NCBI GenBank assembly: GCA_949825065.1 | Contig: OX463848.1 | Coordinates: 32,765,491 to 32,829,490 of the forward strand | From: Odontocerum albicorne | Lineage: Eukaryota; Arthropoda; Insecta; Trichoptera; Odontoceridae | Reading direction: 5' to 3' | DNA length: 64,000 nt | Shown here: positions 1 through 64,000 of the stretch, piece by piece | How the letters are laid out: the number at the start of each line of letters is the position of its first letter | Numbering within the stretch: position 1 is the first letter of the stretch | The notes under the pieces: generated by a model | What the model saw: only the letters and a program-made list of their open reading frames with translations | Database searches by the model: none | Told to the model about the DNA's origin: nothing | Program-made: the position numbers and the translations under genes

Positions 1-84
1 CAATATATTTAATGAGGTACAATATATGAAGTTTATGAGATATTTTGAATAAATTCATTTATTTTGCAAAGTATTTTTATTGAT

Positions 85-565
85 ACGACCAAAACGTACA
101 TATGGTACATCACGTCATTTTCCTGTCGAAAAAGACAGAAAGAACAGAACGCCAGACTTTCCTATCTTAGCATCCTTAGCCACTTCCACATTCATACACC
201 ACCTCATACAACTTCTACAATTTACCTGAATTTCTATAGGTGCATTTCCTTGTTTAAAAATATTATTAACTTGATTCAACCGCTCTTTTCTTGGTCTTCC
301 TCTTACACGCCTTACATTAACATTTTTACTACAATATATGTTTTATTACTCTTTTTCATTCCTTTGTTCCACATGTCCAAACCATCTCAGCGTACTCTTT
401 TTTATATCACTCTATACATCAGCTTTAAGTTGATATTCATTCTCAATCACTTCATCTCGTTTTTTGTTATATATTTTCAGTCTATGTATTCATCTCAAAG
501 CACGCATTTCTACTGCATTTATTCGGTTCTTCCATTATTTTTTCCGGTCTAAGTTTCATTCCCAT
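85..565 (-). mobile_element. LINE-A 3' tail copy (non-LTR retrotransposon remnant)
   Basis: Decayed tail of a non-LTR retrotransposon on the minus strand; its 3' end is near 90 at the ACATCACGTCATTTTCCTGTC motif. Read on the minus strand it matches the better copy at 6470-6945 through the segments before and after the motif Y-D-R-T-R-N-D-V-I-R-D-E-C-E. The long plus-strand open frame over this interval is antisense to the element and low in complexity, so it is not a gene. The 5' side stops at about 565, where a foldback element begins. Family placement beyond LINE is inference. Confidence 0.7.
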
Positions 566-695
566 ACTCTACCGGTTACAAGGTTTTTATTTCATCATCA
601 GAGGAGCACAAAAAAGTTTTGTTGTGCTCTCCTGATGATGAAACCGGTAGAGTTAAGGGTTTTGAGGTTTTAAAGGAAATAAACAGTGTTTGACT
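566..695. mobile_element. Foldback MITE, copy A (left-truncated)
   Basis: Imperfect palindrome. The arm ACTCTACCGGT...TCATCATCAG..GAGCACA (566-610) pairs with TGTGCTCTCCTGATGATGA...ACCGGTAGAGT (623-653). It is followed by the outer inverted-repeat sequence AATAAACAGTGTTTGA (679-694). The same blocks occur at 24390-24846 and 47360-47570. The outer left arm is missing and LINE-A sequence abuts directly, so this copy is truncated or inserted at the LINE edge. Confidence 0.75.
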
Positions 696-830
696 AAATA
701 ACTTACACTTCAAATAAGATTTCTTATTTGTCCAACGATTCCAATAAGATGATAGTTTATCCAGAAAAAATCTGTACGATGTCTTGATTTATGTGAATAA
801 GATGGTTTATTAAAAATAAAAAAACTATCA

Positions 831-934
831 CAAACTACACAGTAACGTATCACAAACTACACAGTGACGTATGACAAACTACACAGTAACATATCACAAA
901 CTACACAGTACCGTAACAAACTACACAGTAACGC
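831..934. repeat. Minisatellite, about 21-22 bp x 5
   Basis: Five tandem copies of CAAACTACACAGTAACGTAT with small changes, starting at about 831, 853, 875, 897 and 917. No coding frame is conserved. Confidence 0.95.
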
Positions 935-1249
935 TATTAATGTAAGTAATTTTCAGGATAATTTAATACGGGTATTTTTCTGCGTCTTTGATTGCTGTTA
1001 AAAATGATAATGATTCCGCCTTTGTTTTATGTGAAGTGACAGTGAACCTGTCCAAGTGAGCTTGGAAGATTTTGGTCTCTTAAAAAACTTATTCTACGTA
1101 CGATACAATTCCATGGAAAAAGTTCAACGACACAAAAGACCAACACTGAAAACGTTTAGCACTGTTAGACTCATTAATCTAGTTTATCGCTCAGGTAACC
1201 ACTCTTAGAGCTCGACCTTAAATCGCAGAAAAGGCATTATTAACACTAC
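935..1249. other. No feature recognised
   Basis: AT-rich sequence of ordinary complexity. I see no coding frame, palindrome or match to the repeat families used here. Confidence 0.6.
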
Positions 1250-1660
1250 ATACATACCATCACGTCATTTCTCTCCAGGGATAGGCAAAAAGAACAAAGC
1301 ATCAGACTTTCGCATTTCCTATATCTATAAAGCTCTCATACAATTCCTACGATTTCTCTGATTTTCTACTTTTTCTTCTTTTAAAATATCATTCATTTGA
1401 TCCAACCATACTTTTTTTGTCTTTCTTTACCCCGCCTACCTCTCATATTTGCACTATATATTTGTTTTATTAATATTTTTTTCATTAATTCGTGTTAAAT
1501 ACCCAAGCAATCTATGGAGGCTCTTCTTCGTCTTATTCAACACATCAGCCTTAATTTCACATTCATCCCTTATCACTCCGTTACTTTTCCTGTCATAAAT
1601 GATCACCTCATGTATTCTTCTCAGTGCACGTATTTCTACAGTATTCATTCGGTTAATGTG
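1250..1660 (-). mobile_element. LINE-A 3' tail copy with partial frame
   Basis: Minus-strand non-LTR tail. The 3' end is at about 1250, with a CATACATACC tail and ATCACGTCATTTCTCTCC. A minus-strand frame at 1648-1454 retains the hallmark VEIRALRRIHEVIIYDRKSN and V-I-R-D-E-C-E-I-K-A-D-V-L-N-K. This is the post-reverse-transcriptase tail seen in many animal LINEs, which normally continues as W-F-G-H-x-x-R-M-N-E-K; here it reads L-L-G-Y-L-T-R-I-N-E-K. Downstream, D-Q-M-N-D-I-L-K-type coding is visible but frameshifted. No catalytic domain remains, so it is a dead fragment. Confidence 0.85.
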
Positions 1661-2510
1661 ATAATCAGTTTTGTTAACACAAACTAACCGATTATCCCTT
1701 AAGCCATTTAATCATGTTATGTGAATTAAAAAATGCTCTAAAATAAACGTAATTCATTCAATCAAATCCGCTTTTAAATACAACAAGACCCGACTTGTTT
1801 AAAAAAATAATGAATATTAAATAAAGCAATTAGTATCAGAATTTTCATCATTGTTCACAATACTAAGATTCTGAATGAATATTTAAAATATAAATCCAGT
1901 GGCGCTGAGTGGTTGATATTTAATTTATTTTCTGCTTGCATATTCAAATGGTACAAAATTAGAATTATGTAATAAGGAACCAGAATTAAATGGAAAATCC
2001 ATGCTTAGGTATAAGGAGATACTGTAATTATGAAACGGTGAAGGTTTTAGCGGAGAATCAGTCAGGAATAATTTCAGAGACAACTGAATTTGTGTTGAGT
2101 GGCATAATGTATTAATGGCATAATGTATTATCTGTAACTAAAAAATGAACTGAAAAACATTTCATTTTAATTTTTACTTGTTCTTATACTAATATTTAAT
2201 TTCGATTATTTTTTATGTTTCAAACGTGTCATCATTATTTCTGTCAATTTATAAAAAATCATTCTTCCTTTGCCGTACATATATTCAGGCGTTGGCTTCT
2301 ATCTTTAACTTCAAGCGGTATTCACCACTTATCGAAATCAGTCTCCAGTCCTTCGAAAATTAGTTTAAATCTTAAATTGCGAGACTCGTCTAATTTCACA
2401 TAACTCTTAGTCAAAAGTATTTGTTAAACTTTTAAGTATTCCTTTCATAATTGTAAGAAAAATTCTAAATCTTAAACCGCGTATGATACACCCAAAACTT
2501 TATATTTTTG
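1661..2510. other. No feature recognised
   Basis: AT-rich intergenic or intronic sequence. The open frame at 2215-2403 has no recognisable domain and composition like its surroundings, so I do not call it. Confidence 0.6.
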
Positions 2511-2519
2511 TATTGTATA

Positions 2520-2715
2520 ACAATTTCGATGTAAATAGTACAACCTGGTGGGTCTTTAACAATGTAGCAATCTCTTACAATCAACTAGAAATATGTAAAG
2601 GCTTCAAGTGAAAACCGGACAGGAACCCTTAAATAAGGTTCAGAAGAAGATCTAGCCTGTAGCCCCTGGATTGGAAAACAGCGTCTCATCAACTAGGCAA
2701 GGAAGGTTTTCAACT
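2520..2715 (-). mobile_element. SINE-B copy, full length but divergent
   Basis: Minus-strand tRNA-headed SINE. The 3' tail lies at the left (AGTACAACCTGGTGGG, then GCAATCTCTTACAATC), the body has the TTCAAGTGAAAACCGGACAG block, and the tRNA-like head is at the right (GTCTCATCAACTAGGCA is the reverse complement of the A-box region). The order matches the copies at 34365-34545 and 58405-58615. Confidence 0.8.
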
Positions 2716-2771
2716 ACGCCAATGACGTTTACAGTGTTTTATTAAATCAAGAATTTTTTTCCTTTAGATAC

Positions 2772-3190
2772 TCATTCAAAAGTATTGCAAACATACTAAG
2801 TTAATAAAAGAACTAAAAGTATACACAAAAAGTATTCCAATCATAGGAAGTTGACAAAAAAAAACTAATAGTATACGTCAAAAGTATTTCAATCATAGTA
2901 AGTTGATAAAAGAACTAATATTCGTAGTATACACCAAAAGTATTTTAATCATAGTAAGTTGATAAAAGAACTAATATTGTACACCAAAAGTATTTCAGTC
3001 ATAGTAAATTGATAAAAGAACTAAAAGTATACACCAAAAGTATTTTAATCATAGTAAGTTGATAAAATAACTAATATTGTACACCAAAAGTATTTCAATC
3101 ATAGTAAGTTGATAAAAAAACTAAAAGTATGCACCAAAAGTATTTTAATCATAGAAAGTTGGTAAAAGAATTAATAGTATACACCAAAAA
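2772..3190. repeat. Minisatellite, about 50 bp x 8
   Basis: Tandem units of about 50 bp built on CACCAAAAGTATTTCAATC, ATAGTAAGTTGATAAAAGAA and CTAA. Units differ by substitutions and short indels, so the array is not very recent. Confidence 0.93.
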
Positions 3191-3417
3191 AGGGAAAAAA
3201 CAATAACAATTGAAAAAGAACGTAAATTTCTAACGTTATACCGCAGAACAAGAGATCAACATAACGAAGCATAACCCATTAAGTTCTTATAAAGGCTCTC
3301 ATGTTTTCCTACCTTGTACTTCAATTTCACTCTTCCTTTTAACTCACCCTATACTTCGAACTTCATTGAACATAACTCCTATCTAGAAACGACCATCAAT
3401 ACAGATTTATCTTTGTA

Positions 3418-3500
3418 CATACATAAACATACATCACGTCGGGTTGTCACGTCTCTATCGAGATATGCAAAAAGAAAAGAAAAGAACTCTTCCGCATCTA
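3418..3500 (-). mobile_element. LINE-A 3' end fragment
   Basis: Only the terminal part survives: ATACATAAACATACATCACG followed by TCTCTATCGAGATATGCAAA. This matches the 3' ends of LINE-A at 90, 1250 and 44440. The adjoining sequence at 3310-3417 is not clearly part of the element. Confidence 0.5.
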
Positions 3501-3739
3501 CTTGCTATGAACTCACAATTTTTGTAGAAAACTAGAAAAAAATAAAAGGATATAAGTCCTCGGCAGTATGCCTGGTCAAATCCATCAGGAGGGGTTTACC
3601 GTTCCGGTGGAACGACCACTAAAAATATTATGTTTATAAAAACCTTATTTCTGCGTTTTTTTTTTCACATATAGACGGCCAATCATTCGGAGAAGAGTTA
3701 TAAATAAGAATATGGAATTTAAAATTTTAATCATCATTT

Positions 3740-3885
3740 CAGCTCGGATTTGTCCACTGCTGGATGAAGGTCTTCCCTTTTCGCCACCACTCATCTAGAT
3801 TTTGTACGCTCTGTAATCACAGCATCCACTGCATCCAATCAGTCCACCTGATGTCACCCATCCAGCGCGTAGTGTCTCTTCAATG
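3740..3885 (-). mobile_element. LINE tail fragment of a separate family
   Basis: The minus strand translates to R-W-M-G-D-I-R-W-T-D-W-M followed, after a stop, by L-D-E-W-W-R-K-G-K-T-F-I-Q-Q-W-T-N. The order R-W-x-D-D-I-R then an E-x-W-x-x-x-x-x-x-F-x-Q-Q-W-T end is typical of the extreme C-terminus of some insect non-LTR retrotransposons. A short GAT-rich tail follows at 3730-3740 (minus strand). It carries a stop and frame changes, so it is non-functional. Confidence 0.5.
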
Positions 3886-6465
3886 AACAGTTGTCAATCT
3901 TAAATCCTTTTTGTTCATCTTTCGGTTCCTTAATACTCAGCGATAAATATTTCATAAAAATTTAAGAAATTCAGATTCCAGTCATCATTATTTGTCAACT
4001 TACAAACATTTATTTTTAATTTTATAACTAAGATTTTAATTGTACAGATCAACTAACAGGTCCTTAAAAACTAGCATTATTAGTTCCATTAAAATTTAAG
4101 TGAAATAAATGAATTTGAAATTAACAATGTATTGATTAAAATAACCTTCTTCAAACATAACAACCCTTATTAATAACAAAACACCTTGTTTAATTTCAGT
4201 CGAGTACGATATTTGTTTACACAAGTAAGCACCAAAAGTTTCGTTGTGCATATTTGTTTAATTTTCTAGTAACCTGAGGGTTATGTAAAACCAAATTTAT
4301 TCACTCCCAGGGCGATCTAATATCTAAATGTTTCCTGCTGAAATATTGTTTAACATCGGACAGGAAGTTAGGAAAACAAAAAGGCTGTATCAATATTCAG
4401 GAACATTACCGACTCACTTGGTTACATAATTCATTTTAAAGTTAATTAATATTATCCTTCACTCGTTCAATATTTGGTATTGATATTCGGGATGCAATAT
4501 CCTGAAACTAAGACACTATACTCGTGTACAAAGCCAACACCGGAACCATGTATCAGATCAAGTAAATTTGGTAAGATTTTACTGTCTAATCTGGTGAATT
4601 ATATTGCAATTTGCACTAAAACTTAAAAATATTTTTAAAAAATATATATACTCGTATATACAGTGTTTCATTCAAGTATTCTTCAAATTCCCAACTCTTG
4701 GCCCTAAATATGAATATTTATTTTATTTGTCAAAAAAAAATATTTTAAGGAAGTAAGAGTTATTTCTAAAAAATAAAAGTAGTTTTACATAATTGTAAAT
4801 CGATTTATACAATGTTTTTATTAATATACACATATTCCCTTACGAAAATTTCAATTATAATATTTTGACAAAAGACAATGTACAAAAAACGAGCATAGAT
4901 AAATTTCACGAAAATAAATCGAGAAAACAACGCCTACATAGCGATATTCTGCTAACTTTATTAAGTAGAAAACTTCGAAAAACTTGATATCTGGACAGAA
5001 ACTTAACTGATCAGCAAAATTATTTCAAGTTGCAATAGCTAATAGATTCTGGTTTCGCCTAAAAACACTACTCAACACAGATTTTGTATCTAGGATCGTG
5101 TATTACATTTTTAATGTAATTTAGGGTGTAGAAACTGAATCTGACGTGTCATATAGAAGTTTGTAAAGGAGACATTTTTTCGTTCTGAATTTCACATTAC
5201 TTTTCACTCTTTGAATTTTTAGGTATGCATACATTCGAATAAAATAATGACTTTTGTGTCTTGTTTCAATTCAAATAAGCAGAGAAATCGTTTCATGATT
5301 GAGGAGGGGGGGGGAGGTATGTAAGGGAAAGATCATCAGGCTTTGACCTGCATGTCTACATCTGTAAGACGTGTACAAGGTCAATGTTGTACAGTAATGT
5401 CCATTGTTATCTTGTTAACATACAAAAATAGAAGAATTAGCAAGAAAATTCATAGGGTCAAAGTTGTAACGTGCGGAGAAGCTTTTAGCTAGGGTGAGTC
5501 ATGCTGTGTTCCTTCCTTTCTTGTCATTTCAAATCAGACTGTAAAACAGGAAGCATCTAGTATATTTTTTTCTTTATTTACGTGTATAACTGTATAAATC
5601 TATGCTTTGAATATGCATAATGTATTTTTATAAATATATTTTTTTGGGTTATGTGCCTCATAATTCATTTACTGAAATTTCAATTAAATGGGACATAGCT
5701 ATCGCTAAATCTCGAGTTGTATCAATCATTCCGACAAAATTTACACTAAAAACACAGAAAAAATCAATAACAAACCTTATAAAGAAAACGTCTTATCTGT
5801 ACTCTAAATGTATTCTTAGTAACCGAGGCAAAAATCTGACAAATCATATTTCTTGCATCACTTACTCGGTAAATCTAACTGAATGGTTTAAAGGGAAATA
5901 CTATGCAATGCCGTTCATTATCCCAATGATGTGACATGAGCTCAAAGACAACTTCACAAACTGTTATTATTGTCCCAGTAATATTTCTGCTCATTTAATT
6001 TAAACTAAACAAACCATCGAGTACCCAAATGCCCCTTCAGCCCTGAAAATGTATATACGAGTAATTCTCTGTTTAGAATGAAAGGTGCAGAATGGTCAGT
6101 GAAACTGACAAAGATTTGCCAACTCTAGAAAAAAAAACATCAAATATAATGCAGTAAAAACAACTAAACTATTAAGTCCGTGACTTATGACTATCAAGCA
6201 GAACTCTTGAGTATAAGACGACAGAAGTGGAATCATTTGGAACATAGCAAAATCCATTACATTCAACTAAAGTAATATTTATTATTACTTAAGTTACATG
6301 GTCTACAATTTGTCATGTATAAATAAATAAATTAAATATTATTTTTAAGAGCTTTTAAGGAAAATAAGTTTATATGTTTAAGTGGCTCGTTGATTTTATT
6401 TTATATCGCTACACACCCTTTGATATTCCTCATAACTCTTCCCTCGTCTGCATTTTACAACAGTA
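3886..6465. other. No gene recognised; long AT-rich stretch
   Basis: About 2.6 kb with no supported gene or repeat. It contains a run of guanines near 5307-5316 and copies of the 8-mer TACTCGTA/TACGAGTA at 4649 and 6056. The open frame at 5620-5934 has no known domain and ordinary local composition, so I do not call it. Confidence 0.55.
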
Positions 6466-6469
6466 TTTA

Positions 6470-6945
6470 ATTACCAACTCTGATGTTTGGGAGTGAAACG
6501 TGGACGTAGAAAAAGACTGAAAGGAACCGAATAAATGTTGTAGAAATGTGTGCACTGAGAATAATACATGGGGTAACAATGTATGACAGAACACGGAATG
6601 ATGTGATTAGGGATGAATGTGAACTAAAAGCTGGTATGTTGGGAAAGATGAAGAACTTATTCTGAGATGTTTGGGGCATGTGTAACAAATAAATGGCGAA
6701 GGAATTATTAAATAAATATACAGTGTAAATGTCAAAGTAGATGAAGACCAAGGAAAGTATTATTGAATGTTATTTTGAAAGAAGAAAATATAAGAAGTAA
6801 GAGAAATCGTAGAAGTTGTATAAGAAGATATTTGAATGTAGAAGAGGCGAATTGTGTATGTCAAAATAGGAAAACATGTAACTCGGTCCTTTCTACCAAA
6901 CCTAGTAGGGAAACAAAGTGATGGTATATATGTATGTTAAGAGAA
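6470..6945 (+). mobile_element. LINE-A 3' tail copy, best preserved
   Basis: Plus-strand non-LTR tail and the clearest copy here. It translates as F-G-S-E-T-W-T, then N-V-V-E-M-C-A-L-R-I-I-H-G-V-T-M-Y-D-R-T-R-N, then V-I-R-D-E-C-E-L-K-A-G-M-L-G-K-M-K, then a stop near 6665. The rest (R-P-R-K-like and I-L-K-E-E-N-like coding) is shifted between frames. It ends in GTGATGGTATATATGTATG. In intact elements this region follows the reverse transcriptase domain; no catalytic motif is present. A minus-strand open frame over the same interval is a shadow. Confidence 0.85.
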
Positions 6946-7744
6946 AAGAGTCATTTTAAACATTGATTTTCCCCATAAATATTTCTGTAACACCAAGTTC
7001 CACGAAATGATAATCGTATACAATTCTATGTCGAGTGTCTTTCTGATAAACTTGACGAAATAGAAAAAAGCCTTTTCCACTGGATTCAGCACCCCAAAGT
7101 TAAGTGTAATCACCTATTTTCATGCCAGATGAAGAAATAAAATTTTCATTTTGTAGAGTGGTGTAATCAACTTTCGTATAAGTTCCTTTAAATATATTAA
7201 AAATATATACTTCATACCCTTGAATGTAGCAGGATTATGCGACATTTTGTCTGTTCACAGTCGATATTGTTTTTTATTCTACTAAAAATCAACCATTGTT
7301 GTCCTTCTCTCACTTTGAAAATCAATAGTTTTACGCTTAAAACTCCAAGTTACCACCATCTTAAGTTAAGTAATTTCCAAACTTTTTGTCAGCAAATCTC
7401 TTGTAAAAGCTTCCTTAAGAGTTTGGATAAACTTCGAGGATTGAAAAACTTGGGCGCTACTTTTTCTTTCCTTATTGCGATGCATGATATACACGTATAT
7501 TATTATCCACCTGATATAAAAAGTAAAAAAAATATGTATATGCAACGTTCCTTAGTTTCTCTTGCCTTTACTACCACATTCTTAACTCAAAATTTCCTCT
7601 CAAATTCGTGTATTTTGCATTGAGTCATGTCTTGTCTATCCAAACATACTTCACCCCCATATTTCATTGAGTATTTGAAGATTTTGTATGAAACTCAGCA
7701 CCAATGACCAAGTATCACACCCATATATCGGAAGCGAGATTTCG

Positions 7745-7895
7745 AGATGTATGGCCGCGCGGTAACGTACTGGACTTCCGTGCGAAAGCTCACCGGTTCG
7801 AACCCCGCTCTGTGATACTTCCTTCGAAATAACACAGACATTTTTTCCGACTAGTATTTGGGCGTATGTATACCTATGATTTCCGTTACAGATAT
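7745..7895 (+). mobile_element. SINE-C copy with tRNA-like head
   Basis: A tRNA-like head has the A-box-like TGGCCGCGCGGTAACG and a strong B box GGTTCGAACC (7795-7804). The body is TCGAAATAACACAGACATTTTTTCC..TATTTGGGCGTATG, shared with 8690-8895 (minus) and 54405-54490. The putative TPsiC stem pairs poorly, so I read it as a SINE promoter and not a working tRNA gene. Confidence 0.7.
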
Positions 7896-8109
7896 TCTTT
7901 CAAAAAAAAAAAGTAAAGCTCCAAACCAATTATACTTGTAAATATATCGTCCACTTTAATTGGATTGATCGTAACAAAGGTGTTAGATACATACTCGTAT
8001 TTTGTTTTGCTTTAGTTCATCTTTAAACCTACAATTCTGCAAACGTCCGAAAATAGTTGAATACGATTCTGGAGTTCATTGGCATAAGAAAAAAATAAAT
8101 CATTACGAT

Positions 8110-8440
8110 CCAAAAACCCTAGATTTTTGTGCGCCGTGCGAATACTTTAAGACGGTTTGGACATGTGAAAAGAATGAACGGTGAAAGAATGACTAATTGA
8201 GTATACAATTCAAAAGTGCAAAGTGTGCGTGAAAGATGTAGATCGAGGAAAACGTGACTGGATCAAGTGAATTTTATGTTCTTCAAAATCTAGGTTTTTG
8301 AAGAACATAAAATGAGAAGAATAGATAAATGGAAGAGGCGAAAGTTGTGTGCTTGGTTATATCTTGTCAATATGTTATCTTTGCCTACTCCGCAAAGGAA
8401 ATGACGAGAAGACATGCATAGCATACATGTTTGTTTTGTA
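8110..8440 (+). mobile_element. LINE-A 3' tail copy containing a new hairpin
   Basis: Plus-strand tail. The coding memory is L-R-R-F-G-H-V-K-R-M-N-G-E-R-M-T, followed by R-C-R-S-R-K-T, then W-I-K and the 3' end TGCCTACTCCGCAAAGGAAA TGACG. At 8271-8288 and 8296-8313 an 18-bp perfect inverted repeat (ATTTTATGTTCTTCAAAA and its complement) replaces the normal I-L-K-E-E-N segment. Neither half is a simple duplicate of another LINE-A copy, so the palindrome arose within this copy. Confidence 0.8.
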
Positions 8441-8689
8441 TACACTTAGCTTCGTTTTCCTGTAAAAATTTGATATTTTTTTATTTTTGACAAACTTGGG
8501 TTTCAAACCCGAGATCAATAAATTACAAGTATAAGAAAATAATTATTCTTAATATACCACAGTGCTGCTGGACTTTATAGTCAAAGATCCCCTCGTCATT
8601 TCAATGTCAATTCAGTCAAAAACCAGGCTGCCCCGTTAGCTTTTGTTTTTTTTTTTTTTTTCAGAGAGTGAGCCGTTGTACACCAGCTA

Positions 8690-8895
8690 ACTCCCCGACC
8701 ACACAGCTGTACTGGATCCGATAGGAAAACGATTGGAAAACACCGGCATGTATTCCCTTTTTTTTTTAAATATGACCGAAGTGATATGTATCATTATATC
8801 CCCGAATATTAGGCGGAAAAAATACCTGTGTCATTCGAGGGAAGTAACACAGCGCAGGGTGCGAACCGGTGGCCTTCAGCATGAAATTCCAGTGT
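8690..8895 (-). mobile_element. SINE-C copy
   Basis: Minus-strand match to 7745-7895. The B-box complement GGTGCGAACCGGTGGCC is at 8858-8874, then TCGAGGGAAGTAACACAG, CACAGGTATTTTTTCCG (reverse strand) and the tail CGGTCATATTTA (reverse strand) around 8768-8780. Small open frames across it on both strands are not genes. Confidence 0.7.
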
Positions 8896-9264
8896 GTTAC
8901 CTCATTCTCAAAATATATAACGGGGAAAAGTAACATAACAAATATGCAATGGATACCAGGATTTTCATGCAACACTGGCTACAAAAAGCTTTAAATTTGT
9001 ATAACAAATAAATTAAGCCGTTTCCCTTACTTAAACTGTACACGATATACGAGTATACCCTTTTAAAGGTACTGATTTTCATATTACTTCCAACTCATAC
9101 TTCAGGAATTCAGAACAACTCTCGCCTGGTTTCAAGAGGATTCAGCACATATCCGGTCACACTTGCCTTAATCACGTACACAAGCCCGTGCACAGAATGA
9201 TAGATCTGTGTAATGCGAATCAGATCTATTTCATTAGCGATAATTGCTTTTTGAATAGCAAATA

Positions 9265-9660
9265 TGTTACGTCTTATCTAATTTTCACAGCTATGGGAAA
9301 CTGGCCCTTTTCTTCATTACGTTTATTTAATTATATTACACAATGTTACGTCATATCTAATGTTCACAGCTATGGCAAACTGGCCCTTTTCTCTATTACG
9401 TTTATTTAATTATATCATAATATGTTACGTCTTATCTAATTTTCACAGCTATGGCAAACTGGCCCTTTTCTCTATTACGTTTATTTAATTATATCATAAT
9501 ATGTTACGTCTTATCTAATTTTCACAGCTATGGCAAACTGGCCCTTTTCTCTATTACGTTTATTTAATTATATCATAATATGTTATTGTACGTCTTATCT
9601 AATTTTCACAGCTATGGCAAAATGGCCCTTTTCTCTCATACGTTTATTTAATTACATCAT
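9265..9660. repeat. Minisatellite, 79 bp x 5
   Basis: Five near-identical units containing GTTACGTCTTATCTAATTTT, CACAGCTATGGCAAACTGGC and CCTTTTCTCTATTACG, starting at about 9265, 9345, 9424, 9503 and 9580. The last unit has a 4-bp insertion. No frame is conserved as protein. Confidence 0.95.
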
Positions 9661-9839
9661 ATTTAAATAAATTAAAGTATTTTTTTCTACCATAAATTAA
9701 CAATTAGTGAAATAACATAAGAATGCATCACATGTCAAAAGTTTTAAGGTTCAGATTTTAAATGTTCGAAGTAATCACCGTCGCATATACGAGCATATGC
9801 TAGTATATATATATTTTATTACACTTTTTTATATACTCG

Positions 9840-9935
9840 TATAGTACAACCTAGTTAGTTTATTGTCACGTGACAAATCACTTCTAGCCAACCAAAAAGG
9901 TGCTAAAGGCTTTAAGTGTAAACTTAACTGGAGAT
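9840..9935 (-). mobile_element. SINE-B tail and partial body
   Basis: AGTACAACCTAGTTAG, TTATTGTCACGTGACAA and CACTTCTAGCCAACCA are the reverse complement of the SINE-B 3' end. It is followed by TGCTAAAGGCTTTAAGTG from the body. The tRNA head is absent. The 8-mer TACTCGTA sits immediately at the tail side (9834). Confidence 0.75.
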
Positions 9936-10417
9936 CTTTTTAAAATGAATTGTACCCGTTTAGTTTCATTTTTTTTCCATATGCTAATGTTTGGAGTTCA
10001 TCTTCAATGCCTGTCAAATAGTATTTAAGTATGTTATGAAAGGTTTCGACTCTAGCTATGGACTCTATATTAGAATATTCGACTTTTAAAATATAAAATT
10101 TAACAGGAACTCTTTTGTTTTTCCACGAATTATTTTTAACATTAGGACACATTTTGAACATCATATGTTAAGACTCTTCAGCCGAAATGATCCCGGTGTA
10201 TAATAAGACAAGTGTCTAAGTCCAACCATGTCATTTATCACCGGAAGTGTGTGTGTGGTTTATTACTTAAAAGGAAAAAAAATAAAAAGATGTGATTTTT
10301 TAGCATTCTTATTTATTTATTTTTTCTTATGGATTTATTTTTATATTTTTCATGTTTATTTATTACTTATATTTTTTATTAATTTTTACTTTTATTTTTT
10401 AACAAATAAATATGCAA

Positions 10418-10466
10418 GCACTCTCCTGCCTTACTAGGCGTATAGCCGTCCTAAGGCAGGTAGTGC
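10418..10466. other. Strong isolated stem-loop
   Basis: GCACT (10418-10422) pairs with AGTGC (10462-10466) and CCTGCCTTA (10425-10433) with TAAGGCAGG (10452-10460), separated by a 2-versus-1 nt bulge. The 18-nt loop can itself pair GGC with GCC. The arms are far more GC-rich than the flanks. It may be the subterminal hairpin of a decayed DNA transposon or a structured RNA; nothing seen here decides between them. Confidence 0.6.
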
Positions 10467-10469
10467 ATC

Positions 10470-11020
10470 TTTAATGTTCCTAAATTAACCGTTTTGTTAC
10501 ATTTTTTTATTTAAATACTTTATTTATTAAGATCTTACAAAAATGTTAAAATGTTTGAACTCTCGAATAAAAATTATTTATTGTGAAAAACTAATATTTT
10601 TTTAAACAATAATCCTAGGAAATTTTAAAAACCTTTTATATCTTACACATATTTTCTAACTTTCGGCAATTAACGCATGATATATAAATAAGTTTAAAAA
10701 TCATAACAATCTTGCATTTTGTTACAATTACGTGTTTCATCTTTTGGGCATGTACAATAGAGTAAGGCGTACGCTAGGGAGCACCTACGCGATATAGCGT
10801 GGTGAGGTAAAGTAACTCGTATAGCCCTGGTGTTGCCTTTGTCATGTCGAAAAATGTACGTTTTTCATGCTGCCATACGCAGAATATATAAAAGTGCCAT
10901 TTCACTTTTTCTCTTTGATTATTTAAAAAAAACTTGAAATAAGAAACCAGACAGTTATTTCCATTTTTTTCTATTAATTATAACTTTACAAATTGAGATG
11001 AATTATCAACCGTCAAATAC
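10470..11020. other. No feature recognised
   Basis: Mostly AT-rich. A GC-richer patch at 10755-10880 can be read on the minus strand as a protein-like run interrupted by a stop, but support is too weak for a gene call. Confidence 0.5.
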
Positions 11021-11022
11021 CC

Positions 11023-11235
11023 TTAGAAACGCTCATTAGCGCGCGCTTTAGCTTCTAACAATGTTTGCTCACATATAGTTTAAACAAGATCTCTTTCAAC
11101 ACCCATGCCAGAATAAACCTCTCCCGATTTCAACAGCGTGAAGAAACCCTCCAACACCACATCCTCACTTGGACCGTGAAGTTTTATTAAAGCCAACAGA
11201 ACCACACGACCCTCTAACGATAGGAAGTCCGATTT
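11023..11235 (-). pseudogene. Unrecognised protein remnant with one in-frame stop
   Basis: Minus-strand frame of 70 codons ending in TAA at 11025-11023. The N-terminal 51 codons begin K-S-D-F-L-S-L-E-G-R-V-V-L-L-A-L-I-K-L-H and end E-R-D-L-V. After a TAA stop (11082-11080) the same frame continues T-I-C-E-Q-T-L-L-E-A-K-A-R-A-N-E-R-F. The residue mix (charged and small residues, few Phe/Tyr/Asn/Lys runs) is unlike translated AT-rich DNA here, which argues for coding origin. I do not recognise the family. It could be a host exon with a nonsense mutation, a processed pseudogene or a transposon gene fragment. No clean acceptor or start codon is obvious upstream. Confidence 0.45.
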
Positions 11236-11610
11236 ACTTTTTCGTTATAAACACAGGTTTCCGACGGATCATCTGTTGCCTGACTATATTAGTTCACCTA
11301 CAGTATAAGCGGAGAGTATCAAGGTCTGAGTGAATGTGATGAAATGCAAGTAACCTAAACGAGTGAACATGTGCGTGTATACATGTATTAAAATAATTCA
11401 TTGTAAGAATTGTTATCTAGTTATAAGTTTATATGGTATGTGTTAACTACTTCTAAGAAACTAAATATTAAGATTATTTAAAATTTAAATTACATGTAGG
11501 AAATTAAAATTATGTTAGCTTATAGTTATACGAGTAATATAGGAATAAGATTAGTTATTGGGTAATTTATTTGTATACGTGTATAACCTTTGGCAAATGT
11601 ATGTATTATA

Positions 11611-11711
11611 GGTTATATTATTTATAGTGAATGCATTGTGGAGGTTTTAGGACACTATTTATCCCACTTTTTGTGAGTGGAATAAACAGTGTTTGATAAA
11701 ACAAATTACAA
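11611..11711. mobile_element. Foldback MITE, copy B (internally deleted)
   Basis: The left block ATATTATTTATAGTGAATGC then TTGTGGAGGTTTTAGG matches the outer left end of the copy at 24390. The right block GTGGAATAAACAGTGTTTGA then AAACAAATTACAAT is the outer right end. Most of the interior is missing. The 13-mer TATTATAGGTTAT flanks it on both sides (11604-11616 and 11712-11724), possibly a target duplication. Confidence 0.65.
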
Positions 11712-11719
11712 TATTATAG

Positions 11720-12300
11720 GTTATTTTATTAAATGAAAAATGGCGGCATATAAAAAAATATTCACATAAACGCATATGAATTTAAACTTGCAAACTCACG
11801 TTGTCTATAATAGTTGGAAAGTTTTCGCCCGTTTTTATTTATTTTTAATAAAATGAGTGTGTTAGTCGGCCACCGCCAATAAAATTGATTGCACATTTCC
11901 GATCAGATGAGATTGAAAGGATGTTTCTATAGTAAATAGTAGATATTTCGAATTTTTACTAACTTAATTTAAATAACACACCAATACTGACTAAAATAAC
12001 GGTTTTGTCATAAGAATACTTCATTTCTACTAGTGGAGCAATAATTGTCAAACTCTATCAAAAATAATTTTCAGTTGTTAAGAGAAACTACAACCACCTT
12101 TCTCCTGTCTTTGGGCATGTCGCCTTAGTCCCAGTACGAATCAAAATATAATATAACTCAACCAAACCATCAATCTCTCACCTTCACAAAAAAACATGCA
12201 TAAGGATAACCTGATCAAGACTGTCTTAGCTTTATTAACTCATCTATGGAAGTAACATCAAAGGATTTCTCGAATCTAGTATTTTTTTACATCTTTAAAT
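11720..12300. other. No feature recognised
   Basis: AT-rich sequence without a supported gene or family match. Confidence 0.55.
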
Positions 12301-12304
12301 ATGT

Positions 12305-12780
12305 CAAGAAACACCGTATGAATGAATGAAATTCATGGTTGAATACATATTAACCGATATCGTTAACAACATTTGATATATTTCACATTTAATTTAAACA
12401 TTTTTATTGCATTTTCGTCATATTCCATATTACGCGATGAACATATTTTTTGTTGAATTCTATCGGCAATCAATTGGGTGGCCGATAGAATCCAACAAAA
12501 TACATTTATGAAAATATATTTTGTTGGATTCTTTCGGCAATCGATTCGTTAATCTTTTCACACGCTCTTTAAGATGTCCGCATCGCAAATTTAAATATAT
12601 TGAGAAACCATATGAATTAATGAAATTCACGGTTGAATACATATTAACCGATGTTGATCACAACATTTAATATATTTCACATTTAATTTAAACATTTTTG
12701 TTGCATTTTCGTCATATTCAGTATAACGCGATGAAAATATTTTTTGTTGAATTCTATCGGCAATCAATTCGGAAAACTCC
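12305..12780. repeat. Direct duplication of about 160 bp with nested inverted repeats
   Basis: The block running from ATGAAATTCATGGTTGAATA to TTGAATTCTATCGGCAATCA occurs at about 12320-12475 and again at about 12615-12773. Between them, TTGTTGAATTCTATCGGC (12452-12469) faces GCCGATAGAATCCAACAA (12481-12498) as an inverted repeat, and a third TTTTGTTGGATTCTTTCGGC follows at about 12520. It looks like a rearranged transposon end. The open frames over it are not credible genes. Confidence 0.8.
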
Positions 12781-13055
12781 ACGTCAGAAATCAAACTTTC
12801 AACCTTATGGGGATTGATACGTTATATGACTTTTACTGTTTGACATCAATATGGCGTATTCTCAATCACTTCCGATCCCTCCAAGAATATATATTTTTTA
12901 AAACAATTAGTATAATATTAACACCTGATTCAAAAGGAAGACGTTCATCGCTTTTCCTTCTTTACGTCATCACTTACTGTTTGTTCTTTCCGTTAGACTT
13001 TGCAATCAATTATCGGCTGCCTTCGGAACCAGTTTTTGAATGTTCTATCCCTCTT

Positions 13056-13085
13056 TAACACTTGTGCTGGACGCTGAGCGTCCAG
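13056..13085 (+). mobile_element. Possible piggyBac-like terminus
   Basis: TTAA (13056-13059) is followed by CACTTGTG and a perfect 9-bp palindrome CTGGACGCT-G-AGCGTCCAG (13067-13085). A TTAA target site with a short subterminal GC-rich palindrome is the layout of piggyBac-like ends. I could not find a matching right end, so this is tentative. Confidence 0.3.
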
Positions 13086-13549
13086 TTAATGACGAAATGT
13101 GTCCCTCCATAGATCACACGTTTGTGTCCTTTTCCGGTCTTCTACGATATTTCAAAATTTTATAATAAAATTATTTTTTCTTTTTGAAAATAACACTAAT
13201 CTTTAACAATAAATTGCTTTATTATTCCACTTATAACATTAATCCTCCGACACGCGTTTCTACCTCATTTCTCAAGACCATCTTAAGGCAGAATGATCCC
13301 CGGTTTGTTAAGAGTGCAGTGGTAAGGTCAGAGTGGTGTCATGTTACCGAAACTTTCACCTAGTAAGCTGCGTTTATATTGTCAGGTTGGATGGAAGTGA
13401 TTATCATATGGTAATAAAATCACAATTTGTATATTTTAGAATAAAATGTCTTAAGAAATAGGTATATCAGTTTTTAGTAAAATATTACTAAATATTTCTA
13501 GAGTTTTAGCGTTAATACTGTGGAAATTCATGATTATTTTCATTAACTT

Positions 13550-13826
13550 CTACTCCATCCCCCTAATTCACCGGATATCGCACCCTCTGATTACAATTTG
13601 TTAAGGTTCTTCAAACACTAATTACGTAATAAAAAAAAAATAATATTAGTGAGATTAAAAATCAGGACACATTTTTCAAAGAAAAACCTTAACTTTTTTT
13701 TTATTTAATTGAATTGAAAAATTTGCCTGAACGGTGGCAAAAAGTGATAGATTAGTTTAATGTTTTTTTTTGATAAATATTTTACAAATGATCAAAAATT
13801 TCGATTACTTTCCGGTCCACCTTATA
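13550..13826 (+). pseudogene. Mariner transposase C-terminal fragment
   Basis: From 13556 the plus strand reads H-P-P-N-S-P-D-I-A-P-S-D-Y-N-L-L-R-F-F-K-H. This is the mariner block around the third catalytic Asp (Asp of S-D-Y, codon 13589-13591). After stops and frameshifts it continues with F-F-K-E-K-P and N-L-P-E-R-W-Q-K-V-I-D-like coding near 13720-13755. The right terminal inverted repeat follows as CGATTACTTTCCGGTCCACC at about 13802-13821. The N-terminal DNA-binding domain, first two catalytic Asp residues and left end are absent. It belongs to a different mariner lineage from 60315-61274, whose termini differ. Confidence 0.8.
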
Positions 13827-13829
13827 TTT

Positions 13830-16790
13830 AACACAACTAATTTCAAGTCATATGTGACTCATCTTCAGGGTTACTCCGAACTGACTGGCTGGTATTTTGC
13901 TTTGTTATCTCATTAATTACGTTAATCTCTGTGACATGTGTTTATATCTTCCATATCGAGGCTCTCTTCTGCCCATTCAAACATAGAATTCCCAAAAAGC
14001 TAAAGCCGAATCTTTAATAAAATATTTCTACATAAACTTATGCTCTTAATTTTAAATAATATTTTGTTTTTATTATCAGTGGTTCATAGTGACCGAACAG
14101 TGTATAAATAAATAAATAAAAATCTTTATATCAAATGTTGCAATTCCTTCACGCCAAGAAAGCAGAGTATGTGACGTATTTGTAAGAAAAATTACACGAT
14201 TCAGCAAACATGTGCATCTGCACCTTGATACAATACCCTTTCAAAGCACGTTTCTTCTCCCTTGCAGAACACCAAACATTTCTACCCCTAGCGAGTATGT
14301 TCCCTACGTCTTCCTTTCTTTTGTCACGTTCTCCTCCCATGCACATATATGCAATTCTCAGAACGACATATATTTGAGCCCTTTAAATACTGTGGTTTAT
14401 TGTGACAAGGATATACTGCAATGTTTACTGAAATTCAGAGTTTAACTTATGGGAAATATGTCTAAAACAGTTAGAAAGTTTGTTTTGATAGAGCTGTCTT
14501 AAGTTGCACGTGTTTCGGCAGTTGGTTTACCATCCTGTTTATAATACAGATTATACCTTGATGAGTCAAGTTATAGTAGTTTTCCCTTAAAAAGCATTTT
14601 CAATTTATAAATTAATGTAATAAAAACTTTAATGCATTTAAAACGTGAATGTGGAAGAAGAATGGAGATATCAAATAAATTTTGTTGAAATTCGTACACT
14701 GAAATAAGGTTTATAGATAATTTGGAATACGGTTTTAAAGGAAGTGAACTAGTGGCGGATTGAGGTCTACAAAATAAATATAAAACATTAACGTGATTCG
14801 GAAGTGAAAAAAAATTGTATTTTTCTGTATGAGAAGATGTAATGATGTGATAGAAGCGAGATATGTTAAAGTGATAGGAAATATTGACGCTCTATCCCCA
14901 TGCCTGCGTGAAAAGAGAAACAGCAAGATGGTATTTACAAATAAGTCACATATGTAAGTTAGAATTGAGAATGTAATAATTAGGGATTGTAAAGTATAAA
15001 TGTTTTCACAGATGTGTAAAGATGTGCATGTTTCAACTGAATGTTTTAGTATTAAGGTCAAATATGTTTGATGAGGGGATGAAACAACTTTATGTGCTTT
15101 GCCTAGGGAATCACTTATCTATATCTACAAAATGATTATTTTAGGCATTGTAAATTATTTTCCTCTGCAATTTAGACAATTGATGATGAAATTATAAATG
15201 TTGTATTTTGATTTAAAAAAGCAATTTACATTCTTCTCGTATAGGTACCATATGAGGTATATTTAGTAACATGGAACCAGTGAATGATTATATTAAGAAT
15301 ACTGGCGAAACAAACTGATGTTCCGCATATCGATCTGCTAGATTTCACTTTCAGAAAAGTTTTACATTAAATAAATTGAGGTAGGATGGGCTATGAAAGT
15401 AGATTGTGAAACAAACATTTTAGCATTAAAAAATTGTAATTAATTTTATATTTATTGGACCGCGGTGCAGGAACAATCCCGTTGATATTTTTTATATTTA
15501 TACAGATTGGGTTTGATGTAAATATGCTCGGCTTTTGGGTCCTGCAATTATTGTAAATTGTGTCGATATTTTTTTTTTACTGGCAGTTGTCAAATCTCAC
15601 GAATGGTTGCAGCATGGACTTTTTGCATTGTTTATTTGCTTTTATATATGAATTTCGCTGGTATAAGTCATATATCACAGCAAATGCAATAATCCTAGTG
15701 AATCCTAGTGTACTGCTGTTATAGAACTTTGTGTAGAATTAAGTTAAAAATTAAGTAAACAAATACTTGATAATTTTAATATTCAAAGGAGCATTATACA
15801 AATACTAGTTTTAACACTTTTATTTATAGGATAAAGATAGTTTATATATTTTTCCTATATATTAGAACATTCCCAACAAAACAAATAAAATATGATTTAA
15901 ACAAAAGTAAACAATAAATAAATTAATTCATCAATTTTTCGATTACAAACTGTAACATACTATATTGGTCACGTAAAGACTGCCAAAAAACACATTATCT
16001 ATACTCCCATCATCCAGATCAAACTCACAGCAGATCAAACTCACTCAGATCCAGACCAAACTCACTCTGATCTTCAAAAACATACACTATGTAATAATTT
16101 CTAGCCACCACGCAGTGGCCCATTTGTAAACGACACATTATTGACACCATCTTGAGCATTCTTACCTATATTATAATATATTAAACCACGGTTTCAATGG
16201 GGAAAAAATCCTGGATTGATTTATATAACATCTAGAGTCCTTATGTGCATTCCAACCCAAAGTCAATAGGTGCCATACATCGTGTTTAATGTTTTTTAAA
16301 GATTACTTACTTATTGAGAAAAATCGAATCGAGGTTGACAATCGTAGTGCTAATTTGTTTTCCGATAGAAATTGACGCATTCATTACCCATTATGCTAAC
16401 GTGCTAAGAAATCCAAGCTAGAGAGATATCAATTTTATTTTGCATTATAATTAAAACCATATAAGAGTTATTATCAACTATCAAAGGACAAAAAATATCA
16501 AACTTTAAATAGATTGATATCAAATTTCAATAAATCCATTGCAGCAATACTTTTATTTCCCAATCCATGCATACGCACTATCATGGTATTACTATGAGTT
16601 GGTTATCGCATGGCTGCAATAAAATTACTTACACTGACGACTGACACGATGCGGGATTATGATTATATAACGCAGAATGACAAATTCAATGAGGCTTGTT
16701 TAGAAAACCCAAACAAATGTTTATATCCACTTGAATTCTCGTTTATATCCAGTTTAGAGATGCGGGTATGTTGAAAAACGAGGGTGTGAG
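13830..16790. other. No gene recognised; long AT-rich stretch
   Basis: Nearly 3 kb with no supported feature. The minus-strand frames at 14149-14346 and 14735-15061 have no recognisable domain and are rich in Phe, Leu, Ile and Ser as expected of antisense AT-rich DNA, so I leave them uncalled. Confidence 0.5.
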
Positions 16791-16799
16791 ATAAACTTT

Positions 16800-16990
16800 G
16801 ATCCATATAATTGTGCCTTTGTAATTAGAGCCACTGAAGTAGGCACGTTACTTGTAGTTAATCAACGTAAGTGTTGGCAGTACTACAATTCTTAAAGGTG
16901 CATGCGTAAATCGGCACCAGACAAACTGTTGCCAGACTGTGATATTTTGACACGTGACTATAAATTCCTCCCTTTCCTTTTTCTACCTTC
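16800..16990 (-). mobile_element. SINE-A partial copy
   Basis: AGAGCCACTGAAGTAGGCAC, GTACTACAATTC and CACCAGACAAACTG are the minus-strand equivalents of the SINE-A central body seen at 39135-39510 and 49140-49470. The tRNA head is not visible. Confidence 0.6.
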
Positions 16991-17429
16991 CTAATTTTCA
17001 CCAGTATTGACAAAATGGGTTAAAAACCTGGAGCTGAGATTGTTTTTCTACCTTCATATTTATCACCAGTATTAACAAAAAGTATTAAGAACTTGGAGTT
17101 GAGACACTTTTACCAAAATAATCATTCATTATGTCTTTAATATGCGTTGTTTGCGTTTTGTGTACTTGGTGCAACTTGAAAAAACAAGCTTAGCAACAAG
17201 GAAGACTTTAATCGCAATGGTATGTCATCAGCTATAGTGGACACTGCTACTAGTTAAATAGTAATTATACAAAATTACCTTATTTCAAAACTTTTTGGAA
17301 TCACTGTTCCTTACAAAACCCATTTAATCCATTTCGGAACACAAATAATGAATTGAATATTTATTATGCTTTCACGTATAATAATTCCAATATTATTTGC
17401 TGACACAACAAATAATACTATAAAGTAGG

Positions 17430-17580
17430 GAAATATCGAACCGGACAATCGGAATGAGGGTCTAAGAGGGAGCCCAGGGTGGGGAGTCCCTAGGGTGCGA
17501 TTACTTTCGATTGAATTTCCGGCGCGCAGGAATGTACGGATTTGGCGACGGATCGCCCCGATTATTGTTTCTTTTGTCAG
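17430..17580. other. GC-rich island of unknown function
   Basis: About 150 bp markedly richer in G and C than its surroundings, including AGGGAGCCCAGGGTGGGGAG, TTTCCGGCGCGCAGG and GGCGACGGATCGCCCCG. I see no convincing coding frame on either strand and no TATA box I would trust. It could be a promoter or untranslated first exon, conserved non-coding DNA or an old element. Confidence 0.4.
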
Positions 17581-17701
17581 CGAAATAGAAAAATGTTTTT
17601 ATGAAGATGGGTTGAATTCGTTTAACCTGTAGCGTATGTGTAAAGAGAATAAACATATTAAATTATTATGATCCGTTTATTGGAAACATTATAATAAAAT
17701 A

Positions 17702-17745
17702 TATAATCAGGGAATTTGTTGCAACACGGCAATCTCTTCTAACCA
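17702..17745 (-). mobile_element. SINE-B or LINE-C tail scrap
   Basis: CACGGCAATCTCTTCTAACC AACGA is the reverse complement of the shared tail block TTGGTTGGAAGAGATTGCC. Only about 40 bp remain. Confidence 0.5.
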
Positions 17746-18075
17746 ACGAAGAAAAAAAAGAAAAATAAAATTCCCAAGTATCATTATCACCATCACGCCA
17801 CGTCCTTATGGAGTAAGCAGAGAGAACATTTCTAATATATTGTTCTTCCGCGGATTCTACTCAACGCTATCACGTCAAAATCTTACAAAAAAATTAAGCA
17901 TAAAATAAAAAAAAAGATCATAAAGAAATATTTTAAAATGTCACTGAGGATCACCAAAAGATAGGAAGATTAGAAAAGAAAAGAATGTTTAGATTATGAA
18001 CAAATACATCTATCACAGGAGAAATATGTTATTATATTTTGTGAGAATTAAGAGCCAGTAACAGTTCCAAAGTCT

Positions 18076-18591
18076 AAGGCCTAGGCTACACTAAAGGGCT
18101 TCGATAGGTGCTAGGTGACTAATAGACTAGGTGAGTTCATGCTTGGTCACACCAAAGTGCTTCGCACAAATTAATTTGACATTTGGGAGCGGTTGAGTCA
18201 ACAAACGATGCCACTCTCAAAACTAATCAGAAATCTAATTCTCTCAGAGTATTTAAGTTAAAAATTTCGAACATCTCAAATTCGAACTTGTTGGGTGCAT
18301 AATGTTAATTTATCTACAAGTACACGTGGAGAGTTTCAACTTCTCTACAAAGAATTGCGGAATAAAACTTCCTCCATCTCGTAAAATCACTTGGTGACAC
18401 AACAAAATTAACCAACACGTCTGTTCGCTAGGAGACTCACTAGGTGACTAATAATCACGTAGCGTGGTGCAAAGCGTGCAGTGTAGCCATTGCGATAGTA
18501 TGGGGTGCGTTGGTTCGCTAGGATATGTCACCTAGCTAGCAGCGTAGCTTTAAGCACCAAGCGAGGCTCCTACCTGTGTGGCCAAGGCCTA
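18076..18591. mobile_element. hAT-like non-autonomous element
   Basis: The ends AAGGCCTAGGCTACAC (18076-18091) and GTGTGGCCAAGGCCTA (18576-18591) are inverted repeats with few mismatches. Subterminal repeats (GGTGCTAGGTGACTAATAG, CACTAGGTGACTAATAATCA, TCACCTAGCTAGCAGCGTAG) lie near both ends. Such ends plus repeated subterminal motifs are typical of hAT MITEs. I could not find an 8-bp target duplication, and no transposase frame is inside. Confidence 0.65.
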
Positions 18592-18609
18592 ATGGCAAGA
18601 ACAGTAAGT

Positions 18610-19040
18610 GATGACGTAAAGAAGGAAGAGTGATTAACTTTATGTTATTTAATTAAACGTTTAGTCTATTTTATCTCACTCAAGTAATTCTCTCTTGCTT
18701 TTGAGATCGTTCACGGTAACAGGTGCTCATGGGTATTACCATGTGGGGAACTTCTTTATTGTCAATCCTTCCTTAATGATACGATACGATAGACTATCCC
18801 TCATGATCAAGTATGATTGAAAACGCCTGTGCGTGTATTGGTTTATTGTGTTATTCTATTGTTCTCTTCGCAGTCTACTCATTGCTGAGCATCTTGACTT
18901 GACCATGCCCTTAATAATTCCTCTCCACTCGGTAAAGAAAAGTCCTTTTGCGTCGTTCACTTGTTAGTGCAGATGATTTTGTTTAAAAAATTATCATAAT
19001 TAGACTACCATTTGGCGCCGGAAACCCGCGGGGTTGATGA
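18610..19040 (+). other. Possible solo LTR end with primer-binding-like site
   Basis: The sequence ..GACTACCA at 19003-19010 is followed by TTTGGCGCCGGAAACCCGCG. TGGCGCC next to a CA end resembles the LTR edge and tRNA primer-binding site of an LTR retrotransposon. No second LTR, gag or pol is seen in the window, and the left edge is undefined. Confidence 0.25.
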
Positions 19041-19224
19041 CTCAAATGAAGACATCAACGTACTATATATGTCATTCAATCTCTTAAAGAAATTTGTGGT
19101 GTTTGGAACCAAATTTACTTCTCGGGCGCCTAAATAAATAACTTATATAATATTTAATCTAAAACCCCTTTATAACTTAACACACATTTGCCACAATAAT
19201 AACAGATGACCTTACTGCACAGCA

Positions 19225-19880
19225 CGGCGTTGAATTGTATTTTATTGTATTGTGTTATATGTTATTGTATTGTATCGTGTTGTATCGTATTGTGTCGTAC
19301 TCGTATTATATTATATCGTATTGTATTGAATTGTATTGTATTATATTGCATTGTATTGTATAATGTTGTGCTTTGTTGTGTTGTATTGTATTGCACTGAT
19401 TGTATTGTATTATATTTTATTATATCGCACTGTATCGTATTGTATTTTATCGTTTCGTATTATATTGTGTTGAAAGTTTATTGTATTGTTTAAAATCGTA
19501 TTGCATTGTATTATGTTATGTTTTTTGTGTTGTGTTGTATTGTATTGCACTGATTGTATTATATTTTATTGTATTGTATCGCATTGTATGGCATTGTATC
19601 GTATTGTATTATATTGTGTCGAATTGTATCGTATTTTATCGTATCGTGTTTTATGGTATCGTATTATATTTTTTTGTATTGTATCGTATTGTATTTTATT
19701 GTATTATATTGTATCATATTGTACTGTATTGTATCGTATTGTATCGTTTCGTATTGTATTGTATTGTGTTGGGCTGTATTGTATTGTGTTGTATTGCATT
19801 GTGTTGTAATCTATTGTATTGTAATGTGTTGTATTTTACTGTAATGTACTGTATTGTAATGTATCGTATTGTATTACGCT
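19225..19880. repeat. Degenerate pentanucleotide array (TTGTA)n
   Basis: About 650 bp of TTGTA, TCGTA and related pentamers. Because 5 and 3 share no factor, long frames stay open on the plus strand (up to 164 codons of Tyr, Cys, Ile, Val and Leu). They are artefacts. The array abuts the 3' end of a minus-strand SINE-B at 19895, so on the minus strand it reads as a (TACAA)n tail. Confidence 0.95.
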
Positions 19881-19894
19881 TTCATTATTTATGA

Positions 19895-20065
19895 TATAAC
19901 CTGGCGAGGTGTATTGCCATGTGGCTACTTCTTAAAACTAACCGGAAATATATCAAAGAAGGCTGAAATGAAATCTAGACCAATGCTTGTTTTAAAAAAC
20001 TGGGCACTTACAGAAATCAAACCCACAATCTCTCGATTGGAAAGCAGGTGTATAACCTATCAGCT
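19895..20065 (-). mobile_element. SINE-B copy with giant simple-sequence tail
   Basis: ATATAACCTGGCGAGGTGTA TTGCCATGTGG and CTTCTTAAAACTAACC are the reverse complement of the SINE-B 3' end. Next come GCTGAAATGAAATCTAGACC (body) and ACCTATCAGC at the tRNA-head side. Its 3' side is the pentamer array at 19225-19880. Confidence 0.75.
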
Positions 20066-20194
20066 GACGGATGCAATGTTTATGAAACTATAATATTTGA
20101 AGAAAGATATTTTTTATTTTCAGTTGCAGGAAATTCAGTTTTATTTTAAGTTATTTCTTTAACATCATACTCGTTTATTATCAATTGCACCACA

Positions 20195-20480
20195 AAGTTC
20201 AGAACAATCGCGCCTACAAGTGACAGTGCTTGTTATTTTTCACCCGCCTTTAGTCCGCATTGTCCCTCCGTGATCCAGTACATTACCCTGGGGGATGTTT
20301 GCAGAGAGCCGGGTTAAGTTGTTTCTGTAATGGAGTCCGTGTAATGGACACTGTCAGGGTGTCAAGCTGTCTGCCAGCGCGGACCTTATTGGAGATGTTT
20401 GTCTTCGGTCTATTTTCACTGGGACTTGGCGAGAATCTAGTACATTTGTCTTCTCTGTACATTATCCTTTTTGTCTAGAC
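20195..20480. other. GC-richer segment, unclassified
   Basis: A patch of about 280 bp near even base composition: CTCCGTGATCCAGTACATTA, CCCTGGGGGATGTTTGCAG, GTCTGCCAGCGCGGACC. A plus-strand frame runs 20260-20478 without ATG at its beginning and includes S-L-R-D-P-V-H-Y-P-G-G. A pyrimidine tract with CTTTAG lies at 20247-20252, which could be a splice acceptor. I do not recognise a domain. It could be a host exon, conserved non-coding DNA or an old element. Confidence 0.35.
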
Positions 20481-20699
20481 TTTGTTCATTGTTTGTCAAA
20501 ACTTTGATAGATTTTTATATTACATTACATTTTTGTTGTTTACAGTAAGACCTGGAAGATTAATTGCCTGTTAATATCAGATCATTTACGAGTATAAATA
20601 TGTTCTTGGAGAGTGAATAATAGCAGATTTATAATATAATGCATCCTTGTCTGACTCATATTTTAAGGTAATATGAGTTTTCTCTAAAGTAATCATGAT

Positions 20700-20885
20700 A
20701 TTGTATTACTTTTTCATTATATATGACATAACTTGAGGGACCTCTTGTCATGTGACGATCTCTTCTAAAGGGTATTGAAAGGTATTCAGAAAGATATTGA
20801 ACAAACCCTTCGTGTAAACCAGACTTGAAACCTTGAACTGTATACCAGGTGGAAGACAGGTGTCTTATCAACTAGGTCTCTAAAA
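20700..20885 (-). mobile_element. SINE-B copy
   Basis: From left to right: the tail TATATGACATAACTTGAGGG and CTCTTGTCATGTGACGATC, the body CGTGTAAACCAGACTTGAAA, and the head complement GAAGACAGGTGTCTTATCAA CTAGG. Both short minus-strand open frames here lie within the SINE. Confidence 0.8.
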
Positions 20886-21394
20886 TCTTTATATTCATAA
20901 TAATTATACATAATCTTACTTTGGATGATGAAGAAGAAAAGGAGATTTTTAGTTAAATGGATTGAATGAAAGCAATACGATCTGTGAGGCTTATGACTCA
21001 TTTAGTTCAAGTTCACAAAACTAATATCTCTAAAAAGTACTGTTCTGTACTGTACTGTATGATGGCTCAAAAAGTCAATTCCACATAACGAAAAAGAGTA
21101 AAGGAGAAGAACCATAATAATTGTTAAGTTTTTTTCTGTAGTTAGTTTTTTTAGTTCTCATGGTAACGTATGTTGCAAAGATTTAGCCTGCAGGACGATT
21201 TGATGTCCTTAGTCTTATCTGGTGAGACTGAATATGATCCAAGCGTTATTTAAGGCTTCAGGGCTATATTTTACGTATACTTGCTTCAGAATAAAGCGGC
21301 TAATAAAGCGCAATGCAGTGACAGAAATAGCACTTCAAAATCTCCGGCAAAAAAATACTATAGATATTTTTTTATTTTCATTATTTTGTGTACA

Positions 21395-21445
21395 TGGTCA
21401 AACATGGTACTTCTGGTGGGTTTTTACAGCAATCTCTTCAAACTA
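21395..21445 (-). mobile_element. SINE-B or LINE-C tail scrap
   Basis: GGTGGGTTTTTACAGCAATC and TCTTCAAACTAACTAG are the reverse complement of the shared SINE-B/LINE-C 3' end. No head or body is present. Confidence 0.5.
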
Positions 21446-21550
21446 ACTAGTTAATCTTGAATACATTAAAAAATGTTTTAATCTATAAGAAATATTATAA
21501 AAAAAATATGCACGTAAACGAATTCATCATTTGTTAGTCATAAATAAGCT

Positions 21551-21587
21551 ATTTGTTAATATATCATATAATAATATATTAACAAAT
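21551..21587. repeat. AT palindrome
   Basis: ATTTGTTAATATAT (21551-21564) and ATATATTAACAAAT (21574-21587) form a perfect 14-bp inverted repeat with a 9-nt loop. Confidence 0.8.
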
Positions 21588-22019
21588 TAATAATCTACAT
21601 CAACAATGGTAGAACTAGGGGTAAAGAAATCTTTTCGAGAATAAGGAAGGTGGTCAAAGGAAAATTAGGAGAAAAGGATTTTCTAAGTTATTTAATCTTT
21701 TTTTTTCTATGTTCCCTTGAACATAAATAAAATTAGTGTACATTTGATAAATCTTAGAAATTCGTTCCACAGTCACGCCGTTTAAACCGCAAATGAAGAT
21801 GAATAAAATGTAATGTAATGTATGTATATAAAGGAGTCTCTCGTCACCTGATCAAAGAAAATGTCCGTATTCTGAAAGAAAGGATTTTTTTCGCAAAGAT
21901 ATGAAAGACATTTGAAATTGTTAAGCACACAAAATAGTGTCGATAAAATGTGAAAGCTCCTTCGCTGCCTGATTCTAAGCCATTGAAGGATGTTTTTTAA
22001 ACTCTTACATGTCGTCATG

Positions 22020-22169
22020 CTTCTAAGTTAAATATAAAACAGATACAAACTTCTTAGTGAAATATAAAACAGATACAAGCTTCTAAGTTAAATATAAAAC
22101 AGATACAAGCTTCTAAGTTAAATATAAAACAGATACAAGCTTCTAAGTTAAATATAAAACAGATACAAA
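22020..22169. repeat. Minisatellite, 30 bp x 5
   Basis: Five 30-bp units of CTTCTAAGTTAAATATAAAA CAGATACAAG, almost identical; the second unit has small changes. Confidence 0.97.
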
Positions 22170-22324
22170 CGTTAATGACTTCTGTACGGTGCTCCAACTT
22201 ATGTTATCCTCATTGGCATCCAAATTATATACGTCATCGTTAGTAATGGAAGTATAAGACATTAGGACAGCAGCATTTGACTTAAAATAGGCAGAAAATA
22301 ACGCATCATATTAAGAAGCCCGTT

Positions 22325-22480
22325 GTTGCGGGTTCGATCCTCACTGTAACCCAGTTAATAAAAAAGGGATTGCAGTCAGGTTTTCACTTAGGGTTTCTTG
22401 AACATCTGTCTGGTTGGTTGGAAGAGATTGTCACCTAGCAATAAGCCCACTACTTTGTTATAAGTATCACGAAGGTATAA
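22325..22480 (+). mobile_element. SINE-B copy
   Basis: B box GGGTTCGATCC (22329-22339), body ATTGCAGTCAGGTTTTCACT, tail TCTGGTTGGTTGGAAGAGAT TGTCACCTAGCAATAAGCCC, and a short (TACAA)-like simple tail near 22480. The A-box half of the head is decayed. Confidence 0.8.
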
Positions 22481-22704
22481 TACAATACAACACAATAAGA
22501 TCTTCAAGTAAAGATCTTCCGGTTTAACTTTAAGACATGATAACGCCAACTCAGATTTTCATAAATATGGATTTCCAAATATTTATATCAGATTAGGTCA
22601 TCCAATTAATTTGGAACGCTCGGCCTAGCGATTTGCAGGTTCAATATGTCAGACTAATTGCCGACCTAAGTGCTACAGTATACACCTAAATGGATAGACT
22701 GAAA

Positions 22705-22800
22705 TTCAGACCACATCCATGGCCTAGTCGGTAAAATGTCGCAGCTTTTGATTTGCAGTATGAAATGTCAATGGCTAGATTCAAAAATATTTTTTAAAAT
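22705..22800 (+). mobile_element. Isolated tRNA-like SINE head
   Basis: CCATGGCCTAGTCGGTAAAA is an A-box region like those of SINE-A and SINE-B, followed by a decayed B box (ATGGCTAGATTCAAA). No body can be assigned. Confidence 0.4.
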
Positions 22801-22847
22801 TTTTAATCATATTGATATTAAACTCAGGTAGTATCATATACACGTGA

Positions 22848-23120
22848 AAACATAATATCACGCCAATTTCTCATTGGGGTAGACAGAGAGTTTTCTTTCC
22901 CGAAATACTTCCTTCACCTCATCCACACCGATACATATTATCATATACCTAGTATATAAATAGTTCATTTTGTATATCTTACTTCTTAGCTTTCCTTATT
23001 CTAAAATTACATTCACATGATCCATATATCCTTTTTTTGGTCGTTTTCTACCACAATCCGTATCCGAATCAGTTTTTCGTCACCTATCCGTTCAATGTGT
23101 CCCAACTATTTCAACATGTT
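22848..23120 (-). mobile_element. LINE-A-like 3' tail copy
   Basis: The 3' end is AATATCACGCCAATTTCTCA then GGGGTAGACAGAGAG. Upstream on the minus strand come R-K-R-P-K-K-G-Y-M-D-H-V-N-V-I-L (complement of 22998-23055), the R-G-R-P-x-K-x-W-x-D-x-V-N motif of the tail. It runs directly into the satellite at 23125-24000. Confidence 0.7.
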
Positions 23121-23124
23121 ATTT

Positions 23125-24000
23125 TTCTTTTGGCTCACATTCATCCTTAATAGTTGCATGTATTGTTCTATCACATCATATATATTTACATACCACATAT
23201 TATTTCCAATTCACATTCATCCTTAATAAAAACATGTATTTTTCTATCACATCACATATATTCTCGTACCACATATTATTTACAATTCACATTCATCCTT
23301 AATAATAACATATTTTGTTCTATCACATCATATACTCGTATATCTACATACCACATATTATTCCCAATTCACATTCATCCTTAATAATTACATGTATGTT
23401 ATTGTTTTATCATATACTCGTATATCTACATACCACATATTATTCCCAATTCACATTCATCCTTAATAATTACATGTATGTTATTGTTTTATCATATACT
23501 CGTACATCTACATACCACATATTATTCCCAATTTACATTCATCCTTAATAATTACATGTATTGTTCTATCACATCATATATATCTACATACCACATATTA
23601 TTCCCAATTCACATTCATTCTTAATAATTACATGTATTGTTCTATCACATCATATACTCTTATATCTATGTACAGACCACATATTATTCCCAATTCACAT
23701 TCATCCTTAATAATTACATGTATGTTATTGTTTTATCATATACTCGTACATCTACATACCACATATTATTCCCAATTCACATTCATCCTTAATAATTACA
23801 TGTATTGTTCTATCACATCATATATATCTACATACCACATATTATTCCCAATTCACATTCATTCTTAATAATTACATGTATTGTTCTATCACATCATATA
23901 CTCTTATACCTATGTACATACCACATATTATTCCCCATTCACATGCATCCTTAATAATTACATGTATGTTATTGTTCTATCACATCATATATGCCTTCAT
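23125..24000. repeat. Satellite, about 80 bp x 11, grown from LINE-A coding sequence
   Basis: Eleven units of about 75-85 bp with TTCTATCACATCATATA, CTACATACCACATATTATTC, CCAATTCACATTCATCCTTA and ATAATTACATGTAT. The minus strand of each unit contains I-K-D-E-C-E-L, the LINE-A tail motif V-I-R-D-E-C-E-L. The array therefore grew from within the LINE copy that flanks it. Some units carry an extra CTCGTA (23333, 23415, 23497, 23741) and others lack it. Open frames through it are artefacts. Confidence 0.93.
23333..23340. other. Putative TA-CTCG-TA excision footprint
   Basis: This unit reads CATCATATACTCGTATATCT, while sibling units at about 23170 and 23570 read CATCATATATAT. The difference is a 6-bp insertion: CTCG plus one TA. 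Confidence 0.5.
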
Positions 24001-24027
24001 ACCCATATATGATGTGATAGAACAATA
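23969..24027. repeat. Inverted repeat at the end of the satellite
   Basis: ATTGTTCTATCACATCATATATG (given in words: the unit start at 23969-23991) is repeated in reverse complement at 24005-24027 with a spacer of about 13 nt. The array therefore ends in an inverted unit fragment. Confidence 0.85.
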
Positions 24028-24389
24028 ATTTTTAATATAATTATTAAAAATTAATATGAATTGGGAATTCTTCTTCATAGTTGTGACTTCAATGCTGACG
24101 AACATGACCCAAAATGAGATTGCTATCGGTTGCACACATTCTTCTCCATTCCTCTCAGCATTCCGCTGTCCGAACAGTCTATGGCAAAAGAAAACCCGTA
24201 GCACCAGGTGTAACTATGTTATCGGTGTCCTGCCTCTACTCCTGCTACTATCCACATTAACAGTGACCTGGCGAGCCTCTCCATACCCTACTGGTGCGAA
24301 AAGTGACCGAAGAACTGAAAAATGCTAGGAATGGACAAATAATCAACGTTCATAAACAACTACGCTCATTAAATATATGAACTTTCTGT

Positions 24390-24846
24390 CATTATATTAT
24401 TTATAGTCAAGGCATCAACATTATGGAGGTTTAAAGACATTATAATATGTTTTATTAAACACTGTTTATTCTACTTTATGTAACGGTATAACCCTACCCT
24501 ACCCTACCCTACCCTTTATGTAACGGTATAACAATACTGAATTATGTTCATACCGACATGCACACTTCTAACTGTTAACATGCGTAACACATATATTCCC
24601 AGAATCTTACCGCCGCTCGCTGAAGTTGTCTCCTCTCTCCCTCTACCCACAATCCCCACCCCGAAAGTTTACCATTAGAAGTGTAAATTTCGGTACTTAT
24701 GCTTCCCTGATACTGAGATGAAAACCTTGAAAGCGGTAGGATTATAGTATACCATTACATAAAGTGGAATAAACAGTGTTACTACTTCTTCTCCTCAGTG
24801 CCATGTCAGGGTTAAAAAAACAGTGTTTAATAAACCAAATTACAAT
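24390..24846. mobile_element. Foldback MITE, copy C
   Basis: Left arm: ATTATATTATTTATAGTCAA, ATTATGGAGGTTTAAAGACA, TTAAACACTGTTTATTCTAC, CTTTATGTAACGGTATAACC. Right arm: GAAAACCTTGAAAGCGGTAG, ATACCATTACATAAAGTGGA, ATAAACAGTG and TTTAATAAACCAAATTACAA. Inside the left arm CCCTA is repeated five times (24492-24512) and CTTTATGTAACGGTATAAC is duplicated. The interior at 24540-24670 is unique and holds no frame. Confidence 0.8.
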
Positions 24847-24849
24847 TTC

Positions 24850-25545
24850 TATCAACATATTTTGAAAATGTTTGCTATAAATTAATTGATCCTAGAGTTG
24901 CAATCAAATTTTCTATTCAATCAACCATAACTTGGATTGAAAAATCGAGTTGAAAAGAAAGGTCTGTATAAAAAAAAATCCATTTAGTGTGAATAAAAAT
25001 TATCAAAAATTAAGATTTGATATTTCATTTATAAATGCACAAAAGCCTTTCCGTCGAAACTTTTTTTTTATATAAAACATATTGATTGAAAAGGGAATAA
25101 GTTCGCTTCCCCTTCGAGCACTTTCATACAATTTTATGACAATTATTCCTTCACCTTCCAAGTTAAAGGGGCATTATTCTCAACCCTTGACTTAATGGAA
25201 AATCCTCACTCATTGTTTTATTCAAGGCCCACAAAAGGAGTCGACCCTCCTTCTGTGACCAGGTTAATAATTTTAATCGGATTCTTACGATTTAATTTCG
25301 TCTCTTGGAGTAATCAAATTTTATTGAATTGTAAAATACTAACCCACTCTTCATATTTCAATATCTAAAGCTGTTCTTCTTACACTTGGTGTAAATAAAA
25401 TATTTCCTCTTTTACACTTAATTAAAATATCAAAATAATATTTCCAATTTAAATTAATCGTGAGCAGTTCTAATCAGATATAAACTTTTCAAGACTGAAA
25501 TAACTAGATAATGGCTAATATCTACTTGCTAGATTTTCTTTCATA
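24850..25545. other. No feature recognised
   Basis: AT-rich sequence without a supported gene or repeat. Confidence 0.55.
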
Positions 25546-25549
25546 ATCA

Positions 25550-25760
25550 TTAATATCCTCCCTGTTGAGGTAGACAGGTTATTTTCACTTCTCCTACGTT
25601 CACACATCTCATTACACATACAATCCTATTATAAAAACTTTTAATTTTTTTGTCTTTCAGAATTTGATTAATTTGATCGTGCCACGTTTTTTAAGATTTT
25701 CTCAAACTTTTCGCACTTCTTTTACTTTGTATTACATTAAATAATACTTTCACTGGAACA
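25550..25760 (-). mobile_element. Divergent LINE-A 3' tail
   Basis: The 3' end is CATTAATATCCTCCCTGTTG then AGGTAGACAGG. The complement of TTTGATTAATTTGATCGTGC corresponds to the W-x-D-Q-x-N-x-I-L block. No open frame remains. Confidence 0.5.
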
Positions 25761-25764
25761 CCAT

Positions 25765-26990
25765 AATAATGTGTTTTTAAGTAACCCGGTATAAGTACCG
25801 AACTTTCTTTTAAAAGTAGCTGTATATTTTTGCTGACAATGCTTGAGTAGCATGCTACTCAACATTGAAAAAGCTTGAAAATGCTTCTTTTACATATAAC
25901 CTCTAAAAAATCATCATCAGCCTTACAACTCAGCATAGGTATTAACAACTTGCAGGATTATGTATCATCTATATCTCTCTACCGCATTCCTTCACCAATT
26001 GCTTATACTAAGAGTGCAACAGTTCTCTATCATACTATCCGACTATCTCAGCTTCCGTCACCCCGCTCTCTTGCACCTCATCAGATCACTGAACAAAGGT
26101 TGCTATGCAGGGTCAATGTTCTGCATGCGGTATAAGTGCCCAAGCCAAGTACAGTCTAACAATTTTGAAAACTTTTGCTACGAAAACTTCGCCATACAGA
26201 AAGAAGAGCTTTTCGTTTTACCTCTGCGTCCACGCGTCATTTTAATTAATCAAACCATATACTTACGAGTATAAACAATTTTTCTCTCAAGGTTTTGACA
26301 AATCTTTCGTCACACTTTGGAAGGGCTAGGTATCCAGGGAGTAAGTAAGCGCTAGTCTTAGCAATGTTTTTTAAAGTTGTTTTTTTATGTTATTATTGTC
26401 CTCAGTGAGATACAGCCAAAAGTCTAGTTTTCTGGGAAAATGACAAATGAAAGGCAACAAACCCAGATCCATTAAAGGTGTGTATCCAAATTAAATTACC
26501 TGTTGTTTCTTTTTGCAGATTATGTTTATTTCTTGTCGTGTGTAAAACAAATAAATAAAAAATAAATAAATACAATATAGAGTGGACAAGACTTAAGTGA
26601 GAGATAAGGCCAATATAATATCTACTAGTATTTGCCAACAGTACCTCCTGGCTTATTTCATCTTAACATTCATAAATATACTTTCGTATTCAGTTTAACC
26701 TTATATAAAGATACCTTTTTCATTTAATCGTATGATACCATTAATTAACATACCCAAATAAGTGATTTGGACCTAATTCAAAGCGTGGTTAAGAATTAAT
26801 TTATGTACGAAGATTTTCGTGCCAGTTTTCCTCTAGTAAAATGTATTTTAAAGTTGTTACCGCGTTGAGTAAGCTTAAACTATGAATGAGGTTATATAAA
26901 TATTTAAGCTAATTCAATACGGCAAAAACTTTAAATAACATTTTAAACTAGAGATAGGACCCTTTTTTATTTTTTTACCAGATAGGGGCC
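25765..26990. other. No gene recognised
   Basis: A patch at 25920-26150 is less AT-rich and stays open in two overlapping plus frames, but I recognise no domain or splice signals. The rest is AT-rich. Confidence 0.45.
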
Positions 26991-26997
26991 CTTTTTT

Positions 26998-27372
26998 GTG
27001 GATACGTCAAAGAAAGTTAAGCATCCCACCAACCAGATCACAGAGTCAAGCGTCCCATCAACTAGACTACGGGGTCAAACATCTCACCAACTAGTACACA
27101 GAGTCAACCGTCCTACCAACCAGACCACAAAGTCAATCGTCCTATCAACCAGTCCACTAAGCCAAGTGTCCCACGAACCAGACCACAGAGTCAAGTGTCT
27201 CTTCAACCAAACCACAGACTGAAACGTTCCACCAATCAGACTACAAAGTAAAACATCCCACCAGTTGGAGTCCCACCTACCAGTCCACAGAGTCAACCGT
27301 CCCACCAACCAGAACTCATAGTTAAGTGTCTCGTCAACCAGAATACATAGCCAAGCGTTCCACCAACTAGGC
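26998..27372. repeat. Minisatellite, 30 bp x about 12
   Basis: Degenerate 30-bp units such as CAACCAGACCACAGAGTCAA GCGTCCCACC. Because the period is a multiple of three, long frames exist on both strands (plus repeats of P-T-N-Q-T-T-x-S-x; minus repeats of W-L-V-G-R-L-T-L). Open frames on both strands with the same period show that this is a repeat and not a repetitive protein. Confidence 0.9.
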
Positions 27373-27374
27373 AT

Positions 27375-28065
27375 TGGAAGAAGATATCTTATGAGTTCAA
27401 CATATGTGTATACAAGTATTACTTACATACACAATAACATTTGTATGGTATATGAAACAACCTTCAGTTTTCTCAACCCTTGTCAAAAATAAAACTCACT
27501 CGGTCAAGTCTGTCAAAAATGTTGTTAACTTAGATTAAAAACTTCTTCAGTTCGTTACATAACAAGTATCTTCAAACAGTAATTTATATTTACAAATCTT
27601 ATATCCAATTGCATTTACAAGTTAGGACATGGTCTAGATACCCCATTCAAGTCCTGTCATTCCCCAGTGATGAGGGTAAGGACATGATATCCAGGATTCT
27701 CTTATCATGACCTGGAAACCAAATCCAGAACACGTGTTTTGACCCCAATTTAAATCACAAACAGCCTCATTGTGAAGGTTTTTTTGCGATGACTTTCTCT
27801 CTCTCTAAAGGACGTAGAATTTCAATTGGCAAATATTTGCATGAAAAAGATCGGTTTGGGTTTTCAGTTTTCATTACGACGATTCTAAAAGGCGAAATTT
27901 CCTCGATAAATTTGACTGTTTTTCATTATTTTTACCCAATTTTAATAAAGGTATTTCATAAAATGTTTCATTATAAGAACTGTTTTAGAAATTCAGAAAA
28001 CGAAACATCGTTTATCACCATTAACATAAGCATGTTTAAAATATTATTTTGCTTTTTTTTTTCAT
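27375..28065. other. No feature recognised
   Basis: No supported gene. The open frame at 27789-28154 runs from unique AT-rich DNA into a transposon end and is not credible. Confidence 0.55.
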
Positions 28066-28069
28066 GGAA

Positions 28070-28871
28070 CAGTAATCCCCCCATCTACGCGGGTAATTGT
28101 AAAAAACAATGCATAAATGAAGTCCGCTTAATTAGAGCCATTAAATACAATTAGTCGTGTATTATATATTTTTAGATAGTTTATTTTTAATTGCAATAAT
28201 TAAAAAAAACTTAAGTAATTTTTTTAAATAAGTTTATATAAATGGTTACTAATGACGACGTCCGTAGCCCAGTGGTAACATTCACGATTTCCACCCGGGG
28301 GCTTAAGATTCGATTCCCGATGTCACCCAAGAAAAAAAGAGTGCCACTCTGGTGAAAGTGTGCCGAGTGACAGTGTTACCAACACGTTCAATGACGAACC
28401 GGGATTTGCGTGACTTCTCCAGATATTCTAAACTCGAATGCTCGCCTACTGGAACTGAAGACAATATTGTCTCCCGACCGCACTCTTCAATTTATCCGAA
28501 ATATGAAAGGTTACTAATGACTGATAAAACGCATTTTGATAAACGCTATGCTACTTATTTATAGGAGGAAATATATTACAGAGCTTTTAATTTCCTGTAC
28601 CTGTTCAAAATCCGTCTCGTTGAATAAAATTTCCATTGTTGCTTTTATCAATCTAAAATTCATTGTTGTGTCATTTATCGATGTTGATGGCATAGATAAT
28701 CTATTAAAAGTCTACTGCACAGCTGTTGCTCTTACTGATGTATTTAGAATAAAATAAGATACCAAAAATTGTTTTAAAGACATCACCATTATGCATTTGA
28801 ATTTCTAACTTGATAAACCGCGTCAAAATAAAATGGCGTTAACCGAGACCCCGTAAATGGGGGGCGTACTG
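28070..28871. mobile_element. Pogo/Tigger-like element, non-autonomous, copy 1
   Basis: The terminal inverted repeats are CAGTAATCCCCCCATCTACG (28070) and, at the right end reversed, CAGTACGCCCCCCATTTACG (ends 28871), with TA following on the right. CAGT..CCCC..TACG ends and TA sites are typical of pogo/Tigger elements. The interior keeps no transposase frame. A SINE-A is inserted at 28257-28508. Related copies lie at 59228-59640 and 60083. Confidence 0.8.
28257..28508 (+). mobile_element. SINE-A copy nested in the pogo element, with target duplication
   Basis: tRNA-like head: A-box GTAGCCCAGTGGTAACA, B-box AGATTCGATTCCC. The body includes AGTGTTACCAACACGTTC, and the end ACTCTTCAATTTATCCGAAA is shared with other SINE-A copies. 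The 13-mer GGTTACTAATGAC flanks it exactly (28244-28256 and 28509-28521). Pogo copy 2 shows the unoccupied site as GTGGTTACTGATAAC near 59355. The open frame at 28352-28564 is therefore SINE plus pogo. Confidence 0.88.
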
Positions 28872-28879
28872 TAAAGCAT

Positions 28880-29765
28880 AACATATCGTCATATTTTTGG
28901 CACAAAGCAAATGTGTGAAATTTCCAAAAGAAAGATTTTTAGATAATTATCTGGAATTTATATTTATATTTTTACATGGAATTTATATTTTTACATGAAA
29001 TACTGATTTCACAGAATCAAAATATATGTATGTAACTGCCCAGTAACGCCGAAAACACATTGGAAGGAGTTTGAATTGAAATATCTAAGAAGCAGTGAAA
29101 TTTTAGTTACCAATTTACATCAGAAACCCGACGGCATATATTCATCAAATCAACACTTCTTTTTAAAGACAAGATGACACACAAGAATCAATAAAAAATA
29201 CTTGAAAACTTGAGTGTTCCGTTACAACGAAAGCTTCATGAACAACTGAAATGTAAACTTTTTCAGCACATAAACTTAAAAATGGTTTCTATTTAAATTT
29301 ATATTGCAAAATGTAATACCCTGGTTTCAGTATGTTCTTATATTCAGATAATATGAAACATTTAAAATTCTGTATATACTTTTTTTTTAATCTTGATCAA
29401 TTTGTGTCAAAAAATATTTGTACGTAAGTATTTTTTGTTCCCTTAATTCAAGGAACGGATTCGTTAGAAATTTTATTGTTATAATAATTCAGATTTTCGC
29501 TAAAAATATTGAATACTAATGAATGTAGTTTTTATTTTTAGTAATGTTTGTTGATAAAAGATAATACGAACGTTGTTCGTGCAATATTTTTTTTACATTA
29601 ATCTTGATAAGCTGTTGCGTGTTTTTTTTTCTTAAACATTACCTTGATATGTTGCATGACCTGTGGTGACGGGTGTGTATGAAAGTAAAACAAGGATATG
29701 GCAATAATAGCCTTCACTCAAGTTCGCTAAACTGTTTTTTTTTCTAGCTGATCCGTTTTTCGTAC
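28880..29765. other. No feature recognised
   Basis: AT-rich sequence with no supported gene or family match. Confidence 0.55.
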
Positions 29766-29769
29766 AGTG

Positions 29770-30055
29770 CTTAACACATACATAACATCACGCTATTTTC
29801 CTACTAGGTTAAGCAAAGACGATAGAGCGCCAAACTGTCCTTTCACGACAAACATATTTTGGTTCTTCCGAATCCATTCACTTTCTCATACAACTCGTAC
29901 GATTAATCTTACTTGGAAAATTTTCTTCTTTCAAAATATTATTCTATTGATTCGACCATACATTCCTTGGTCTTCCTTCCTCTACCACGTTGTCCCCTCA
30001 TGTTTGCTCTAAATATCTGTTTTGTTAGTCTTTTGGCACTCATTCATTCCATGTG
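29770..30055 (-). mobile_element. LINE-A 3' tail copy
   Basis: The 3' end is ACATACATAACATCACGCTA then TTTCCTACTAGG. Upstream the complement of TTGATTCGACCATACATTCC gives the W-x-D-Q-I/V-N block, and TGGTCTTCCTTCCTCTACCA gives the G-R-G-R-P-R tail motif. The 5' side is lost at about 30055. Confidence 0.75.
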
Positions 30056-30450
30056 AATATTTTTGCTGTTGTAATTAAATGTAGAAAATAAAAAAAAATA
30101 TTTAACTTGTAGTAAAAATATAAAAATTGAGTTAGTTCTATTTTTTAAATAATAAATGTATATAGATTGCGTAATATGAACAAAAGTATTATAATGTTTT
30201 ACCTGTTTATGACATACTCGGGTAGTGATGATTTGTAAAATTACCAATTTTTTAAATAAATATCATCATAAGATTGTTTTTGCGTAGTGCCAAATAATAT
30301 ACATTCAAAGCAAAAAATATTTGATGTCAAACCAATCACAAACCCGTTGGAAACCAATCACAAACCAATTGGGAATCGGATATGTAAGGCGTGCTTGTAA
30401 GGCAAACACTGATAACATCTGTGGCATAGTTAACAGAACATTTGTCTTCC
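30056..30450. other. No gene; contains a short 2x repeat
   Basis: AAACCAATCACAAACC occurs twice at about 30330 and 30350. The longest minus-strand open frame in the window (30871-30305, 188 codons) crosses this interval and a SINE tail. Its composition is Phe/Ile/Tyr/Cys rich and shows no domain, so I do not call it a gene. Confidence 0.5.
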
Positions 30451-30454
30451 ATTC

Positions 30455-30525
30455 GAAGGTTTCTATTTGGTTGATATAAATTGTCACATAGTAATAATCT
30501 TGCCAGGTTCTCCTGTATATGACGT
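30455..30525 (+). mobile_element. SINE-B or LINE-C tail fragment
   Basis: TTTCTATTTGGTTGATATAA ATTGTCACATAGTAATAATC TTGCCAGGTT follows the shared 3' tail consensus. No tRNA head precedes it. Confidence 0.55.
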
Positions 30526-31049
30526 TCTGTGTATACTGTATTAGTGTTATACATTTTTTATGCTCAGTGAAAAACATTGGGACTTCAGGCGTATAAAATA
30601 TACAATCTCTTTTCCCATAAATCTTCAAAGTTGAACAAGAAATTTCATAAATAATGCTTTGTCGACAAATTGGAAAAGTGAAGAAAAGAATTGGAAAAGT
30701 TTTGAAATGGCACATAAAATTAAAATAACATTCCACAATAAAAACACAGCCTTCAAAATAACTGTGTATTTTTTGGTAACTCCTTAAGAAAAATAATTTT
30801 TGTTCTGAATTGATCGAAAATCGAATATTCGAACTGACAGTCGAAAATGAAACACGGGGGTTGATCATCAATCAATAATATCCAATTATATTTTCTCACA
30901 GCCAGCTCTTTGATTAGAAAAATTATCGATAATTTATTTAAAAATTATACAATAACTTTTCATTTACCCTTAAGAATAAGTATTTTAAAGCCTTTTTGTT
31001 TTAGAAAGAATTTATTTATATAAAAGTATTAATCTTTTTTCGCGTACAG

Positions 31050-31170
31050 TACAACTTGGTTGGATTATTACCACGTACTGAAAATCAAACAGATATAATT
31101 TAAAGGAAACTGGTATCAAACTCGTGACCCCCGGGCTAAAAGACAGGTATCATATCAAAAAAGTCACGTA
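31050..31170 (-). mobile_element. SINE-B copy
   Basis: Tail ACAGTACAACTTGGTTGGAT TATTACCACG, body AAAGGAAACTGGTATC, head complement AACTCGTGACCCCCGGGCTA then AGACAGGTATCATATC. All three parts are in order but shortened. Confidence 0.7.
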
Positions 31171-31174
31171 GCTC

Positions 31175-32500
31175 GTTGAAGGAAACTTGATATTGACCAC
31201 GCGATATTCAATTTTCAACATTTCAGAATTTAACGAAGTAACATGAATTTTATAGACTCTAGTTGACATACTACTGAGGGATGATGTATCAAATTTTAGC
31301 TTTAAATCGCCCAGCTATGCGTTGGGTTATATCTGTTAATTCGTGCTCTAACTTGTTGAAATGCTAAAAACTTTTAAACCTTAGTGGTACACATTAAAAA
31401 ATATTGCAGCAATAATAATAGACTAAAGAAATTTAGAAAAAAAATATTTGTATTATTTACGATTTTTCTTCACAAAAGAATACTCGTTTAAATAAATACA
31501 TAGAAAAGATAAATATCTAATAACGTCGTCAAGACTTGGAGTATAAAATATTCTGATGGGTAAAATTACTTCTTCCGTGTATTGAAGAAGTTAAAAGCTC
31601 TAAACATCTCACAGTTGATCATTAAAAGTTAAGCTTTGTCAAGCATTTACTCGTATAATAAGTTACGGTGATTTGTTCGTCTTGGAAAAGTTTATATAGA
31701 ACATCTTCAAACGAAAGTAGCCTAATTATAAATTTTCCTCAAAAATATTATTTAAAATGAAAATTTCAATTTTTTGTGAGTTTTAAAATCTTCTTAGATT
31801 AAAAGTTGCCTTTTTTGGTCATTATGTAAATTATTTTCATACTATTATCGTAATTACCAGTTTTTTTTAATTATCTTTTTTTAACCAACACTGCGTAATT
31901 AATGTTGTCTGGAAAGTAGTTTTGCATTTATCGGATAGATTTCTTTAAGATAAAATTTTCGTTGCTTACTTCATTCCAAACATGCTGCATGTAAATTATT
32001 ATAAATAGTAAGAGTAAGCGTATTTTTTTCGACTATTATTTACCCAAATTCCTGAAGTATAATTCAGAAAATGGACCAGATAGGTTCTTTTTTCAGTGAA
32101 TGATGATTTTTATAACGGTGAAGGAAAAACTGCACCTCAGACCAAAAATGTTCAGTTTATGAAAAGTATTCAGTAAGTGATTGTGTGTATCAAATGTGGT
32201 TTAAATATCAAGGTAATATGACACTGGTTTCCGCTATGGAAGACCGATTTCAACTAATGAAGACCTAATCAGCGTTTTTATTGAGAATAACCAGGATTCT
32301 ACGAACTCGAGAGATTGCTAAGATATTGAAATATATACTTTTTGTTATAGACAATTGTTTCCATCAGCCACCTCACTAGGCTCAGAGCCTGATCTGAAAC
32401 AGCTGACTTATACCCATCATATTTATGCATATAAAATAACATACATAACATAATCATTAGTAATTTTATTAACACTGAGATACAGTAAGTCACGAAAGGT
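31175..32500. other. No feature recognised
   Basis: AT-rich. The minus-strand open frame at 32299-32493 has no recognisable domain. Confidence 0.5.
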
Positions 32501-32504
32501 GATA

Positions 32505-32735
32505 ATTTTAATTAACTATTATTGTGAAGATATGTTGAAATATTTTACTTGAAAATACCAAGAAAACATGAAAGTTTATTTTAATTGACTATAATTGTGA
32601 AGATATGTTGAAATATTTTATTTGAAAATGCCAAGAAATCATAAAAGTGTATTTTAATTGACTATTATGGTGAAGATATGTTACGTTGAAATATTTTACT
32701 TGAAAATATCAAGAAAACATGATAGTATATTTTTC
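32505..32735. repeat. Tandem repeat, about 73 bp x 3
   Basis: Three units of GTGAAGATATGTTGAAATAT, TTTACTTGAAAATACCAAGA and AAACATGAAAGTTTATTTTA. The third has a 5-bp insertion. Confidence 0.9.
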
Positions 32736-33059
32736 TCAAAAAAATTGAGAAAGTAAGGTACCATATTTCATTTATAAATACCCAGAGGTATATTTGACTA
32801 TGTATTTACCGAGAACTGTTAGCTTCGTGAAGTCTCTGTATAAAAATGTGGTTGTGATAAAATATATTGCAATGTATAGATTAACTCAGAAAAACAGGAG
32901 CAGGTAAATGAGTTCTGTTATCTGGGGTAATGGGCGAGTTGAAGGAAGGGGGGGCATTGAAAGAAGGGTTGCAACAGGGAACAAGGTAAACGGAGCACTT
33001 AATATTATATACAACAACTGCGTAATATCAACAGTAGCAAAATAACAATACATAATAGT

Positions 33060-33535
33060 GTGCTGGTGTCTACCTTGACGTATATAAGTGAAACTTGGAC
33101 TCAGTAGAAAAAGTATAAGAGTGAGATTCATGGTGTGGAGATGCGTATACCAAGGAATATTTGTGGATTGTCAATGTATGAAAAACGGCTAAATAAAGAC
33201 ATGGATAAAATGGATGTTTTAAGTAAGATTAAGAAAGAAGCTTTAAGATGGTTTGGACATGAAGAGAGATTAAGTGATGAAAGAATGACTTATCGAATAT
33301 ACAAGTTAGAAGTGCAAGGTGTTCACGGAAAAGATAGACCGAGAAAATCGTAACTGGACCAAATGGACCAGATTTTGAAAGAAGGTAAAGTGAGAAATAT
33401 AAAAATGTGCATGACGAGATGTGTGAATGTGGAGGAGGCGAAAGTTGTGTTATTTGATGGGAAAGTTTAGAGATATGTATTTTTTACCTACCTCGCAAAA
33501 GACATGGCGTGATGGTGTGTATATATGAATGTACT
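33060..33535 (+). mobile_element. LINE-A 3' tail copy, long open frame
   Basis: Plus-strand tail coding. It reads Y-I-S-E-T-W-T, then H-G-V-E-M-R-I-P-R-N-I-C-G-L-S-M-Y-E-K-R, then E-A-L-R-W-F-G-H-E-E-R-L-S-D-E-R-M-T, then D-R-P-R-K-S and, after a stop, L-D-Q-M-D-Q-I-L-K-E-G. It ends with TTACCTACCTCGCAAAAGAC ATGGCGTGATGGTGTG and a TATG-like tail. It resembles the others but is a diverged subfamily. The open frame at 33135-33353 lies in it. No catalytic region is present. Confidence 0.85.
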
Positions 33536-33639
33536 ATAACAAAACTTGGAAATAATCTGGAAACACGTTTCACACAATAACTCCTAAAAAGCCTAGTTTT
33601 ATTACGAGTGTTTAGAAATACTGACTGTATGTTGTTCTG

Positions 33640-33985
33640 ACACTGTCAGGACCATAAATCTCCTTCGAACCAGCGAAATGAAGGTACTCAGGAGTATCGC
33701 TGGCAAAACCCTTCGTGATAGAGCACGAAACACAGAAATCCGAAGGATGTGCGAAGTTGAAGATATTGTCAGATGGGGACGACAGAGAAGAAGGTTCTGG
33801 AACAAACATGTAATGGCGGAACCAAGAGCCGTAAGAATGGCCAGGTATAGTATCCTCCATGCAAACAGACCTCCAGGACGAGCTCCCAAAAGATGGAAAG
33901 ACAGCTGGCAGTTGACGTCATAAGAGGGACACAATGATGCAGGACCATAACAGGCCAACAGGCCTAAAATAAGAAGAAGAAGATG
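33640..33985 (+). mobile_element. RTE-like LINE C-terminal fragment
   Basis: The plus strand from about 33650 reads R-T-I-N-L-L-R-T-S-E-M-K-V-L-R-S-I-A-G-K, then T-L-R-D-R-A-R-N-T-E-I-R-R, then V-E-D-I-V-R-W-G-R-Q-R-R-R-F-W, then R-P-P-G-R-A-P-K-R-W-K-D-S-W. This is the C-terminus after the reverse transcriptase in RTE-like elements. It ends at AATAAGAAGAAGAAGATG, the same AAG-repeat 3' end as the element at 38300-39065. The coding frame (33678-33923) is still open, but the catalytic half is missing. The minus-strand frame of 118 codons over it is a shadow. Confidence 0.85.
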
Positions 33986-34084
33986 TTGTTACTAAACATC
34001 TTATTTATTACGTTACAAATTTCACGTTACTAACTTGAGTTATAATAAAAAAAAGATTTATTTAAAGCTTGTTCATCTGATATC

Positions 34085-34320
34085 AGCTTTATGTTGTCAA
34101 TATGGGAAAAGCCATCTCCGAGTCATCAAACCCCTAAGTACGGCACTGTGACGTTAGAGTAAAACTGATTTAAGGCGCAGGGCCAGGGGCTGCAATCACG
34201 ATTGGATATCCTCCCAAAAGACAGAGTTTATTGAGAAACTTCCTTCGAGTCTTATCTCCGATTGGCAATACTTTCTATACCCTCCCTCTAACTAGATACA
34301 CAGGGATGGATTTGGAGTTG
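34085..34320. other. GC-moderate repeat-like segment
   Basis: Contains GGCGCAGGGCCAGGGGCTGC, CACGATTGGATATCCTCCCA and ACACAGGGATGGATTTGGAG. The last resembles part of 40560-40700 on the minus strand (ACAGGGATGGATTTAG). It may be a decayed repeat shared by both sites. Confidence 0.3.
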
Positions 34321-34364
34321 TTTAATTTTTTTTTTAAATCGATATGTTATTTTTTTCTTCCCGT

Positions 34365-34740
<376 letters not shown>

Positions 34741-34744
34741 GTAC

Positions 34745-36255
34745 TGCTGCTATATTTTACACATTCAATGTGAGACTAATATAAGAGGCCCGTCTCGGAG
34801 ATAACTTATTCATTCTGTACAAATCAATACTCTAGTCTTATGATCGAATATTAGACCGTAATATATGTTGATTTATTTCTAGAAGTTACGTTACTATGCG
34901 CAAGTAATGCAGACTGCAAAATCAATGAAAATGATGCTCGAGTGGTGACCACACACCTAAAAGAGGCATCCGTCAATACAACGGATCGATAGCAGGTAGT
35001 TTGCTGGGATGCTGTGGATTTAAAGCGCTCGAGGAAGAAAGGAAAGTTCTTACATCCAGCCGTGGACAAGAATCTGTAAAATTGATAACGTGCTACGAGT
35101 ACAATAATTTCACCAGGATCTCCGAATGTGAATATAAATTACGTTAAATAATAAATGTACTGAATATAACACAACTTAAAATCAATAATTCAGTCTGTTA
35201 AGTGTCATGGAGTTTTTGGCTGGCGTTGTGTGTAACGATTTGCTATGGATCCTTTATGCACGGTTAAAAGAAACATGATTAATATTAATAGAAACATGAT
35301 TATAATTTTTCAACAGAAACACTTTTCAAGAAGTTAAAGGTAATTGATTTCTTCGAATGTAAAAATAATTATGTTAGAACACAAAGCAGTTTTTTTAATG
35401 TGGGTTGCAGATATCAACAAAAATATAACACTGATTTAGTCTTCCGTCATGTTGCGGTGATATCTTGTCAACACCTACACTTCAACAATCTTCTTTTGTA
35501 TGCATTTAAAAATATTGTAACATTGAAATGAACATTTATGAAACAAGAAGGCGATATTTATGACTAAGAAAAATGTCATATAAGCATACGGCCTTTGAAC
35601 TGAAAGGTATTGTGTCCTTGGCTCCTAAGTTATTTAACATAGAACCTTAAGTCATGAAATGTTTTTTAAAGTTATGGTTAGTATAAAACTGAAATTTAAA
35701 AATTCCTGATAGAAATCACCGAATTGAGCAAGAGATAACGTCAACACTAGATGGAAACTAAAATTATACTAAAATCATGCAATGGAGAAGTATTTCATAT
35801 GCAGTTCCCTTTTCCTTAATTTTTGTTGGATAAATCCATAAACTCATAAATGAGTGCTATTTTGTTATCACTAATCAGTGAATGACTTTTTGTAAAATAA
35901 ATATTTCTTATTTAAATGCTTTTTTTGGTGGTATGTGATCTTTATACATATTTAGATGTATTGGTTAATTTTTTTGTTTTGTGAAATCTTCCTGCCACAA
36001 GACGGGCTAACCATCAGACAAGAAGAGTGTTTTTTTTGTAAATATTTAAAATAATAAAGTAATAAATATATAAAAAAAAAATTTAAATTACTAATTATAC
36101 ATTAGTAAATCTGTTTCCAGCCCCCGCCGCTTTCATGCATCATTAAAGAGTGACAGAGTGGCGCTTTGACATGAGCAGTGAAAAGTGAGAAGCTTTTGAT
36201 ATAACAGTGCATAACTTACGCTAATATAGAACGTGTGATGAAAAGCTGTTTGATA
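34745..36255. other. No gene recognised
   Basis: A minus-strand frame at 34851-35069 has no domain. A GC-richer patch with CAGCCCCCGCCGCTTTCATG lies at 36119-36140. Otherwise the stretch is AT-rich and unassigned. Confidence 0.5.
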
Positions 36256-36260
36256 TGGTT

Positions 36261-36842
36261 GTAGAGATCATGATGCAGTTGTAATTATGTATGTGATAAC
36301 TTGGGATTTAAGTGTAGAGATCATGATGCAGTTGTAATTATGTATGTGATAACTTGGGATTTAAGTGTAGAGATCATGATGCAGTTGTAATTATGTATGT
36401 GATAACTTGGGATTTAAGTGTAGAGATCATGATGCAGTTGTAATTATGTATGTGATAACTTGGGATTTAAGTGTAGAGATCATGATGCAGTTGTAATTAT
36501 GTATGTGATAACTTGGGATTTAAGTGTAGAGATCATGATGCAGTTGTAATTATGTATGTGATAACTTGGGATTTAAGTGTAGAGATCATGATGCAGTTGT
36601 AATTATGTATGTGATAACTTGGGATTTAAGTGTAGAGATCATGATGCAGTTGTAATTATGTATGTGATAACTTGGGATTTAAGTGTAGAGATCATGATGC
36701 AGTTGTAATTATGTATGTGATAACTTGGGATTTAAGTGTAGAGATCATGCAGTTGTAATTATGTATGTGATAACTTGGGATTTAAGTGTACAGATCATGA
36801 TGCAGTTGTAATTATATATGTGATAACTTGGGATTTAAGTGT
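36261..36842. repeat. Minisatellite, 53 bp x 11, nearly identical
   Basis: Eleven units of GTAGAGATCATGATGCAGTT, GTAATTATGTATGTGATAAC and TTGGGATTTAAGT at steps of 53. The first nine are essentially perfect; the tenth lacks 3 bp and the eleventh has single substitutions. The homogeneity shows a very recent expansion or conversion, with the variant units at one edge. Confidence 0.98.
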
Positions 36843-36849
36843 GTACCTC

Positions 36850-37795
36850 TATATGATAATGTAAGTGCTGAGAGTGAATGTTTCAATTAAGTTATTTCGT
36901 ATACAGAACAAAAAAGTGAAATCTGTGATTGAGGAGTGAGACCATTTCGCCAAAGGCCTTGTCTAGTGAAGGAGTTCTCTATTTTCCCAAAACGGTGGAT
37001 TTTTTGGTTTGATTTGATTTCTATTATTTAAATTTAAAATGTGTTATGAACACTTAATTAATACATTTTTGAAATGAGATGATCTTCAACATTGAACATC
37101 TGAATGAATATTATCAACTTTTGGTAAATAGCACAATATATTTAAGTGTAAATAATGATAATTTTACGCAGTAAAACCAATCTGTATAACATAAATTTTA
37201 ACAAAAAGTAAATAAGTTTGTAGTAATATGTAAAACTTAGACAAAAAATAATTAAACAATTTAATTCATGCGGTTTATAATCTGTTTTATCAAAGTATTA
37301 ATTATAAAATAAGATTTCATCCACTCTCGAAGACCACGATTCTCCTTATTTTGTAGCCTAAAACGAAACAGCCTCCTAATTATTTCTATTTCTTCACCCA
37401 TTAATATTTTAAACAACCGCTTTAAAGAACAGCAATTAATGTTCTTAATTGAATCGGCGCGTAGCGGTTTGTGGCAAATCGAGCTTTGTGGCAAATCGGC
37501 TGGAAACAATTTACGAACAAAACACTTGAAGTGACCACAAACACGTGCGTGAGGTAAATATCAAGCTTTTGAACGATTATTAAGTTTATCACTGCGTAGC
37601 AACCTGTACTGATGCTTTAATAATATTAAAAGGACAATCTATAAGGCGCCGTTTAGAGAGCAGAGTCTTGCCAATGGAAGTCAAAATATTAAACATAATC
37701 TAGATACTTCGGTTTACCAGAATTTATAACAATTATTGATTGACCTCATTAACAATACTCGAATAATCAATCAAATTTAGGAGGTTTTTTAAAAC
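36850..37795. other. No gene; one SINE-like scrap
   Basis: TATTAAAAGGACAATCTATA then GCGCCG..GAGAGCAGAGTCTTGCC at 37624-37675 resembles ATAAAAGGACAACTCATATA..AGAGCAGAATCT at 51405-51450, so these may be heads of another SINE. The minus-strand frame at 37261-37509 has no domain. Confidence 0.4.
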
Positions 37796-37799
37796 AGCT

Positions 37800-38275
37800 T
37801 AGCTAAATTTATTTATAAAGGGTTTTTCAACTTGAGCGGTTTTTTTAATTCTTTGATAAAACACAGACAGCGTCGTGAACTTGCCTGGGTCTTGTAACAT
37901 TTGAGAAGTGTAATGTATGACGTTTATAAAAATGGAGTCGTATGCAATATAACAACGCGTTCAAATTGTCAAATTATATTATGTGTTGTAATATCCAGGA
38001 ACGGTGATGTTAATTGCCCACCAAGATCATGTGATCTGACACCGTTGGGCTATTTTCTCTGGGGTTACACGAACATCCAGGTCTATAAGAATCACCTCCA
38101 ATCAATCTCTGAGCTGAAGGACGAAATTATTCGCGTTATCGGTGAGTTAGAACCGCAATTATGCCAAAATGTCATCGAAAATTTTGACAAAAGAGTGGAC
38201 ATCTGTGGAGCTGCAAGAGGTGGACATTTGGCGGATATTGGTTTTTTGTGTTTAAATGTCATATATTATACTTCA
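37800..38275 (+). pseudogene. Tc1/mariner-superfamily transposase, C-terminal fragment
   Basis: The open frame at 37901-38368 contains, from residue 31, I-S-R-N-G-D-V-N-C-P-P-R-S-C-D-L-T-P-L-G-Y-F-L-W-G-Y. This is the third-Asp block of the IS630/Tc1/mariner DDE domain. Next come S-E-L-K-D-E-I-I-R-V-I-G-E-L, then V-I-E-N-F-D-K-R-V-D-I-C-G-A-A-R-G-G-H-L. In active relatives the block reads L-T-P-L-D-Y-F-L-W-G; here the catalytic Asp is Gly at residue 50, so it is inactive. The first two catalytic residues and the DNA-binding domain are missing. The sequence left of 37901 may hold the 5' end. An RTE-like element is inserted or abuts at 38300 in the opposite orientation. Confidence 0.85.
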
Positions 38276-38299
38276 ATGACCAAAAGTTTGCGAATTGTG

Positions 38300-39065
38300 T
38301 GTTTTATTCTTCTTCTTCTTCTAGATCTTGCGATCTGTTTAAACAGGACTTCAGTTTTGGTCCTGTGACGAAGATGTCCAACTTTTTCTCCATCTCTTTG
38401 GTAGACGTCCCGGTGGTCGACGACCTTCTGGAATGTCGTGCATTACAATCGTAGGTATTCTCGCGGAGCTATCTTCTCAACGTGGTCCCTCCAGAATCGT
38501 CTTCTCTGCCTATTCCATCTCACGATGTCCTCAATGTTACAACTTCTGCGGATTTCCTCATTAGGTATCCTATCTCTAAAGGTTCTACCTACGATAGGCT
38601 ACAGTGCTTTCATTTATGTTGTTCTGAGGAGGTGTTTCGTTCTTACAGAGTCTGCTCTTGCTTCGATTCCGTAAGTCATAACAGGTATTATGCATGTTTT
38701 GTATATTCTGACTTTGCTTTCCACCAACATGTATTTATTGCCCCAAACAGTGTTCCTCAGGCATCCAGAGAGAACTGCTGGTTTATTGGTCTGTTCTTTG
38801 ACTTCATTACATAGATCGTTGCAGCTAGATATCTCCACACCCAGGTATTTAAACTTCATGACCTGTTCTATGGGTTTATTTTCCACAACCGATTTGCACC
38901 TAAGAGGCTTTCTGGATATTGTTAGACATTTTGTTTTGCCGACGGATATCGTCATGGTTTATCTCTCAGATGCAAGATGAGACCTATACAACATTCTTTG
39001 TAGATCGTCTTCGCTTTCTTCTAGTATAGTTGTGTCGTCAACATAGCATACCACGCTGATATGTT
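38300..39065 (-). pseudogene. RTE-like LINE: end of reverse transcriptase and C-terminus
   Basis: Minus strand, 5' at about 39065. It reads C-Y-V-D-D-T-T-I-L-E-E-S-E-D-D-L-Q-R-M; YVDD (39045-39034) is the reverse transcriptase active-site motif carrying the metal-binding Asp pair. Then come M-T-I-S-V-G-K-T-K-C-L-T-I-S-R and F-K-Y-L-G-V-E-I-S-S, then R-I-Y-K-T-C-I-I-P-V-M-T-Y-G-I-E, which are the conserved blocks after the palm. After stops it continues R-T-F-R-D-R-I-P-N-E-E-I-R-R and V-R-W-D-R-Q-R-R-R-F-W, then R-P-P-G-R-L-P-K-R-W-R-K-S-W. It ends in (AAG)n at about 38322-38305. Endonuclease and most of the polymerase are missing, and several stops make it non-functional. Confidence 0.9.
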
Positions 39066-39134
39066 TTAGTCATGAAAAAAAATCAATTAAAAACCCGCTC
39101 AATTTAAAAGACTGTTTAGCATCATCGTAACCAT

Positions 39135-39510
39135 CAGCTCGGTTCACTTCAATATTGGATAGGCTTCCCTGCTCTTACGAATAACATTGTTTTGGGCCCC
39201 ATTAATCGATCCTTCGTGTTAAGAACTACTGGAGTAGGCACGAAACTCTTTGTTTGTAACCACACGTCTTAGTAATAGTACCGTACGTAAATAAGTGAAA
39301 ACACTCGCACACGTCTAGTGCGTGTAAGTCATGTTACCAGACGACCTCTTTTACCAGGCGAGCTGTTTTACATGACGAGCTCTTTAACCAGACAAACTAT
39401 TTTACCAGACTGGGATCTTTATTTTTATTTTTTCAGGTATATCGAGAATCGAGCCCAAAATTCCCGAGAAGAAATCAAATAACTTGCCAACGAGACCGCG
39501 GACAATGTCA
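39135..39510 (-). mobile_element. SINE-A copy, near full length
   Basis: On the minus strand: head TCGTTGGCAAGTTATTTGAT with B box GGGCTCGATTCTC; then CCAGTCTGGTAAAATAGTTT; a tract with TGGTAA and GTC/GCC units repeated four times (39345-39420); CGCACTAGACGTGTGCGAGT; and CCTACTCCAGTAGTTCTTAA. These parts recur in the same order at 49140-49470 and 47040-47335. Confidence 0.8.
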
Positions 39511-39610
39511 AAAAAATAATTATTACCTCATGTCACGTATCTACACCGATGTATATATTCATTATTAATTTCAACCAACAGGATTTTGTGTCATATTATA
39601 TTATCAGTAT

Positions 39611-40210
39611 TAAGGATCGTTAAAGTGGAAAAACCAAACAACGATAAGTCACCTGAAATGTAGGCATCTATGATCGTTAAAGTGTAAAAATAAAACTATG
39701 ATAAGTCACCTGAAATGTAGGCATCTATGATCGTTAAAGTGTAAAAATAAAACTATGATAAGTCACCTGAAATGTAGGCATCTATGATCGTTAAAGTGTA
39801 AAAACAAAACAATGATAAGTCACCTGAAATATAAGCATCTATTATGGTTAAATTATAAAAACAAAACAATGATAAGTAACCTGAAATGTAGGCATCTAGG
39901 ATCGTTAAAGTGTAAAAACAAAACAATAAGTCACCTGAAATGTAGATATCTAGCATCATTGAAGTGTAAAAACAAAACAATAAGTGACCTGAAATGTAGG
40001 CATCTATGATCGTTAAAGTGTGAAAACAAAACAATAAGTCTCCAGAAATGATCGTAAAAGTGTTAAAACAAAACAATTTTAAGTCTGCGGAAATGTAGGT
40101 AATGCGGAAAACGGTAAAATACTGCGGAAATGCGGAAATCTACGATCGCAAAAGTCAAAACACGAATTAATAGTAAATTTTCTGAAATGTAGGTATATAT
40201 TATATGATCG
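39611..40210. repeat. Minisatellite, about 57 bp x 9
   Basis: Units of GATCGTTAAAGTGTAAAAAC, AAAACAATGATAAGTCACCT and GAAATGTAGGCATCTAT. A period of 57 (19 codons) gives a minus-strand frame repeating F-C-F-Y-T-L-T-I-I-D-A-Y-I-S-G-D-L. The plus strand is also open, so I read the frames as a consequence of period and not a gene. Units decay toward 40210. Confidence 0.93.
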
Positions 40211-40559
40211 TAAAAATTAAAAAAAAACAAACAATGATAAATCCTAGAAGAATAAGTATTGAAATTAGAATTATATGTAAATAGAGATTTAATATATATT
40301 TTGAGACAATAATGCCACACCCTTATATTTTTTTGAATCTAATAAAAATTTATTGAATCATCAAGTTCTTTACAAAGTCAAGATGAATAATCCACAAAAG
40401 AATATGTATAGAATGATGTCTAATGTTTTGAAATTCAAAATATTCTTTGACAAACATATCAGAAAAACAATCCATATTTGGTAATCAAGTTTAACTTTTG
40501 ACGTAGAAATCATCAATAAATATATACCACCAATATCTAAATCCATCCCTGTTCTTGGG

Positions 40560-40700
40560 TCTAAGGGGTGGATTATTGCACCCTTAATCCAGACATGATC
40601 GGCGTCTTGACGTGACGGACCCCTCCGCGGCAGCTTAACTTGCTGGAGTCTTGTCTCGGCCCTGGCTTTAATGGCTGTTGCTGAAAGACGGTTCACCGAG
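40560..40700 (-). other. GC-rich patch, unclassified
   Basis: A minus-strand frame reads A-T-A-I-K-A-R-A-E-T-R-L-Q-Q-V-K-L-P-R-R then G-P-S-R-Q-D-A-D-H-V-W. Composition differs sharply from both sides. I recognise no domain. It could be an old repeat end, and a weak echo lies at 34085-34320. Confidence 0.3.
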
Positions 40701-40925
40701 TTTGATTGATTTGTTTTTATCCTTTGTAATTAATCGTTTTGCCCTATAAGGATACGCCTTCATTTTTAAAAACTTTATGTTTCCGTAGTGACAAAAAATA
40801 CCGATATAATCTGACACAGAAGTGGCGGACGAGCATGCTATAATTTTTTTTAACTTACTTCGGTACATTTATAAAAAAAAAATAACACGAATATAATGAC
40901 ACACGATAAAAAAAAGTGTCCAATA

Positions 40926-41375
40926 CAGGGTATCCCAAAAAAATGTATACACACTTAACAGCTTGCCCTTTACTCAAGTTTGCTGCAGAAATTTGCTATA
41001 CCACGCATTTATAAGGAGTTTAGAAATGAGAATAACTTTAATTTTCATTTATATGGTGCCCTTCTCCACTGCCGTTGGCATGTGAGGACCTATTTTATGA
41101 AAAATTGCTGAACAGATGACTTGGACATAGAGGTAATATTGATTACCCCTCGCGCTCCCCAAATTTCACGCCAATGAACTTTTTTATAGAAACCTTTCAA
41201 AAATAAAGTCTATGATACAAAACCGGAAACATTAATCAATTAAAAGCAGCCATTAAAAAATAATGCGCCAAAATACCAAATCAAATGATTCGTGATGTTA
41301 GCGATTCTACGTCATTTGCAGTGTCTGGACCAGAACGGCCATTACTTAGAGCACTTGCGATAATTTGAAAAATCT
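40926..41375 (+). pseudogene. Tc1/mariner-superfamily element remnant with left end
   Basis: TA is followed by CAGGGTATCCCAAAAAAATG TATACACACTT (from 40926), a typical end of the IS630/Tc1/mariner group. From about 41124 the plus strand reads G-H-R-G-N-I-D-Y-P-S-R-S-P-N-F-T-P-M-N-F-F-I, the third-Asp block, with Asn at both usual Asp positions. Frameshifted coding follows: I-N-Q-L-K-A-A-I-K-K, then C-A-K-I-P-N-Q-M-I-R-D-V. No right end could be identified. It is a distinct lineage from the element at 37800-38275. Confidence 0.8.
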
Positions 41376-41554
41376 ACGTTTGTCTTCTTTAATTTTTAGT
41401 TTTATCTAAAATATACCTTAGTAAATACTGAATTTATGATCACTTAAAGAGTGACACTCTCTACTTAAGGTGGTATACAGTACACGCAGGCATTTAAAGG
41501 TGGTCTACAAATTACAAATCAAAATACTTGTTATAAAACAGTTATAAAATGTGC

Positions 41555-42275
41555 TAGAAAACAATGATGAGAAAACAGAAATAGAACAATAAATCCAGGA
41601 AAAAATAACCGAAATGTATATCCAATCAATATATCAATTAGGCTTAAGTATTGCGCTTGGAACAAACCATAAACAATCCACCTAAAACACGATAGAAGAT
41701 AGAAACTTGTGTTATGGAAACGATGATAGATAGATAGAAACTTGATAGAAGATAAAAACATGTGTCATAAAAACGATGATAGATAGATAGAAACTAGATA
41801 GAAGATATAAACCTGTATCACGAAAACGATGATAGATAGACAGAAACTAGATATAAACTAGAGAGAAGAAAGAATTATGTGTCATGGAAACGATGATAGA
41901 TAGATAGAAACGTGTCATGGAAACGATATAGAAACATGTGTCATGGAAACGATGATAGATAGATAGAAACTAGATAGAAGATATAAACGTGCATCATGGA
42001 AACGATGATAGATACATAAAAACCAGAAAGAAGAAAGAAACACGTATCATGGAAACGATGATGGATAGATAGAAACTAGATAGCAGATAGAAACATGTGT
42101 CATGGAAACGATAATAAATAGGTAAAAACTAGAAAGAAGATAAGCATGTGTAATGGAAACGATAATAGATAGGTGGAAACTAGATAAAAGATAGAAACAT
42201 GTATCATGGAAATGATGATAGATAAATAGAAATTAGATAGAAGAAAGAAACATGTGTCATGGAAACGATGTACAA
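41555..42275. repeat. Minisatellite, about 53 bp x 12-13
   Basis: Units of ATGTGTCATGGAAACGATGA, TAGATAGATAGAAACTAGAT and AGAAGATAGAAAC, with internal GATA slippage and several shortened units. Minus-strand open frames across it are artefacts. Confidence 0.93.
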
Positions 42276-42389
42276 GAAGTGGAATCACTTTAACAGTGAC
42301 TGTCATGAACCATCTTGAAGTCTTCGTAGTCGCTTTACAAAAATGGTTTCTCAATCTAGTCGATCACTGTAAAATATCACAACATCATT

Positions 42390-42560
42390 ACCATCCCGCT
42401 ATTACCTTATTGGCGTAGACAGAAACAACAAATCCCGCTCCTATCGTAAGACTTTTCATTCTTCCTTATTTCAAAATTATATTGAGTTGGTCATGCCACG
42501 TCTCACTAGGTATTCCCAAAACTTTACCTTCTTTACTACTCATATAGACTAATTTAGTAA
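42390..42560 (-). mobile_element. Divergent LINE-A 3' tail
   Basis: ATTACCATCCCGCTATTACC then TTGGCGTAGACAGAAACA marks the 3' end. The complement of ATATTGAGTTGGTCATGCCA corresponds to the W-H-D-Q-L-N-I block. Confidence 0.5.
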
Positions 42561-42569
42561 ATTTTTCAT

Positions 42570-43605
42570 CAACCATCCCAATGCTTAATTCTTCATCTTC
42601 AACACACCATCTGCTTCTAATTCACGTTCTTTCCTCAAGTGTTTTTTTTTCATTCTGTAAGACATTGTCATTTTCACATATTCTACTGAATATTTTATTT
42701 TACCTCATTTATCTTCCTTTAATATATTTTTCACAACGTATAAATTTCGTTTGGTATCCTAAGTTAAGATACCAGGCAAAAAAATACCTTAGTTATGAAA
42801 GGTGATCGAATAGCGACCATGCACCTCAAATGACATCCTATTTCAAGAGCAAATATGAACCATTTTGAGAGTATCATGCAACAAAAACCTTATGAGATGT
42901 TTTTCTTGACAGTACCTACAGTAGTACTGATTTTTCAGGATCTTCTCCAGAATAAAAACAGTTACCTTCTAGTTATGTATGGGTTCAAAATTTGCATCTC
43001 ATGCACGCAGAGGATATCCATTCTTCTTTCTGTATCTGTGTATTTCTATATGGAAATATTTGTGCAAATAAATAACACACATCGGAAGCATGAAAGAATA
43101 TCTCAAACTGTATTTTCTGATGTTTTCCGTTTAACTTATTTCGCAATAAACCTTGAGTTCATAGACTTCATTTTGAATCATAATAAACCATTTTCTTTGA
43201 CACTTCATTTTCTTTCAATCCGCATTATTCCTCTATGTCCTCATTGTTTATCTTCTTATTCATTGTTTATCCACACATTCAATACAACGCTTTCATTTCT
43301 ACCGCAGTTATCATTATTTCATAACGTTTTGTACATAACATATGCTACGTAGCATAAAATATACGTCAAATATGATGGGAAACAAAGAATGGGTAGGAAG
43401 AACTTGAGATCCATGTCGAAACAACATGATTTGATGTTGAACAGATTTTTTCAAAATTAACATAAATTATGAGCTAACGTCGACAAAAAGTATACGAAAG
43501 CAGTGGGAAAATAATGTGTAAAGTTTTATATTTTATACAGTAAATGCACTTTTTTTTTAATCCAAGCAAATCAATTAAAAAGCATGCTTTTGACTTTTCT
43601 TTTTA
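42570..43605. other. No gene recognised
   Basis: A 165-codon plus-strand frame at 42855-43352 is open but Phe/Leu/Ile/Ser rich, has no recognised domain, and its 3' half resembles antisense LINE-type AT/CT-rich sequence. I do not call it. Confidence 0.45.
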
Positions 43606-43611
43606 ATAGAC

Positions 43612-43925
43612 GATCTTCATATCCTAGTCGGTAAGACTCTTGTCTTTAAGCCCAGGAGTTTTGAATTTTATTCCCGACGACACATAAATAACAGGTAGTT
43701 CTAGTCTGGTAAAAAAGCTCGTCTGGTAACAATCCAATCACGTGCTTTACTTGTTTGAGTGTTATTGACTATTCACGTGTAGAGTAATATTTCCAACACC
43801 TGCAATGATAATCTACAAATTCTTAACTCGTTAGAAATAATTAATGAAGCTGAATACATTGTTGACTCCCACCCACCCTATTTAATATGTCCGAGTTACT
43901 AATTCGGATGTGTTGAAGGATTTCA
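43612..43925 (+). mobile_element. SINE-A copy
   Basis: tRNA-like head ATCCTAGTCGGTAAGACTCT TGTC with a decayed B box (TTTTATTCCCGACGACAC), then TTCTAGTCTGGTAAAAAAGC and TCGTCTGGTAACAATCC. It ends ACCCTATTTAATATGTCCGA then GTTACTAATTCGGATGTGTT, as in other SINE-A copies. Confidence 0.75.
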
Positions 43926-44435
43926 TTGAAAAGTAAATTACTTTATAAAGGTATCAAAAATAATTTAATAATTTTTAAAATAAAATCGTACCGGTTAAAT
44001 ATAAGAAATCAGTGCCAAATGCATTTGTTACTTCAGCATAACGTTCTCAAATGTCCCGCCGCACCCTTATATCTCGTTCGAAAAAACCAACCAAATTGTG
44101 CATTGTACACTGAAGTCTTAAAATAAATAAATAAATCGATAACTATTGACTTCTTCCTTGGAAAACCTTGATATAAAACATTTTTTTTAAATGGAGATAA
44201 ATTTTTAAAAGAAATTTCCAAGTTTTGCAAGCAATGTAAAGCACAGCGTTAGCTTAATCTTATAATCCATAAATTATCTTGCAGACGTCATTGATAAAGA
44301 GTTCATAACTTTTAAAATAGTAGTTTAAGAAATTTTTATCGCTCTTTCAGCACTTTAAAAATTAGCAAAATTAAAACGAAACACAAGTTAACGTACTGCA
44401 AAAGATGTTTTCGTTATTATGTATACAAACATACA

Positions 44436-44443
44436 TACGAGTA
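44436..44443. other. Putative TA-CGAG-TA excision footprint in LINE-A tail
   Basis: Removing CGAGTA from CATACATACGAGTACCATTA restores CATACATACCATTA, the same as the LINE-A 3' end at 1250 (CATACATACCATCACG). Confidence 0.5.
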
Positions 44444-44747
44444 CCATTACACTATTTTTCTGTCGGGATAGATAGAGGGAACAGAGTGTCAGGCTTTCCA
44501 ATAATGATACACATCCTTCGCCTCTACTACATCCATATACCTTCTCGGGATCTATTTTCTGACTTTTACATTTCCTTGTTTCAAAATGTCATTCACTTGA
44601 TCCATTCTTCCCTTTATCTTCCTTTTATCATGCTTAACACTCAGATTTGTACCAAATATTTATGATATTTGTTTGATTAGTCTTTCTTCATTCGTTCTAC
44701 ATGGTCAAACCATCTGAATGCTATTCTTCATATTACTCAACATATTG

Positions 44748-44812
44748 TATTACGCTTTTGCTGTATACAGTACAACCTGGAGGCTTATTACCGTGTGACA
44801 ATATATCAGTCT
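44748..44812 (-). mobile_element. SINE-B tail inserted in LINE-A
   Basis: GTATACAGTACAACCTGGAG then GCTTATTACCGTGTGACAAT is the reverse complement of the SINE-B 3' end. LINE-A sequence resumes on the right with ATCACATTCATCCCTAACCA. Short ACATAT/ATATAT sequences at the edges may be the target duplication. Confidence 0.65.
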
Positions 44813-45046
44813 TCAGATCACATTCATCCCTAACCACTTCATTCTGTTTTCAGTCATACATTATCCCCCAATGCATTCTTCACAGTGAACACATTTCTAC
44901 AGCATTAACGGGTTTCCACTTATTTCAGTATTATTGCACAACCACGTTTCACTCACATACATAAAAGATAGTACTTAAATACTGTTGGAGACTATCACCT
45001 TAAAAATAAGTATTTGGTATTTGTTTAATTGCTTTATTGTACAATC

Positions 45047-45439
45047 AGCGGTGGTTGGTCCCGAGGTGCGGTGGTGCACTGAGCACCAACGCACCTCGAG
45101 ACGCTGAATGAATATGAAATATCGCTATCTCACGGTTTACTGTATGTCTCTGTCGGCCCTTTATGAATTTGCGTTTCCGTCTGGTGCGTATTGGAGATCG
45201 TTCCGGTAGTATTTGCAAACTTGGCCGGTCAATTTGAAAGAAATATTTTTTTAAATTTTACTTTTATTTTTTTTTCAATTTTCACTTAAATAAAAATACT
45301 TGTACTATTTGTCAGTATTCTTTTGCATATTTAATCCATGCAAATATTTAACATTTTTGGAAGTCATGTTGCGAATATATAATTTAATTATTGCGAATTA
45401 TTTCTCCGGTTCAGCGCACCTTCAGACCAGCCGCCGCTA
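45047..45439. mobile_element. hAT MITE with perfect 8-bp target duplication
   Basis: The left end CAGCGGTGGTTGGTCCCGAG GTGCG and the right end (reversed) TAGCGGCGGCTGGTCTGAAG GTGCG are inverted repeats. TGTACAAT flanks both sides exactly (45039-45046 and 45440-45447), the size hAT transposases make. A 16-bp hairpin, CGAGGTGCG..TGGTGC / GCACCA..CGCACCTCG (45062-45098), lies just inside the left end. The interior has no transposase, so it is non-autonomous. The open frame at 45300-45494 crosses the right end and is not a gene. Confidence 0.92.
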
Positions 45440-45639
45440 TGTACAATATATAATTTGGCGGGTATATTGCCAAAGAGAAATTTATTGTAACTAATAGTCT
45501 CCTAGTGTTGGGTGAAGAATTAACATAAGGACTTAATAAAAATAAAATAAATTGAATTATGAAATTGAAAAGAAAGAGGAATTATTTAACGATAAAAATA
45601 CAACAAAATATATTAATTTTAATGTCTATCCAAGAATCT

Positions 45640-45780
45640 AATTTGACCAAGAAATATTTGCTTGCAAGTCTTTCACAGCTCATTCTTTCAATGTGGCCAA
45701 ACCATTTTCAGTTCATTTCTCAATTCATCATATATTATGACACTAGATATTCTTCCAAATTCTATTCTACTTTTATCACA
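45640..45780 (-). mobile_element. Possible LINE-A fragment
   Basis: CTTTCAATGTGGCCAAACCA TTTTCAGTTC resembles the complement of the LINE-A W-F-G-H-I/V block (TCTACATGCCCAAACCATCT at 62315). The match is short. Confidence 0.35.
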
Positions 45781-45980
45781 ATTTTATAATACAATAACTT
45801 CGTTTCCATAAACCAAGTCTTGCACTATCCCATTAATCGTTTTCGAAGACATCAGGACAGATTAATTTGCAAAAATATTATTATGATGACCGCATTTACT
45901 AAAATATAAATAATATAGAAATAATAAAGATGGTATGAGATGTTTGTGAAGATTTAGAATAAAAGTGTTATGAACAAATT

Positions 45981-46458
45981 AAGGAGGTATTGTACTCTAG
46001 AAATTAAAAAAAAAAATTTTTCGTTTACATATTTTTAAAGTTTTGACTTTTAGAAATATGTTATCAAAAGCAAATTTTAAAATTCTCAATAATTACGAAG
46101 GTATAGCTATAAACGAGGCAGCAATTGCGCCGCACTGGTATGACTCGGACAATAATCTCAAAACTTTAAACGCGTTTTTCTCGAAAGATAAACAAATTGA
46201 AAATTTTTTCACAGCCGCCATTTTAGGTTTTTTGTTTGGTACCAACTATAACGACATTAATTTTAATTAAGAAACTTTGTGTAATTTTTATTTTAAATTT
46301 ACAAAAAGGCTTTAACTATGTCGACCAGCTCATCCCGTATTTTACAACAAAATATAACACCTGATATCTTGAATTTTTAAAAAAATCAATTTTTTTTTTT
46401 TACATTTTGTACATACAAAGCTCCCGAAATTCACGCCTCTAGAGTAGAATCCCCCTAA
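45981..46458. mobile_element. MITE-like element with TACTCTAGA ends
   Basis: The left end AAGGAGGTATTGTACTCTAG A (45981-46001) and the right end reversed AGGGGGATTCTACTCTAGA (to about 46456) are inverted repeats. Poly-A/T tracts sit just inside both ends. The interior holds a 75-codon frame (46043-46270) including N-E-A-A-I-A-P-H-W-Y-D-S-D-N-N-L, which I do not recognise. It could be chance or captured sequence. The superfamily is not assigned. Confidence 0.6.
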
Positions 46459-46790
46459 ATCTCATTCTGAAATAGGTATAAGTAAAAAGCTTTTATAATA
46501 GCCGAGCAAGCGTAATGAAGTATATGGAAATGGAAAACGAGATGATTGAAACAAGATACAATGAAGTAAAACTTTTCTCTCTGTCTATCCTTATAAGACT
46601 TAATGTGATTGTGATGATGATTAAATAATATGAAATCAAAACTTTTCTAAACATCATACAATACATTTTTTTTTTTTATATTTGTATAAGAAAATACGTC
46701 TTAAAAACAATTTAATATTCTTGTATAGAAAACTCTTCCTTAACACGTCATTTCTAAACACCAAATTTATTTTTGTTGTCTTTCATTTAG

Positions 46791-46968
46791 AAAGTTGCCG
46801 CTATAAGCGGTGCCGTTTGTTAGAGTTTTATGCGCTCTGCCCCACCTTATCGCTGAAACGTATTGCTGAAAACTTCTACAAGACTTTAAGTGAAGAATAC
46901 AGAGGATGTATTACGAAAGAGGAAACTCTTTTCCATTCGAAACCTCAGCCAAAAGTGCCAATTTCAAC
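46791..46968 (+). CDS. Candidate host exon, unrecognised protein
   Basis: A 58-codon stretch begins after a good acceptor (pyrimidine tract TTTTTGTTGTCTTTCATTTAG ending at 46790). It reads S-C-R-Y-K-R-C-R-L-L-E-F-Y-A-L-C-P-T-L-S, then L-K-R-I-A-E-N-F-Y-K-T-L-S-E-E-Y-R-G, then F-H-S-K-P-Q-P-K-V-P-I-S. It either meets a donor-like GTAAAA at 46969 or ends at an in-frame TAA (46970-46972) as a last exon. Base composition is richer in G and C than both flanks and amino-acid use is protein-like. I recognise no family, and no neighbouring exon was found, so the call rests on composition and splice-like signals. Confidence 0.4.
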
Positions 46969-47039
46969 GTAAAATATTTTTTTTATTCCTGAAACGACAT
47001 TTAAATTAAATTATTGTATATTAATTTATCCATTCACAT

Positions 47040-47335
47040 TATAACCCTTCAACATATCCGAATTGGTTGTTTAGACATATTGAAAAGCGTGACCTAGAAA
47101 CAACATTATCGTCAATCCTATTAATCGAGTCTTTCTCTTTAGAACCACTTCAACATGCACGGCACTCGCGGTTCACGTTTGGAACATAACCCCGCATGTG
47201 AACTCGAGCACAAGAATAACGTATGCTAATATTTTTACCAAACAAGCACATGTTTCCAGTCGTATAGGTAATCAAACCCGAAACCCTCTAGTGTGTGGTA
47301 AGCTTCTTACCAATAAGGCCATGAAAGTCGTATAT
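47040..47335 (-). mobile_element. SINE-A copy
   Basis: On the minus strand: head TGGCCTTATTGGTAAGAAGC with B box TCGGGTTTGATTACC, body GTTTGGTAAAAATATTAGCA, then GTGCATGTTGAAGTGGTTCT, then GACGATAATGTTGTTTCTAG, and the end CAATATGTCTAAACAACCAA TTCGGATATGTTGAAGG. All parts are in SINE-A order. Confidence 0.75.
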
Positions 47336-47359
47336 TATTTAAATAATGTACAATTATAT

Positions 47360-47570
47360 TGTTATTTATTTTATCAAACACTGTTTATTACACTTCATGT
47401 AACGGTATAACCCTACCGGTTTCAAGGTTTTCACTTCATCATCAGAAGAGCACAAACAAGACTTATTTGTGCTCCCCAAACATAAAGTGGAATAAACAGG
47501 GTTTAATAAAACAGATTACAATGTATTTAAACCTCCGCAATGTTAATGTCTTAGCAAAAAAAATATAATG
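47360..47570. mobile_element. Foldback MITE, copy D
   Basis: Left arm ATCAAACACTGTTTATTACA, CTTCATGTAACGGTATAACC, CTACCGGTTTCAAGGTTTTC, and the loop side TCATCATCAGAAGAGCACAA. Right arm CATAAAGTGGAATAAACAGG, GTTTAATAAAACAGATTACA and ATTTAAACCTCCGCAATGTT. The right outer arm is the reverse complement of the left outer arm of copy C (24410-24440), which links the copies as one family with long inverted repeats. Confidence 0.8.
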
Positions 47571-47574
47571 TATA

Positions 47575-48555
47575 ATTAATTAAATAATACAATATATAAA
47601 ACTCTCTTAAAATATTGAAACATAGTATGGTATATTTTGAAACAAAATTTATTAAAAAATATGAAATTATAAACGTGAAATTGGTTACGTATTTATTTTC
47701 CATTTCTTTTTACTTAGATAATTTAGTGGAAACGTTTATTTTATGTAATTTACTCTTTTTGCAATTGTCTATTCCGCCAACTATTCGATAAAATAAAAAT
47801 AACCGAAAAAATCCGTAATCTTTTAGCAAGTTCTGACTTTCGACATGAGATGCGAAGGGAACACGTAGAACAGAAGTCTGTCTGTGAAGTTCGGGAAGAG
47901 GGAAAATCTGGCATTCATAAGAAATCGGATTTATTATATTTTCTTTATAGTATAAGTTATTAAATACTCATTGATTTATTACATATTAGTAAAAAAATAA
48001 TACATTTAAATTATCGACACAATCAAAGTAAATTTAATACAATCTCATATTTATTTTATAAAGTATACATATTGTATATACAGATTGGGTAATCAATATG
48101 GACCAAGTATGGATTTTATATGACTTGGCCTACTTACAGAAGTCGAGTGAAGAAGTTTTTCTTGCCGGGATGAATTGGTTGAATTGTGTGGATTTGATAT
48201 GTTGTTTTGTTTGACTTGTATTATACTGCTTTCGATTCAATGTTGGATTCTTTATGTTGTAGTTTTTTTATCTTTCTGATGAAATAAATAAACAAATAGT
48301 TTAAACCTATTAACATTCAAAAGGGACAGTTCATGGTACAAAAAAACTGTTGGCAAGTTAATTCTACTTTTTAATATTTCTTTACCTCGAATAATAATGT
48401 CAGAGACATAAAACCATATATTTTTTTAAATAATTGAATAAGACGTTGCTCTTGTCAGCAATTTAAAGTTGTAAGATGGAACCTTTAAACCCCTTCTTAT
48501 GTTTAAAAGGTAGCATCCCAACGTACCTAAAAAAAACCTTGTAGAATAATGTCAC
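47575..48555. other. No feature recognised
   Basis: AT-rich sequence with no supported gene or family match. Confidence 0.55.
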
Positions 48556-48559
48556 GGGT

Positions 48560-48920
48560 GCAAACCGCACTCATTTTAGAAGGGATGTTTCAGATTTGTC
48601 TATTGAGTTTCCCCACTTTTTGGAGAATAATGAATTCCCCGAAGGTTCCACACCAATACTTTGCATTCCTACTTGCTACATACGAGTGCATTATAGAGAA
48701 ATCTGAGAACTAATTTAAAAGATTCATATCACGAATCCCAATACTCTATAAGCAGAGTCATACAGTTCTTCCACGTACGAACCAAATGAGAGTCTACTAT
48801 TAAAATGAATACCCAAGCATTTGATGCGTTCTACTCTCTGAATCATTAGACTGTTCAAAGCGTGTCCATAGCATTTGAAAAAAACTTAAAGATTTTAAAC
48901 ACTCTTCAATTTGTATTTTA
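48560..48920 (-). pseudogene. LINE reverse transcriptase C-terminal fragment (LINE-D)
   Basis: The minus strand reads I-Q-R-V-E-R-I-K-C-L-G-I-H-F-N-S-R-L-S-F, then G-S-Y-V-E-E-L-Y-D-S-A-Y-R-V-L-G-F, then after a stop E-S-F-K-L-V-L-R-F-L-Y-N-A-L-V-C-S-K. The pattern K-x-L-G-I-x-x-D/N-S-x-L-S-F, then A-x-x-x-L-G-F, then L-x-x-L-Y-N-A-L-V-x-S is the block downstream of the catalytic palm in Jockey/I-type LINEs. At least two stops are present and the catalytic motif lies outside the fragment, so it is dead. Confidence 0.75.
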
Positions 48921-49139
48921 CTTATATTTACTCTATACACACTGAAGCTAATAAAGGAAACATTCAACGACATTTCGAATTGTCATAACGCAAATCATTT
49001 ATCATCGTCATTTATTTGGAACAACGTATCTGTTGTGAATATTTAAAATTTACATCAAAAACTGTATTAATCACAGAAAAAACCTCACACATGGAAAGTC
49101 ACAATCCGAATTGTATATTTTTTTATATAATACTCTTCA

Positions 49140-49470
49140 ACACATCTTATTTGGTGATTCGAACATAAAGAAAAGCGTAAGCGAGAGACAAATTGCCTTC
49201 GGTCCCATTCACTGACCTTTTGAGCTTAGAACTACTTGAGGAGGCACAGAGCTCGTGGGTCATCATTGAAATACTACCCAGTACGTAAAGAGGTAACAAC
49301 ACTCGCATACGTCTAGTGGTTGTGAGTATTGTTACCAGACTAACACTTTTATCCAATTGGGACCATTTGTTACTGGTTATATTGGGAATTGAAGCCGTGG
49401 AGACAAGGTCAAGCGAGTTCTCGGATGAAGGTCAAGCGATTTATCAACTAGGATGAGACGGTCAGTTTCC
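49140..49470 (-). mobile_element. SINE-A copy, near full length
   Basis: On the minus strand: head CATCCTAGTTGATAAATCGC, body CAGTAACAAATGGTCCCAAT, AGTCTGGTAACAATACTCAC, CACTAGACGTATGCGAGTGT, CCTCCTCAAGTAGTTCTAAG, GACCGAAGGCAATTTGTCTC, and the end CACCAAATAAGATGTGTTGA. The minus frame of 69 codons lies wholly in the SINE. Confidence 0.82.
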
Positions 49471-49574
49471 TTGCGTTTTATGAAACATTTTCAAGCAGTA
49501 CATATAAATTTATATATGCACTACTTGGTAATGGGTAACACTGTCACGGCGAGATCAAATAAATGAGGTAAATC

Positions 49575-50310
49575 GAAGGATTTTTTCAGACTTCATACCC
49601 TTAAAGTGTTGCAAAAACTCCTGCCTTCTAAAACCAACATTTTACTCGTGCAATATCTGCTCTTTCCGATTTTTGACTATGCGGACGTCTGATTTTTGGA
49701 TATTACGGAGGATCAGGGGATCAAATTACAGCATCTTTAAAATATTTGTCGATGATTTATTTTTAACCTGAGAAAGTACGATCATATAACTTCATACCAG
49801 AAGACGTTGAACGAGTTGAACGTGAGAAATAGATACAAAGTTTACATACTACCTATTTGTATAATAAAAACTCTTAACAGTCCTGGCACCCCCTTTTATC
49901 TCACTGAAAATTTTCAGTGTTTTACGATCATAGACTCACGCTACGTTCAAGCAGAGATTGGCCTTCCCAGTTCACTGCTCTTCTTTTTTAACATCGTCCT
50001 TAGCTGCCTATGCAGTGAGACTCTAGAATCAGTTATAAACCAATGTTATACTCGGTTCGTCATTGGCATGCTTTAAGAAGTGACTGAAAAAACTATTAAT
50101 ATCTAACGAGTAATATAACGTGTTTCATTCCCAATTTTTCTTTCTTCTCCACTGTCCCTTACTTTTCTTTTGATTGATGATATCTCACTTTAACTTTAAT
50201 CGTTCATAAATTTCTGAAAGATGAATAATCAATTGAATATTTTTTGCGACCTTGTAACATCCTTTATTTATTTTTGTCTGGTTGGCTGAAAGAGGCACAA
50301 TGCGTGAATA
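49575..50310 (+). pseudogene. LINE-C (CR1/Jockey group) C-terminal region, copy 1
   Basis: The plus strand reads L-K-V-L-Q-K-L-L-P-S-K-T-N-I-L-L-V-Q-Y-L, then F-P-I-F-D-Y-A-D-V, then K-L-Q-H-L with stops, then F-I-F-N-L-R-K-Y-D-H-I-T, then E-L-N-V-R-N-R-Y-K-V-Y-I-L. This block order after the reverse transcriptase palm is characteristic of CR1/Jockey-group LINEs. The end (about 49975-50085) corresponds to F-x-x-x-x-x-R-L-W-N-x-L but is decayed. A 3' UTR of about 180 bp follows and finishes with TTGTCTGGTTGGCTGAAAGA GG, the start of the SINE-B-type tail. Confidence 0.82.
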
Positions 50311-51580
50311 TTTGTTTTAAAACCGAGATGTCAATAATTAATAACAAATCTACTATGGAGACACCATCCCACACGTTGAAAATTTATATATTTTTTCTGA
50401 ACTTCTCAGAACACCGTCGTATTGATTTCTAGATTTTTTCATCAAAAAATATACAAAAAATCCATCCCCCTAATTTCAGTCCACAAACTATAGATTTAAA
50501 CATTTCAATCCTTTCACATGATATTTCGTTTCGTTTCGTATAAGTGTTTGGAAAAAGTTATTGTAACGCCATGAAATTATCAATGGATATCGTAAATGAT
50601 GGTGATGATTTACATGGAAAATGTGATACATTTCACTACATATTATTATTTTATTGAATGACTTGTATTACCGAGCATAGACAAAAAGTATGCCTTATCC
50701 TCTAAATTCTTGCATCATTGTAGAAAAGTAAGTCTAGACTCAGTTTTGAACTGGAATTATTTGCGTGATAAAATATAATTTGTACCACGAGCAGTGAAAT
50801 ACTGTGAATGGTGAAATTCCACATTTGAACCCAATAAGCCCATACCTCGCTATTGGAAACTTATAAATAGTTGACAAACATGACATTTTCCAAAACGAAT
50901 TGATTGCTTTTTTTCATATTATGTATTACTCGCTTTTGTGTTGTTTACGAGTTTATTTTCAAATAAGTTAATATTATTCGATAAAACGCTTCGTCTATTT
51001 ATGTGAAATGAATTTTAGTAACTCAAACTATTTGAAAAAAATGTACTTGGAACTTTATCATGATAAATACATATCTTTGTTTTATAAATGGGGATGATAG
51101 GATCTCTCGTGATCTTAGTATATTATCAGCTATCATGTGGATGGTCGGTGGTTCATTTGACGTACATTTATCAAAATTTATAGAAAATTCTTATACCCCC
51201 CTTTAGATTTTTTATGTATTCCGTTAGCAATTTGTATCTATGGAATACATCAAAATTTGTTTCAGAAGTCATGAAATTATAGATTGCTGAATCTCGCAAA
51301 CAGAATAACCTAATGTTTCTTGTGTATGAGCGACACGCAATTTAACGAAGATTGTAAACAAAATAAATTCATTATCTTTCCTTCCAAGATTTAATAATAA
51401 CAATAATAAAAGGACAACTCATATACCGCCATTAAAAGAGCAGAATCTAATCAAGGACGCCGTAATTAAGGATTCGAATCCCCAGTATTATTGACACACA
51501 AAAAAATATAACGAATTTAGTATATGGATAGGAAGATGGTAATGGCGGTCATAAGGTAAGACACAATGTATGTAAAATAG
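50311..51580. other. No gene recognised
   Basis: AT-rich. A possible SINE head with B-box-like GGATTCGAATCC lies at 51471-51482. The frame at 51583-51774 (M-S-D-L-F-Y-K-P-E-P..) just beyond has no recognised domain. Confidence 0.45.
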
Positions 51581-51729
51581 AAATGTCAGATTTATTTTAT
51601 AAACCGGAGCCAATCCAGAATTTTGAGAGACGTTTTCGTACTAAACACCCCAAAATCTATAAAGTAAACGAACTTTCGTTAAAAAAAGTTGAATTATATA
51701 AAGCAGTGTTATGTAGAGAATCTTTAAGT

Positions 51730-52440
51730 CTTTTTTTTACTTATAACCTTGTTAGAAGAAATTTGTTTTGGTAATAAATTCAACATTTATAAATTTTACG
51801 AGACAAAGTTAAAATATATCAATTATTTACAAATTTTGATAATTATATGTTATTAAACAAACCCCAATTCGCTAGATCTCTTGGTCAATGTTTAATTATG
51901 TCTATTTTGTGAATACTTCATTTCAATTACATTTATAGTGATTTACGCCAGTGGTTCCCAAAGTGTGTTGCTTACAAGAGTGGAATATTCCAATATTTTT
52001 ACTAAAATGAGACTAACATTGTGTGCTGTGCTGATGCGATGATAGGAAGTTTGAGTCTAAGAAATGAGAAAATGGACTTTTTTTTAAATAACGTTGTTAC
52101 CTTTCACTCAACAATTGGTATGAAGCTGCGTAACTCTTGTTGGAAGAAATTGCCTCTTGGTAATAAATACATTTATAAACTTGACAAGACAGAGTAAAAT
52201 ACGAGTATATCAATGATTTACATATCTTGATCATATAACCAATCACAAGTCACATGATCTTTTGGTCAATATTTGATCACATCTATTTTGTGAATACTTC
52301 GTTGCAAAAACATTTAATAGTTCACATCATTGGTTCCCAAAGTGTGTAGCCTTTCATTAAAATGAGACATTGGGTTTTGAATCGAACTATCAATGTGCTG
52401 ATGCGGTGGTAGGATGTTTGATTCAAAGATTTAAGAGCAT
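51730..52440. repeat. Tandem duplication of about 390 bp spanning a hAT boundary
   Basis: The segment from CTTGTTAGAAGAAATTTG through TGGTCAATGTTTAATTATG, CTATTTTGTGAATACTTC and GTTCCCAAAGTGTG to TGCTGATGCGATGATAGGAA (51740-52050) recurs at 52135-52430 with many substitutions. The duplicated unit contains both the left flank and the left terminus of the hAT element, so duplication followed insertion. Confidence 0.85.
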
Positions 52441-53278
52441 GTGCGGTGAACAACAGGTTCACTTATCCCACTAATAACGATATATTTATTCAATGATGCA
52501 TGAATGATTGTTCAAAATATATAATAATGCGCTGAACTGGTGGAACGTGAGAAATAGACGCCAAATTCCCATACTATGTTATATATTTTGTATTACATCC
52601 TTAACTGCCCCCCCCCCCCTTATCTCGACGAAAAATTTTCTGCGGTTTTTCGATCATGGACCTGCGTGGCGCTCAGACAATGATTGTTTATTGGCTTTCC
52701 CAGTTCACCGCTCTTCTTTTTTACGTTTTCCATGCAATGAGACTTTGGAACCAGTTGCAAATCAATGTTAAACTCGCTCCGTCCTTGGCATGTTTTAAGA
52801 AGCGACTGAAAAAAAACCCTTATTTTCTATTAAGTGTTTCATTCCTGATTTTTCTTTCCTCTCCACCATTCTTTCATTTTCCTTTTAACATATTGATGAT
52901 ATATCACTTTTACTGAAATATGTGGGTGTTCATAAATTTGATAAATATGAATGATCCTTGGAATATTTTTGCGACAATGTAACTTGCTTTTTTTTTGTTT
53001 TTTGGAAGGCATTATTGCCTGGCAATAAACCCGCCAGATTATACTCGTATTTACAATGAAGGGTTCAATAAATGAATAAATAATTTAATACTTGGATGTT
53101 TTTTTTTGTAAGTTTTGAACACGTTTATCGTTCATTTTTAAGCCTAACTAGCTTCTAACGAAAAATCCTGATGCACTAAAAATAGGTTTTATCACAACAT
53201 ATTAAATCTTGTAATTTCATAAGGTCTTTAATTTGGTGGCTAAATTTAAAAAAAAAGAATACTGTTTGGGAAACACTG
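51949..53278. mobile_element. hAT element remnant with 8-bp target duplication
   Basis: The left end CAGTGGTTCCCAAAGTGTG (51949) and the right end reversed CAGTGTTTCCCAAACAG (ends 53278) are hAT-type inverted repeats. ATTTACGC (51941-51948) and ATTTACTC (53279-53286) match at 7 of 8 positions as the target duplication. The interior carries a tandem duplication of the left end and an inserted LINE-C tail (52510-53050). No transposase is seen. Confidence 0.75.
52510..53050 (+). pseudogene. LINE-C C-terminal region and 3' UTR, copy 2
   Basis: It starts near L-N-W-W-N-V-R-N-R-R-Q-I-P-I-L. After a C-run (12 C, 52608-52619) it reads P-L-I-S-T-K-N-F-L-R-F-F-D-H-G-P-A-W, then in another frame A-M-R-L-W-N-Q-L-Q-I-N-V-K-L-A-P-S-L then A-C-F-K-K-R-L-K. 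The R-L-W-N-x-L-P, S-x-x-x-F-K-x-x-L-K ending is the conserved terminus of CR1/Jockey-group ORF2. The 3' UTR aligns with copy 1 (TTCATTCCTGATTTTTCTTT). It finishes TTTGGAAGGCATTATTGCCT GGCAATAAACCCGCCAGATT A, the complete SINE-B-type tail. Confidence 0.85.
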
Positions 53279-53564
53279 ATTTACTCGATTGGAGACAATA
53301 AAGTATTGTATTCAAGTCTAGACGCCTTCAATAAAGGCTCTATTCAAGAACGACTTATCGATAATTTCATTTCAAAGAACTATGTGTATCATTATATAAA
53401 TTTGATTGCAAGTATTGTCAAAAGCTCAAGTTGTTCTTTGGAAAACGTTTTATCTTGTGACCCTGGTGAATTTAAATTGAGTGTACTAGTTTTTTTAAAT
53501 ATAAAAGCGATTTTATATCTCATTTATCCGTATCCATATATACGAGTACACACGCATTACGTCT

Positions 53565-53710
53565 AACCCGGGAGTAGCTGATTCGGTTACCATTGATTCT
53601 ATTTTTTTTAAGTTCCAGTTGCTTTTTATTAAAAGCCTCTTTAAATTTTTTGTGATCGGATAGAAGAGGTTACCACATGACTAAAAATTGCCAGGTTGTA
53701 CTATTTATTA
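53565..53710 (+). mobile_element. SINE-B copy, shortened
   Basis: Decayed head (TAACCCGGGAGTAGCTGATT CGGTTACC), body TAAGTTCCAGTTGC..AAAAGCC, tail GATAGAAGAGGTTACCACAT GACTAAAAATTGCCAGGTTG TACTA. The 75-bp minisatellite begins about 30 bp beyond its 3' end. Confidence 0.65.
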
Positions 53711-53747
53711 TGAAAATATAATAAACAACATAATATTTCTATTTTTT

Positions 53748-54420
53748 CTATGATAAATAAAATAAAATTTGATAATCCAACTTATTCATGTGCTACTCCT
53801 TTCGAATGACACAGGTATTGTTTTATGATAAATAAAATAAAAGCTGATAATCCAACTTATTTATGTGCTACTCCTTTCGAATGACACAGGTTTTTTTTAT
53901 GATCAATAAAATAAAAGCTGATAATCCAACTTATTCATGTGCTTTTCCTTTCGAATGACACAAGTATTTTTTTATGATAAATAAAATAAAAGCTGATAAT
54001 CCAACTTATTCATGTGCTACTCCTTTCGAATGACACAGGTATTTTTTTATGATCAATAAAATAAAAGCTGATAATCCAACTTATTCATGTGCTATGCTTT
54101 TCGAATGACACGGGTATTTTTTTATGATAAATAAAATAAAAGCTGATAATCCAGCTTATTCATGCGCTACCCCTTTCGAATGACACAGGTATTTTATTAT
54201 GATAAATACAATTAAAGCTGATAATCCAACTTATTCATGTGCTACTCCTTTCGAATGACACAGGTATTTTTTTATGATAAATAAAATGAAAGCTGATAAT
54301 CCAACTTATTCATGTGCTACTCCTTTCGATTGACACAGGTATTTTTTTATGATCAATAAAATAAAAGCTGATAATCCAACTTATTCATGTGCTATTCTTT
54401 TCGAATGACACCGGTATTTT
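53748..54420. repeat. Minisatellite, 75 bp x 9
   Basis: Units of ATGATAAATAAAATAAAAGC, TGATAATCCAACTTATTCAT, GTGCTACTCCTTTCGAATGA and CACAGGTATTTTTTT, with GATAA/GATCA variants alternating among units. The piece TTTCGAATGACACAGGTATT TTTT is SINE-C body sequence, and the array runs into a SINE-C tail at 54405-54490. Confidence 0.95.
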
Positions 54421-54490
54421 TTCCCCCTAGTAGTATTCAAGGGTATAATGATAACTACGAGTATAACTTCGGTCATATCTATTGTTAAAA
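54405..54490 (+). mobile_element. SINE-C 3' part
   Basis: TTTTCGAATGACACCGGTAT TTTTTCCCC, then AAGGGTATAATGATAACTAC and CTTCGGTCATATCT, aligns with 7820-7895 and with the minus-strand copy at 8690-8895. It contains a CGAGTA insertion at 54456. Confidence 0.7.
54456..54463. other. Putative TA-CGAG-TA excision footprint in SINE-C
   Basis: Here: ATAATGATAACTACGAGTAT AACTTCGG. In the minus-strand SINE-C at about 8775-8800: ATAATGATACATATCACTTC GG. The 6-bp difference is CGAGTA. Confidence 0.45.
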
Positions 54491-54504
54491 AAAAAACAAA
54501 AACA

Positions 54505-54660
54505 TACCGATGTGCTCCGATCGTCTCACTACAGTACATCTGGTCCAGCCTGAAGTGAAAACCAAACTGGACCTTTATTTTTAAATTGAGTACTAACGGA
54601 AATCCAGCTGTAACCTCCGGACTGTAAAACAATCATCTTTGCAACTAGGCCAGAGGCTGT
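54505..54660 (-). mobile_element. SINE-B head and body without tail
   Basis: On the minus strand: CTCTGGCCTAGTTGCAAAGA (A-box region), CAGTCCGGAGGTTACAGCTG (B-box region), then GGTCCAGTTTGGTTTTCACT TCAGGC. The tail is replaced by unrelated sequence. Confidence 0.7.
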
Positions 54661-54744
54661 CTCTCTTTTCTTGAAAGTTATTAATTTTCAATCAATATCA
54701 TTTGATGTTACAATAGTCAACGCAGGAAACAATCATCGCATTTA

Positions 54745-54927
54745 TTAATAAGTATGACTGCTCACCCGGAGAAGACCTAAAACAATTTTAGCTGCCTTAG
54801 TTGGGCCTACAACATTTCCTATTGGTGTATCGATGTGTAAAGAGCTATCGATATTAAAACCTAGAAAATTATTTGATATATTTAAGACAATCTTAGGAGT
54901 ATTACTTGTTAGGATAAGAGAAGGCAA
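54745..54927 (-). pseudogene. Possible LINE reverse transcriptase fragment
   Basis: Minus-strand frame of 60 codons with I-S-N-N-F-L-G-F-N-I-D-S-S-L-H-I, then K-A-A-K-I-V-L-G-L-L-R. The F-L-G-x-x-x-D-S-x-L, then x-K-x-x-x-x-L-x-x-L-R pattern resembles the post-palm block of Jockey/CR1/I LINEs. It is short and lacks catalytic residues. It may belong to LINE-C upstream sequence or another family. Confidence 0.4.
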
Positions 54928-55039
54928 TATATTTTTACTCCCTTGTGGCTACTGGACAGCAATTTCACACACCTGCTAAAGGCTGAAAAGGTAATGTTTT
55001 ATCTCAGCACTTAGTAACAATTGTCGCACATGTTAGACG

Positions 55040-55200
55040 TATACGAGTGTTGTGCTTATCCAGTGCGTAGTATTCTCAACAAGCACGATGGTGAACTGTC
55101 AGTAACTTGCCTGCTCCAGTGGTTCTTAAGCCAACGTCTCGATAGCTTGGGTCGAAGACAGTTTTGTCTCCCGACTCTTCAATATGTCCATATCATCATT
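55040..55200 (+). mobile_element. SINE-A 3' part
   Basis: CCTGCTCCAGTGGTTCTTAA, GAAGACAGTTTTGTCTCCCG and ACTCTTCAATATGTCCATAT follow the SINE-A order seen at 28400-28505. Confidence 0.65.
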
Positions 55201-55204
55201 TCGG

Positions 55205-57785
55205 ATATATCAATACAATGAAAAAGAAATAGAACGCCAGGAAACTGAAGAAATTAGGAAAGCTTTCCTTGACACATAGATTAGAGGATGTTGAAAAAAA
55301 AAGGCAATTGAACGTTAGAAATAAACAGGCATAATTGAGAAGCCTTAAATTACCCAAATGTTGTTTATTCATCGTCATACGAGTATATAATTAAGGCTAT
55401 TTTTTAATAACAAGTAATTCCTTTATAAACCAAAATGAAAGCATTGTGCTGTAAAGTCACCATTTCCTTCTATTTTTTGTTTAAAATCCCCTGATTTTTG
55501 CAACCTCGCCAGCGCTAATTTCTATTTATTTTGATATCTATCCAACTCTTCCCCATTCACCCAGCCCCGAACCAATCGTCTCTGTCCACATAATGCTAAC
55601 GCTACCCGATTTTTTAAACTCCTATAAGTCTTCCTGTTTTGGATTGGCCTTCAAAATTACATATAATTTTTTTGTTTTAAGCAATTGTATGGTTGAATAG
55701 GACGAGAAACACCACAGCTGTGATTAAATTTCAGCATGGGTTGTTGGGAATTCATTCGTTTATACAATACATTAAAAAAAGACAAAGTTCAATAACATCT
55801 GAAGTCTAAACCTTTTGAAATGAAAAAAAAAACAATATTTTCAACTCCAGTGGTTGAGATATAATACGAATGCTGGATATGAATACTTACATTGAAATAA
55901 AATAAGAAATATTAGACAAAAGTACTTTTCGAATGATTTATTAAATTTAATTAAAGCATTGTAACTTCAGCCATTTTATGTGCCATAAATTAATATTTTA
56001 AACTTGATTAAACCGGGAACGATTATTTCATAGAGTTTAATAGCACTCATTTATCCCAACCTTCTCATATTTCTCTATATTATGAACACCTTGAGCCAGA
56101 AGTCTGAAGGGTTAAGGAGACAATAATATACTGATAACTACCCACCGCATCCAACTGATCCTTTAACAATGGACTTCCTTATATAATATAATATATGCAG
56201 CTATACGCAAAACCCCTTATTACGTTATATATAACCATACACGTGACAGAGTAAGTGGTTTTAGGTGCTATTTCCTCTTGAAGGAGAGCGGGCCTAAGTG
56301 GAACTCCTTTGATTATATTATAGGAATGCTCATTCGTCTCAGAAAGGATTCAAGGATCTTATTACACAATCTCAAGATTAAGAGAACCCCTTGAATGTGC
56401 TCGAACTACCATGGTGAGGAAAGAACGTTATTTAATTATCTGTATTTATTAGTATAATGTAAGTCACTTTCGACCATTAACATGTTCCCCGCGGGGAGCA
56501 CAAACGCCTGTGATCTGACGACAATCCAAGTTTCAAATCACAAATACTTAAAAAAAAAGACACAAAACCGGAATAAAAATTAAACTTAAATTTAAAATAA
56601 TCTTTATTCTAGCGACATCTCTGAAAACCTTGTCAAATAATATATTAGTTTATGAGATATTGTTGAATAAACAGAGCGCCGAATTTTTTTGTTTTCTCAA
56701 TATTTCCAGCTATTGCGTCACATGTAACGACCTGTCGCGCGGATCGAGTCCTGCGATGAGTCTCTCTTACGTAAATAAACATTACTAGTGATATATGCAT
56801 TTGATTGGGTGAGTGTAATGAATCATTGCTTTGATCATAGCATTCCTTTGTTTATTTTACGTAATGTTTAGTTTATCTCCTTTATTTAATGAGTCTCCTT
56901 AAGAGTAATGACTATTATTTATTATCAGAAAATTACTTAAGTGTCATGTTTACTTGGTGTTGTAATCAAATATCAGTGGTTCTAAACAAAATATGTGTTT
57001 AAACTTAGAAATTAAAACTGAAATTGTGCCGCGCACAGGATTCGTGGAATTTGATTTTTAACGCGGTGAACAGGTTAAAAACGGTTACAATAAGCACATT
57101 CAAATAAGAATTTAAACCGTCGCATAAATATAAAATCCACTTGTTACAAAACATTTAAACTTTACATTTTTAAATAATAACACATTCCATTATTTTATAT
57201 ATCATGTGTTTTTCGGTTGTACTTAACATGACATATATAATTTACCTCAACGCCATATCTTTACCACATCCAAGAAATATCACATTTCTTCATTCTTCGA
57301 AGAAATTTTCAACTTATATCGGATGTTAAATTTTTTAAGTTTTATCAGTCGAAGCAATAAATTGTCTAGCATGATCAATTTGGAAATTTATTTTAGTATA
57401 TTGAATCATATAATTCCATAGTGACTTTGATGTGGTGGCAAAAATCGTCATATTATGAGAGGATTGCCTATTTGAATTATGCTAAAAAAAATATCAGAAA
57501 TACTTGCAAACTTCTTTACGTAAGTTATTCGCCTTTTATATTCGATCATTTTAAAACTTTTTTATTGCTTATTGACGTCGAGAAGTTTGACATTGTGAAG
57601 TGTTTTACTGAGTTTAAAAAAAATTATTAAATCAACGGTAAAAAATACAGCGTGAGCGTGAATAGAGGTCGTGGTAGTAGAATGATCAGGAAATTTTCAA
57701 AGAAAGAAATAGTAGAAGTCAGAGAAATTAATGGAGTAGTATGAGCAGATATATTGATGTTGATTAGGGGAAAACAGAAATGTCC
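55205..57785. other. No gene recognised; long unassigned stretch
   Basis: AT-rich. A short GC patch with GACCTGTCGCGCGGATCGAG lies at 56730-56749. The frame at 57421-57630 has no domain. A weak LINE-A-like piece (GGTCGTGGTAGTAGAATGAT) at 57667 is not certain. Confidence 0.45.
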
Positions 57786-57791
57786 ACTTAA

Positions 57792-58394
57792 CCCTTCCTT
57801 CCCTGTGATGTGTAACTAGTACACATTGCTACTAAAAACTTTAATATCTCTATAAATATAATAAATACTGGGTTCAGATTTTACGTATTCCTTCGTAATA
57901 CATTTACGCATTGAATGAAAAAAATAATATCAATAATAATTAGCACTTATCGGCCAAATCAGAGATATTTTGTGAAAATCGGGAATAAATTCACCAATAC
58001 AATCAAACGTGTGCCAGTGTGGGACGTAGGTATATTCATTCTAAAAATCCGCTATGGGTGAGGAAGCGACGATATTCATGTCTCACTCTCACTTATTTCC
58101 GTATATGGGAACGCAAAAAATAGAATCACAGTTCGCTCGCTTCTCTCGGCTTCAGTAGCTTTCGGACATCCATTTGAGGTGGTCGCTTCGCCCGTTTTGT
58201 GAACGTCTGCCGATGTTTTTTTTTTTTCATTTTTTCAGCAATTAAATTTCAATTATTATCACTTTAGACTTGCGATTAGCTATGAACATTCTTTTTTTTT
58301 CGATTTTAAATCGCTCATTTTTACATGTGTATTGATGTGTATTGAATACACAGCACCGGAACGCTCGGATTTTTTTAGCACAGGAAGAGAAAGG
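57792..58394. mobile_element. piggyBac-like non-autonomous element with TTAA target sites
   Basis: TTAA lies at both edges (57788-57791 and 58395-58398). The left end CCCTTCCTTCCCTGTG and the right end reversed CCTTTCTCTTCCTGTG match at 12 of 16. Just inside each end is a 6-bp-stem palindrome: TGTGTA-ACTAG-TACACA on the left, TGTGTA-TTGAA-TACACA on the right. This layout is typical of piggyBac-like elements. The interior (with a GC-richer part at 58015-58215) has no transposase frame. Confidence 0.65.
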
Positions 58395-58404
58395 TTAAGC
58401 ATTG

Positions 58405-58615
58405 TGTTGTATTTTGCTTTCGTTACATATAATATAACCTAGAAGACTTATCGCCGTATGACAATATATTCCTATCGACTAGAAAGGTGTTAAACAGGCC
58501 TCAAATGAAAACAAGACTGGAACCCTTTTAAAAAAACTTGTTACCAACAAAAATCGAATCCGTAGTCCATAGGTCGGAAGACAGGTGACTTATAAACTGG
58601 GTTACAGAGGTCATT
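58405..58615 (-). mobile_element. SINE-B copy, full length
   Basis: Tail TAATATAACCTAGAAGACTT ATCGCCGTATGACAATATA, body CAGGCCTCAAATGAAAACAA GACTGGAACCC, head complement AATCGAATCCGTAGTCCATA (B box) then GGTCGGAAGACAGGTGACTT ATAAACTGGG (A box). A short TTGTATTTTG-type tail is at the 3' side. It lies 7 bp from the right TTAA of the piggyBac-like element. Confidence 0.85.
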
Positions 58616-58879
58616 AGGAATTTAGTGTAAAAATTTTACACCTTTTGCTTAATTTGTTTATTCTTATATACGTTATTTCTTGATTTCGGTACGAAAAACA
58701 TTGCAAGTAATTCGACCCACATAAGAAACTGTGTTGTGAAATTTTTAGACACAAACGCTATAATTTAACACTGTCAAAATTCGATTCAACACACGATATT
58801 TTTTTTTTGTGAAAGAAATAGAAAAAACGATTCTAAATTGTGAAGTATTATATCCACAGATATATTTTTATTATAATGA

Positions 58880-59175
58880 AGACCTCCGTTACCTAGTTGG
58901 TGAGACGCTTGACTTCAACTTGAGGATTTCGGCTTAGATGACCAAAAGTACCCAAAAAAGAATCATCTCAGTGTAGTGAAAAAGTTCGTGTGGTTTCAAT
59001 ATTCGCTTACGCCGACTGTTGCCTCTTCACGTACTATAGTTTTCTAACAGATGCAAAGACGAACAGTGAATTTCGTACCTTTTCCACCCATAGGTTACAC
59101 CATAGGTTACACTACTGGAGTCGGAGATAATGATATATCCCGGTTTTACTCTTCAACATGGCCGAACCCTCAAAT
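58880..59175 (+). mobile_element. SINE-A copy
   Basis: Head GACCTCCGTTACCTAGTTGG TGAGACGCTTGACTTCAAC with a decayed B box, then CTCAGTGTAGTGAAAAAGTT CGTGTGG, CTACTGGAGTCGGAGATAAT and CGGTTTTACTCTTCAACATG GCCGAACCC. It contains a 14-bp direct duplication CATAGGTTACACCA/CATAGGTTACACTA at about 59088. Confidence 0.7.
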
Positions 59176-59227
59176 AAACCATGTTGAGGGGTAGCATATG
59201 AAATTACAAAAAAAAATTGTTAATCAT

Positions 59228-59640
59228 GCCATATACGCTGGTAATTGGTTAAAGGAAAACAGCGCGTAAACGAAAACCGCATAAAATAAAGATCTTTTAC
59301 ATATTTCTATACATAAAGTTATTTTTTAATAAATCTATTTATATAAGTGGTTACTGATAACTTTTACAATACAATTTGAACGAGAGATTTACGAATTAAT
59401 TTTACGATAAAAAACACTTACCATTTGCTGTACCTATTTATTGAAAATCGCTCTCACTAGGTGAATCTTCCATTGTTATGATTGTTGCTTTTACAGTTTC
59501 AACTATTTAAATTGTCAATGTTGATGACACTAAAATGTATTGTATATCGAGAGTGTTGTTTGACTGTTCTTTACCTTCCAGATAGTTCCAAACAGAATAA
59601 ATTGCGTTAAAGTAAATTCGCGTAAATGGAGACCGAGCAA
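59228..59640. mobile_element. Pogo/Tigger-like element, copy 2 (unoccupied)
   Basis: CCATATACGCTGGTAATTGG, then GCGCGTAAACGAAAACCGCA on the left and GCGTTAAAGTAAATTCGCGT AAATGGAGACC on the right match copy 1 ends. The interior TATTTATATAAGTGGTTACT GATAAC corresponds to the point where copy 1 carries its SINE-A. Confidence 0.65.
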
Positions 59641-60080
59641 GTATGAAAATTACTATAATTTAATACAAAAAAGAACAATTATCATAAAAATTCTACCCAA
59701 AAAGGAAAATAAATTGAAAATTTAACCTTCTCACGACCAGTAAATAAACATAAAAAACTTCAGTGTATCGATTTATTAACATATTTTTCTTCCACGATAT
59801 ACGGCCACACTAAAATTCACGAGCTTCCAGTTTAAACAAAGAAGCTGATTTGCATACAATACGAATGTTATGAAAGTCAATGATAATGTTGTTATATGAC
59901 CAAAGACAAAACTATATTCGGAACAAAGACAATAGACAAAAGCAAAGTTTTTTTTTGAATGATTAATTTATGGAAAAATGAAGTCGTTAGCTTTAATGGT
60001 CCCGAATATAGGGTGCGTCATCGCCTTGAACTGTGGAAATATCAAGACATTTATTCAAGTTTTTATGACAGAAATTGACA
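59641..60080. other. No feature recognised
   Basis: AT-rich sequence between two pogo-like pieces; nothing supported. Confidence 0.55.
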
Positions 60081-60082
60081 TG

Positions 60083-60240
60083 CAGTAACCATTCCATTTA
60101 CGTGAGTAATTGGTTCCAGGAAAACGTTCAACCGCGTAAATTGAGCCAATAAATATTTTGTGAAATTGGTGTTTTTTTTTTAATATTTCCACATATTATA
60201 TTATTTAGTATTTTATGTATTCCTTATGCATGATACATGG
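60083..60240. mobile_element. Pogo/Tigger-like left end, copy 3
   Basis: CAGTAACCATTCCATTTACG TGAGTAATTGGTTCCAGGAA AACG then CGCGTAAATTGAGCCA matches the left ends of copies 1 and 2. No right end is seen. Confidence 0.6.
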
Positions 60241-60314
60241 TTATACATAGTAATATGGCAGGTTAATTGATAAACAGCATTTTTTTCTATCCGACCATCC
60301 TTTGAGGTGTTATA

Positions 60315-61274
60315 CTATGCGTATCCAGAAAGTAAGTGTACTGAGGCTCTCACGACCGGATGGATTTTATTTTCGACATATTGGCTACACTTCCGTGTAG
60401 CCTGACTCTTCCCCTCCGCAACGAGTCCGGTTTGAGGTCAGTATGTTGAGAAGTGTCGACGCGACAACACGTTTCGTGAAAAATGTCAATCCAATCTCCC
60501 GCCTAGTGCGAAATACGCGGCGTCATCCGTTATCTCGTTTGGAAGGGAAAACCTCTGGTTGAGGTTTATAATGAGGTGAAAACTGCATATGGTGATAAAG
60601 CTATGAATCGTACGAGTGTGTACAAGTGGTGTCGCGAGTTTAAAAACGGTCATGTCACACCTCTTCACCCTCCGCCAAAAAGTTCAAAACCACAATTTCA
60701 GCCAAGAAAATCATGGCATCCGTGTTTTGGGACTGTCAAGGCATAATTTTAATTGAATATATGCCTCAAGGGGAGACCATCAACTCTGCAAGATACTGTG
60801 AGACCCTAAAAAAAATGCGGAGAGCGATTCAGAACAAGAGGAGAGGCATGCTGACAAAGGGAGTCTGCCTGCTGCACGATAATGCCAGACCACACACGGC
60901 CAACGCCACGAAGGAACTGCTCGCCTCGTTTAAATGGGATGTCCTGAACCATCCCGCGCATTCCCCTGACCTTGCACATTCAGATTACTATCTCTTTACC
61001 TCCCTGAAGCTGCACATGGGTGGAAAAAGGTTTTCAACCGACGAGGAGGTAAAGGAAGAGGTGGAGAAGTGGACGGAGGGGTTGGCGGGAAACTACTTCG
61101 AGGAAGGCATCAAAAAGTTGATACCCCGCTTCACCACCTGCATTGAGAGGAATGGCGACTATGTCGAAAAATAGCTTACATATGTACCTACGGTAACCAC
61201 GTAATTTTTTTGTTTAAATAAAAAAAATTGTAACCTACAAAAATTCAGTACACTTACTTTCTGGATATGCCTCG
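60315..61274 (+). mobile_element. Mariner transposon with internal deletion
   Basis: The terminal inverted repeats are 30 bp (60315-60344 and 61245-61274) with 3 mismatches, all in the outermost 7 positions. The outer end on the right, read inward, is CGAGGCATATCCAG; the left is CTATGCGTATCCAG. TA lies at both edges (60313-60314 and 61275-61276), the expected target duplication. The length of 960 bp is short for mariner (usually about 1.3 kb) because part of the transposase gene is missing. Intact termini mean it could in principle be moved by a transposase supplied elsewhere; that is inference. Confidence 0.93.
60483..61174 (+). pseudogene. Mariner transposase, broken (D,D34D type)
   Basis: The frame from ATG 60483 has a TAG at codon 8 (60504-60506), then C-E-I-R-G-V-I-R-Y-L-V-W-K-G-K, then V-E-V-Y-N-E-V-K-T-A-Y-G-D-K-A-M, then S-V-Y-K-W-C-R-E-F-K-N-G. 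This is the N-terminal helix-turn-helix domain that binds the inverted repeats. Near 60660 it jumps, with loss of roughly 100 codons including the first catalytic Asp, into the frame K-K-F-K-T-T-I-S-A-K-K-I-M-A-S-V-F-W-D. The open frame at 60713-61174 (153 codons) keeps L-L-H-D-N-A-R-P-H (second Asp, residue 56) and S-P-D-L-A-H-S-D-Y-Y-L-F (third Asp, residue 91), with 34 residues between, diagnostic of mariner. It ends G-D-Y-V-E-K then TAG. It encodes no active enzyme. Confidence 0.93.
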
Positions 61275-61607
61275 TAGAATCCATGAGAAATTTTACAAAA
61301 TATGGCATACATTAAAATTCAAGTAGTTTTTTTATTATTCTAACAATAATGGTAGAGCTATATCAAAGGAACTCGTTAAAGTTAAGGAACGAAAAATTAG
61401 GCAAAATGATACTCTTGAATGCGAAGGATGGTGTGTACATTTGATAACTCTTGAAAGCTCTTTCTAGAGTCGAGCCGCTTGGACGGCAAATGAATATACG
61501 TAAAATGAGGTGAGGTATGTTGGTACACAAAAGGAGTTCTTGTTTAGAAAGAAAGTGGAAGTTTTCAAGTAGATATGAAGGAGAAATGGTATAGTTCTTC
61601 TTCCCAG

Positions 61608-61748
61608 TTTCATGTCAGGTCTCCCCATAGTTGAATACCACCTGAGAGTAGACACCTTTGTCCCCGGCAGCCCGAAAAAGATCTCCAACGCCCTTTATGC
61701 CAGTCCATTTACGTACATTGCGGAGCCAGGAGATTTGCCTCCTGAAAT
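61608..61748 (+). CDS. Probable host coding exon, unrecognised protein
   Basis: A 141-bp segment lies between an excellent acceptor (TTCTTCTTCCCAG, ending 61607) and an excellent donor (GTATGT at 61749). It encodes F-M-S-G-L-P-I-V-E-Y-H-L-R-V-D-T-F, then V-P-G-S-P-K-K-I-S-N-A-L-Y-A-S-P-F, then T-Y-I-A-E-P-G-D-L-P-P-E. The exon starts with one leftover base and ends with two, so its length is a multiple of three and it would be phase-symmetric. Composition and codon use differ sharply from the AT-rich flanks. The frame stays open past the donor to 61827, but composition falls back to AT-rich there. I do not recognise the protein. No neighbouring exon of the same gene was identified in the window. 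Confidence 0.6.
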
Positions 61749-62044
61749 GTATGTTGCCTTTCATTGGTATAGTAAACACACAATATTATGTCCATATCTT
61801 AGATTGTACATTGTAATTAATTATTAGAAATATTTTATTACATTAAAAAAAAAATGTTGTAACTTTTGAAGTATACATTTTGATGACAGCTTTACGATTT
61901 GTTTATTCGAAGAAAAAAATGTAATAGATTACTTACAATTTGTTGTCACTTTTCATTCTGAATCAATTCCACTGAATACATCTTCCATTGTTTATGTTGT
62001 CTCTCTTCAATTTGATGCTGTTACATTTGTAGAAGTTGACATCT

Positions 62045-62435
62045 TTACACCTTCTACGATTTCTCTGACTTTCTACGTTTTCTTCTTTCAAAATATAATT
62101 CACTTGATCCAACCATGATCCAACCATATATCAACCATGATCCAACCATGATCCAACCATGATCCAACCATGATCCAACCATGATCCAACCATGATCCAA
62201 CCATGATCCAACCATGATCCAACCATGATCCAACCATGATCCAACCACTTGTTCACTTGATACAATATTTGCACATTATATTTGTTTTGCAAATAGTTCT
62301 TATTTAATTTATTCTACATGCCCAAACCATCTCAGCGTGCTCTTTTTCATTTTACTCAACGCCTTTGGTTCACATTCATCCCTGATCACTTAATTCCGTG
62401 TTCTGTCAAAAATGGTCCCCTCGTGTAATATGGAC
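62045..62435 (-). mobile_element. LINE-A 3' tail copy with an internal minisatellite
   Basis: The minus strand carries the R-R-N-R-R-S/E-S-Q-K-V block (complement of TTCTACGATTTCTCTGACTT), I-I-L-K-E-E-N, and W-L-D-Q-V-N next to the 11-bp array. Then come the complements of CATGCCCAAACCATCTCAGC (R-W-F-G-H block) and TTCACATTCATCCCTGATCA (I-R-D-E-C-E block). The 3' end lies at about 62045. The 5' side stops at about 62435. Confidence 0.8.
62104..62247. repeat. 11-bp minisatellite x 13 inside LINE-A
   Basis: About thirteen copies of GATCCAACCAT, with one variant (ATATCAACCAT). The sequence is the LINE-A tail motif TTGATCCAACCAT (antisense of the W-L-D-Q codons) multiplied in place. Minus-strand translation repeats M-V-G-S-W-L-D-H-G-W-I. 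It is not a gene. Confidence 0.97.
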
Positions 62436-62538
62436 TATCATCTTAGCATATTTTGAAACTATCCGGTTCAAATAAATATGTTTTTGTTCCCCATTGACTT
62501 TGTTTCATATTGCTTCACGCCTTGGGATAACCTATTTA

Positions 62539-62738
62539 CAGTACCCGGCGGTAAGTAATACACATCGGGCTAAGAAAGAGACTGTCGGCCATAATCGGCT
62601 AACTTTGGCTTTGTAAAGCGTCGTCTCTGTCATTCATACACATGTTCCGTCGCGTCGTCGCGTACCGGACTATTAGCGCATCGTGCGACAGAGACGACGC
62701 TCTACAAAGCCATGTGTATTACTTACCGCTGGGTACTG
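62539..62738. mobile_element. 200-bp palindromic MITE with TA target sites
   Basis: The ends CAGTACCCGGCGGTAAGTAA TACACAT (62539-62565) and their complement (62712-62738) differ at one position. TA flanks both (62537-62538 and 62739-62740). A second inverted pair lies inside: GGCTTTGTAAAGCGTCGTCT CTGTC (62607-62631) and its complement (62687-62711) with one mismatch. The right arm is contiguous while the left arm has 41 extra bases between the two blocks. TA sites and CAGT ends point to a Tc1/mariner/pogo-type non-autonomous element. Confidence 0.88.
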
Positions 62739-62744
62739 TAACTC

Positions 62745-63190
62745 TTCCATCATCTGAATAGATTTCTACTTAGTTAAATTCAAAACCTTTAATACATATT
62801 TAAAAATCATTAAATAATTCAAAATACTCAAATTAATTAAAAACCCATTTTCATGATCAACTCATTTATTTAAAACACATCAACATTGTTATTTTTTAAT
62901 ATTAATGTATTCCGCAATGAATAAAATTTAATATTTTAAATAGCAATTATACCGTATTTCTTTTTATGGCATATAAGGGAGTTGAAGAACGCGTAAGGTA
63001 GCCACTAAAATTGAATAATTTGCTCCCCTAAACAAGCGTGTTTCCCCATTCCGAATACAAGAGCACCCCCGACGGGTCCAGAAACATCAAATGACCGCTA
63101 ATGGTGATCTCCTTCCTGGGGCGGTAGGAATATCACTTTCACCATTGTGCCATATACGTAATATCTAAATTTTATTCCTTGTTATTGCAA
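62745..63190. other. No gene; GC-richer patch at 63035-63130
   Basis: The patch contains AGAGCACCCCCGACGGGTCC and GATCTCCTTCCTGGGGCGGT. The minus strand gives a short protein-like run (F-L-D-P-S-G-V-L-L-Y-S-E-W-G-N) ending at a stop. Unrecognised; a repeat or exon remnant is possible. Confidence 0.35.
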
Positions 63191-63194
63191 TTAT

Positions 63195-63895
63195 GAGGTT
63201 TGTTCTTTTTGAGTTAATTTTTTTAATAATTAAAGCAAATTATTCGTTTTAGAAAAAAAAAATAGTTTTTGAGTATATTTTTTAATTATCATAGTAAATA
63301 TCTCGTTAAAGAGTAAAATGTTATTTTTGAGCTATTCATTAAATTTTTATTATGGTAAATAATTCATTAAAGAGTTAAATATTCATGTTTAGTTTATCTT
63401 TGAATCATCAAAGGAAATAATTCAAAACGGAATAAAACATTATTTTTAGCCTGTCTTTGTATTATTAATTTGAATAATTCGCTGTAGAGAAAAATGGTTA
63501 ATTAATTGTAGAAAAAATGCTTTTTTTTAGTTTATCTTTGAATTTTAATTATGGTTAATAATTCATTATAAAGTTAAAATGTTCTTTTTTAGTTTATCTT
63601 TGAATAATTATTGTTTATAGTTGATTACGGTGTAATATATTGTAGTATTTTTTTGTTTGTTTTTATTTATTAAAGAAAATGATTCATGTAGTATAATTAT
63701 TTCTCTTAATTTATATTTGAAATATTAAATTTAAATTAGTTCATTATAGGATAATGTTTTTTTTTTGTTTACCTTTGTAATAAATATATTTTAGAGTATA
63801 ATGTTCTTATTGAGTTTATTTAAATTATTGGCATAGTAAATAATTATTTTTAGAGCAAAATACTCTGTATCAGTTTATCTTCAAATTATTCAAGT
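63195..63895. repeat. Degenerate AT-rich tandem repeat, about 60-75 bp x 10
   Basis: Recurring AATAATTCATTAAAGAGTAA, AATGTTATTTTTAGTTTATC and TTTGAATTATTA with heavy divergence. The period varies with poly-T length. It is an old array with no coding frame. Confidence 0.7.
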
Positions 63896-64000
63896 AACAA
63901 TGAATATGTCTATTGCACCATTTTGAAATGAAAACCTTCTCAAGGAGTTTTTTATACGTACGCAATAGAACTTACCGTTTAACAGTCATTGAACCCATAA

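Follow-up and report, generated by a model that had tools for sequence, protein, structure and literature searches.

An 8-bp word, reading TACGAGTA on one strand and TACTCGTA on the other, recurs along a 64,000-nucleotide stretch of the Odontocerum albicorne genome (the window), and raises the question of whether it was left behind by a transposon that entered at TA dinucleotides and departed again. An earlier note on this DNA had proposed such a footprint, and this reading is supported by the excess of the word, by paralogs that lack it and by resident mariners whose ends begin with CGAG. We consider TACGAGTA/TACTCGTA to be, with a probability of roughly 0.86, a repaired excision scar; the departed element would be a cut-and-paste transposon in the Tc1/mariner superfamily, with both ends beginning CGAG.

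Abundance and age of the word

At all 21 positions listed in the earlier note the word is present without mismatch, on one strand or the other (Table 1), and the strong over-representation claimed there was confirmed. Dinucleotide shuffles of the window gave a mean of 1.39 copies and a maximum of 4 (n = 100 shuffles), and outside the masked tandem arrays 16 copies were found versus 1.33 expected under a second-order Markov model. Since four copies were amplified in one satellite and another lies in a pentamer array, the window records about 17 independent events. A masked 200-kb sample, separate from the window and taken from the same 1.29-Gb genome, contained 70 copies versus 5.07 expected; here, TACGAGTA ranked first by Poisson surprise among the 8-mers present 10 times or more, while in a plain ratio ranking of the unmasked sample it came only sixth, below C-run and presumed repeat-family words. 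Window and sample together hold 86 copies versus 6.39 expected (log10P 63.9), which places TACGAGTA first of 133 TA-N4-TA words, the runner-up reaching log10P 4.2; the word thus stands out from other 8-mers, a comparison that the earlier note had proposed. Some copies must be due to chance or base composition (AT-rich, with normal CpG), the expectation being 1.33 of 16 for the masked window and 5.07 of 70 for the masked sample, but as an explanation of the whole this is refuted by the combined counts and by the lack of excess among the summed one-base neighbours, and we give it virtually no credence.

The strands are balanced (42 to 44), and the density of about one copy per 3 kb in sampled sequence gives an estimate of approximately 420,000 footprints for the genome. 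Two features of the distribution count against the scar reading: density is uneven (variance 7.0 versus mean 3.5 per 10-kb stretch), and the first 1.3 Mb of contig C1 yielded a single copy in 30,240 bases (10 loci). Reading the near-variants listed in the earlier note as decayed copies did not hold, as one-mismatch neighbours in the window numbered 34 versus 36.5 expected and were likewise not enriched in the 200-kb sample. The near-variants are therefore attributable to chance and are no evidence of decay, and the scars look young.

Table 1. Sites of the word and associated features in the window
Feature	Position	Strand	Remark
TACGAGTA footprint	4649..4656	-	exact match; single alignment across site, without clean empty site
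TACGAGTA footprint	6056..6063	+	exact match
TACGAGTA footprint	7992..7999	-	exact match
TACGAGTA footprint	9048..9055	+	exact match
TACGAGTA footprint	9834..9841	-	exact match; paralog comparison ambiguous
TACGAGTA footprint	11529..11536	+	exact match
TACGAGTA in TTGTA-type pentamer array	19298..19305	-	may be array variation; left out as event
TACGAGTA footprint	20587..20594	+	exact match
Satellite	23135..24008	-	82-bp units with TACGAGTA (23333, 23415, 23497, 23741), 76-bp units without
TACGAGTA footprint	26264..26271	+	exact match
TACGAGTA footprint	31648..31655	-	exact match
TACGAGTA footprint	35094..35101	+	exact match
TACGAGTA footprint in dispersed repeat (LINE-A of the earlier note)	44436..44443	+	3 genome paralogs without exactly CGAGTA
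TACGAGTA footprint in repeat	52200..52207	+	paralog 51744-51971 without the word
TACGAGTA footprint in repeat	53042..53049	-	7 paralogs gapless empty with TA at junction, 4 with another gap
TACGAGTA footprint	53541..53548	+	exact match
TACGAGTA footprint in dispersed repeat (SINE-C of the earlier note)	54456..54463	+	5/5 paralogs gapless empty
TACGAGTA footprint	55378..55385	+	exact match
Internally deleted mariner relic	60313..61276	+	TA on each side

Evidence for insertion at former TA sites

Paralog comparisons covered 288,112 bases (the window and loci L001-L028) and 83 dispersed sites, that is, 105 sites less 19 in tandem arrays and three coding copies. A repeat paralog spans the junction at 18 of these sites and is lacking at 65. 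Eleven of the 18 have gapless empty paralogs that lack exactly CGAGTA, and none that are filled; two have filled paralogs only, and five are ambiguous. Among these 11, seven have one or more empty paralogs that keep TA at the junction, as for a footprint in which the terminal bases and a duplicated TA were inserted at a former TA, and four have none. Other TA-N4-TA words, used as a control, gave 11 empty, 111 filled, six mixed and 40 ambiguous cases (n = 168 with paralog), and the empty-to-filled ratio of 11:2 for TACGAGTA differs from 11:111 for the control words with P = 1e-8 (ambiguous and mixed cases excluded).

These figures bear on the reading, foreseen in the earlier note, that the word spread with repeats, either as ancestral sequence or as a functional motif (a binding site or part of a repeat consensus). 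Two dispersed families (L011_5579 and L025_7983) do carry TACGAGTA, or a close form, as old sequence, the word being old in two of the 13 clear comparisons, and one mariner-like coding sequence contains it, with three further copies sitting in the frame of that family; all of this counts against the scar reading, as do the five ambiguous sites and the four empty cases in which no paralog keeps TA. However, the satellite apart, no alignment joins two TACGAGTA sites of the window, tandem doubles of the word are common (see below), and an ancestral origin is contradicted at the empty-paralog sites, most firmly at the seven whose paralogs keep TA. We therefore regard it as improbable.

The earlier note had named three repeat families in which a copy without the insert exists. 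For the satellite this was verified, since its 82- and 76-bp units differ by exactly CGAGTA (two further units, of 86 bp, read TAAGAGTA), and so it was for SINE-C, where the site at 54456 is empty in 8722-8851 and in four further gapless paralogs, four of the five with TA at the junction. For LINE-A (44436) the claim stood only in part: the paralogs within the window differ by a net 2 bp only, whereas exactly these six bases are absent from three paralogs elsewhere in the genome, two of which keep TA at the junction. In addition, the site at 53042 has seven gapless empty paralogs with TA at the junction and four with another gap, and at 52200, compared with 51744-51971, CGAGTA shares the top rank among 6-bp deletions with its two shifted forms; owing to a 1-base gap nearby, the latter site was scored as ambiguous in the 83-site survey.

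With the insert removed, the flanks of TACGAGTA sites show a ATATATAT target preference. In the window, 17 of the 21 sites (three satellite copies and 19298 were dropped) match ATATATAT at 5.82 of 8 positions versus 4.18 for TA sites outside masked arrays, a level reached in 0 of 20,000 resamples; 68 sites of the independent sample gave 5.51 versus 4.19 (again 0 of 20,000). By this measure TACGAGTA is the top word in two comparisons, among 31 TA-N4-TA words with at least six copies and among 34 with at least 15 copies in the sample. The restored site thus carries the target preference of a TA-inserting element, as a Tc1/mariner footprint does.

The word is also nested within itself: tandem doubles (TACGAGTACGAGTA) number 935 in the genome versus 62 for the reversed pattern, and re-insertion at random TA sites predicts about 748. 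Random repair would give mixed-orientation doubles (TACGAGTACTCGTA; both mixed forms) about as often as same-orientation ones. Another origin to be weighed is programmed removal, with elements cut from body tissue and kept in the germ line, so that scars would show if the assembly DNA were somatic. There do seem to be more footprints than elements (an estimated 420,000 or so versus 5,613 exact ends of one family), and footprint decay is undetectable, but scars were copied into satellites along with their units, the nested doubles are suggestive of recurrent rounds in DNA that is inherited, and ordinary germ-line hopping would be enough, making programmed removal superfluous; we consider it very improbable.

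Resident mariners and candidate sources

For an excision scar, the element would insert at TA and duplicate it; on departure, its transposase would cut the flanking strand at a point four bases into either end, leaving a CGAG overhang on each broken chromosome end. The two overhangs would then meet, end joining would seal the break, and mismatch repair would pick CGAG or CTCG, converting TA to TACGAGTA. The four-base stagger, the repair route and the source element are what we infer.

A search for CGAG-ended elements beside TA, suggested in the earlier note, was successful: mariner ends reading TACGAGG are present in thousands, with 5,613 exact ends TACGAGGCATATCCAGAAAGTAAG (reading TACGAGGCATATCC...) in the genome and none of the reversed pattern, so that the terminal bases of the scar are the ends of a TA-inserting element of the same genome. 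One complete copy (L018:1818-3154), related to Mos1, has CGAG and TA at both ends, measures 1337 bp with both TAs, and carries a CGAGG terminal inverted repeat (TIR) of approximately 28 bp and an open 354-aa frame encoding a DD34D transposase (the figure of 34 residues from one to the other of its last two aspartates comes from a manual count). By TIR, length of about 1.33 kb and transposase it is a mariner of Macrosiphinimar type. The aphid Macrosiphinimar mariners (Apismar1.1, Dnomar1.1 and Mpmar1.1) and Rhodnius Rpmar33 are reported with TIRs CGAGGCGTGTCCAGAAAGTAAGTGTACT / CGAGGCATGTCCAGAAAGTAAGTGTA, compared with CGAGGCATATCCAGAAAGTAAGTGTACT here, and Apismar1.1 with a 354-aa frame in 1334 bp; the lineage is filed under irritans DD34D (PMC5490172, PMC4678618). 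The word 'footprint' is absent from the main text of both papers. In contrast to those mariners, the ends here number thousands, and 10 of 10 copies looked at (10 loci) are internally deleted.

In the window, transposase domains were found by Pfam scans of 20 and 129 frames (overlapping sets) only in the mariner relic, whose 3' end reads CTCG|TA and 5' end TA|CTATGCG. Among the matches listed, the named relatives of two transposase pieces are from arthropods (such as aphids, ants, bees, beetles, a horn fly and spiders); no relative turned up in viral contigs, whether these were scanned for the mariner protein, for the TIR or for the end of Minos. Facing TACGAG/CTCGTA pairs in the window enclose no intact element, and no locus of this one assembly was found in both states, with an element and with its footprint, which counts against the scar reading. 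As a possible tiny element we considered the 54 bp at 9788-9841, bounded by TACGAG and CTCGTA, in whose arms 10 of 24 bases match. Rfam at gathering scores and ARAGORN gave nothing in the window.

Footprints described for Sleeping Beauty, Mos1 and ZB are alike in their TA target and in end-joined overhangs between two TAs, and span 2–4 bp (PMC7913693); here, one exact form occurs about once per 3 kb of sampled sequence. The overhangs described for elements of Sleeping Beauty type and for mariners have two or three bases, and mariner footprints formed in vivo are reported to match a break lying two or three bases within the end (mariner: PMC2642840), as against the four that we propose. A three-base stagger would give TACGATA, which was at background (34 versus 35.1 expected in window and sample) and was rejected, so a mariner source would need an unusual stagger. 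A CAG-type footprint was also rejected: TACAGTA occurred 20 times versus 9.7 expected in the window, yet 31 versus 30.7 in the sample, with flanks at background.

The lack of excess of three-base products also bears toward a different source, a Minos-like Tc1 element that would have become rare or vanished in this genome. Minos of Drosophila hydei, a Tc1-like element, ends in TACGAGCCCC, i.e. TA-CGAGCCCC, as read from a primer (PMC3680223), and leaves a characteristic six-base footprint (PMC3386967, PMC10992017); from these, the Minos scar would be CGAGTA, and TACGAGTA would fit in both end and length with no extra assumption. Against this, no TACGAG word in the window or the 200-kb sample reads TACGAGCC, the Minos-type end, and the Pfam scans of the one window revealed no transposase domains beyond those of the mariner relic. 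We regard a Minos-like source as the main alternative, though a less likely one than the mariners. Our leading candidates, at about even odds, are the CGAGG-ended mariners resident in this genome, chief among them the young Macrosiphinimar-like family; another CGAG-ended family outside the sample takes what remains after these two.

More tentatively, and at somewhat under even odds, a mariner family that is no relative of Minos may cut four bases inside its ends, some thousands of copies having hopped about 420,000 times recently and left scars far in excess of copies. With such a four-base cut the CGAG overhangs would partly pair with each other, so that nearly every departure would be sealed to the same scar. 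In a self-pairing model with DNA parameters, CGAG has a predicted energy of -10.9 kcal/mol, 16th of 240 non-palindromic tetramers, which is compatible with the scar mechanism and does not discriminate; a literature search on the idea of a tandem G-A mismatch was without result.

A possible record of departures

To our knowledge, excision scars have mostly been examined in small numbers, in transposition assays. In this genome the 8-mer that ranks as most surprising in the masked sample is, as we read it, one such scar, with no detectable decay and each copy marking a single departure. It would provide a countable record of transposon departures, allowing germ-line excisions to be counted, the frequency with which breaks are joined versus copied back to be estimated, target choice to be mapped from restored sites, and the transposition wave to be dated. 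If the resident mariners are the source, the reported mariner stagger of two to three bases would fail for the CGAGG-ended branch of mariners.

Excess and insertion character of TACGAGTA

All 21 copies of TACGAGTA (TA-CGAG-TA, on either strand) reported for the window in an earlier note were exact; four are amplified in one satellite and one sits inside a pentamer array. The 16 dispersed copies compare with 1.33 expected, a surprise second only to that of an A-run among 8-mers. The window (C16:32765491-32829490 of a genome of 1,287,057,991 bases) was set beside a sample drawn from contigs C1 and C2 (20 stretches, each 10 kb long). After tandem masking, the sample contained 70 copies versus 5.07 expected, ranking first by Poisson surprise among 8-mers with at least 10 copies; by plain observed/expected ratio in the unmasked sample, the word ranked sixth. 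Two unmasked stretches from contigs C9 and C20 contributed 8 further copies in 16 kb. In window and sample together, 86 were found versus 6.39 expected (42 vs 44 by orientation), the first of 133 TA-N4-TA words, and the excess over other 8-mers proposed for checking holds in this sequence.

The reading of the word as a 6-bp insertion was likewise borne out. The window satellite has units of 82 bp and of 76 bp, and CGAGTA is the whole difference between them. From 105 sites with sufficient flank, 19 tandem and 3 coding sites were removed; at the remaining 83, CGAGTA was deleted by script and both versions were compared with 288,112 bases of the genome (the window and stretches L001-L028). No paralog spanned the junction at 65 sites, 11 had gapless empty paralogs (lacking CGAGTA) and no filled ones (three of these additionally show differently gapped places), two had filled paralogs only and five were ambiguous. 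The site at 52200 was scored ambiguous because of a 1-base gap; CGAGTA is the joint best-scoring 6-base deletion there. When 900 of the 2,070 sites of other TA-N4-TA words went through the same procedure, 732 had no paralog, 111 had filled and 11 had empty paralogs, 6 had both kinds and 40 were ambiguous, i.e. an empty:filled ratio of 11:111, versus 11:2 for TACGAGTA (P = 1e-8). Judged by these paralogs, TACGAGTA behaves as an insertion. At least one empty paralog carries TA at the junction at 7 of the 11 sites; at the other four (L010_6754, L012_5226, L014_9746, L023_1348; L-numbers denote individual stretches of the genome) none does, so that the 6-base insertion is backed there and a former TA is not. 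TACGAGTA was also captured in the unit and amplified in three tandem arrays, with spacings of approximately 45, 64 and 82 bp.

Target site, nesting and age

With the insert removed, the flanks matched ATATATAT at 5.82 of 8 positions in the window (background 4.18; 17 sites) and at 5.51 in the sample (background 4.19; 68 sites), a score attained by 0 of 20,000 resamplings in either; TACGAGTA ranked first of 31 and first of 34 in two sets of frequent TA-N4-TA words. Bendable TA sites are favoured by Tc1, Tc3, Himar1, Sleeping Beauty and Minos, according to an excerpt of PMC3878927. The insert very probably derives from a TA-targeting element. The tandem double TACGAGTACGAGTA occurs 935 times, partly within tandem arrays, versus 62 for the reversed pattern, and a simple model of random re-insertion predicts approximately 748; insertion and departure thus appear to recur on their own product.

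The near-variants listed in the earlier note were not supported as decayed copies: one-mismatch neighbours numbered 34 versus 36.5 expected in the window and 127 versus 126.5 in the sample. These counts place decay at no more than approximately 3.2% per site, the error of the expectation being ignored. Scaling up the excess, on sequence of only three contigs, gives approximately 420,000 scars in the genome, one per 3 kb. Density is uneven between regions: copy numbers in 10-kb stretches show over-dispersion (a variance of 7.0 for a mean of 3.5), and a single copy lies in the 30,240 bases of ten loci from C1:0.3-1.3 Mb (L029-L038), far fewer than the sample average would give. In a rough balance, not computed with a tool and assuming 3e-9 mutations per site and generation, 420,000 scars inside 3% divergence correspond to approximately 0.04 departures per genome and generation, which is within reach of ordinary transposition.

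Candidate sources of the scars

We consider TACGAGTA most probably to be the footprint of a CGAG-ended Tc1/mariner element (probability approximately 0.86, the four sites whose empty paralogs lack TA telling slightly against it). If the element were cut four bases in from either terminus, CGAG overhangs would remain, which could pair imperfectly, be joined and resolve to CGAG or CTCG. A study of Minos, a Tc1-like element of Drosophila hydei, reportedly names chromatid repair by heteroduplex formation in its title.

Of the TACGAG words in window and sample, 105 continue with TA and 71 with other sequence; among the latter, the recognisable element ends, judged by eye, are mariners. Elements with CGAG ends beside TA, a search for which had been suggested, are thus present, for example a complete Macrosiphinimar-like copy in L018, in which CGAG adjoins TA at either end and whose open reading frame of 354 aa resembles Mos1 (E = 5.5e-48; Pfam PF01359, HTH_48). 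Copies of this family are 95-98% identical in aligned pieces and 91-98% across ten further loci, and on such identities it is young. Its exact end occurs 5,613 times in the genome; in ten loci fetched with it, internal sequence was missing in all and a second end was recognisable in nine. At one end of the deleted window copy and of L030, L031 and L038, CTAT replaces CGAG (CTATGCG for CGAGGCG), and these copies, at least four, form a subfamily; the footprint word predicted from the CTAT end, TAATAGTA, showed no clear excess in number (22 vs 15.8 expected).

Features in the window and in other stretches of the genome
Feature	Location	Basis or remark
Macrosiphinimar-like mariner family	window; L018 (both ends); L019 (one altered base)	ends read by eye
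Complete Macrosiphinimar-like copy	L018:1818-3154	
Deleted Macrosiphinimar-like copy	window 60313-61276	relic lacking internal sequence
Second mariner family	L009, L028; L016 aligns to it	likened by TIR to vertumnana type of Rhodnius
Further mariner	L015	end read by eye
Sites with TA-bearing empty paralogs (window)	44436, 53042, 54456	paralog test
Relic of second Tc1/mariner-superfamily transposase	window 37898-38365	
Third family	L017:536-683, L018:266-413, L026:2127-2274	96% identical
TACGAGTA-bearing tandem arrays	L001:1-500, L023:6400-7300, window 23135-24008	
11-bp tandem repeat TGATCCAACCA	window 62105-62247	13 copies
53-bp tandem repeat	window 36260-36842	11 copies, 98% matches
54-bp stretch bounded by TACGAG and CTCGTA	window 9788-9841	possibly an almost emptied element from incomplete excision

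The transposase relic has, among the matches listed, some arthropod relatives named Tc3 or DD41D transposases. The third family has an upstream end resembling TAGGTCCTTACATATG and a coding sequence, MENLKYRVIYEYEFHRG, read by eye, containing TACGAGTA by coincidence.

That a resident mariner is the source has, in our view, about an even chance. A four-base mariner cut is problematic because mariner footprints in vivo are consistent with breakage two or three bases in from the terminus (PMC2642840, in excerpt), and the three-base product TACGATA is at background level in window and sample. Excerpts of published work give the Minos end as TACGAGCCCC (PMC3680223) and its footprint as six bases (PMC3386967, PMC10992017), and on these Minos matches the four bases directly.

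The scar type itself is already known. A literature search for TACGAGTA together with 'footprint' returned only works unrelated by title and abstract, and our searches found no account of a comparable genome-wide footprint excess. As far as these searches go, the scale, the absence of decay and the nested doubles are new and, if mariners are the source, the four-base stagger would be new as well.
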